Positions 1 to 39,850 of a stretch of DNA of 39,850 nucleotides are shown here, in pieces. The notes below the pieces were generated by a model. The model saw nothing but the letters and a program-made list of their open reading frames with translations. It searched no databases and was not told where the DNA came from. This DNA is from Richelia sp. SL_2_1 (GTDB lineage Bacteria; Cyanobacteriota; Cyanobacteriia; Cyanobacteriales; Nostocaceae). Numbering within the stretch: position 1 is the first letter of the stretch; each line of letters starts with the position of its first letter. The stretch lies in the NCBI GenBank assembly GCA_012033205.1, contig JAAUSO010000052.1, forward strand, positions 1-39,850, read 5' to 3'. The translations under genes were made by a program, and so were the position numbers.

Positions 1-157
1 GACTCAGTTGGACTTATTCGGTGATTAAGGAGAGGGGTGCCCGGAGGGCGGGGTGAGGTAAAATTTGTATTCCACTCAAGTGAAAACCGCTATATACATC
101 TTATTTACTGTAAAAATTTAACAGGATAATGATGTATTAATAGTTTCTATGGTAATT

Positions 158-1444
158 TCAAAATCTGCCGTTTCCTTGGACGATATGCTTGAGAGTAGTC
201 AAACTTTCTAAACCAATCAATCCTCTACGGTGTCCTTTTTGGTTAGACATTCCTAAAAATACCGCATCTCCCCATAATGGATTACGGCTAAAACGCGGCG
301 AAGCATTAATATAAGTAGAAGCGCTATTTACACCCAAAGCGAATTGCCTGCTTTCTTGGTAAGATTCAGTCACAATGCAGTCAGCGTGTCCGCTACTATG
401 CTGATTAATCCAAGTAATCGCCGTATCTAAACTATCTACAAGTTTAAACGCAACTGTTTTAGTAAAATAAGCTCTTCCCCATTCATTATCTTCTACCAGT
501 TGCAACTGAGGAAATGATTCTCGCAGTTCAGCATCTCCTCTCAGGTAAAAACCTTTTTCCTGTAAATTCTTTAATAACGTACCTAAAGAAGAGGATAGAG
601 TTTGCCGATTGATTAATACCTTTTCAATGGCATTTACTGGATCTGGAGAACTAGCATGGCTTTCAAGAATCATCCAGCGTGCAATATCCACCAAGCTACC
701 ATTGGACGACCAATATAGATAACAATTACCCATAGCCGATTTTAAAACTGGTGCTGTAGATTGGCGTACTACCTGCTGTATTAAACTGGTACGTCCGTAA
801 GGAATCACTAAATTTAAATACTGTTCTTGAGTAACCAAATCGAGAATTGACGTACCATGTTCCGCTGTTACCAATTCTACAGAGCCTACAGGTAATCCAG
901 CTTCTGCAACAGCATTTTGTAGTACTAAGGCAATCGCCGCATTAGAATGGCTGGCTTCGGTACTTCCCTTAAGAATAATACTGTTGCCGGTTTTAATACA
1001 TAAACCAGCGGCAATGGCTCCTAATTCTGGAAAGGCTTCGTAAATAAAAGCAATTACCCCCAAAGGTGTTGACTGGGAGTAACTTTGCTCTTCACCTAAT
1101 TGATAATCGGCAGTTCTCATCCGTCGCAAGGGATCTGATAATCCCTCCAATCTTTGGAGAATTTCTACTGCTGAATCTAAACGTTCCGGAGTTAATTTTA
1201 GCCAATCCAAAATTAAATCTGGTACTGCCATTTCCCGACAAGCTTCGAGGTCTAAAGTATTTGCTTCTAATATATCGTCAAACGAGCGTTCTAGCGCCTC
1301 AGCCATCGCCATTAAAGCGCGACTACGATCTGCTCCTTTGGTGATGCCCAATTTTAAGGCAGCATCGTATGCGCGTTTGGCGATACGCTCAGCGTCGCCT
1401 TTAGCTATCACAATTGTTTGGGGGTTCTCGGCAAAAGCATCCAC
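158..1444 (-). CDS. proA: ProA-like glutamate-5-semialdehyde dehydrogenase (gamma-glutamyl phosphate reductase family), catalytic Cys not conserved
   Basis: The 428-residue product starts at GTG (1444-1442) and has the usual family length. It aligns by eye along its whole length with ProA, the NADPH-dependent reductase of the second proline-synthesis step: YEAFPE/LCIKTGNS (about 136-155), the GNCYLY stretch near 239-244, and the C-terminal INASPRF and GLESLTTLKHI blocks. The stretch that in E. coli ProA reads RPSTCNTVETLLV, with the nucleophilic cysteine, is here SSPDPVNAIEKVLIN, so the cysteine position holds Val270. The gene may therefore be a diverged paralogue with altered or no dehydrogenase activity, with a canonical ProA elsewhere. 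Family assignment is secure; the reaction is not. It lies 17 bases downstream of the next minus-strand gene and could be cotranscribed with it. Confidence 0.85.
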   Translation of the reverse strand: MDAFAENPQTIVIAKGDAERIAKRAYDAALKLGITKGADRSRALMAMAEALERSFDDILEANTLDLEACREMAVPDLILDWLKLTPERLDSAVEILQRLEGLSDPLRRMRTADYQLGEEQSYSQSTPLGVIAFIYEAFPELGAIAAGLCIKTGNSIILKGSTEASHSNAAIALVLQNAVAEAGLPVGSVELVTAEHGTSILDLVTQEQYLNLVIPYGRTSLIQQVVRQSTAPVLKSAMGNCYLYWSSNGSLVDIARWMILESHASSPDPVNAIEKVLINRQTLSSSLGTLLKNLQEKGFYLRGDAELRESFPQLQLVEDNEWGRAYFTKTVAFKLVDSLDTAITWINQHSSGHADCIVTESYQESRQFALGVNSASTYINASPRFSRNPLWGDAVFLGMSNQKGHRRGLIGLESLTTLKHIVQGNGRF

Positions 1445-1461
1445 AGTAAATAATTAGCGCC

Positions 1462-1869
1462 TTAACGTCTATAGGTAAGCCAAACCATAAGAGCTGGCAG
1501 TATAGCCAATAGCACTGCTATCAGCGCCCAAGCAATAATGCCAGAACCACTTGCCAAACGCAATGCTAATGGTAACCATATAATGACTAGCACGAAAATA
1601 ATCCCCAGCGCTACTGGTAAGTAACTTTCTCCCAGACGCGGATGGACTACTTTCCATCCAGAATTTGTCCAGCGCCAAGCTCGTTTGTACGGATAAGTCG
1701 TAGAAAGCTGTTCTAGAACGCGAGCATTATCTTCTACGACAAATATCTGCTGACAGCGATCGCAACCGAAGGCTTCTGTCAGGGTAATCGGAACTAAGTG
1801 TCCCCGACGGCGACAGGGACACGGGTATTCGTTGTTGAAATCGATTTTTTCGGGCTTTTGTGGTTGCAC
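1462..1869 (-). CDS. Zinc-ribbon-like small membrane protein, function unknown
   Basis: This 135-residue protein starts at GTG 1869 (ATG is absent nearby). Residues about 15-45 carry a CPC...CDRC pair of cysteine clusters (PCPCRRRGH and FGCDRCQQIF) suggesting a small zinc ribbon. The C-terminal 60 residues contain two hydrophobic segments (around LPVALGIIFVLVIIW and IIAWALIAVLLAILPAL), so it should be an inner- or thylakoid-membrane protein with a cytoplasmic ribbon. I do not recognise a named family. It sits immediately upstream of the ProA-like gene on the same strand. Confidence 0.7.
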   Translation of the reverse strand: MQPQKPEKIDFNNEYPCPCRRRGHLVPITLTEAFGCDRCQQIFVVEDNARVLEQLSTTYPYKRAWRWTNSGWKVVHPRLGESYLPVALGIIFVLVIIWLPLALRLASGSGIIAWALIAVLLAILPALMVWLTYRR

Positions 1870-2254
1870 TATGACTGCTCTTTTGACTCTCCCTTCGGTT
1901 TTAAATTAGGAATCTGTTTTATATTCCCTTAAATTTACAATTCAGAATAAACTGTTTTATACAGAATTCTCTATTGAGAAATAATTTAAACGGATAAGCA
2001 GTTTACCCACTAAAATTTCTTTGTATCATTCACGTTCTTTGGCTGTTACTCTTTCTACATACATACTTTTAATTGATTAACAATCACATTTAATTTAAAT
2101 TAAACTATTTGATGTTTTAGGCATCGCGCTTTTACCATCATATAGTGTAGTCCATCCTGTTTAAAACAGATCGCTCCTAAGTCCTATCTGCGATCTATTT
2201 TTATTTTAATATATGTAAATTTCAACAAATCTTCAAAATTCTCGCAATGCTCAT

Positions 2255-2323
2255 AGGGAATAGGTAATTGGGAATAGATAATTGGGAATAGGTAATTGGG
2301 AATAGGTAATTGGGAATTGGGAA
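2255..2323. repeat. Heptameric short tandem repeats (STRR)
   Basis: Consecutive copies of GGGAATA/GGTAATT-type heptads occur in tandem with small variations. This is the STRR class typical of heterocystous cyanobacterial intergenic DNA. Confidence 0.85.
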
Positions 2324-2383
2324 ATGTCCTAACAATTATGTCTACCGCTATAACTAAAACTCAAAAATTAACTAAAAATTAAA

Positions 2384-2418
2384 CTAAAAAATGCAGAAGG
2401 TTTAATTTCTGCATTTTT
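2384..2418 (-). terminator. Intrinsic terminator of tRNA-Gly
   Basis: A perfect 12-bp stem (AAAAATGCAGAA / TTCTGCATTTTT) with a 9-base loop is followed, on the minus strand, by a T run. It lies 22 bases beyond the 3' end of the minus-strand tRNA-Gly gene. Confidence 0.7.
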
Positions 2419-2439
2419 CGTAATTATTAATTTTTTCTA

Positions 2440-2511
2440 AGCGGGTGACGCGATTCGAACGCGCGACATTCACCTTGGCAAGGTGACGCTCTACCACTGA
2501 GCTACACCCGC
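2440..2511 (-). tRNA. tRNA-Gly (anticodon GCC)
   Basis: Reading the minus strand gives a full cloverleaf: acceptor GCGGGTG/CACCCGC, D arm GCTC-AGTGGTA-GAGC, anticodon stem TCACC/GGTGA around loop TTGCCAA (anticodon GCC), and a T arm containing GTTCGAAT. The discriminator base is T (2440), as expected for bacterial tRNA-Gly. No encoded CCA. Confidence 0.97.
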
Positions 2512-2569
2512 ATTCTCATCATAAATAATAATATCCCACACGAATTAAAATTTGTCAACCCCTTTTTTT

Positions 2570-2683
2570 GAATGGGTAATGGGTAATGGGTGATGGGTAA
2601 TGGTTAGAAGTTAGGAATTTTTCTTTCCCCAATTCCCAACTACCAATTCCCAATTACCAACTACCAATTACCAATTACCAATT
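2570..2683. repeat. Heptameric short tandem repeats (two blocks)
   Basis: Block one (about 2570-2604) repeats TAATGGG-type heptads. Block two (about 2629-2683) repeats CCAATTA/CCAATTC-type heptads right up to the ribH stop codon. Between them lies a short spacer. Confidence 0.85.
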
Positions 2684-2690
2684 CCTCTTT

Positions 2691-3269
2691 TTAAACTTTC
2701 TCTTCCGACTCTGCGGATATGTTGTTTAAACTTGCGCTTTTAAGGGAACCTGCTAAAGTACCAGAGTTAGGGGAATATTGTTGCTTGAGACTGGGACGTA
2801 GTTGACGCATAAGGCTAGCCATTTCCAAGGCATTCATGGCATAATCCCAACCGTGATTGCTTTTAATTCCGGCTCTTTCTAGGGCTTGCTGCATGGTGTC
2901 GGCTGTCAACACACCAAAAATTACTGGTACACCTGTTTGAAATGCGGCTGCGGAGATTCCTTTGGCGACTTCTGATGATACGTAGTCAAAATGTGGTGTT
3001 TGTCCCCGGATGACTGCACCCAAGCAAATTATCGCGTCGTAACTACCTGACATTGCTAATTGTCGGGCGACTAATGGAACTTCAAAGCTTCCAGGCACCC
3101 AAACATAATCTACTTGAGAACCGTGGGGGTTAGTATCAATACCGTGGCGTTTTAAACAATCTTGACACCCTTCTAGCAGTTTAGTGGTTACTAAGTCGTT
3201 AAATCTACCAATTACTAATGCAAAGTGTAGGGGTTCTGCTTGAGTAAAACTTCCCTCGAAAACTGCCAT
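2691..3269 (-). CDS. ribH: 6,7-dimethyl-8-ribityllumazine synthase
   Basis: Lumazine synthase condenses 5-amino-6-ribitylaminouracil with dihydroxybutanone phosphate in the penultimate step of riboflavin synthesis. Visible landmarks are GRFNDLVT (residues 21-28), PGSFEVP (59-65), the [14 protein letters not shown] loop with the catalytic His at about 93, and [16 protein letters not shown]. The core ends near MRQLRP (about residue 159). About 33 further residues, rich in Ser, Asn and Gln, follow and look like a disordered tail not usual for the family. There is no recognisable FMN riboswitch upstream. The stop codon abuts a heptad repeat block. Confidence 0.95.
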
Positions 3270-3329
3270 AGTTGCCTCTTTTATAAATATACTTCTTTAA
3301 CCAGATACTTCAGTTTAGTGCCGATCGCA

Positions 3330-3442
3330 AATAATAGGAGCAGAAAATTACCGGAAGATTGCGAGAAAAACAAAGGAAACAAAATATACTTTGATATTCC
3401 TCTGCTTTGCAATCCGTGGGGTATTCCTCTGCTCCTATTATT
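3330..3442. repeat. MITE-like element with 15-bp perfect terminal inverted repeats
   Basis: AATAATAGGAGCAGA at 3330-3344 is repeated in inverse at 3428-3442. An 83-base centre holds a 12-base direct repeat, TATTCCTCTGCT, at about 3393 and 3422; the second copy overlaps the right arm. It fills the ribH-psbZ gap and has no coding capacity. Confidence 0.6.
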
Positions 3443-3468
3443 GGTCAATCTATGGTTAAAGCAGTGGC

Positions 3469-3657
3469 TTAAACTACGAAAAAGTTTAAAGCTCCGACTA
3501 ATAATACCAAAGCAAACCAAGCTCCGGAACCAATCCAGAGAAATTTCTTGGATTCAATCCAGGTTTGAGGAGTCGCGTAAGCAACGGGTACGCCAATTAC
3601 CATGACGAAAGACAACGCAACTAGAGCGAGTAGAGCTATTTGGAATATGATGGTCAT
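3469..3657 (-). CDS. psbZ: Photosystem II core protein PsbZ (Ycf9)
   Basis: This 62-residue protein has exactly the family length. Two transmembrane helices (about residues 3-26 and 40-61) are separated by a short loop with the characteristic [18 protein letters not shown] motif. PsbZ is a peripheral subunit of the photosystem II core that helps stabilise PSII dimers and antenna interaction. The ATG is preceded by a purine-rich stretch on the minus strand (AAGAGAAAAGAAAA). It is followed by the MITE-like repeat and then ribH on the same strand; a ribH-psbZ neighbourhood is common in cyanobacteria as far as I recall. Confidence 0.96.
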
Positions 3658-3709
3658 TTTTCTTTTCTCTTAGACGGATAGTTTTTAAAATCAATATTCT
3701 CTAAAACTA

Positions 3710-4053
3710 ATGTACCTTATTGGTGGTGCGTTTATCGGCGATGTTACTGCTCCTACTGATTTTTTCTGGGAATTAATCGGTAGTAGCTTTGTTGTGGGAA
3801 CTGCTCAATGGTTTATAATTTACTGCAATTTTCGGAATTAAAAATTTTGGTGGATATTTGCTAGTACTTTGAGTGGTACTGCAAGAGGTGCGGTAGGTTC
3901 TGATGTATGTGCTGTTGCTGTTTCAATCCTGTCAAATTTGTGGTGTGACTATATCTAATGGTATGGGCTGGGCTGCAAGCAAGTGGCGCTGTTACTGGTA
4001 TTGTACTACTATGGTTAATAGGTAATTATTCTAAAAACTGCTCCAAAGGCTAA
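3710..4053 (+). pseudogene. Decayed gene for a glycine-rich cyanobacterial membrane protein
   Basis: From ATG 3710 the frame reads LIGGAFIGDV...FVVGTAQWFIIYCNFRN and then hits a TAA (3839-3841). The same frame continues KFWWIFASTLSGTARGAVG up to another stop near 3956, and a different frame then supplies GLQASGAVTGIVLLWLIGNYS, ending at TAA 4051-4053. The pieces resemble, in order, a widespread cyanobacterial Gly/Trp-rich membrane protein (G-x-x-Q-W..., WW-x-x-AST..., GA-x-TG-x-x-L-x-WLL), so a nonsense change plus a frameshift have disrupted it. The parent family is recognised only by pattern. Confidence 0.55.
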
Positions 4054-4143
4054 TGTGTCTTAGCTAAAGTAATGTTACTTATAGAAATATAACTACCAGT
4101 AGTTTTATAAATATCTAAATACAGAAGAATACAAATAATTAAT

Positions 4144-4827
4144 ATGTCAAACTCTAGTTTACAAGAAATTACGACTCAATTAGAAAGTTCTTCCTTAAGA
4201 GATAGAATGGTTGCTCTGGCTTCATTAAGAGATATTCCAGCGGAAGATGCAGTACCTTTAATCAAAAAAGTGCTTGATGATGAATCTCTGCAATTACGTT
4301 CTATGGCAATATTTGCTTTGGGCATTAAACAAACACCCGATTGCTATCCCATTTTAATCCAAACACTGGAAAGTGACTCAGATTATGGCATCAGAGCCGA
4401 TGCTGCGGGAGCTTTAGGATATTTGGGTGATACTAGAGCTATAGAACCGCTATCACGAGCATTTTACGAAGATACTGATTGGTTAGTACGTTTCAGTGCT
4501 GCTGTTGCGCTTGGTAATTTGAAAGACAATCGCTCCAGAGAAGTACTTTACAAAGCTTTGGAAAGTGAAGAAATTGTGATCCAACAAGCTGCAATCGCAG
4601 CATTGGGAGAAATCAAAGATATCGATTCTGTGGACAAAATCCTTAGCTTTGCTCAATCGGAAGATTGGTTAATACGTCAGCGTTTAGCAGAGGCTTTAGG
4701 AAATCTTCCTACTCCTAAGAGTATTTCAGCTTTACAGTATTTAAAAAAAGACAGTCATCCTCACGTCAGTGAATCGGCGAAAATTTCCCTCTCAAGACTT
4801 GAAGAAGCAAACAATCAAATGGAATAA
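4144..4827 (+). CDS. nblB: HEAT-repeat protein, NblB-like phycobilisome degradation / phycobilin lyase-family protein
   Basis: The 227-residue protein is almost entirely helical HEAT/PBS-lyase repeats of about 31 residues, with recurring R-x-x-A-x-x-ALG signatures (LRSMAIFALG, IRADAAGALGYLGD, VRFSAAVALGNLKD, IQQAAIAALGEIKD, IRQRLAEALGNL). Length and repeat pattern fit NblB, the protein needed for phycobilisome disassembly during nutrient starvation, which is related to the CpcE/CpcF bilin lyases. A CpcS-type lyase gene follows 286 bases downstream on the same strand, supporting a phycobilisome role. Distinguishing NblB from other short PBS-lyase HEAT proteins needs a tree. Confidence 0.7.
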   Translation: MSNSSLQEITTQLESSSLRDRMVALASLRDIPAEDAVPLIKKVLDDESLQLRSMAIFALGIKQTPDCYPILIQTLESDSDYGIRADAAGALGYLGDTRAIEPLSRAFYEDTDWLVRFSAAVALGNLKDNRSREVLYKALESEEIVIQQAAIAALGEIKDIDSVDKILSFAQSEDWLIRQRLAEALGNLPTPKSISALQYLKKDSHPHVSESAKISLSRLEEANNQME

Positions 4828-4961
4828 TTCCCATCGCATTTTGAGATTAATTAGTATAAAAAAACATTCCTTCAAGGTAGTCAACATGAAATTTTTTTTC
4901 ATTGCCATGAATGTAAGGGTTTTTCTCACTAGTCACTACTCCCTACTTATTTACAAGTCAG

Positions 4962-4994
4962 AGAAGTTGGGTTTCTAAAACAAACCCGACTTCT
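4962..4994. repeat. Short GTCGGGTTT-family inverted repeat
   Basis: AGAAGTTGGGTTT (4962-4974) pairs with AAACCCGACTTCT (4982-4994) with one G-T wobble across a 7-base loop. It belongs to the same palindrome family seen near 5.7, 16.4 and 19.9 kb, and may act as a transcript end after the NblB-like gene. Confidence 0.65.
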
Positions 4995-5113
4995 GGGTAT
5001 CATAAAGTTACGAAACATTTGATTTTCTTGACATTCTGTAAAGATGGTACTTGCTTGCTGTTACCTTTTAAAAAGTGAGATTATAAAAATTTTGATGTCA
5101 GGTAATTTGATTG

Positions 5114-5680
5114 ATGAATATTGAAGAGTTTTTTGAATTAAGTGCTGGTAAATGGTTTTCCCATCGTACTAGTCATCATTTGGCTTTTAAGCAATCAGAA
5201 GGCGGTAAATCAGATATTATTATTGAAACCTTAGCAGCTGACCATCCAGAAGTAATTAAACTGTGCGAACAACATCAATTTGAACCCAGTAGCGGAAACT
5301 ATGGTGCCAGAGTCACCTGGAATGGCACAATGGAATGGGATCAAGAAAAACACGAAGGTTCCACAGTATTGGTGGCAATACCAAATCTAGATGACCCTAA
5401 TACAGGAAAGTTACTCCGAGAAATGGGTTATGCAGAAAAAACTCCAGTTGCCGGAAGTTATAAAATGGGTAGCGATGATGCACTCACCCTAACTACAGAA
5501 TACGAAACTATGTGGTCTGAAGAACGTTTATGGTTTGCAAGTCCAAATTTACGGATGCGTGTTGGTATTCTCAAGCGTTTCGGTGGTTTCAGTATGGCTT
5601 CTTTTACTTCGGAAATTCGCATGGGTGGAACTTCACCTGCTGCTAAAACAAACGATGCAGCGACTAATACTGCATCATAA
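5114..5680 (+). CDS. cpcS: Chromophore lyase CpcS/CpeS (phycobiliprotein bilin lyase)
   Basis: CpcS-type lyases attach phycocyanobilin to the conserved Cys-84 site of phycobiliprotein subunits. The product (188 residues from ATG 5114; the TTG one codon earlier is a less likely start) opens with [20 protein letters not shown], typical of the family. It also shows the [17 protein letters not shown] and [18 protein letters not shown] blocks, and [30 protein letters not shown] near the C-terminus. The fold is a lipocalin-like barrel. The last about 18 residues are a variable Ala/Thr-rich tail. Tandem palindromic repeats begin two bases after the stop codon. Confidence 0.93.
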
Positions 5681-5682
5681 CA

Positions 5683-5825
5683 AGAAGTCGGGTTTTTATC
5701 ATAATTTTAAGTCTGTAGCAAATATGTTTTAAAAACCCGACTTCTCAAATGATTAATTAGTACAATAAGTCGGTTTTTTATGATAATTGTAAGGTTTTTA
5801 CAGACAGTTTTAAAAAACCCGACTT
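5683..5825. repeat. Two tandem copies of a GTCGGGTTT palindromic element
   Basis: Copy one has perfect 15-bp arms (AGAAGTCGGGTTTTT at 5683-5697, AAAAACCCGACTTCT at 5731-5745). Copy two (5767-5779 with 5812-5825) lacks one G in its left arm. The loops are also alike (ATAATT-TAAG...), so this is a tandem duplication of a roughly 60-base element. Stem followed by T-rich sequence suggests it can terminate transcription of cpcS and of the converging coiled-coil gene. Confidence 0.75.
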
Positions 5826-5855
5826 CTCAAATCAGACTTCTGAAGATAAAATTAA

Positions 5856-6920
5856 TTAAGAACCAGTAGATGTATTTTTCCTGGCAGTAGTTTTATTTGG
5901 TCTACTTTTGGTTGTTCTAGCTTGTGGTGGATGATTTAAGCTGTTTTCAAGCTTACTTACTGTGTTCACCACACTATCTAATTGAGTTTTTATTGTCTCA
6001 AATCCCGCTAATTTTTCAACAATAGTTTTTAATTGTTCTTGTTGATTATTTAACTGTAAATCTATTTCCTCTTGGTTGGATTTTTGATTTGATTGATTAT
6101 TAGCTTTATCTAACTCAGTTAAATATTTTTCCAATTTTTCTGTAGTTTGAGTTAGATTCTCCAGTTTATTAGACACGGAAGAAACTGTTTCTAATTTCTT
6201 TGTCAGTAGTTGAAAGTTTTCTTGCTGTTTGTTGTTAGTACCTTCTATTGTTTTATTCAAATTTTCTGTAGTTTGAGTGTTAACTTTATGTAGCTGATTC
6301 AGATATTTTTCAAATTTTTCTGTAGTTTGAGTTAAATTTTCAACTCGTTCGGAAATAGAAGAAACAGTTTTTAAATTCTTTGTCAGAGATTGTAATTCTT
6401 GTTGTGTCTGACTATTTCCTTCTATTGTTTTGCTCAAACTTTCTGTTGTTTGAGTATTAGCTTTATTCAATTCAATTAGATGGGTTTCGAGTTTTTCTGT
6501 AGTTTGAGTTAAATTCTCAACTTGGTTAGATACAGCAGAAAAAGTTTCTAATTTGTGTGTGAGAGCTTCTAAACTTTCTTGTTGTTGCTTGTTATTATTT
6601 GCTAAAGCTTGATTGAGACTTTCTTTCGTTTGATGATTCGCTTTATTTAACTCAATTAGACGTGTATCGAGTTTTTCTGTAGTTTGAGTTAAATTATCAA
6701 TCTGGTTTTTTAAGACTTGGGAAGAATCACTTTGATGTTTACTACTCTCAGCAACTATTTGAGTTAACTGCTTATTTAATTCACTTGTATCTTCTACAAG
6801 CTTTAATAATTTTTCTTGTTCAACTTTACTCACATTTAAACTACTTTTGATTTGCAAAACCAATATAGTGACTATTCCGACGAAAATTACTGATACTGTG
6901 GAGATAATTAGCAGTGTCAT
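5856..6920 (-). CDS. Membrane-anchored coiled-coil protein with 59-60-residue tandem repeats
   Basis: The 354-residue product begins with one hydrophobic helix (residues 2-23), followed by polar, Gln/Asn/Thr/Lys-rich sequence predicted to be a long coiled coil. From residue 74 a unit opening (I/V/L)(D/E)NLTQTTEK occurs four times: 74-133, 134-192, 193-252 and a partial unit from 253. Each full unit ends in an ETVSS-type stretch. The C-terminal tail (about 330-354) is basic and low-complexity (TKSRPNKTTARKN). The DNA repeats with the same period (about 178-180 bases). No enzyme motif is present. It resembles filament- or cell-shape-type coiled-coil proteins in general build only; function unknown. 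Confidence 0.75.
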   Translation of the reverse strand: MTLLIISTVSVIFVGIVTILVLQIKSSLNVSKVEQEKLLKLVEDTSELNKQLTQIVAESSKHQSDSSQVLKNQIDNLTQTTEKLDTRLIELNKANHQTKESLNQALANNNKQQQESLEALTHKLETFSAVSNQVENLTQTTEKLETHLIELNKANTQTTESLSKTIEGNSQTQQELQSLTKNLKTVSSISERVENLTQTTEKFEKYLNQLHKVNTQTTENLNKTIEGTNNKQQENFQLLTKKLETVSSVSNKLENLTQTTEKLEKYLTELDKANNQSNQKSNQEEIDLQLNNQQEQLKTIVEKLAGFETIKTQLDSVVNTVSKLENSLNHPPQARTTKSRPNKTTARKNTSTGS

Positions 6921-7126
6921 TCCTATTTTTATCCTTAGCGTAAATTAAATATAGTTAATCATTCATCCTATATTGAAAATTGATGAACTATAGAATGATA
7001 CATCATCATATAGTAAGTAAAGGTATTTTGGAGAGCAAAAACTTTACTATTTAACAAATGTGAATATATTTTGAGCAGAGAAGATAATCTTTCTCCTCTT
7101 CTACCATCTTACATACAATACATCAT

Positions 7127-8595
7127 TTAAATATTTAACAAACGAGCAACTGTCTGGGGTAACGGCAGTACAATCAAAATTAACAGTGCAATTGCTAGAA
7201 GTCCAAAAATATCTCGTTTATTATCTAATTCAGTTACATCGTTCAAAGCCGGTTCATCTGTTAAACGTAAAAATATCAAATAAATAGCCCACAATAAATA
7301 TTCTGACTGAATTAAAGAAAGTAATAATAACAGTAAACGCGCAATTTGTCCAATAACCATTGCTGTTTTCTGTCCAAACATTGCATGAACAATATGTCCA
7401 CCGTCAAGTTGTCCTACAGGTATCAAATTTAATGCGGTGACAATTATTCCTAGAAAACCAGCTACTGCTACTGGATGTAAGTCTATTGCCATATTAGACG
7501 TTAACTGAGCGCCTAATGTCAACTTCGAGAGTAGCGCTATTAATATCGAATTTCTGGGATTCAAAGCATCAGGGTTTAACATTGGTGCTTCGTTGTCTAT
7601 GGGGACTATCTGCGAGTTACTCAAACCCCATATTAATAGAGGTAAACTTGCGAGAAAACCTGCAACAGGTCCGGCAATACTAACATCAAATAAAGCTTTA
7701 CGATTGGGTACAGGACTACGCATCTGAATAAATGCACCGAAGGTTCCCAAGAAAAAAGGCATGGGAATAAAATAAGGCAGTGTAGTACGAATTTTGTAAA
7801 ACTTTGCAGTTAAATAATGACCCATTTCGTGTATACCTAAAATGCTCATCAATGATAAGGCATAAGGTAATCCTTGCAATATTAAACTGGGATTAGAGGA
7901 TATTGCCGTAGTTTCAATACCAGCAATTCTGGTTCCGACAAAAGTAGTAGTCAGCAAAGTCGCTACTATCAGTAATAAAGCTAATCCTGGTCGTGTTAAT
8001 TGCTCCTGTTTTAAACCAGCTTTCTTCTGCTGATGATTAGGAACTAACAAAAATATTGGTTTATCGTTATTTAAACCTTCTTGAAAAATTAAAATAAAGC
8101 GATCGCCAAATTCTGCTTCAATATTTTCCTTTACCTGCTGGTAAGCGTTTGTTGCTGAAGTTTTTAACTGACCTCGACAAATCACCGCTTGGGGACGGTA
8201 TTCAATATTTTGAATATAGTATACAGACCAAGGAAAACACGAACGCAATTGACTTTCTTCCGTTGGTTCAATAGGACGCACTGGTGCTGATTCTACGGTA
8301 GGATGTATAGCCGACTCTGTTTTGAGTTCTGGGGATTGATTGTTCCCATCCTTAAGGTTTTTACGCCCCGACTCAAACAATATCCAGTATAACAAAAACA
8401 TATTGCTAATGACCAAAACACTAGTGGCGATGGTAATTGGGTTTCATATATTCTCATCCAACCAGTCCATATTAATGGTGGTGCCATCAATACTAACCAC
8501 AACAGCCAAGCTGGAGTTTTTGTTACTTTTGCAACTGTTTTTTGCAGAGTATAGTAAGTAAATATTCCTAAAATAATTAAAAGCAAAAATGTCAT
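7127..8595 (-). CDS. Site-2 protease family (M50) intramembrane metalloprotease, frameshifted
   Basis: The gene appears as two overlapping frames. The first begins at ATG 8595 (MTFLLLIILGIFTYYTLQ...), carries two membrane segments and runs to ...WSLAICF; the second supplies LLYWILFESGRKNLK and the remaining protein to 7127. Adding one base to the A5 run at 8394-8398 (T5 in the gene) joins them into about 489 residues, the usual size of this cyanobacterial family. The catalytic zinc motif HEMGH lies in the second part, with NLIPVGQLDGGH further on giving the third ligand, among at least six membrane segments. Site-2 proteases cleave membrane-embedded substrates such as anti-sigma factors. The break may be an assembly error, real mutation or slippage. 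Confidence 0.8.
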
Positions 8596-8730
8596 TTGAT
8601 TTTCAGTTTTTTTGATAAGAATGTCTTGTTTTCGGATCGGAACTGCATTTTTTGCTGAAGTTGCGTGCTGTTTTCACAAAGCATTAACCTTTATTTCAAA
8701 CAACCTTTATTCTTTACGCAGTATTTTTTT

Positions 8731-9395
8731 ATGCACCCCCCACAAGAGCCGAGTCATCAAACACACAAGCCACCAAAGGAAATTCTCAACTCTCTATTTG
8801 CATTTCCTCCCAATCGGGACACATTAGGGGGAACCGCTTATTTCATTGTAAGAAACGAAGGCAATATCCTGATTGATTGTCCTGCTTGGAATCAAAATAA
8901 TCAAGATTTTTTAGAAAGTAATGGTGGTGTACGTTGGTTTTTTATTAGCCATCGCGGTGCCATTGGTAAAAGTGCCGAAATCCAAAAAATTTTTGGCTGT
9001 GAAATTTTAATTCAAGAGCAAGAAGCTTATTTATTACCTAAATTAAGGGTAACTGCTATAAGCGAAAAACTTACCATTGATTCGACATCGCAAGTTATTT
9101 GGACACCTGGTCATTCTCCTGGTTCGTCCTGTTTTATTACAATATGTCCGGAGGAATATTGTTTAGTGGAAGACATTTAGTCCCCAATCGAGAAGGAGAA
9201 CCAGCCCCGTTACGAACATCAAAAACCTTTCACTGGCACCGACAAATCAAAAGTATTAAGTCTTTATTAGATACTTTTACACCCCAAACACTTCAATACA
9301 TTTGTCCTGGTGCAAATACGGGTTTTATCCGAGGTAAAGGTGTGATAGATAACGCTTATAATCGTTTAGCTAATCTAGATTTAGCAGAATTATAA
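8731..9395 (+). CDS. MBL-fold metallo-hydrolase-like protein with degenerate metal site, frameshifted
   Basis: The first frame starts at ATG 8731 and reads to ...GHSPGSSCF before running into a stop at 9178. A second frame from about 9132 supplies YYNMSGGILFSGRHLV and the rest to 9395. Adding one T to TTTT at 9132-9135 yields a continuous 221-residue protein. The fold is recognisable from LGGTAYFIV, NILIDCPAW, WFFISHRGAIGK, VIWTPGHSPGSS and ILFSGRHLV. The HxHxDH metal motif is replaced by SHRGAIGK, and the usual Asp after LF-x-G is Arg, so canonical zinc binding seems lost apart from the GHS histidine. It is transcribed divergently from the site-2 protease. Confidence 0.7.
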
Positions 9396-9398
9396 AGA

Positions 9399-9481
9399 AA
9401 GGTCAAAAGTTAAAGGTTAAAGGTCAAAGGTTAGAGATTTGTAATCAACAACTGTCAACTGTCAACTGTCAACTGTCAACT
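9399..9481. repeat. Heptameric short tandem repeats
   Basis: AAAGGTT/AAAGGTC-type heptads (about 9399-9435) are followed by four CAACTGT copies (about 9448-9480). The block reaches into the ctpA stop codon: the last residues and TAG of ctpA are read from related repeat sequence. Confidence 0.8.
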
Positions 9482-10718
9482 AACTCCTAAGTGCTAAGTG
9501 TTCCCTATTTTCTGCTAAGAGTTCTACTGCTGCTTGATATTGAGTATCGGATGAAGTCGCTATTTCTTGTAATTTGATTGGTTCGGAGTTAATTACTTTG
9601 TCAGGGGTAATGCCTAATTTGTTAATATCTCGATGATTGGGGGTTTCATATTTAGCAATTGTCACCGCTAAACCGGAACCATCTGATAATTCAAATAACG
9701 ATTGAATTAAGCCTTTACCAAAGGTTTTTTCTCCGACGAGAGTTGCACGATGATTGTCTTGTAATGCACCTGCAAGAATTTCGCTAGCACTAGCTGTTCC
9801 TTGATTAACTAATATCACTAATGGGTCTTGAGTTAGTGCTGGACCAAAAGATTCAAAACTGCCTTGAATACCTTGCCGATTTACCGTATAAACTACAACA
9901 TCTGAATCTAACCACAGACGAGCAACTTCTATTCCAGCTTGCAATAAACCACCGGGGTTGTTTCGTAAATCTAAAACGTAGCCATCAGCGCCTTTCTTTT
10001 CCAATTCGCCAATAGCACGAGCTAATTCCATGGGGGCGTTGGCGTTGAATTGAGTCAAGCGGATATAACCAATGTTATCTTCCTTCTCTTTTTGTAGTTT
10101 AGCAATTACCGGATTTAAAGTAATGCGATCGCGAACAATTAAAATTTCTTGAGTGGGAGTGTCATCTCTCTCTATCGTTAAGCTAACAGTAGTTCCAATT
10201 CTACCGCGCATTAACGAAGCAGCTTCGTCAAGAGTGAGATTTTCAGTGGGGGTACCTTCGATTTGAGTAATGCGATCGCGGGGCTGAATTCCGGCTTTTT
10301 CTGCTGGTGAACCTGCAATAGGCGCGACAACTTGTAATTGACCAGTTTTCGGTTCAAGAGCAATTTGTAACCCGACACCAGTTAATTCCCCAGAAGTATT
10401 CACTTGTAAACTTCGATATTGTTCAGGATCTAAAAATCTAGTAAAAGGATCATCAAGGGTTTTGAGCATATTTTGAATGGCTTCATAAGCAGAAGAACTA
10501 TCTTTTAACGGTGTCTTCAAAGCTTTTTGTCGCACTTGCGCCCAATTTTGATGATTAAATGTGTCATCCAAATAAGTACGATTAACAATTCGCCAAGCTT
10601 GAGAAACTAATTTTTGTTCGTCTGTTAAAGCGACTGCCGGAAAGCAAAAACTACCAAATGCCAGCCAAAACGCCATTATCAAGGATAAAATGCCCCGAAA
10701 AACCTTTATATTGTCCAT
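9480..10718 (-). CDS. ctpA: C-terminal processing peptidase CtpA (PSII D1 maturation)
   Basis: CtpA cleaves the C-terminal extension of the D1 precursor in the thylakoid lumen so that the manganese cluster can assemble. The 412-residue protein has a signal peptide (about 1-31, ending FPAVA-LTD), a PDZ domain with TGVGLQI and AEKAGIQPRDRI (about 113-195), and the S41 protease core. The likely Ser/Lys dyad is Ser310 in GTASASEI and Lys335 in TFGKGLIQS, 25 residues apart as in the family. The final residues LALRS and the stop are encoded by heptad-repeat-like sequence. It is divergent from petB, an arrangement I recall from other cyanobacteria. Confidence 0.94.
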   Translation of the reverse strand: MDNIKVFRGILSLIMAFWLAFGSFCFPAVALTDEQKLVSQAWRIVNRTYLDDTFNHQNWAQVRQKALKTPLKDSSSAYEAIQNMLKTLDDPFTRFLDPEQYRSLQVNTSGELTGVGLQIALEPKTGQLQVVAPIAGSPAEKAGIQPRDRITQIEGTPTENLTLDEAASLMRGRIGTTVSLTIERDDTPTQEILIVRDRITLNPVIAKLQKEKEDNIGYIRLTQFNANAPMELARAIGELEKKGADGYVLDLRNNPGGLLQAGIEVARLWLDSDVVVYTVNRQGIQGSFESFGPALTQDPLVILVNQGTASASEILAGALQDNHRATLVGEKTFGKGLIQSLFELSDGSGLAVTIAKYETPNHRDINKLGITPDKVINSEPIKLQEIATSSDTQYQAAVELLAENREHLALRS

Positions 10719-11149
10719 AAACTCGACTTTTTTACTTGATTTTCAACCACAATTAGCCATATAGAAGGTCGATTCGCAACCTTCCATAAGATGAAATCTA
10801 TCTCTAGATTATGTTACTTTTTTTATAGAAGTGCTGTGTTGCCGTTATTAATTTTGGGCAACTCACTTCTAAAAACTGGGCAAACAACGCCCGTAAAACG
10901 CTATGATCTACTTTGTATCCATATCTTTTTTGGGCTTGGGTGCATAGTACGCAATACATTCCCTCCCGACTAGAGTGTAATCGTTTCTTAAAACTATTAA
11001 CACTCGCGACAGCAAAAAAGTAAATTGAAAAATCAGCAAATTCTGTAAATTTTGTTTATTTTATTGCTGTCCCCTCAAGTCTCAATTAGCGCATTGCCGA
11101 TAATTGAGATAATTATCAACCGCAATTTATCTCTAGGAATCTGGGTTGT
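10719..11149. promoter_or_regulatory. Divergent ctpA / petB promoter region
   Basis: This 431-base gap separates the divergent ctpA and petBD transcription units and must hold both promoters. It is AT-rich with T-rich tracts, and has a small inverted repeat GATAATT...AATTATC at 11099-11117, about 33 bases before the petB ATG. The short open frame in it (from 10791) has no protein-like character. Confidence 0.5.
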
Positions 11150-11797
11150 ATGACCAACGTTTATGACTGGTTTGAAGAGCGCTTAGAAATCCAAGCGCTT
11201 GCTGATGATGTGACAAGCAAGTATGTACCTCCCCACGTGAATATTTTCTACTGTTTGGGTGGAATTACTCTTACTTGCTTTTTAATCCAGTTTGCCACTG
11301 GGTTTGCAATGACCTTTTACTACAAGCCAACCGTTGCCGAAGCTTATTCTTCAGTACAGTTCATCATGAACGAAGTAAACTTCGGTTGGTTGATTCGCTC
11401 CATTCACCGCTGGTCTGCCAGCATGATGGTGTTAATGATGATTTTACACACCTTCCGAGTTTATTTAACTGGTGGTTTTAAAAAGCCCCGGGAATTAACT
11501 TGGGTAACTGGTGTAATCCTCGCTGTAATTACCGTATCTTTCGGCGTAACCGGCTACTCTTTACCTTGGGACCAAGTAGGGTATTGGGCTGTGAAAATCG
11601 TTAGCGGTGTACCCGAAGCGATTCCCGTGGTTGGAGTTTTGATTTCTGACTTGCTGCGTGGTGGTTCCAGTGTCGGACAAGCTACTTTAACTCGCTACTA
11701 CAGCGCTCATACTTTTGTACTACCTTGGTTGATTGCAGTGTTTATGCTGGCTCATTTCTTGATGATCCGTAAACAAGGTATTTCCGGTCCGTTGTAA
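11150..11797 (+). CDS. petB: Cytochrome b6
   Basis: Cytochrome b6 is the haem-binding core of the cytochrome b6f complex, carrying electrons between plastoquinol and plastocyanin/cytochrome c6 in the thylakoid. The 215-residue length is exactly typical. Cys35 (NIFYCLGG) is the thioether ligand for haem c-n. The paired histidines for the two b haems sit in helix B ([21 protein letters not shown]) and helix D ([12 protein letters not shown] and [13 protein letters not shown]). Four transmembrane helices are evident and the C-terminus RKQGISGPL is characteristic. petD follows after 50 bases, forming the standard operon. Confidence 0.99.
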
Positions 11798-11847
11798 TTC
11801 GAGTAAAATCTCACAATATTAAACTGAAGCAGAGGAACACTTAAGAA

Positions 11848-12330
11848 ATGGCAACAGTTAAAAAACCGGATCTAAGCGATCCACAATTAAGAGCTAAATT
11901 GGCAAAAGGTATGGGTCACAATTACTATGGTGAACCTGCTTGGCCCAATGACCTGCTCTACGTTTTCCCCATTGTAATTATGGGTTCTTTCGCTTGTATC
12001 GTAGCTCTTGCAGTGCTAGATCCTGCAATGACAGGAGAACCAGCAAATCCTTTTGCAACACCTTTAGAAATTTTACCTGAGTGGTATTTGTACCCAGTTT
12101 TCCAAATTTTGCGTTCGCTTCCTAACAAGCTTTTGGGAGTGTTAGCAATGGCTTCTGTACCTCTGGGATTAATTCTTGTTCCCTTTATTGAGAACGTTAA
12201 CAAGTTCCAAAACCCTTTCCGTCGTCCTGTTGCTACTACCGTATTCCTCATCGGGACTTTGGTAACAATTTATTTGGGTATCGGTGCTACCCTGCCCTTA
12301 GATAAGTCTCTTACTTTAGGACTGTTCTAA
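11848..12330 (+). CDS. petD: Cytochrome b6f complex subunit IV
   Basis: Subunit IV corresponds to the C-terminal half of cytochrome b and forms, with PetB, the Qo plastoquinol-oxidation site. The 160-residue protein is of canonical length. It opens with the conserved [32 protein letters not shown] region and contains the [14 protein letters not shown] motif whose PEWY lines the Qo pocket. It has three transmembrane helices. An AGAGGAA ribosome-binding-like stretch lies about 11 bases before the ATG. It is the second gene of the petBD operon; a large hairpin follows about 37 bases after the stop. Confidence 0.99.
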
Positions 12331-12366
12331 ATTACTTAGTTAATCAGAACTTGTTCTAACGTCTGT

Positions 12367-12418
12367 GGGGTTTCTCTAGAAAGTGCTTATTGATATGTAA
12401 GTACTTATGAGAAACTCC
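12367..12418 (+). terminator. Extended hairpin downstream of petD
   Basis: GGGGTTTCTC (12367-12376) pairs with GAGAAACTCC (12409-12418), one G-T wobble, and inside it AAGTGCTTA pairs with TAAGTACTT (one wobble). There is no immediate T run, so it may be a 3' end-protecting structure rather than a classical Rho-independent terminator. Confidence 0.5.
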
Positions 12419-12863
12419 AACGGGCGTTAATTTAAATTAACTTATATTTTTACGCTCTTCTGAAATCAGATAATTATTCAAAAGTTAAAAAGATACGGTA
12501 ATCATCATAATTTTTAAATATCCTATAAGCTTGATACTACGAGCATTACAGAGTAAATTATATTTTTTAGATATTTTCAAAAGCTTTGATCGAAAAATAA
12601 ATTTTGGGAAATAGTATTGCCCAATCGCCAAACTATCGCCTGGTCAGGTATAGTGGAAGGTGGTAAAATACATGGTAATATAAGTAACATCCCAAATCGT
12701 CGTCAACTTAAAGATGCAGTTAAGCAGGTTAGTTGTAATTTAAATTTAGGTTATCTCTGGGATTTTTTTAATTAAGAACAACAAATCAAATTTCAAAATC
12801 GAAAGTTTATAAACTATAAAAGATGTAAGTAAAAATAATCCACCTATATTTAAGTCAAGGTCA
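12419..12863. other. Intergenic stretch with one unexplained 52-codon frame
   Basis: This is an AT-rich gap between petD and the ATPase gene. A 52-codon frame from TTG 12617 to TAA 12775 reads protein-like (LPNRQTIAWSGIVEGG..., ending LNLGYLWDFFN), and its frame stays open some codons upstream. It has no ATG and no clear ribosome-binding site. It may be a gene relic; nothing else is evident. Confidence 0.35.
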
Positions 12864-13304
12864 ATGCTAGCAATTGTGGAGCAAGACCATCTGACGGTTA
12901 AGAGCGAACTAAAGCTTCTAAACCAGGTACAACAATGGTTTGAACAATTCTGTCTGCGTAATTTGTCTGGGCTTAGTTGGCTCGAAAGTCAACAGTATCG
13001 ACTTAATCTAGCATTAGCTGAGGGCTTTACTAATGCTGTTCGTCATGCACATCAAGCTTTGCCACCAGAAACAAACATTGATATTGATGTTTTACTGTGG
13101 AATGACAAACTAGAAATTAGAATTTGGGATTACGGTAAACCATTTAATCCAGATGCCATAGCCGAACCAGAACCCGGTACTCTACAAGTAGGAGGGTATG
13201 GGTGGTTTCTATTACGACGATTAGCAGATCAAGTTGTTTACGAACGGGATACAGATGGTAGAAATTGTTTGCTCATCGTCAAGTATGGTAAGCAGGAAAA
13301 TTAA
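12864..13304 (+). CDS. Anti-sigma-factor-type ATP-binding protein (HATPase_c, RsbW-like)
   Basis: This 146-residue single-domain GHKL ATPase has the N box in LALAEGFTNAVRHA (about 49-62), the G1 box IWDYGKPFNP (about 92-101) and the G2 box GGYGWFLLRRLAD (about 111-123). Stand-alone proteins of this size act as serine kinases of anti-anti-sigma (STAS) partners or as anti-sigma factors in partner-switching circuits. No STAS or PP2C phosphatase gene is next to it, so the partner is elsewhere. It appears to be transcribed alone; the site-2 protease in this window is not close enough to imply a link. Confidence 0.85.
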   Translation: MLAIVEQDHLTVKSELKLLNQVQQWFEQFCLRNLSGLSWLESQQYRLNLALAEGFTNAVRHAHQALPPETNIDIDVLLWNDKLEIRIWDYGKPFNPDAIAEPEPGTLQVGGYGWFLLRRLADQVVYERDTDGRNCLLIVKYGKQEN

Positions 13305-13983
13305 TCGCGAATAGTCTTACATATAGAATTTCTCTATTAGTTAGAAAGCCGACTAAATTGACTCTCAATTTTGGTGAAAACCGATGTAATTAAAATTTAA
13401 TCGTTACTTCTGATTTTTTACTTTTAGTTGCTTGTGTTTCTCCTATATTCAACTCGATTTAGGAGTCGATGCACAAGTCACTTCCGTGTATCTATATAAA
13501 ATACATATATTGAAATTAATTATGATTTACTTAAAATCCTTGTAGAGACCTGGCAATACACCCAATCTCTCAATTTTTTCCAGAGATGTGTGAAATATTC
13601 AATAATTTTTAGGTCAAACTCAACTCAAATTTCAAGGAATTTTTACAGTTGCTAATAATTGTAAATAAATGTATAAAATAAACAGATTAATACCGTATAC
13701 ACAGCATTAAAGTTACAGTGCTATCTTTGTTAAAATTGACAGCCAGAGTCAAAAATTGCTTCCACTTAGGTATCAGTGTGGTTGATCATGCTTTGGATGG
13801 TAATTTTTTAAATAATGAAAAAATTACAGTCAAAATTGCCTTAAATAAAATAATCATGTTTGAATATAGCAATTATTTTCAAAAATTTTTAATTAAACTC
13901 AGTTATCAACTAATGGAACTCATATTCTTTAGATTAAATCGTGGATTAACATCATCCTCAGTACTGAGCAGAGGAATATAAAA
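13305..13983. other. 679-base intergenic region, no credible gene
   Basis: This very AT-rich spacer lies before the glycosyltransferase. An 87-codon frame at 13718-13981 starting at GTG is not supported: composition is that of AT-rich non-coding DNA and no family is recognised. The last bases, AGAGGAATATAAAA, provide the ribosome-binding site for the downstream gene. Confidence 0.5.
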
Positions 13984-15188
13984 ATGTTATTTAACAAAAT
14001 AGATATAAAAAATCATTTAAACTTAATCAAAAGTAAACATCCTAAAAATCTCAATCACATCTTCGTTTTTTGGAAATATTTTCCCGCGAAGGAGGAATTC
14101 AATCTTATGTAAAAGATGTATTTCGAGCTTATGAGACATTACCAGAATCGATAAAAGCGGAAGTATTTTTACTGCGAGATGCAAAAGGCTGTGTAAATCC
14201 GTTTGAATCAGAACGCTTGCAATTTCATTATTTTCAAACAAAGTCTTCTCAAATGGGACGAGCGAGAATGACTTGGGCATTATTAAACCGTTTGATTCAC
14301 CAACGTCCGGATCATGTATTTTGCGGTCATGTTTACCTAGCACCTTTAGTTGGTATGTTGTGCCAACCCTTGGGAATTCCTTATACTGTAATGACTCATG
14401 GTAAAGAGGTATGGCAACCTTTACCAAAGTTAACTAAAGCCAATCTACAAAAGGCTTCGCAAATTTGGACAGTAAGCCACTATACTCGTGAAATCGCTAG
14501 TGGTGCCAATAATTTAGATCCCGATAAAATTCAAGTTTTACCTTGTGCTGTCAATGGCGATCGCTTTACTCCCGGACAAAAACCAGCAGATTTATTAGAA
14601 CGTTATGGTTTGACGGGAGCAAAAGTGTTGATCAGCGTCACGCGATTGTGGTCTGGTGATATTTACAAAGGAGTAGATGTGACAATTCGGGCATTATCGC
14701 AAATTGCCGAAGTTTTCCCCGAAGTCAAGTATTTAGTAATTGGACGTGGAGACGATCAACCCCGCTTAGCACAGTTAGCAGAAGATTTGGGAGTACAAGA
14801 CCGAGTTATCTTTGCTGGATTCGTTCCTACAGAAGAATTAGTGGAACATTATCGTCTTGCCGATGCTTATATTATGCCTTCTCAGGAGGGCTTTGGCATT
14901 GTTTATTTGGAAGCAATGGCTTGCGGAGTACCCGTATTATCCGGCGATGCAGATGGTTCGGCTGACCCATTACAAAATGGTAAACTAGGATGGCGAGTAC
15001 CACACCGCGATCGCGATGCTGTAGCAGCAGCTTGCATCGAAATTCTCACAGGAGATGATCCACGGTGTAACGGAGAATGGTTAAGAAAAGAAGCTCTTTC
15101 ATCATTCGGTATGGAAGCCTTTCAAAAACGCTTGCAACAGCAGTTTTTATCGACAATTAAAAGTAGTGAGGAGTTAGTTGACAGTTGA
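13984..15188 (+). CDS. GT4-family glycosyltransferase, frameshifted near the N-terminus
   Basis: The gene starts at ATG 13984 with an AGAGGAA ribosome-binding site. The first 29 codons (MLFNKIDIKNHLNL...NHIFVF) and the following frame (EIFSREGGIQSYVKDVF...) are out of register by one base at T6 (14066-14071); a seventh T gives HIFVFLEIFSREGGIQ and a 401-residue protein. Family features are the N-terminal Gly loop REGGIQSY, THGKEVW, the sugar-nucleotide site SVTRL...KGVDVTIRAL, the GRGDDQPRLAQL helix, and the E-x7-E type motif PSQEGFGIVYLEAMACGVPV. Such retaining enzymes build polysaccharide or glycolipid; the acceptor cannot be told. The C-terminal EELVDS and stop arise from heptad-repeat sequence. 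Confidence 0.85.
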
Positions 15189-15344
15189 CACTTAGGAGTT
15201 AAAAGTTAATAATTATTTTCTCCTTGTCACCTTGTCCCAAAAGTTTCCTGATTAAAAGTTTAATTTTTGATTATTCACTCTTGACTATTGGATAAACTCG
15301 CTATCCTAGAAGGAGACTTGGATAAATTAAAGATAAATTTAAAA

Positions 15345-15716
15345 ATGAGCTTTAAATCCTTTCAATCGAATTTGTATTATCTACGTCCTTGGCTCACCTT
15401 GTTAGCAATTGCTTGGTTGCTAGGTACATTGGGCTTGGGTTGGTTGGTAAATTCGTTCTTAATTATTCTTGGGTTGCTGTTTTTAGCACCCATTTTGGCG
15501 TTTTTCGGGTTTCGCTGGTGGTTACAACGTAATTTGATTGCTGAAAACTGTCCGGTTTGCGGAACAGAAATTACAGGTTTAAACAATACTCAGTTACAAT
15601 GTCCTAGCTGCGGTGAGAAGTTGCTAGTGGAAAATAGAACTCTCAAACGCTTCACTCCCGAAGGTACTATTGACGTGACGGCTGTAGAAGTACCAGCAAA
15701 ATCAATTGAAGATTAA
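15345..15716 (+). CDS. Small membrane protein with C-terminal zinc ribbon
   Basis: From ATG 15345 the product is 123 residues (a TTG at 15288 would add 19). Two adjacent hydrophobic helices (WLTLLAIAWLLGTLGLGWLV and FLIILGLLFLAPILAFFGF) are followed by a cytoplasmic CPVCGTEI...CPSCGEKL ribbon with two CxxC knuckles, then an acidic tail. No catalytic motif is visible. Its layout mirrors the protein at 1462-1869 with the ribbon at the other end. It follows the glycosyltransferase by 156 bases on the same strand. Function unknown; I recall similar short conserved proteins in Nostocales. Confidence 0.7.
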   Translation: MSFKSFQSNLYYLRPWLTLLAIAWLLGTLGLGWLVNSFLIILGLLFLAPILAFFGFRWWLQRNLIAENCPVCGTEITGLNNTQLQCPSCGEKLLVENRTLKRFTPEGTIDVTAVEVPAKSIED

Positions 15717-15749
15717 CTCAATTACTCAATTAAAGGTGCCTTAAACTAC

Positions 15750-15781
15750 AATCTAAAATCTAAAATCTAAAATCCAAAATT
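15750..15781. repeat. AAAATCT heptad repeat
   Basis: About four tandem copies of AAAATCT/AAAATCC occur in the gap between two converging genes. The same heptad forms part of the duplicated leaders at 19330 and 32029. Confidence 0.75.
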
Positions 15782-15800
15782 ATATAATCTTGACATTCAG

Positions 15801-16241
15801 CTATTTTTGTGGCATCTTCTGTTTGGATATTGATAGGGTGTATGTATGCTGCTCTTTAGTTAATTCGCCTATATATAGGGAGTATTGACCTGATGCCCAA
15901 TATCCAGAAATTTCTGGTCTATTTTGGGAGTAACTATCTGCTAATACACAGAAGCGACCTTCCGGACCATCGATTAACAGCGTTGATTTTCCCTGACTTT
16001 CTACTGTCAACCGTAAATAAGGTAATGATTGTGTAACTTCAATCACGCGATTGGGTTGAGCGCTAATGTTACCACAATTAGTTTTTTGAGTTCCTCCAGA
16101 TTTACCACTCAGAATTAACGGATCTGGTTGAAAGTCGGGTTTAATCTGTATAACTTCGGCTTGGACTAATTGAACGCTGATCGCAATCAAGCTTATCGTC
16201 AAAACGATAGGAGCAAATTTAATTAAAGTAAGTATTTTCAC
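15801..16241 (-). CDS. Secreted protein, paralogue of the 24.0-24.5 kb gene; function unknown
   Basis: I choose GTG 16241 because it gives a normal signal peptide (VKILTLIKF..., cleavage after VQA, about residue 28) and has AGGAG upstream; in-frame ATG/TTG codons up to 16307 are possible but would bury the signal. The mature part of about 118 residues has DPLILSGKSGG, two cysteines (TNCG and RFCV), ESQGKSTLLIDGPEG and a C-terminal GYWASGQYSLYIG...YTLSIS. The same skeleton recurs in the protein at 24001-24498. It is predicted to be a periplasmic or surface beta-sandwich, probably with one disulfide. No catalytic motif or named family is recognised. Confidence 0.65.
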   Translation of the reverse strand: MKILTLIKFAPIVLTISLIAISVQLVQAEVIQIKPDFQPDPLILSGKSGGTQKTNCGNISAQPNRVIEVTQSLPYLRLTVESQGKSTLLIDGPEGRFCVLADSYSQNRPEISGYWASGQYSLYIGELTKEQHTYTLSISKQKMPQK

Positions 16242-16307
16242 TGTGGATTCTGCTCCTAAAGTTAATAGAGCCGTATTCATAAACATCATATTTAATCCAA
16301 TTGACAA

Positions 16308-16631
16308 GGAAAATTATGATCTGTTCCTTGAATCATTCGTGGGGTTTTTAGGATGATTGTGTTGTGTAAGAGATATTTAACGTAAAAATCCGACTTCTCA
16401 CACAACCAGTTCGATAAATTTTTAATTGAGAATGTGAATAAATATTAAACTATATATTCTTAAGCTATATGATATCTGTAAGTAAAATGGTGTATAAAAT
16501 AATTATTTTATGCAATATATAGTTGTATTAAACACATTTAATCTTAGATAAAATCACATACATATCGCCAAAAACGGTATATAAGTTTATTTATTTATAT
16601 GGCATTTTTCTAGCTAAGGTAGAAAATATTA
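16308..16631. other. AT-rich intergenic, divergent promoters
   Basis: This gap separates the minus-strand secreted-protein gene from the plus-strand membrane-protein/hglK pair. It includes a half copy of the GTCGGGTTT palindrome (AAAAATCCGACTTCT near 16384-16398). No reading frame is credible. Confidence 0.5.
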
Positions 16632-16979
16632 ATGAATCCTCAAACTGAAGAAAATCTAAAGGAGTATCACCTCCAGAAGCTAGTCACAGAACTTGATTCG
16701 GACTCAATAGAAGTTGCCTGTTCAACAGTTTTGCCAACGTCTAAATTCCAATATACTAGTGTTGTTTGCTACATAGTGAAAATTATCGGTTGGTTTTGGG
16801 ATTTACCAATTTTGGCAAAGCTAATAGTTTTGGCTGTAGGATTTTTAATTGGGTTTGTTATCTTACAAGCAGCACTGAAACTGATTGCTTCTGTTATAAG
16901 TATGGCATTACTGGCAGGATTAGTTTACCTTGGATACAATTTTTTCGTAGCTGGTAACAGTCCTCAAATAAAAGAATAG
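16632..16979 (+). CDS. Small membrane protein preceding hglK
   Basis: This 115-residue product has a polar N-terminal 40 residues (acidic, LVTELDSDSIEVA) followed by two strongly hydrophobic helices (about 57-80 and 82-107) with Gly-rich faces. It ends in a short polar tail. It lies 70 bases upstream of hglK in the same direction, with a small CTACGC...GCGTAG hairpin (17002-17023) between them, so cotranscription is plausible but not assured. No family recognised. Confidence 0.6.
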   Translation: MNPQTEENLKEYHLQKLVTELDSDSIEVACSTVLPTSKFQYTSVVCYIVKIIGWFWDLPILAKLIVLAVGFLIGFVILQAALKLIASVISMALLAGLVYLGYNFFVAGNSPQIKE

Positions 16980-17049
16980 TAAAAGAATAATTTATTTCTA
17001 CCTACGCAAACTTTTTCGCGTAGAAATTAATTAATAGGGAACAAGGTAA

Positions 17050-19203
17050 ATGACAACTCCAACAGTGAGGAGAAGTGGGAATCAATTGAGACAACCGAAG
17101 CAACCCCGAACAACCAGTGGGCTTTCGCTATCTTCGCGGCGGATTGCGGCTTGGGTAGCGGAAATTACGCTTTGTGTCGTTAGTGGTGCAGTGCCTTTTG
17201 GGATTGGCGGGTATATCAACACTAAAACTAATATTGAGCGGGTACCACTCAATCCTGTATTGGTTGCGGCTGAAAGAACAGTAGCCTATCCTTTGGCTTT
17301 ACCCATAAGTTACGGTACTCGTAATGTCGCATGGCCGACTAATTTTTTGTGGACGGTAGCAATATTAGCGCCCTTGTCACTTACTTGTTGGCAATGGTAT
17401 TTGCTAGGGAAAACAGGAAGTACCATTCCCAAGCGTTGGTTTGGCATTAAGGTTGTGAATCAAAAAGGTCAACCCCCAGGTTTCGCAGCCGTTTTGCTGC
17501 GGGAAGCTAGTCGCTGGGGTGTGCCAATGTCCGTTACTTATATGTTATGGCGTTATACATTATTATTTCCTCACCTGAGTATTTTTACGGTACTAGCATT
17601 GTTGATGTTGTTTGCAGAAGCAATGGGTTTCCCCTGGTTGCGCCAAGGTCGCTCAATTCACGATAGAATTGCCGATACCTATACCATAGATGCCACTGTT
17701 CCTTTTGAACCTTCAGTTTTAGCCAATCAAAGGAATGTTTCTGGGTGGATGCACAGAGACGAAGAAGCTGCAATCGAATCAATTGTAGTTACACCCCAGC
17801 AACAGCAAAAAAAGGATTTATGGGCTTGGATGCGACGCAACCCCAGCCTGACTTTACTGGGAGTAGCACTGTTGAGCATGGCTGGTGTATTGACAACTTT
17901 AGTCGGGACTCAAGTTTATCTTCAAAATAGGCAAAATCAAAAAGCAGTTAACCAAAACAATAGCAAGCAGTTTTTAGCACTCAAGCAGCAGTTGGATGAT
18001 AACTCTGGAGCGACTAAACAAGAACGTCAGCGGACAATTGTAGCTTTAGGGACGCTCAAAGATTCCCAGGCTACTAAATTTCTAGTTGGTTTGTTGGTTA
18101 AAGAAAACGACCCAGTTTTATTAGAAAGTATTCAGCAAGCTTTAGTGAGTATTGGTCCGTCCGCTATTCCCGAACTCAAGCACATGAATATTTTACTTGA
18201 AGGTGAGTTGGATTCTACAGCTAGCAATGCGACTCAAGAAAGGGAGTTGCGACAAAAAAGTTTGTATGCAAATCAGCAGGCAATTAATAAGATTTTATTG
18301 GTTTATAACGGCAAAACCAATGGTATTGACTTAAGCCGTGCCAAATTGTCTCAAGAAGGTTCTGGGAATAATTCTATATTCAGCTTGTCATTAGACAAAG
18401 TTGATTTATGGGGAATTGATTTCAAGTACGCAAATTTGGATCGAGCTAGTTTCAGCGGTAGTCGTTTTCGGGGACCTGGTGAAGATGGTCGCTGGGATAC
18501 TTATGATGATTGGATTACCGATTTGAGTCAAGCTGAGCTAAAACAAGCCGATCTAAGCGGTGCTAATCTCAGTCGCGTCTTGATGGTGCGTACCAATTTG
18601 AGCGGTGCAAATTTGAATGAAGCTAACCTATTAGCGGCACGTTTGGTTGGTGCAAATCTGAGTAGCGCTAGACTCGGAAGAGCCGATTTGCGCGGTGCTG
18701 TGTTAGAAAATGCCAGCCTTACAGGAGCAGATTTAGGTGAAGCTAAGTTGAATGATGCCGATTTATACGGCGCTCGTTTAGGTCGGACGATCGCGATCGG
18801 GACACAGTTATCTAATGCCAATTTAATCAAAACTGAATGGCAAGGAGCAGACTTGTCATCAGCTTATCTTGACCGCGCCAATCTTAGTAATGCTAATCTA
18901 AGTGCTGCACGACTTACTGGTGCTATTTTAAGCTCTACCAACCTCTCATATGCCAACTTCCGGAATGCTGATCTGAGTCTTGCTGATTTACGGGGTGCAA
19001 ATTTAACAGGAGCAGATTTTCAAGGAACAATACTCTCTCCAGCACAGCAAAATCCAGCAGACCAATTTGTTGACACTCCTGCTGCTAGAACTCAATCCGC
19101 AGTCATCAAAGGAGTTGATTTTAGTCAAGTTCAAAATTTAGATGAGAAACAAAAAGCTTATATTTGTACTCAGGGAGGTATCCACAATCGTTTTTGTCCG
19201 TAG
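17050..19203 (+). CDS. hglK: HglK-like heterocyst glycolipid localisation protein (RDD domain plus pentapeptide repeats)
   Basis: HglK is required in Anabaena to deposit the glycolipid layer of the heterocyst envelope; it is described as about 727 residues with four N-terminal membrane spans and many AxLxx repeats. This 717-residue protein fits. It has an RDD-type membrane domain (about 28-215; SRRIAAWVAE, RWFGIKVV, SIHDRIADT), a further membrane helix near 272-292, and a helical HEAT-like linker (about 310-400; RQRTIVALGTLKDSQATKFLVGLL). A long beta-helical pentapeptide region (about 440-670) with A(D/N)LS-type repeats follows. The C-terminal tail ends CTQGGIHNRFCP, with two cysteines. If right, the host makes heterocysts. 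Confidence 0.82.
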   Translation: MTTPTVRRSGNQLRQPKQPRTTSGLSLSSRRIAAWVAEITLCVVSGAVPFGIGGYINTKTNIERVPLNPVLVAAERTVAYPLALPISYGTRNVAWPTNFLWTVAILAPLSLTCWQWYLLGKTGSTIPKRWFGIKVVNQKGQPPGFAAVLLREASRWGVPMSVTYMLWRYTLLFPHLSIFTVLALLMLFAEAMGFPWLRQGRSIHDRIADTYTIDATVPFEPSVLANQRNVSGWMHRDEEAAIESIVVTPQQQQKKDLWAWMRRNPSLTLLGVALLSMAGVLTTLVGTQVYLQNRQNQKAVNQNNSKQFLALKQQLDDNSGATKQERQRTIVALGTLKDSQATKFLVGLLVKENDPVLLESIQQALVSIGPSAIPELKHMNILLEGELDSTASNATQERELRQKSLYANQQAINKILLVYNGKTNGIDLSRAKLSQEGSGNNSIFSLSLDKVDLWGIDFKYANLDRASFSGSRFRGPGEDGRWDTYDDWITDLSQAELKQADLSGANLSRVLMVRTNLSGANLNEANLLAARLVGANLSSARLGRADLRGAVLENASLTGADLGEAKLNDADLYGARLGRTIAIGTQLSNANLIKTEWQGADLSSAYLDRANLSNANLSAARLTGAILSSTNLSYANFRNADLSLADLRGANLTGADFQGTILSPAQQNPADQFVDTPAARTQSAVIKGVDFSQVQNLDEKQKAYICTQGGIHNRFCP

Positions 19204-19240
19204 GGCAGAATGAGGAGATAGGGAGATGGGGAGATAATAA

Positions 19241-19312
19241 CTAACTATTAACTCCTAACTCCTAACTCCTAACTCCTAACTCCTAACTCCTAACTCCTAA
19301 CTCCTAACTCCG
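19241..19312. repeat. CCTAACT heptad tandem repeat
   Basis: Around nine nearly perfect copies of CTAACTC/CCTAACT stand in a row after hglK. The unit is the reverse complement of the AGTTAGG array at the right end of the window. Confidence 0.9.
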
Positions 19313-19329
19313 GTAATCCTAACTCTAGA

Positions 19330-19381
19330 CAAATGCATCCGTTGTTAAAATCCAAAATTTAAAATCTAAAATCTAAAATTG
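19330..19381. repeat. 52-bp leader repeat, copy 1
   Basis: This stretch (core CATCCGTTGTTAAAATCC, then AAAATCT heptads) is nearly identical to 32029-32080, with about three mismatches. Copy 1 ends 16 bases before the barrel-protein ATG; copy 2 ends 2 bases before the class V enzyme ATG. Confidence 0.85.
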
Positions 19382-19397
19382 TTTGGGAAGTAAGAAA

Positions 19398-19892
19398 ATG
19401 AAATGTGTTAAGTGTTTATCTTCCGTATTTTTACTTAGTTCAGGTTTGAGTGTAGCTCTATTGACGAAACCCGCACAAGCTCAAGTTGCATACGGTAGTT
19501 ATGTTGGTGTTGGACCTACTGTTGGGATCTCGGATGGAGCGCAAATAGGAGGAGTTCTTGCTGTCCGCTATAAGCTTTTAGAGACACCGATATCTTTCCG
19601 TACTCAAGCTTTAATCGGTGAGAGTACCGCAGTTGTACCTATGGTTTCTTATGATGTCCCCCTTAACTGGCAAACTGATGCTTATTTAGGGGCTGGGTTA
19701 GTTTTGGCTGGTGGTGATACGCCTTCCCCTGTGGGTAATAAAATTAGTTTTGCTTTACAGCCCGGTGTTGACTATATGGTACCTAATAGCAACACTGTAA
19801 TTTTTGGTAATGCGATTATTGCTTTTGATGCTTATCGTGATAAGAGTGGTACTGCTGTTTCAGTTCAGGGTGGTGTGGGTTTGAGGTTTTAA
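19398..19892 (+). CDS. Small outer-membrane beta-barrel-like protein
   Basis: ATG 19398 is preferred over the upstream in-frame TTG because it starts a clean signal peptide (MKCVKCLSSVFLLSSGLSVALL..., cleavage after PAQA, about residue 26). The mature part of about 138 residues alternates hydrophobic and polar residues in strand-like stretches (YVGVGPTVGIS, IGGVLAVRYKLL, TDAYLGAGLVLAGG, VSVQGGVGLRF). It ends in Phe, the classic outer-membrane barrel C-terminal signature. Likely an eight-strand-type barrel in the outer membrane; specific role unknown. Confidence 0.75.
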   Translation: MKCVKCLSSVFLLSSGLSVALLTKPAQAQVAYGSYVGVGPTVGISDGAQIGGVLAVRYKLLETPISFRTQALIGESTAVVPMVSYDVPLNWQTDAYLGAGLVLAGGDTPSPVGNKISFALQPGVDYMVPNSNTVIFGNAIIAFDAYRDKSGTAVSVQGGVGLRF

Positions 19893-19918
19893 ATTTTCTT
19901 TAGAGATGTTGAAGGGTA

Positions 19919-20054
19919 AGAAGTCGGGTTTTGATGAGTGTTATTAGCGTGTTACGGATATTTACTTGAAAAACCCCGACTTCTGTAATTGTGGGTTTCT
20001 GTGGGTGTTATCAGGGTGTTACGGATATTTATATCGAAAAAACGCGACTTCTGT
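19919..20054. repeat. GTCGGGTTT-family palindrome with a partial second copy
   Basis: AGAAGTCGGGTTTT (from 19919) pairs with AAAACCCCGACTTCT (to 19984). A second copy, 19992-20054, repeats the loop (GTGTTAT-AG-GTGTTACGG) and right arm with substitutions (AAAACGCGACTTCT), so its stem is eroded. It sits between the converging barrel gene and FAD enzyme and may serve both as terminator. Confidence 0.7.
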
Positions 20055-20095
20055 AGTTATGCTTAAGCGGCAAGTCCATACTCAAATTCACTTAA

Positions 20096-21636
20096 TTATT
20101 GTGCTTGGGCTGTATAATTTTGACCGTAAATTTTAGCGATGCGTCCGGTTTGTACTAAAACATTACGCACTTCTTGGTTAGAAAAATCAGCGAGATTAGT
20201 ATTACGCCAAAGTGCCATACCTGCGGCAATCCCAACTCCTTGTCCAACTCCACAATTAAATTCTACAATTCTACCGGCAGAGCAAGCATAGCCCTCGAAT
20301 CCCGAAGCGGGACTAATAACTGCCAGGTTGGGTATATCTTTAATTAAAGCGTGTTGAATGCCGATGTTAAACAGGGGTTGTTGGATGTGCAAAAGGTGAT
20401 CAATTTGTTTTTCTTCTGCTCTTGTATCTAAACCTTTGATACCACCGCGAATATCAAAATGATAACCAAAGGTTCCTAAAGCTTCATTTTGATTAACTCC
20501 CCCTGCCAGCATTTTCGCCCCGGTTAATCGGTCAATTACTCCCATGACGTTGCCTGCGTGACGAATGTATAATTCATAAGCTGGAGTAACTCTATTTGCA
20601 CCAAGAGCTTTAAACCACTGAATTACATAATCCATTTCTGCGAGCATTTCTGGGGTAGGTTTGGCTTTACCCCGCGCTAATGCTTCCGCTTTGTCGGCAT
20701 TTACATCATATAGGAATGCGTTCCAAGATAATCTACCATTGAAAGAATTGCGACGTTACCATTATCGAGAATTGCGCCACTTTTTTCTAAAATCAAGGGA
20801 GTTGCTCGGAAGGAATGATAAGCGATGGAAAGGGCTTTACAGCGGATATCGATGTAGTCTTTACCCACATACATGGTTTTGAGTTTACCATTGCGATCGA
20901 CCAAATCTTCTCTGAGACGGTTGGCGACTTCTGGATTATTACCTGCGGCTTGATTTAACCATTTTTGAGCGTCTCTATCGTTGAGGTTAGTGAAGCGTTC
21001 GAGGTAAAGTTTTTCTATATGTTGGAGTCTTTGTACGCTCAAACCTTGAGTTTGAAATACTAAGGTAACTGAAAGTTCTGAATCTGGTAAGCCGAAGGTT
21101 TCAAAACCTTTAAGTTTTTTCACTCCCGCAGCTTGGGCTAATTCTGCATTTACGGTGGAGTCGATAAATTGTTTGGCTAAGTAAGTTTCGCGTTTAGTGA
21201 GATTAATCCCAACAATTTTATTTCTTTGTTTGATTACTGATTCAATTTCAATATTGCTTAATATATCAGCGCGAATTTCTGCTAACATTTCCCGTAAGAT
21301 TCGATCCGCTTTGATCGGATCTAAGGCTACTTGAACTACTCCAACTTTTTGCAGAAATTCTTTGTAAATCGCGGGTGCGTCACCAAAAGATTCTAGGTTG
21401 TGCGTTTGCCGAATTTCCAGAGGAATTGAAGACCTATCCAAATAGCTTAAACCACCACGTACTAAATGTCCGCCTACACCTTGTCGGGAATCACCTTTAA
21501 ACATGAGTAAGCTACGCGGGTATTTATTAGTATGTCGATAATATTCCCGTGCTGCACAGATTAAGGTCAAAATACCGGGAAGTTCGTCTCCAAAAGCGAT
21601 GATGTCATAGGTGCGAGTTGTATATGTTTGAGGCAT
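20096..21636 (-). CDS. FAD-dependent oxidoreductase, frameshifted
   Basis: The first frame starts at ATG 21636 (MPQTYTTRTYDIIAFGDELPG...) with a diverged dinucleotide-binding start and a conserved GVGGHLVRGGLSYLDRS region. It runs to ...LSMVDYLG, and then to a premature stop. The second frame continues NAFLYDVNADKAEALARGK...EMDYVIQWFKALGANR to 20096, including LAVISPASGFEGYACSAGR and a Gly-rich GVGQGVGIAAGMALW helix near the C-terminus. One extra base near 20720-20727 (or four, if a Trp is missing) restores about 513 residues. The build resembles the FAD_oxidored family; substrate unknown. Frameshift may be technical. Confidence 0.75.
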
Positions 21637-21765
21637 ATTTTTTTGTAATCTTAATTCTTAAGAAAATCAACAATGTATATCTTGGTGATTTCGTAAGTTT
21701 TCGGGTACCCTTACGGGTACTTTAAATTAAGACTATATTGCAAAAGAATATTACAAAAGCAGCAA

Positions 21766-21786
21766 AGACGTAGCACTGCTACGTCT
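21766..21786. repeat. Perfect 21-base palindrome
   Basis: AGACGTAGCA and TGCTACGTCT flank a single central C. It is a dispersed-type cyanobacterial palindrome, followed directly by ACAAAAT-type heptads (21788-21828) that abut the pentapeptide gene stop. It could terminate that gene. Confidence 0.6.
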
Positions 21787-21826
21787 CTACAAAAAACAAA
21801 ATACAAAAAACAAAATACAAAAAATA

Positions 21827-22375
21827 TTAATGGCTACCAGCCCAACTGATCCATCTGCGAGATATACCTATATAGGTTACTGTTTCAGTCATCTCTTGGC
21901 TTATGATGTTAGATTTTGTTAAATCAGCACCATTAATATATGCTTCATTGATGTTGTTATCAGTCAAGTTAGCATAGTTGAGATTAGCTTGAGTTAAATC
22001 AGCAGCGCTGAGTTCTGCTTCTACGAGATTTGCTTGATACATATTTGTATTTACTAAATTTGCACCTCGTAAATCAGCTTTTTGTAAGTTAGCTCTTTCT
22101 AATTTGGCATTCATTAAATCTGCACCAATTAGATTTATCTCGCTGAGATTTGCGTCAGTTAAATTGGCTTGAGTCAAATCTGCATCAGTGAGATTTGCTC
22201 GACTTAGGTTACACCCCTTCAAGTTGGCTCCACTTAAATCGGCTCCGCTTAAATCTGCTGCACATAAGTTTATACCGCTTAAGTCAGCATTTTTCAGATT
22301 TGCTTGATGTAAAATAGCTCCACTAAAGTCTTTTTCTCCGGCTCTGTATCTGCTTAAAAGCTGATTAACGTCCAT
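21827..22375 (-). CDS. Pentapeptide repeat protein
   Basis: The 182-residue protein is mostly A(D/N)LxX pentapeptide repeats (from about residue 20 to 155, e.g. ADLSGADLSGANLKGCNLS), folding as a right-handed quadrilateral beta-helix. A short N-terminal cap (MDVNQLLSRYRAGEKDF) is typical of cyanobacterial pentapeptide proteins. There is no signal peptide or membrane segment, so it is cytosolic. The biochemical role of this class is mostly unknown. The last about 25 residues leave the repeat pattern. Confidence 0.9.
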   Translation of the reverse strand: MDVNQLLSRYRAGEKDFSGAILHQANLKNADLSGINLCAADLSGADLSGANLKGCNLSRANLTDADLTQANLTDANLSEINLIGADLMNAKLERANLQKADLRGANLVNTNMYQANLVEAELSAADLTQANLNYANLTDNNINEAYINGADLTKSNIISQEMTETVTYIGISRRWISWAGSH

Positions 22376-22735
22376 ATATTTCTCCTTTTTACTTTCACTA
22401 ATCCAACTTGTTTATTAAAGAGATGTATGAGAAAGTAGTAATGTTTTTTATTGAGTTATTTACAGCTAATTTTAAGTTCAACTCAATAAGCTTATTCTGC
22501 TCAAATTTTTATGATATGGAACGTTTACTTAAAATAATTATGCAAAACTACTAAAAACTTTTCAGTTCTTATCAAAAGTTTGAAATTAACAAGTTTTAAA
22601 TTAACAAATTTTAAATTATATTGATTTTAATGCTGGAAGACTTTCTTCTCATTACCTGCTCTACGCCTACTAACCACTAACAACTAACAACTATCAACTA
22701 TCCGCTCTACATTAGTTGATTTTTGCATCTTTTTG
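22376..22735. other. AT-rich intergenic, promoter of pentapeptide gene
   Basis: No gene is seen. It holds the upstream region of the pentapeptide gene and, near 22668-22702, ACTAACA/ACTATCA heptad-like repeats close to the stop of the SGNH gene. Confidence 0.5.
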
Positions 22736-23695
22736 TCATAATCCGAGTAATTTTTGTTGAATATTTTCACTAATTAACTTATTTCCTTGTAAATTGAAAT
22801 GAATGTGGTCATGATATAAAGCTTTAGGGTTTTGGGAAGAGTTGAATATGGGTAAAAAATCTATATAGATAATACCTTGAGTTTGCGTAAATTCTAGTAG
22901 ACGCTGACGTGCTTTAATTTCATAATCGCGGGGTCCAGGTTCCCCGATTTCTCGCAATAAGGGAGTCATTGCTAGGAGAAATTGAGCGTTGTTTGCGCGG
23001 GTGAATTCTTGAATTTGACCGATAGCTGCTAAATTAATCCCAACGCGATCATTTTCGTTTTGGATTCCTTTAAGTTCTGGTATGGGTTTCGGCTTGAGGA
23101 TGTAGCGGTTAAATACTTCGGCTAATGCAAATGGTGGTTTTTGATCGGGATAATTGCGATCGCGTCCCACTGGCACTGAAGTTGGTGCGGTGGAAAATAA
23201 ATCATCGGTATTAATTAGCAAGACTATAGAAGAAGCACCGAAGCTACCAAATCTTTGTAAGTAAGCAAGTTCGTTTCTTGGTCCCCAAGAATTGGCTGAA
23301 GCATTTAATACTTCCACTTGTGTAATATTTGCAGATAAATTAGATGTCAAAGAAAGCATCGTTAAGTGAGAAATTGTCTTCTCTTGATCAGTCCACCAAC
23401 CACCATTAGCGATGGAGTCTCCTAAAAGTAGAATTCTCAAACTTGAGGGTAAAGGTGTTTGTTGAATATTTGCACCCCGCATCGAATATTGATTAATTTC
23501 TATACGATTACCAAAGCGACGGGTACGTTGAGAAGGAGTTAATAAATAACCAATTTTTTCATCACCAATATAAGTTAAAGGATTGCCAAAACCAAACAGC
23601 AAACGCAATCCCATTTCACTGACTACAAATAATCCAATAATCGCTGCAACAATAATTAATAAATAAAATCTCACTATTGAATACCCTTTTGTCAT
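22736..23695 (-). CDS. Membrane-anchored SGNH/GDSL-type hydrolase
   Basis: I choose ATG 23695 (MTKGYSIVRFYLLII...), which puts one signal-anchor helix at about residues 9-27; an upstream in-frame ATG at 23734 exists. The nucleophile block reads ILLLGDSIANGG (Ser94 in GDS), a central NASANSWGP fits block III (Asn), and the C-terminal DHIHFN supplies Asp and His of the triad, so all SGNH elements are present. Proteins of this build often remove acyl groups from surface polysaccharides or lipids outside the cytoplasm. Neighbours give no clear pathway, though several envelope genes lie nearby. Confidence 0.8.
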   Translation of the reverse strand: MTKGYSIVRFYLLIIVAAIIGLFVVSEMGLRLLFGFGNPLTYIGDEKIGYLLTPSQRTRRFGNRIEINQYSMRGANIQQTPLPSSLRILLLGDSIANGGWWTDQEKTISHLTMLSLTSNLSANITQVEVLNASANSWGPRNELAYLQRFGSFGASSIVLLINTDDLFSTAPTSVPVGRDRNYPDQKPPFALAEVFNRYILKPKPIPELKGIQNENDRVGINLAAIGQIQEFTRANNAQFLLAMTPLLREIGEPGPRDYEIKARQRLLEFTQTQGIIYIDFLPIFNSSQNPKALYHDHIHFNLQGNKLISENIQQKLLGL

Positions 23696-23794
23696 GTCAT
23701 GGCACAAATTACACCAATATACACGACGGAGCAAGAATTATCGGATTTTTGATTGATGGGTTTTCTCGCAAACCGAAAAGCTGGTATTTGGGCT

Positions 23795-23870
23795 AGGAGG
23801 GAGCGAGACGTATGTCCGAAAGGGACACGCGCTCGCCGCACGATGAAGGCGTGAACGCTAACCCACTACA
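23795..23870. repeat. GC-richer structured intergenic repeat
   Basis: This stretch is more GC-rich than its surroundings and contains GAGCGAGACGTATGTCC-GAAA-GGGACACGCGCTCG, an imperfect hairpin with a GAAA loop. GGCGTGAACGCTAACCC follows. It looks like a dispersed cyanobacterial repeat; no coding potential. Confidence 0.5.
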
Positions 23871-24000
23871 AATAAGTACTCGTGCAAAATAAATTAAACA
23901 TTTCGTTTAGGGAGGGAAGAGGGGAGCCTTATATAACTCACGAGTAATTATATAAATAATTTTGCGTAAGTACTTAGTAGATGACTCAGTAAGTGTTGAT

Positions 24001-24498
24001 TTACTTAATTTCAGTAATTTTTAAAGTATAGGGAAGGTACAGTTCTTGTTTATAGGAACCGATCCAAACTTTGTATTCTCCGTTGAGCCATTCGCCAACT
24101 ATACCGGGATTTTTACCTTCAAATTCATCGTTACACCAGATACCACCGGGACCTTTAATGATTAAAGTTGTATCATCTGGACTTTCTATTACTAGTTTCA
24201 TATAATCAAATTTATTTTTTAAACGTAGGGTATGATCTGGTTCTTTATCTACGTACCCGGTACAGGCTCCTGTAGGTGTGTCTGCTCTTTCTGAGATTTC
24301 TTTTGCTGGTATACTACCACCGCTCATTCCGCGAACTGTTAGGGGATCTTTTGATAAAGGATGCTCGATACTTATATCTCCAAATATCGGTGGAGATGCT
24401 TCTTGAGCGCTAACTGTGCTGTTTATTCCCGATGCTGCTGCTAGGGATAAGAATACAAAGGATAGCTTTATTGCTTGACTTATTGATTTAGTAGACAT
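24001..24498 (-). CDS. Secreted protein, paralogue of the 15.8-16.2 kb gene; function unknown
   Basis: ATG 24498 gives a standard signal peptide (MSTKSISQAIKLSFVFLSLA..., cleavage near VSAQ, about residue 31-32); the ATG at 24534 would only lengthen the N-region. The mature part shares with the 15801 protein the order DPL-x-x-xG-SGG, a Cys, V-ES-x-x-x-TL-I-x-GP-G, a second Cys (WCND), NPGIVGEWLNGEYKVWIG and YTLKI. Two cysteines in both suggest a conserved disulfide. The form suggests an extracytoplasmic beta-sandwich; no active-site motif and no named family. Confidence 0.7.
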   Translation of the reverse strand: MSTKSISQAIKLSFVFLSLAAASGINSTVSAQEASPPIFGDISIEHPLSKDPLTVRGMSGGSIPAKEISERADTPTGACTGYVDKEPDHTLRLKNKFDYMKLVIESPDDTTLIIKGPGGIWCNDEFEGKNPGIVGEWLNGEYKVWIGSYKQELYLPYTLKITEIK

Positions 24499-24675
24499 TT
24501 TGATGACATTTTTTCTAAGTGTTTGCAATGACATTAAAGTTACACTTATAGTTCCCTATAAATCAGAGTAATTAACTATTCTTAGGCAACTAAAATTACG
24601 TAGTAAAAAGATTAAGTTTTAAGATTTTTAAGAATTCATAATCATGACTCCCGCTGCCTTGCACAGAATAAATAA

Positions 24676-24696
24676 GGGCGCATATCAAATGCGCCC
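24676..24696 (-). terminator. Probable terminator of gltX
   Basis: GGGCGCAT (24676-24683) and ATGCGCCC (24689-24696) form a perfect 8-bp stem with a 5-base loop, 70 bases beyond the gltX stop. The flanking sequence on the minus strand is T-rich but lacks a long T run. Confidence 0.6.
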
Positions 24697-24765
24697 TAAA
24701 TTAGTTATTCAAGGTTTGGCTTAAGTCACGGGATTGTAATGGTTTTATTTATGGAATTTAAACGC

Positions 24766-26211
24766 CTATGCGTTGATTGCCTTTTGTAAACGAAGCTTGT
24801 CTGAGCCATTTTGATTAAGCAATACCCAAGATTCTATCAGGTCTGGACCGTTCATTTCTCCGGTTAAAGCAGCCCGCAAACTCCGCATTACCAAGCCTTT
24901 TTTGACGTTTTGCTGTTTAACTACTTGTTGTACTATGTCTTTAGCATTCGACGCATTAATTTGACCTAACTGTTGACTATCTAAAGCCGCAACAACTGCT
25001 TGAAGGGCGCTTTTCACTCCTTCTTTTTGCAGTTGCTCTATGGCTTCGGAATCAAATTCTACGGTTTCTGTGGAAAACATTTTGGCAATGTCCACGGCTT
25101 CGGTTAAACGGGCTATACCGGGTTGAATTAAAGCAACTAATTGTTCAATCCAAGGACGTTCTTTTGTTTGAGTAAATTTATACCCAGCTTCTGACCAAAA
25201 AGGCATCAGCATATCAGTAAGTTTACTTACGGGCATACTGTGAATATACTGACTGTTAATCCAATCTAATTTTGCCCAATCAAATTTGGCACCGGCTTTG
25301 TTAACGCGCTCAAAATCAAAGTTCTTAGCGGCTTCTTCTAAGGTAAATATTTCTTGAGTAGAATCCGGGGGAGACCATCCCAATAAGGTCATATAATTAA
25401 CCAAGCCTTCGGGTGTAAAACCCATTTTCTGAAAGTCAGATATTGAGGTAACACCATCTCGTTTGGAAAGTTTGCGACCTTCCATGTTCAAAATTAAAGG
25501 AGTATGAGAAAATTCTGGTACTTTTGCACCAAATGCTTCATATAATAAAATTTGTTTGGCGGTATTGGCTATATGGTCTTCTCCTCGAATCACATGGGTA
25601 ATTTGCATATCCATATCATCCACCACCACAGCAAAATTATACAGTGGTTGACCAATACCATCTTCAGAGGAACGAGCGATAACCATATCACCACCTAAAT
25701 CGCTACCCCTCCAAACCATCTCACCGCGTACCAAGTCATTCCAAACTATTTCGCGACTATCATCAATTTTGAAGCGAATTACAAAGCTACGTCCTTCGGC
25801 TTTAAATTCTGCTTCTTGTTCTGGTGTTAAATTACGGTGGCGATTATCATAACGAGGTGCTTGATTGCGAGCTTTTTGAGATTCCCGCAATGCTTCCAAT
25901 TCTTCGGAGGTGGTGTAACAGCGATAAGCTAATCCTTTATCGAGTAAATCCTCTACCGCCTCTTTGTACATAGACAAGCGTTCGGTTTGAAAAAATGGAC
26001 CTTCATCCCAATCCAATCCCAACCAACGCAATCCTTCTAGAATATTCTCAGTATATTCGGGACGCGATCGCTCTATATCGGTATCTTCAATTCGTAGAAT
26101 AAATGTACCGTCATGATGACGAGCAAACAACCAGTTAAATACAGCAGTTCTTGCTGTACCAATATGTAAATTCCCAGTTGGGCTGGGAGCAATACGCACT
26201 CTGAAAGTCAT
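24766..26211 (-). CDS. gltX: Glutamyl-tRNA synthetase
   Basis: This class I aminoacyl-tRNA synthetase charges tRNA-Glu, which also feeds tetrapyrrole (chlorophyll, bilin) synthesis through GluTR. The 481-residue length is typical. The HIGH motif is seen as HIGT in [12 protein letters not shown] (16-19) and the KMSKS loop as KLSKR (247-251) in [10 protein letters not shown]. The N-terminal [11 protein letters not shown] and EDTDIERS motifs and [16 protein letters not shown] are characteristic. The C-terminal anticodon-binding domain follows from about 330. It lies about 150 bases downstream of tRNA-Asp on the same strand. Confidence 0.98.
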
Positions 26212-26360
26212 ACAGTTATTATTATTTGAAATTTTGGAGCCACTTGCAATTTTAAAGCAACCGTCTGTTGAAATTTACTTGACGATCGCAAATGACCCAA
26301 TCATTGATTTTGATTTATCTTATAAAAAATTGCAGTATGAGCAGGATAATTTATTTAAAA

Positions 26361-26434
26361 CGGGACTGACGGGGCTCGAACCCGCAACTTCCGCCGTGAC
26401 AGGGCGGTGCTCTAACCAATTGAACTACAGTCCC
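26361..26434 (-). tRNA. tRNA-Asp (anticodon GTC)
   Basis: The minus strand gives acceptor GGGACTG/CAGTCCC, D arm GTTC-AATTGGTTA-GAGC, anticodon stem CCGCC/GGCGG with loop CTGTCAC (anticodon GTC), T arm GCGGG-TTCGAGC-CCCGT and discriminator G. Length 74 without CCA. Confidence 0.97.
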
Positions 26435-26574
26435 ATGTGTTTTCAACTTTTTGATTATCCCTCTTCCATAGTGGTTTGTCAAGGGGTAGCTGAGATTTTT
26501 TTTTGAGATGGGGGACAGTTGACCTTTAAACTTTGACATCCAGACTAACTATTTCTTTGTACCTCATGCTTAAA

Positions 26575-28182
26575 CTAAAATTTAAACCGTTTAGTGAAAA
26601 AATTAGACAACCAAAGCTTGATATCTGTTTTCTTTTGTTGCTCGTCCAATATTCTTTGCAGAATTTTAGGTTTGATTTTTTCGTACTCTGCTTTGAGAAT
26701 AGTTTTACTTTGATTGGATGGAATCAAACTTTGAGAATTTTGACTTGCTTCTAAACAAATTAATAATTGTTCGCGCTGGTGGGGTGTAATTGTAACAGTT
26801 GTGACATGAGGTAATTTTGTTGGTTCTTCTAATGCAAAAAATAACAGGTGATAGTATCCTTTTTCTGCTAAATGTCTGACTATTCTTTCTTCTTGTTTAT
26901 CTTTGATATCTAAGAAGTAAGATAGCCAGCGTGTTAATGATAAATTTGCTTCATGTAGAACTGTTACCCACATAATCATCGGGTAAATATTAATTTTTTG
27001 GATAAATTCTGTAGTATTTTGTTTGTCTAAAAATTTATAAATATCTGCCTGGGGTAACATGACCCAAAATGTAGGAATTTCCCCTTGTACTGTATATAGT
27101 AAATCAGGGAAAGCAATTGGTGCAATTGGCTTATTCTCAGGCCATTTTTTTTGCAAACAAATATTTTTAGAAGTTAATTTTAATGGCGTTATATCTACTG
27201 ATAATTCTGAAATATGTTTATCATCATTTTTGGTAATTTGGTAGAATTGACGTTGAATTAATTCTAATTTTTCTAAGACTTCGGTAATATTTTCAGGTCG
27301 ATTTTTAATTTCTTTGGCTAAACAACTCATCACTAAATTTTCTAATTCAACAGGTACATTAGCCTCGTTGATCATTTCGTTTAATAAAAGCGGTGTTTCA
27401 AAACGATGAGCTTGATACCATTCACCAAAGGAGTTACTTTTTAACTGAAATGGATGCTTTCCACAAAGCATCTGATACATGAGAATACCCAAACTGTAAA
27501 TATCCGAACGTATATCTAATAGTTTGCGTCCTTCCATATTTTCTGGAGCGGTATAAGGTAAACTACTTATAAAAGATTGAGAAAGTGTTGCTCCAGCCCT
27601 TTCTTTTAAGAGTTTAGCAATACTAAAATCTAATATTTTAACTATTTTTCCTTTTTTTGCATCTGGAGTAATAAATATATTTTCTGGTTTAATATCTCGG
27701 TGAATAACTGGACAAATTTTTCCCTTGAGACTCACTCCTTGATAAGCGCATTGTAAACCTAAACAAATTTGATAGATGATATCAAAGAAATTTTCTAGTG
27801 TTAAAGGCTGATTATTAATGAATTCTAATAAATTTTTACCTTGAAGATATTCCATTACATAAAATGGAATTTTATCATCAGTAATACCGTAACCTAATAT
27901 GCGGACAATATGTTTACTTTTACGTCCTAATTGAGAACTAATAAAAATTTCTTTTGCAAAGCGTTGTGATATTGTTTGATTATCCAAGTTTAACGACAAA
28001 ATTTTTACCGCTACTGGTATTCCAGCGTTGGTACAATCTTCTGCTAAATATACTTTACCCCCTCCCCCTTTACCTATTAAGTCTCTGATTAAATAACGAT
28101 GATTTAGGAATTTTCCAATATAAGTGTCTAATTCTGTTTTATGTTTTTGAATTAACATCTTATTGACTTTTTGTTGCAACAT
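26575..28182 (-). CDS. Serine/threonine protein kinase (Hanks type) with unidentified C-terminal domain
   Basis: The kinase domain spans about residues 28-310: Gly loop LIGKGGGGKVYLAED (36-49), VAVK Lys60, HRDIKPEN (161-168), metal-binding DFS instead of DFG (185-187) and APE at 212-214. DFS variants occur in cyanobacterial kinases and need not abolish activity. Residues about 340-535 form a separate domain without a recognisable motif (e.g. PTFWVMLPQADIYKFLDKQ, THQREQLLICLEA-type helices); there is no transmembrane helix, so it is a cytosolic sensor/kinase. It stands alone, with no target gene obvious among its neighbours. Confidence 0.88.
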   Translation of the reverse strand: MLQQKVNKMLIQKHKTELDTYIGKFLNHRYLIRDLIGKGGGGKVYLAEDCTNAGIPVAVKILSLNLDNQTISQRFAKEIFISSQLGRKSKHIVRILGYGITDDKIPFYVMEYLQGKNLLEFINNQPLTLENFFDIIYQICLGLQCAYQGVSLKGKICPVIHRDIKPENIFITPDAKKGKIVKILDFSIAKLLKERAGATLSQSFISSLPYTAPENMEGRKLLDIRSDIYSLGILMYQMLCGKHPFQLKSNSFGEWYQAHRFETPLLLNEMINEANVPVELENLVMSCLAKEIKNRPENITEVLEKLELIQRQFYQITKNDDKHISELSVDITPLKLTSKNICLQKKWPENKPIAPIAFPDLLYTVQGEIPTFWVMLPQADIYKFLDKQNTTEFIQKINIYPMIMWVTVLHEANLSLTRWLSYFLDIKDKQEERIVRHLAEKGYYHLLFFALEEPTKLPHVTTVTITPHQREQLLICLEASQNSQSLIPSNQSKTILKAEYEKIKPKILQRILDEQQKKTDIKLWLSNFFTKRFKF

Positions 28183-28706
28183 AAATCAATGAATTAATAC
28201 ATTTTTCAATTTGAGAGGAAATCAGTGTTTATACAAATAAGTCACCTCTACCTTTCTTCCCTATAAATCAGGAGAGGGATTGAAAATCAGGTCTTAACTT
28301 ATACTTAAGTTTAATTGCTTACTAACGGCAATCAATTTTTATTAGATATAAAGTTTTAACTGAGCATACCGGGATTTCTAGTAAACACACTAAACATTAT
28401 GTAACACAAGCGACTAATGTTTCCTATGAGAAATTTTACGGAAACACTTTTTGCTGCTACGTGGAGTTTGGCAAATAGTCTAAGTGTATATACTGCGATC
28501 GCAATGCTGAATAATTTAAGCTTTGGAGGTAAAAGCTTCTAAATGCAAGACTTTTCAATGTTTATCAAATTGATTTTTTGTTCAAGTCTACTGGATGTAG
28601 ATTGTACATAGTTAAACATTTATTTTAAGATATCGAAGAAAATATACATAGAACAATACCCCTGTTTATACGGAGTAAGGAAAGCAGCATGAGTAAGAGT
28701 TTATGC
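28183..28706. other. 524-base intergenic with a possible 41-codon small ORF
   Basis: The only frame of note is ATG 28417 to TAA 28542 on the plus strand (MFPMRNFTETLFAATWSLAN..., ending NNLSFGGKSF), which is amphipathic and protein-like but has no clear ribosome-binding site. It includes one HIP1 octamer. The remainder is featureless AT-rich DNA. Confidence 0.35.
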
Positions 28707-29888
28707 TTAGGAAATGCGATCGCGAATTAAACGTAAGAGTCTTTCGAGTGGTGATTCTATCTTGAGTTGGAATGCTAAAAATTGAGTACGTTGGAGTTTG
28801 TTAAAGTTATTGTCGCTGACTAAAATTAATGAGGGTTGTCCGTTTGGTAAAGTTTCTCCAATAGTTAAACCTTCGGTGTTATCCAATGCAATATCTAGGT
28901 TTCCTAAATTTAATAAAAGTTCTTTTTTAACAGGTTTAATGCTTTTCAAGTCAACTTTTTGTAGACTATCGATATTTTGTATATCATCAGCATTTTCCAA
29001 AGATACTTTGAATAATGAATTTACAAAACCTAAACCTGTAAAAGTTCTTTCTATGCTCAAAAAATGTCCGTGATTATCGAGCGCGACTAAATCGGTTAAA
29101 CCACTAGAAAATCTACCATTAATATTGAAAAATGGTTTGACTATTTCGGTGGGATAAAGAAATTCTTTTTCTAATTTTCTAGTAATTAGATTATATTGTA
29201 AAATTCTGCATAAGCTTCCCTGATTGGCTTTGGCTTCTTCACCATCTTGAATAAGTGCGTTTTCATTAGCTGTAAATAAATGCTTTTTATCAGGTGTAAT
29301 CGCGAGACTTTCAAAAGCTAAGTTGTTACGAATACCACGCTTTTTCTCTTGAGATTGTAAATATTTTTCAGGTATTGCTAAACTAGAAATCTCTTGTCCT
29401 GAATTGAGGGAAAACTCTTTGATAAATGGATTTATTCCCGCGATTGTATCACCTTCAGATGAGACGAATATCGATGAGTTATTAGTTAGTGCTATTCCTT
29501 CTGAATCTATGTTTCCAGGAGAAAAGGTTTTACCATTTTTATCTTTTAAAGTTGTGACAGTAACAGGTTTAATATCGCTACTTTGAAAAGAATCTATATT
29601 AAGATTAATATTAAAAGTATAAAATCTCGCTGGCGATTTTTGAGAACGGTCATCAGATATTGCGTAATAAATTTGGTTTTGACTATCATAAGTTATTCCC
29701 GATAACCCTCCTAATTCAGTATTTTCAAAATTTGTACCTGTGGGTAAAGTTGCTTCGCCGATAAAGTTTATGCCCGTTACCTCAACAGCAGAAGTTCTAA
29801 AGTTACTGAAAAAAAACACCATTATCACAATTGTGACAAAAAAATATAAGTAATGGTAACTTAAATAATTTTTTAATTCCCACGGCAA
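28707..29888 (-). CDS. Secreted phytase-like / esterase-like beta-propeller protein
   Basis: The product (393 residues from TTG 29888; no ATG fits a full signal peptide, so the start is uncertain) has an N-terminal hydrophobic segment (about 13-30). It then carries the phytase-like domain pattern: ELGGLSGITYDSQNQIYYAISDDRS, NIDSEGIALTNNSSIFVSSEG, NLAFESLAITPDKKHLFTANE and NTEGLTIGETLPNGQPSLILVSDNNF. The recurring E-(G/S)-(I/L)-A/T motifs are typical of this propeller family, annotated as esterase-like activity of phytase family. Substrate unknown; likely periplasmic or secreted. A heptad repeat begins right at the start codon, so the true start may have been rearranged. Confidence 0.8.
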   Translation of the reverse strand: MPWELKNYLSYHYLYFFVTIVIMVFFFSNFRTSAVEVTGINFIGEATLPTGTNFENTELGGLSGITYDSQNQIYYAISDDRSQKSPARFYTFNINLNIDSFQSSDIKPVTVTTLKDKNGKTFSPGNIDSEGIALTNNSSIFVSSEGDTIAGINPFIKEFSLNSGQEISSLAIPEKYLQSQEKKRGIRNNLAFESLAITPDKKHLFTANENALIQDGEEAKANQGSLCRILQYNLITRKLEKEFLYPTEIVKPFFNINGRFSSGLTDLVALDNHGHFLSIERTFTGLGFVNSLFKVSLENADDIQNIDSLQKVDLKSIKPVKKELLLNLGNLDIALDNTEGLTIGETLPNGQPSLILVSDNNFNKLQRTQFLAFQLKIESPLERLLRLIRDRIS

Positions 29889-29998
29889 ATTTAGGTTAAA
29901 GGTTATAGGTTAAAGGTTAAAGGTCAAAGGTTAAAGGTTAAAGGTTAAAGGTTAAAGGTTAAAGGTTAAAGGTTAAAGGTTAAAGGTTAAAGGTCAAC
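29889..29998. repeat. AAAGGTT heptad tandem array
   Basis: About fourteen copies of GGTTAAA/GGTCAAA fill the whole gap between two minus-strand genes. The array touches the start of the phytase-like gene and supplies the stop codon (TGA in CAGTTGACC) of the nuclease gene. Confidence 0.95.
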
Positions 29999-31583
29999 TG
30001 TCATTGTATTGGCTTTCAAAAAAGTTAACTAGCCAATCTTTGACGCTGTGAGTTGCTCGACAGTCGTCTTCATTGTAACGTTTGATGACTTCTAATAAAG
30101 CGCGATCGCCAGTTTTCAACCATCTATCATACCAGTAAATACACTTAGCTCCACTGGCTTCTGGGTCACGCCATTCAAATCCCATCCACCGAGCAATCGC
30201 TTTTAAAGCATAACTCTCAACTGGTAATGTGACTGTAGCCGTTAATTGTTCGTAAATATCGACAAATCGATTCAATACTGGGAATACTTTTTTAGAAGGA
30301 GTACGGTGAAGTTTTGCTAATCGCTGCACTGTGTCAAATTCATAAACACAAAAATGATAAATTGGTGCATCGGGATATTGCCATACTAATTCTAAAAATT
30401 GCTGCCAAATTAATTTTTCTTCCTCTGGGTTTTCTGCGAGAAAAGAATAAAATTGTTGGGTATTCTGTTCTCTGTCAACAACTAAAACCCCTAATAAATA
30501 ATTCAAATTCAAATCTGGCTGTGCTTCTATATCAAAGTAGAGTTCTATAGGGGCTGTATAAGTAACAGTTTCGTATACTACTGGGTCAATTTCCACGATT
30601 GTGGGATATTGGATTGATGGCGATCGCCGTTCAATTATTGCGTTATCGTTTGGTAGAGTTAGTAAGGACTGATGTGTTGTTGTTGCAAATTCCTCGGTTA
30701 TCGTTTGTTCAACTAACGCTTGTGGTAAAAACAGGGGACGATTTTCGAGTAAAGATTTTCCCTGTAAAACAAGTTGAGTAGCAACTTCAGTATCAAAACC
30801 GGGTAAGTCTTCTAATTCTGAAGGATTAGTTTGAGTAAGAGATTCTAAAGTCGTAATGTCAAGGATTTTTAACCAATCGTAACGACCTGGGGTTACTCCC
30901 GGTACTAAAGAAAGATGTTTTTGTGTGGAAGCAGTTTGATGACAGCTACTGTACCAATTACAAAGACTGCATTTTTGCCGAGAAATAAATACTTCCGGAG
31001 GTGTTGGTAAATAAAGAGTTTGGATACATTCGTCCAAGATTTCTTGCATCCGGGGTATCCATTTGACTAAATCAACGTTGTATCTAGTTTCTTTTCCCCG
31101 CAACATCAACCAAGCAGTTTCCAACTCAACTTGTTGTACTGCTTCTAAAACAAAAGCATAAAATGCAGCAATAACTTGATATTCTTGTTTAGGACGCTTA
31201 CCTAATTCAACTCTAGCGGGAACGTACATCCAATCTCCGAATATTGAATTACCCGGTTGCTTGATGAGTAAATCCGGACGTGCTAGCAGAGTATGATTGT
31301 CAGCATAACTTGTTGTCAGTATCCCTTTATAAATGTATTCAACTCCCTGCTGCATCAATTCCAAAGTTGCCGCTTCGGCAGTTTTCGGTTCCCCCTTGGA
31401 AAACTTCGGACGTTGATAACTGATTTGTTCTAAAATATGTTTTTTATGAGCATATTTATCTTGATACAGTTTTAGAAGTAAGTCGCTAGGAGCATCTTGC
31501 TGATTCTTATCGCCGCGAACATTCAAAAACGGTCGGCGTTTACACTTTTGATATTGTAGTAGTAGTTCGGCATTAATTAACAT
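29994..31583 (-). CDS. TM0106-family RecB-like nuclease (Cas4-like Fe-S nuclease plus DEDD exonuclease domain)
   Basis: The 529-residue protein has an N-terminal Cas4/RecB-like nuclease: LLARPDLLIK (Asp about 104) and ARVELGKRPKQEYQV (Glu126, Lys129) form the PD-(D/E)xK site. Cys14, Cys205, Cys208 and Cys214 (CSLCNWYSSC) are spaced as in 4Fe-4S nucleases. A helix-hairpin-helix-like linker follows (ELEDLPGFDTEVATQLVLQG). The C-terminal half is an RNase H-fold 3'-5' exonuclease with IELYFDIEAQPD and KRYNEDDCRATHSV. Such proteins are annotated as TM0106 family putative nuclease and presumed to act in DNA repair; direct function is unknown. No cas genes are nearby. Confidence 0.88.
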   Translation of the reverse strand: MLINAELLLQYQKCKRRPFLNVRGDKNQQDAPSDLLLKLYQDKYAHKKHILEQISYQRPKFSKGEPKTAEAATLELMQQGVEYIYKGILTTSYADNHTLLARPDLLIKQPGNSIFGDWMYVPARVELGKRPKQEYQVIAAFYAFVLEAVQQVELETAWLMLRGKETRYNVDLVKWIPRMQEILDECIQTLYLPTPPEVFISRQKCSLCNWYSSCHQTASTQKHLSLVPGVTPGRYDWLKILDITTLESLTQTNPSELEDLPGFDTEVATQLVLQGKSLLENRPLFLPQALVEQTITEEFATTTHQSLLTLPNDNAIIERRSPSIQYPTIVEIDPVVYETVTYTAPIELYFDIEAQPDLNLNYLLGVLVVDREQNTQQFYSFLAENPEEEKLIWQQFLELVWQYPDAPIYHFCVYEFDTVQRLAKLHRTPSKKVFPVLNRFVDIYEQLTATVTLPVESYALKAIARWMGFEWRDPEASGAKCIYWYDRWLKTGDRALLEVIKRYNEDDCRATHSVKDWLVNFFESQYNDS

Positions 31584-31768
31584 TATTTTAAGTTAACAAG
31601 AATTAGTGCAATCTGGGAGTAATCAAGATAACCAAAATTGGTGTTGTGTAATGTACATTGCTTATAGCAGTATTCCCGATTCGGATAAGCAAAGGAAACA
31701 GGTTTTAAAAGATATGAAGAAAAATCGGTTTGAAATAAGTTGTCGCGCATTTAATTTGTATTTTTCTA

Positions 31769-31832
31769 GCGGGCAGGATGCCCTCGAACCCTTCACTTCG
31801 TTCAAGGGTAAACTCCGTGAAGGGATGCCCGC
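31769..31832. repeat. Nested 64-base palindromic element
   Basis: Outer arms GCGGGCA (31769-31775) and TGCCCGC (31826-31832) enclose inner arms CCCTTCAC (31789-31796) and GTGAAGGG (31817-31824). This gives a two-tier cruciform in otherwise AT-rich DNA, with no reading frame of note; likely a dispersed repeat. Confidence 0.6.
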
Positions 31833-31870
31833 ACTACAAAACTTTAATAAAATTTGAATATACTTTCTTA

Positions 31871-31919
31871 AAGGGTTTTTAGCTTATTTAAAAGTTAAAT
31901 TTACTGTTTAAAAACCCTT
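31871..31919. repeat. Inverted repeat AAGGGTTTTT / AAAAACCCTT
   Basis: Ten-base perfect arms at 31871-31880 and 31910-31919 are separated by 29 AT-rich bases. It lies in the 499-base gap between the nuclease and the class V enzyme, which otherwise holds no gene. Confidence 0.55.
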
Positions 31920-32028
31920 ATAAAGTCAATAAATCGGTCGCTTTGAACCCGTTTTATCATCCAAAATCCATCTTAAAAAACCTGCTCCCGTAAGTTTCTG
32001 CTCTAGCAGCTTTCCGCAAAATCCGAAA

Positions 32029-32080
32029 CAAATACATCCGTTGTTAAAATCCAAAATCCAAAATCTAAAATCTAAAATTG
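32029..32080. repeat. 52-bp leader repeat, copy 2
   Basis: Nearly identical to 19330-19381. It ends two bases before the ATG of the class V PLP enzyme, so any ribosome-binding site must lie within the repeat; none is obvious. Confidence 0.85.
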
Positions 32081-32082
32081 GT

Positions 32083-33270
32083 ATGACAAGTATATCTGCT
32101 ACACCAACAGGGTTGCATCAATATCGACAACAATTTCCCGCTTTAGCGAATAAAGCTTATTTTAACTTCGGAGGTCAAGGACCGATGCCGCAAACGGCGA
32201 TGAATGCCGTAATTCAAGCCCAAGATCAAATTCAGCGAATCGGTCCTTTTGGCAGCGAAGTTAATGCTTGGCTTATACAACAGACTAAAGCCACTAGAGT
32301 CGCAATTGCAACCGAGTTGAATGTACCATCGGAGACAATTACACTGACTGAAGATGTAACCGTTGGTTGCAACATTGCCATGTGGGGCATTGATTGGAAA
32401 CCAGGAGACCATATACTTCTGACAGACTGCGAACATCCGGGAATTGTTGCTACGGCTCGTGAAATAGCACGTAGATTTTCTGTAGAAGTGACTACTTGTC
32501 CAATCATGGCAACTTTAAATAATGGCGACCCTGTAGCAATAATTGCTCAGCATTTGCGCCCCCGTACCCGTATGGTGGTGTTAAGTCACGTACTTTGGAA
32601 TACAGGACAAGTTTTACCTTTAGAAAAGATAGTAGTCTGCTGTAGAAACAATAATACAAAATTAATGGTGGATGCAGCGCAATCTGTCGGATTATTGTCA
32701 TTAAATCTTGGCGAATTGGGAGTCGATTTTTATGCGTTTACAGGTCATAAATGGTTGTGTGGACCTCCGGGTGTAGGGGGTTTGTATGTGCGTCCCCAGG
32801 AACGGGAAAGTCTCTATCCTACCTTTGTTGGTTGGCGTAGCGTTGTTATTGATGGTCAAGCTCAACCTGTAAAATGGCAAGAAACCGGGGAAAGATATGA
32901 AATCGCAACTTCAGCTTATCCCTTTTATGTTGGTTTAACCGAAGCAATTTCAGTGCATCAAAAATGGGGTACATCCGAAGAACGTTATCAACGAATTTGT
33001 CGTAACAGCGAGTACCTCTGGAAAAAATTAATGGCAGTATCGGGTATAAAATGTCTACTCCATTCTCCCCCCGAATCGGGTTTAGTTTCATTTGAACTGG
33101 AAAATAATCAATCTAAAACCAGTTTAGAATTAGTCAAATTTTTAGAAGCAAAAGCAATATTTACCCGTACAATTGCTGACCCAGATTGTGTCCGTGCCTG
33201 CGTTCACTACTTTACTTTAGAATCGGAAATCGATCAATTAGTTGAGGAAATTCAGGGATTTTGTAAATAG
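32083..33270 (+). CDS. Class V PLP-dependent aminotransferase-fold enzyme, probably a cysteine/cystine C-S lyase type
   Basis: The ATG at 32083 (395 residues) is preferred; the longer frame from 32041 is translated heptad repeat. Fold-type I class V signatures are seen: LTEDVTVGCNIAMWG, CEHPG for PLP stacking (His118), VDAAQSVG (Asp197) and the Schiff-base lysine in FTGHKWLCGPPGVGG (Lys223). The N-terminal YFNFGGQGPMP resembles the cyanobacterial L-cysteine/cystine lyase C-DES, which releases persulfide for Fe-S assembly, more than SufS; no SUF genes are near. Exact substrate is inferred only. Confidence 0.82.
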   Translation: MTSISATPTGLHQYRQQFPALANKAYFNFGGQGPMPQTAMNAVIQAQDQIQRIGPFGSEVNAWLIQQTKATRVAIATELNVPSETITLTEDVTVGCNIAMWGIDWKPGDHILLTDCEHPGIVATAREIARRFSVEVTTCPIMATLNNGDPVAIIAQHLRPRTRMVVLSHVLWNTGQVLPLEKIVVCCRNNNTKLMVDAAQSVGLLSLNLGELGVDFYAFTGHKWLCGPPGVGGLYVRPQERESLYPTFVGWRSVVIDGQAQPVKWQETGERYEIATSAYPFYVGLTEAISVHQKWGTSEERYQRICRNSEYLWKKLMAVSGIKCLLHSPPESGLVSFELENNQSKTSLELVKFLEAKAIFTRTIADPDCVRACVHYFTLESEIDQLVEEIQGFCK

Positions 33271-33397
33271 GTAATTGGTAATTGGGAGTTAGTTGACAGT
33301 TGACAGTTAATTTGTTCCCTACTCCCTATTGCCTATTCCCTATTCCCTATTCCCTATTCCCTACTCCCTACTCCCTACTCCCTACTCCCTGTTCCCT
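33270..33397. repeat. Heptameric short tandem repeats
   Basis: GGTAATT-type units directly after the class V gene stop are followed by GTTGACA units and then by about ten CCCTATT/CCCTACT heptads. The rest of the gap to ftsH (33398-33593) is AT-rich and must contain the ftsH promoter. Confidence 0.9.
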
Positions 33398-33593
33398 AAC
33401 ATGGTAAAAAGTCTTAAAATTAAGTTACATTTAATTAAGAATAATAATAAATTCTTGGCAAATGTCGTAAAGCAGTTTTAAGCGAATGCGGCAAGTCATG
33501 AAAATTAAACAAATCGGGATTTATATACATCCGTTTCACATAACTTATGTTAACGGGGTGATGCATCCCATTGGTATCTAGAGGCAAATTAAA

Positions 33594-35479
33594 ATGAAAT
33601 TCTCTTGGAGAGTCCTAGTTCTTTGGACCTTACCTGCTTTAGTGATAGGCTTTTTCTTTTGGCAGGGAGCCTTTGCGAATACTCCTGCTGATATGGGTAA
33701 AAATGCAGCTAGTACCCGGATGACCTACGGTCGCTTTCTGGAATACTTAGATGCTGGTCGAGTCACTATGGTGGATTTGTATGAAGGTGGTAGAACGGCG
33801 ATTGTGGAAGCTGTTGACCCAGACCTGGAAAATCGGATTCAGCGCGTGCGGGTGGACTTACCTGTTAACGCTCCAGAGTTGATTAGCAAGCTCAAAGCAG
33901 AAAATGTTAGCTTCGATGCCCATCCTGCAAGAAATGATGGAGCTATCTGGGGACTGTTAGGTAATTTAATTTTCCCCATCTTATTGATTAGCGGACTGTT
34001 CCTTTTGTTCCGTCGTTCTAGCAATCTTCCCGGTGGTCCCGGTCAAGCCATGAATTTTGGCAAATCTCGCGCACGTTTCCAAATGGAAGCCAAAACTGGA
34101 GTCATGTTTGATGATGTAGCCGGGATTGAAGAAGCGAAGGAAGAACTCGGTGAAGTTGTGACTTTTCTTAAACAACCAGAGAAATTTACTGCTGTCGGCG
34201 CACGCATTCCCAAAGGTGTATTGTTAGTCGGACCTCCGGGAACTGGTAAAACCTTACTAGCAAAAGCCATTGCTGGAGAAGCGGGAGTACCTTTCTTTAG
34301 TATTTCCGGTTCCGAGTTCGTGGAAATGTTTGTCGGTGTGGGTGCTTCACGGGTACGTGATTTGTTCAAGAAGGCTAAAGATAACGCTCCTTGTATCATC
34401 TTTATTGATGAAATTGATGCTGTAGGTAGACAGCGGGGTGCAGGTATTGGTGGTGGTAATGATGAGCGGGAACAAACCCTCAACCAGTTGCTTACGGAGA
34501 TGGATGGTTTTGAAGGTAACACTGGTATCATTATTATTGCTGCTACCAACCGTCCCGACGTACTAGATGCGGCGCTGTTACGTCCCGGACGCTTTGACAG
34601 ACAAGTGATGGTTGATGCACCCGATATTAAAGGACGTTTGGAAATTCTCCAAGTCCATGCACGTAACAAGAAATTAGATCAAAGTGTATCTCTCGAAGCC
34701 ATTGCGCGTCGGACTCCCGGCTTTACGGGTGCAGATTTGGCTAACTTGCTCAACGAAGCAGCAATTCTCACAGCCAGACGACGTAAAGAAGGTATTACCC
34801 TTACAGAAATTGATGACGCTGTAGACCGGGTAGTTGCTGGTATGGAAGGCACACCTTTAGTAGACAGCAAGAGCAAGCGTTTGATTGCTTACCATGAAGT
34901 CGGACACGCTTTGATTGGAACCTTGGTTAAAGACCACGACCCAGTACAAAAAGTGACTTTAATCCCTCGCGGACAGGCACAGGGTTTGACTTGGTTTACT
35001 CCTAGCGAAGACCAAGGATTGATTAGCCGTTCTCAGTTGAAAGCGAGAATTACTGGTGCTTTGGGCGGACGTTCTGCCGAAGAAGTGATTTTTGGTAGAG
35101 ATGAAGTTACCACTGGTGCCGGAAATGACTTACAACAAGTTACGGGTATGGCGCGACAATGGTAACGCGATTTGGGATGTCCGATTTAGGACCTTTATCA
35201 TTGGAAAGTCAACAAGGAGAAGTATTCCTTGGTCGTGACTGGACGACACGTTCGGAATATTCGGAATCAATCGCGGCTCGTATCGATTCTCAAGTTCGCA
35301 CTATCGTTGAAGAGTGTTATAAAAACGCTTTACAGATGATGCGTGACCATCGCAGCTTGATGGATAGATTAGTTGATTTACTAATTGAAAAAGAAACTAT
35401 TGATGGTGAAGAGTTCCGTAGAATTGTGGCTGAATATGCGGAAGTACCGGAAAAACCACAATACGTTCCATCTTTGTAA
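33594..35479 (+). CDS. ftsH: ATP-dependent zinc metalloprotease FtsH (FtsH2/slr0228 type), frameshifted
   Basis: FtsH2-type protease degrades photodamaged D1 in the thylakoid membrane as a hetero-hexamer. Order of features: first membrane helix (about 7-26), lumenal region, second helix (about 120-142), Walker A GPPGTGKT, Walker B IIFIDEID, second region of homology ATNRPDVLD...RPGRFDRQ, and the zinc site HEVGH. The first frame ends at ...GMARQW* (stop at 35163) while [16 protein letters not shown]... continues one base out. Adding an A to AA at 35158-35159 gives GMARQMVTRFG and a 628-residue protein, the normal length. Loss of the C-terminal helical part would likely inactivate an important protease, so an assembly error is the simplest explanation. 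Confidence 0.93.
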
Positions 35480-35514
35480 GATTTCTCAAAAATTTGTCAA
35501 GCCATAATAGTTAA

Positions 35515-35543
35515 GGGGATGCGATAATGTCGCGTCCCTTTTT
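35515..35543 (+). terminator. Rho-independent terminator of ftsH
   Basis: GGGATGCGA (35516-35524) pairs with TCGCGTCCC (35530-35538, one wobble) over a 5-base loop, and five Ts follow. It lies 37 bases after the ftsH stop. Confidence 0.85.
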
Positions 35544-35581
35544 AATCTGAGGGGTAGGGAGTAGTTTTATCAATATGGAAA

Positions 35582-35645
35582 ATTATTAATTACCAATTAC
35601 CCATTACCAATTACCAATTACCAATTACCAATTACCAATTACCAG
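35582..35645. repeat. AATTACC heptad tandem repeat
   Basis: About nine CCAATTA/CCCATTA heptads lie in a row between the ftsH terminator and the 3' end of the AAA-like gene. Confidence 0.9.
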
Positions 35646-35666
35646 TCAACAGCGAATAATAACTAA

Positions 35667-36997
35667 TTATCCGGACATGACATTACCCAAATATTTAGAA
35701 AAATACGGACGATATAATTCTCTACTCAGAATTAGACCATCAGAAGCGAGTTTAACTAATCCGATGCTTTCTAATTTATAAGCAGATGTAGGGTAAAGAT
35801 TTAGACCTGTTTTAGCTGTAAGTATTTTGGCGAATTCTAAGACTAAATCGGGATTTTTTGCAAAACATCTAATTTTTCTCGTAAATGATGCCGATAAATT
35901 CCTTTATCCGTACTAGCTTGTTCTAATAACTGCTCTAAGCTTAGTTCTTGTTGACTTAAATGATAAAGTGCAACATTAATTAAAGTTGGTTGCCCCCCAA
36001 TTATTTCCATGAGTTTTTGAGCTTGATTACCCTGCTGCCAATTTAGTCCGTATCGTGCTGCTAATTCCTCTACCTGCTCCTGTGTAAATTCAGGTAAATT
36101 GATGGGTAATCCAATATTAAATGGTGAACGGTTTAAGTTTAAGGGAACATAAATATCGGTTGAATAATCCAGAACTAAACGCAATTTTTGCCAAATGTAA
36201 TTATACTGCGCTTTTTCATGCCAAGAACGTAATAATGGTAAGAATTCCTGAGCTAGTAGTGGATATTCAAAAATGAGATTGAGTTCATTAAATGATAAAA
36301 CTAAAGGACTATCAGCAGCTTCTAATATATAAGTTTGAAAATAAAAAGTACAGCTTAATTTACTACCAATTTCTTCATCCCAATATTCATCAAGCTGGGG
36401 TTGAATATCCAAACTTCTGGAAGCAATACTGCATAACCAGCGCAAAAAAACGTTTAAATCTAAAAATTTATCCGCATCTACTAAATTTAAATCTAAATGT
36501 ACTGTACGATAACCCAATGATTTGGCATAATCTAATAACCTGTACTTTAAGGAAGTTTTTCCCATTCCTTGAGGGGCTTTGATGCGGATTAGACAGCCAG
36601 AACGGGGAATTTCTCGTTCAATTAATTGCTCAATCGGAGGACGGGAAATATACAATTTGGAATATAACGATACAGGTCTACTGGGATATTCAATAGTTTC
36701 AAATTTGTCTAATTCTTCATAGATGCTGTAATCTGACTCAGTTAACTCTAAATCGAAAGCGCTAAAGCAAAGTTTTATGGAGCGCGAGTCTAATGGCGTT
36801 TTCAAAGACCACAATCGCGATAATGTATTGGTGGAAATTCCGATCCGCCGGCTTAGTTCTTCCTGAGTAAAACGCACACCATCATTTTCTTGCAACTGTG
36901 CTGTTTGTATCGCACTTTGCAGCCGTTTTAACCCAGTTGCAGTCAGTGTTATACCTCGTTTTCGCTTCTGCTTACTACCCTCCATTTCGGTAAACAC
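35667..36997 (-). CDS. HTH (vMAP-type) plus AAA-like domain NTPase, frameshifted near the C-terminus
   Basis: Residues about 16-90 form a helix-turn-helix-type domain (LTATGLKRLQSAI, FTQEELSRRIGISTNTLSRLW, FSAFDLELTESDY) that resembles the N-terminus of vWA-MoxR-associated proteins in predicted conflict systems. An AAA-like domain (PF14516-type by recall) follows: VSLYSKLYI, Walker A APQGMGKTSL (141-150), and LVLSFNELNLIFEYP where relatives have an Asp-Glu Walker B. The frame stops at ...QKIPI*; one more T in T6 (35854-35859) gives QKNPDLVLEFAKILTAKTGLN... through to TAA at 35667, ending GNVMSG. No vWA or MoxR gene is in the window. Role in signalling or defence is inference. Confidence 0.72.
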
Positions 36998-37285
36998 TTA
37001 TTCGTTTTCACCAAGAATTTTAACGCACTACCACCACTTAAGCTATTGAAATTAAATCTTAAGTGGCTTAACTGCCATTGAATGTAACTATTTATATATG
37101 TGATAATAAATTTTGAGTAAAATACCCAATTTACTAGCAAACCGAGTAGTTTTCTTCCCTGGAAGACTATTGATTTGTTCTGTGTGTTCCCTGTATACCG
37201 CTAGCTGATCTTAATTAAGCTGGCGGTATAACAATATTAAAGTCCAATTAAAGCCATGTTCAATACCTCGTTAGGCATAGATTGA
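36998..37285. other. AT-rich intergenic upstream of the AAA-like gene
   Basis: No gene is seen. It holds the AAA-like gene promoter and the inverted repeat at 37195-37229. Confidence 0.5.
37195..37229. repeat. 12-bp inverted repeat (possible terminator)
   Basis: ATACCGCTAGCT (37195-37206) pairs with AGCTGGCGGTAT (37218-37229), one mismatch, across an 11-base AT-rich loop. It lies just beyond the end of the minus-strand relic and HicB-like gene, so it could end their transcript. Confidence 0.5.
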
Positions 37286-37486
37286 TTAGTTTTCGGGAAT
37301 ATTTTCATGAGAATCGACAACCAAACGCATGGTTTCTATTGCTAATTCTCGTAAATCTCTATTTAAAGGTATTGCTCCCCTCGCTCCAAACCAACCCTCA
37401 AATATGGTTACGTATCGAGTTTCGTTGTCTATAAATCCTTGCACAAAACCATAAAAGGTAAAGTTGACGGTATCAAGTTTGCAGAA
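37286..37486 (-). pseudogene. Unidentified protein fragment downstream of the HicB-like gene
   Basis: A 66-codon open stretch on the minus strand reads FCKLDTVNFTFYGFVQGF, then IDNETRYVTIFEGWFGARG, then IPLNRDLRELAIETMRLVVD and ends HENIPEN at TAA 37288-37286. It is clearly protein-like, but the only starts are GTG 37444 (52 residues) and an upstream stop cuts it off. It may be the C-terminal remnant of a larger gene or a small real gene. I do not recognise the family; it is not an evident HicA toxin. Confidence 0.4.
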
Positions 37487-37499
37487 TTATTTTCCGGAA

Positions 37500-37769
37500 T
37501 CATACAAGCATTAATGATAATGGTTGTCTTTCACCGGGTAGCAGTCTGGGTTTTAGCGGTGGCAAGGGTTTTCGAGTTGTGGCTAGAGTGTTCCGGCCAT
37601 CCGCATCGAAAGCGGGATTCTCATCTTCCAAAAGCATTTCGATTACCTCACGGAGGTTTGCTTGCAGTTCATCTAGAGTTTCCCCTTGGGAATGCGCTCC
37701 AGGAAAGCCTGGAACACGCAGCCTTCCGAAGAAAAGCTTACCGTCAGATAACACGTTAAGATGATACAA
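37500..37769 (-). CDS. HicB-family antitoxin-like protein, divergent C-terminus
   Basis: The product (89 residues from TTG 37769) has the HicB partial RNase H-like core: MYHLNVLSDGKLFFGR followed by LRVPGFPGAHSQGETLDELQANL and REVIEMLLEDENPAF. Typical relatives end shortly after with an acidic strand plus a VGT-type motif. Here the sequence turns into a Pro/Arg/Leu-rich tail (TRKPLPPLKPRLLPG), suggesting a frameshift or erosion. HicB normally neutralises the mRNA interferase HicA; no intact hicA is adjacent on either side, so this is an orphan or decayed module. Confidence 0.5.
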   Translation of the reverse strand: MYHLNVLSDGKLFFGRLRVPGFPGAHSQGETLDELQANLREVIEMLLEDENPAFDADGRNTLATTRKPLPPLKPRLLPGERQPLSLMLV

Positions 37770-37831
37770 GTCACTATTTTTTATATTTTCAAATCAATTA
37801 AATAAAGTAAAGTACGGCGTAATATTTTATT

Positions 37832-37860
37832 AAATTACTCAATTACTCAATTACTCAAGT
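37832..37860. repeat. AATTACTC-type tandem repeat
   Basis: Three to four copies of ACTCAATT lie just upstream of the 618-residue gene, in the gap between the divergent HicB-like and large genes. Confidence 0.6.
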
Positions 37861-37890
37861 CTTACAAATTATTAGAAATTATTAAAAATT

Positions 37891-39747
37891 ATGACGAATG
37901 TAATCATTTTTGTAGTTTGTCTGACAATTGGGCTTATAGTAGCTCGATTGATTACCAAGAAGTCGGTACAAACCAAATCATCGAACTATAAAATATACAG
38001 CAATTCGCCTTTATTTCATAGTGATTATTATCCTATTAATGTAGAAGTTAACCGACAACTTTATCAACCTGTTGCAGAATGGAGTGGGCGGTTAATTTTA
38101 CCTCCAGAAAATAATCATGAGCGTTTTGTAGAATTTGAAGTGCAAAATGCTCCAAATTCACATATGCACCTTATTGGTAAAGTTGTAAAGTTGAAGTGGA
38201 GTAATGATCAGAAGGTGCAAGAATATGTCAAACGGGTAAGTTTTGACGTTAAGTTTACTAAACAAGCTAAAAAAAGTCATCAAGCAGGTAAAGTTCATCC
38301 TGTGAGATTAGATGGACGTTCTCAAGTTGATCCTCTGGAATCTTTAGCAGGTGCAAGACCTATGGATGATGTCTGCGTGATGCTATTGCAGCCAGAAGTA
38401 GAAACTAATGCTGTGGGAGAGACGCAGTTAATGATTGACTGTGAAGCCGTGCAAATTATTGGACGTTTCGTTGGTTTGGTGAAGATTTTAGCCCAAATTG
38501 ATTCAGAAAGCGATTTATTTCGAGTTTGTCATTACAACAAAGCAACTAAAAACTTTGATCGAGAAATCGAAGAAATTCTGTGTATACCCCAAGTACCGCA
38601 AGATATACAGGGCGTTGCTCGTTCGAGTAATAAAGATATCGAAAAATCACCCCTTAATTCTCAAGGCTGGTATATTTACGGTGCAGCTAATGCTGAGGGA
38701 ACCTTTGTAGTACAAGCAATTGAACCCCGCGCTTTATTCAAAGTAGAGCCACAAAAAGTAATTGTAAAACAACAAAAAATACTTGAATACTTTAAGTATG
38801 AAATGTGGGGGAATATTAAATTACAAAAAGGGAATTATCAAACAGTTTTACTCGCACCAAATGCAGAAAATGCAGTGTCGCAATGGAAATTGGGCGATAA
38901 AGCTTTAGTAATACATTTATTTGGTGGTATTGGTGGAGAGAAAGCAGAAGCAGCCTCTTGGCTTCCGGTTCCAGGTCACTTTTCCTACGGTATTGCCCAA
39001 GTAGTGCGCGATCGCATTACTGATGAATTACGTTTCGATATCATTTACTATCAAGTTTACTGTCACAATCCAGAAGCAGTGATTTCTGGTAGTTTAACTT
39101 GGGCTGCTTATATGGGTTCTTTGTGGCGGGGTTGGTTGGGAACTCGTCCCGTAGGCGATATTTTGGTGAAATACGAGCCGATAACTACCGATTATGATTT
39201 TGATGGAGTTAAATTGTCTCCTTTAACAGAATTTATTGAGGAACTCAGAGAAATTACAGCCCGGTATCGGGTTGGTGACGGAACAGGTGCATCATTAATT
39301 ACACCAACAGCTTCCTGTGTTCAAGATTCTAATCAAGCGCTTTACTCGACAATTTACGATATACAAAGGTTTGTGGAGTCAAATCCGACGATTAGGGAAT
39401 GGTTACAAAAGCATCCAAAAGATAAACAGACTCAGTATTTTAAGGAATTAATTTCTTTAGAAAACAGCTTGGAGAAACAGTTAGTTCCTCTGGGGATTGT
39501 ACGACGAGACTGGCAACAAAATGCCAAAGATTTATTTGGAACTAATAATAAAAACGACAATATTATTACAACTGCAATCAAAATGCTCAGAAGTTGGCGA
39601 ACTGTATTACCCAAAAGAGCGCAAGACGAAACCGCGAAAATTTTTCTCAAGCAACAAGCTAAGTTATGGGTTTTAAGAACCAATCAAGTGGGAGGATTTG
39701 ACGATACTATTTTACCTATAGCGCCGACTACTTTGTTCAAGAGTTAG
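37891..39747 (+). CDS. Large membrane-anchored protein of unknown function
   Basis: The 618-residue product begins with a single hydrophobic helix (MTNVIIFVVCLTIGLIVARL) and then a long soluble part. Recognisable islands are GWYIYGAANAEGTFVVQAIEPRALF, LGDKALVIHLFGGIGGEKAEAASWLPVPGHFSYGIAQVVRD, GTRPVGDILVKYEPI and the small-residue-rich GDGTGASLITPTASCVQDSNQALYSTIYD near 455-485. A helical C-terminal region follows. I do not recognise a named family or catalytic motif; the conservation-like islands suggest a real enzyme or scaffold specific to cyanobacteria. The stop codon (TAG within AGTTAGG) is provided by the adjoining heptad array. Confidence 0.75.
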   Translation: MTNVIIFVVCLTIGLIVARLITKKSVQTKSSNYKIYSNSPLFHSDYYPINVEVNRQLYQPVAEWSGRLILPPENNHERFVEFEVQNAPNSHMHLIGKVVKLKWSNDQKVQEYVKRVSFDVKFTKQAKKSHQAGKVHPVRLDGRSQVDPLESLAGARPMDDVCVMLLQPEVETNAVGETQLMIDCEAVQIIGRFVGLVKILAQIDSESDLFRVCHYNKATKNFDREIEEILCIPQVPQDIQGVARSSNKDIEKSPLNSQGWYIYGAANAEGTFVVQAIEPRALFKVEPQKVIVKQQKILEYFKYEMWGNIKLQKGNYQTVLLAPNAENAVSQWKLGDKALVIHLFGGIGGEKAEAASWLPVPGHFSYGIAQVVRDRITDELRFDIIYYQVYCHNPEAVISGSLTWAAYMGSLWRGWLGTRPVGDILVKYEPITTDYDFDGVKLSPLTEFIEELREITARYRVGDGTGASLITPTASCVQDSNQALYSTIYDIQRFVESNPTIREWLQKHPKDKQTQYFKELISLENSLEKQLVPLGIVRRDWQQNAKDLFGTNNKNDNIITTAIKMLRSWRTVLPKRAQDETAKIFLKQQAKLWVLRTNQVGGFDDTILPIAPTTLFKS

Positions 39748-39850
39748 GAGTTAGGAGTTAGGAGGTAGCAGTTAGGAGTTAGGAGTTAGGAGTTAGGAGT
39801 TAGGAGTTAGCAGTTAGGAGTTAGCAGTTAGGAGTTAGGAGTTAGGAGTT
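39744..39850. repeat. AGTTAGG heptad tandem array (runs off the window)
   Basis: About fourteen AGTTAGG/AGTTAGC/AGGTAGC heptads continue to the window edge. The first unit contains the stop codon of the preceding gene. Confidence 0.95.

Follow-up and report, generated by a model that had tools for sequence, protein, structure and literature searches.

The window, the whole 39,850-nucleotide stretch of DNA analysed here, is contig C72 of a Rivularia-like genome of 7.55 Mb that is assembled in 359 contigs and is 98.3% complete. Six genes in the window have a reading frame that is interrupted and that the addition of one base would restore:

Site-2 protease (Peptidase_M50), minus strand, gene at about 7130-8673; break at 8394-8398, where an A/T run lacks one base.
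MBL-like protein, plus strand, gene at about 8665-9392; break at 9132-9135, where a T run lacks one base.
Glycosyltransferase (Glycos_transf_1), plus strand, gene at about 13984-15185; break at 14066-14071, where a T run lacks one base.
FAD-dependent oxidoreductase, minus strand, gene at about 20066-21645; break at 20738-20742, one base short inside the relative's 9-mer CAAATGGTA.
FtsH (ftsH), plus strand, gene at 33582-35476; break at 35157-35159, one base short inside the relatives' 9-mer CAAATGGTA.
AAA_35 (AAA-like domain) protein, minus strand, gene at about 35670-36997; break at 35854-35859, where a T run lacks one base.

Frame breaks were scored both by DNA alignment to relatives and by protein-to-DNA alignment with frame switches, and both types of alignment showed a net deficit of one base relative to the relatives in all six genes, as the sequence-only reading had proposed. 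The same-genus relatives in the DNA alignment of the window were G001, G002, G004 and G006; G001 and G002 are the nearest relatives compared, with 97% identity across ftsH. At 8394, 9131, 14071 and 35157, the window is shorter by one base than all four of these relatives. The break at 35859 is one base short of all three relatives that cover the site, and that at 20740 is one base short of the single covering relative, G001. The 515-residue ORF of the relative's site-2 protease is split at residue 93, and the breaks in the other genes fall at residue 179 of 265 (MBL-like gene), residue 304 of 529 (FAD oxidoreductase, window 20740), residue 526 of 632 (ftsH) and residue 383 of 443 (AAA_35 protein). 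The glycosyltransferase is interrupted within a conserved N-terminal stretch, about 29 codons past the likely ATG at 13984. At four of the six sites the window has A/T runs of 4-6 bases, and the ftsH and FAD sites are 3-base runs within CAAATGGTA; AA alone remains at two of the six.

Some details of the sequence-only reading required revision. The break in the FAD oxidoreductase exists, but its position had been given as 20720-20727, which is 13-20 bases away from the site at 20740 indicated by alignment. The intact relative of the MBL-like protein has no Pfam match at E<=1e-8, and the MBL label comes from that earlier reading only. The description of each gene as broken once holds for the six breaks counted, but the MBL-like gene has an additional indel at 8722 relative to G002 and G004, which is absent relative to G001 and G006. 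This position, at the uncertain start of the gene, was left out by hand, and two indels at 29837 and 29845, at the beginning of a Phytase-like gene, and one at 37477, within a true gene remnant, were set aside in the same way; 8722 and 37477 are nevertheless inside the automatic counts given below. The remnant (window 37289-37509) derives from a gene for a family 3 solute-binding protein, of which only residues 234-307 of 307 are matched, in two frames.

Frame-breaking losses across the assembly

A break was counted where an indel of 1, 2, 4 or 5 bases disrupted an ORF of at least 150 residues in one genome, with the other genome intact. Coding breaks were chosen as the measure because natural intergenic indels dilute the signal when all indels are counted; one-base indels in coding and noncoding DNA together, relative to G001 and G002, amounted to 162 losses and 106 gains. 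The first set comprised 20 stretches, each no longer than 20 kb, from large contigs elsewhere in the assembly. Selection was by the size of the contig rather than random, and counterparts were found in G002 for 18 of the 20 and in G001 for the remaining two. The window and contig C127 also belong to this set; they were picked with their breaks already known and supply 8 of its 38 breaks. A second set consisted of 20 further stretches, with G002 as the sole comparison. The automatic counts were not cleaned by hand and include some noisy rows. In locus names, G000 denotes the present genome and L-numbers denote the sampled stretches (for example, L135 on G000:C127).

The first set (296 kb) contained 38 breaks in the present genome and 5 in G002, and the excess was repeated in the second set (308 kb), with 28 breaks as against 7. 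Over the 604,020 bases aligned to G002 in both sets, 66 short frame-breaking indels were found in the present genome, compared with 12 in G002. The one-base frame-breaking indels of the present genome were predominantly losses (53, versus 7 gains; binomial p 8e-10), while those of G002 in the same alignment were 3 losses and 9 gains. In the control pair, G001 versus G002, each genome had 8 breaks (208 kb). A frame-breaking loss occurs in the present genome about once every 11 kb of aligned sequence, and its breaks are distributed uniformly along the ORFs (KS p 0.91).

Run length and sequence context of the losses

The rate of loss rose with the length of the A/T run in ORFs of at least 150 residues, from 3.3 per 10,000 runs of three bases through 7.9, 66 and 130 to 403 per 10,000 runs of seven bases; runs of eight bases showed 1 loss among 37. 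A/T runs of at least three bases accounted for 35 losses, at a mean run length of 5.2, and 18 of the 53 losses lay in runs no longer than two bases. None of the 5,399 G/C runs of at least three bases was affected, where about 3.7 losses would be expected at A/T rates. The homopolymer under-call suggested by the sequence-only reading is supported by the climb in loss rate with A/T run length, but the losses in short runs and the 9-mer shared by two of the six window sites indicate that the effect is not purely a homopolymer one.

Among A/T runs of at least five bases where G001 and G002 agree, 15 are shortened and 2 lengthened in the present genome. At runs of 3-4 bases where the two agree, it is longer at 7 and shorter at 2, in a comparison whose script is blind to runs cut to two bases. 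A global shortening of A/T runs was considered and rejected, as overall run lengths show no visible shortening in the present genome relative to those of the relatives; none would be expected at such a loss rate.

Of 18 aligned sites of the 9-mer CAAATGGTA, 4 lack one base in the present genome, namely those in the window ftsH (35157), the FAD gene (window 20740), a second ftsH (L135:3531, on G000:C127) and a transporter permease gene (L142:3471). In the window ftsH and its paralog on C127, the loss occurs at the identical codon. All four losses are among the 8 sites of the first set, and none of the 10 sites in the second set is short; 3 of these 10 carry a substitution in the motif in the present genome. 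By comparison, none of 110 CAAATGG sites without the TA had lost one base (Fisher p 3e-4, for a comparison chosen post hoc). Three more losses directly precede ATGGTA (L141:3360, L141:9139 and L144:333). Lists of the 20 most enriched and 20 most depleted 6- to 8-mers were compared, and no matching pair was noticed.

The reading frame of CAAATGGTA differs between ftsH and the FAD gene, and in L142 the motif lies on the non-coding strand; it therefore does not act via translation. The losses at the motif are most readily ascribed to a context-dependent calling error, since neither its frame nor its strand is constant. As the main cause of the breaks at large, an error specific to CAAATGGTA was rejected, its excess being post hoc and absent from the second set. 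One-base losses were also seen at GGCGATCGC, which we take to be a HIP1-type site, at L151:5769, L223:2198 and L143:4793 (3 of 152 aligned sites, strands counted separately), possibly through another context effect.

Constraint on the broken genes

Breaks were present in 47 of the 404 genes compared, with one lesion in 37 of them and two or more in 10. When the genes were divided into quartiles of non-synonymous divergence, from most to least constrained, the losses per 100 kb were 10.1, 8.9, 8.3 and 17.7; the rate is thus about flat over the three more constrained quartiles and about double in the least constrained. Non-synonymous and synonymous codon changes numbered 4772:8974 in intact genes and 848:1234 in single-lesion genes (611:1060 when one divergent pentapeptide gene is removed). 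The 10 multi-lesion genes gave 385:329, a raised non-synonymous share relative to intact genes. Some real decay is therefore likely, given the roughly twofold rate in the least constrained quartile and the raised non-synonymous share of the multi-lesion genes, some of which may be true pseudogenes. A GH31 glycosidase gene and the gene of a GCV_T-type protein (L140:10757-11259; L222:5429-5680) have three or more lesions each and are likely to be either real pseudogenes or clusters of errors.

The window ftsH, although broken, differs by 1 non-synonymous and 50 synonymous codons in 631. The coaE gene, of which one copy exceeds the family cut-off, is interrupted at residue 59-60 of 194. The single-copy dnaN loses its frame at residue 383 of 402, which touches the last 19 residues only. 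One cut each was found in genes for glutamate synthase, a CobN/Mg-chelatase protein and a SufB/SufD-family protein, in mutS, in the window ftsH and in the second ftsH. The coaE, dnaN, glutamate synthase, CobN/Mg-chelatase, mutS and SufB/SufD genes are essential or near-essential, and a cell bearing all of these housekeeping lesions together is hard to imagine. The occurrence of one-base losses across the sampled assembly, housekeeping genes included, suggests that they are most likely sequencing errors and not biology.

In G004 (C102:15564-18391 and C98:14618-15168), the match to dnaN is divided into two parts that lie about 2.5 kb from each other, as would be seen for an interrupted gene, and the match to coaE is likewise in two pieces. 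Broken copies of these two genes are therefore not unique to the present assembly.

Alternative explanations

Real breaks might be tolerated if some full-length product arose at A/T runs, either by slippage of RNA polymerase or by programmed ribosomal frameshifting. Slippage rescue at A/T runs occurs in insect endosymbionts, and the runs of 4-6 bases at four of the six window sites would suit such a process; however, the ftsH junction is uninterrupted in all 28 relative loci that cover it, so that there is no conserved recoding signal there (30 loci were fetched, the other two being the present genome and a locus ending before the junction). In 80 wider loci, a single ORF spans the junction in each of the 30 good matches to the MBL-like gene, in 27 of the 29 to the site-2 protease and in 18 of the 32 to the glycosyltransferase; of the other glycosyltransferase matches, 12 start within 15 residues of the junction, too near to tell, and 2 are fragments. 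The AA that alone is left at two sites and the varying frame and strand of CAAATGGTA also speak against rescue at these positions, which makes tolerated breaks scarcely credible. A real, sequence-specific deletion of one base at CAAATGGTA-like sites, combined with A/T slippage and with products rescued at the RNA level, has in our judgement a very slight chance of being correct.

The break in mutS, which is cut at about residue 447 of 874 by a single loss in a T run (L143:12779, on G000:C174), makes a mutator lineage a serious rival, in which lost mismatch repair would lead to homopolymer slippage genome-wide, and the dependence of the losses on A/T run length agrees with it. Loss of mismatch repair should raise substitutions too, transitions above all. 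A raised substitution branch was sought among three genomes and was absent: over 211,039 triple-aligned sites, the present genome has the shortest branch, with 3,549 unique substitutions compared with 4,277 in G002 and 8,093 in G001, and its transition/transversion ratio is 1.53, as against 1.48 and 1.27, respectively. Short indels in excess with no excess of substitutions are as expected of indel-prone sequencing. As losses also far outnumber gains and housekeeping genes are among those broken, a mutator is extremely improbable.

Genome-wide pseudogene formation through fixed frameshifts, as reported for Nostoc azollae, had been named from the outset as a less likely alternative, and our results disfavour it further. 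It would accommodate the large fraction of broken genes, the relaxed constraint in the 10 genes broken more than once, the highest loss rate in the least constrained quartile and the true solute-binding protein gene remnant in the window. Against it stand the similar rates in the three more constrained quartiles, the preservation of most of ftsH, mutS and coaE apart from a single lesion, the single-copy status of coaE and a substitution branch that is the shortest of the three genomes. The comparison with erosion covers indels of up to 5 bases; larger deletions and insertion sequences are typical of genome erosion. The N. azollae genome (PMC2900214) and the present one are alike in having many broken genes in a filamentous cyanobacterium, but they differ in that constraint is largely kept in the single-lesion genes of the present genome and a single-copy housekeeping gene is broken. 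We regard pseudogene formation as a very unlikely source of the six breaks.

Origin of the breaks

Contig ends in the assembly contain heptamer tandem repeats, such as (AACTCCT)n at window 39741-39850, and also dispersed repeats of about 100 bases. Of 21 contig ends examined, 8 start within or close to a short tandem repeat, as judged by eye, and the exact overlaps between the 21 ends are 20-23 bases long and lie within the tandem repeat. Contigs that end at short tandem or dispersed repeats argue against long reads and for short reads, and the platform was presumably an indel-prone short-read system such as Ion Torrent or 454.

Ion Torrent bacterial assemblies contain frameshifts from homopolymer indels, with a mean run of 5.5 and adenine most affected (PMC12046094). 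The present assembly resembles them in that one-base indels break frames, at a mean A/T run of 5.2, and differs in its large surplus of losses over gains and in the 18 of 53 losses that fall in runs shorter than three bases; its platform is moreover a presumed one. In nanopore assemblies, systematic indels, mainly in homopolymers, give rise to hundreds to thousands of spurious pseudogenes (Homopolish, PMC8011154). The present assembly is in 359 contigs, several of which end at short tandem repeats, and is in this respect probably unlike a typical long-read assembly.

The spectrum of the breaks, their rise with run length, their weak dependence on constraint and the short substitution branch fit under-calls and not erosion or a mutator. 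Judged from these comparisons, the six breaks are very probably consensus (base-calling) errors in the deposited assembly and not a real feature (probability about 0.92), and the cells most likely have intact genes. We infer that the DNA in the cells is itself intact. The sequencing chemistry or the consensus caller would count too few identical bases in A/T runs and, less often, would drop one base in other contexts. Such a technical under-call, proposed in the sequence-only reading, is supported by the recurrence of the excess in the second set, by the ratio of losses to gains and by the failure of constraint to spare genes, and it also fits the split in single-copy coaE and the unlengthened substitution branch. 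Counting against it are the absence of affected G/C runs of at least three bases, which a flow-based platform should miscount too (although few hits were expected), the four losses at CAAATGGTA, for which run length does not account, the divided coaE and dnaN matches in G004, and the signs of real decay in the least constrained quartile and the multi-lesion genes.

The ratio of losses to gains, the rate by run length, the dependence on constraint and the substitution branch help to tell artefacts of this kind from genome erosion without reads. For the present organism, any tally of pseudogenes, lost genes or short proteins made from this genome would be misleading, because 47 of the 404 genes compared carry at least one break and most of these breaks are probably spurious.
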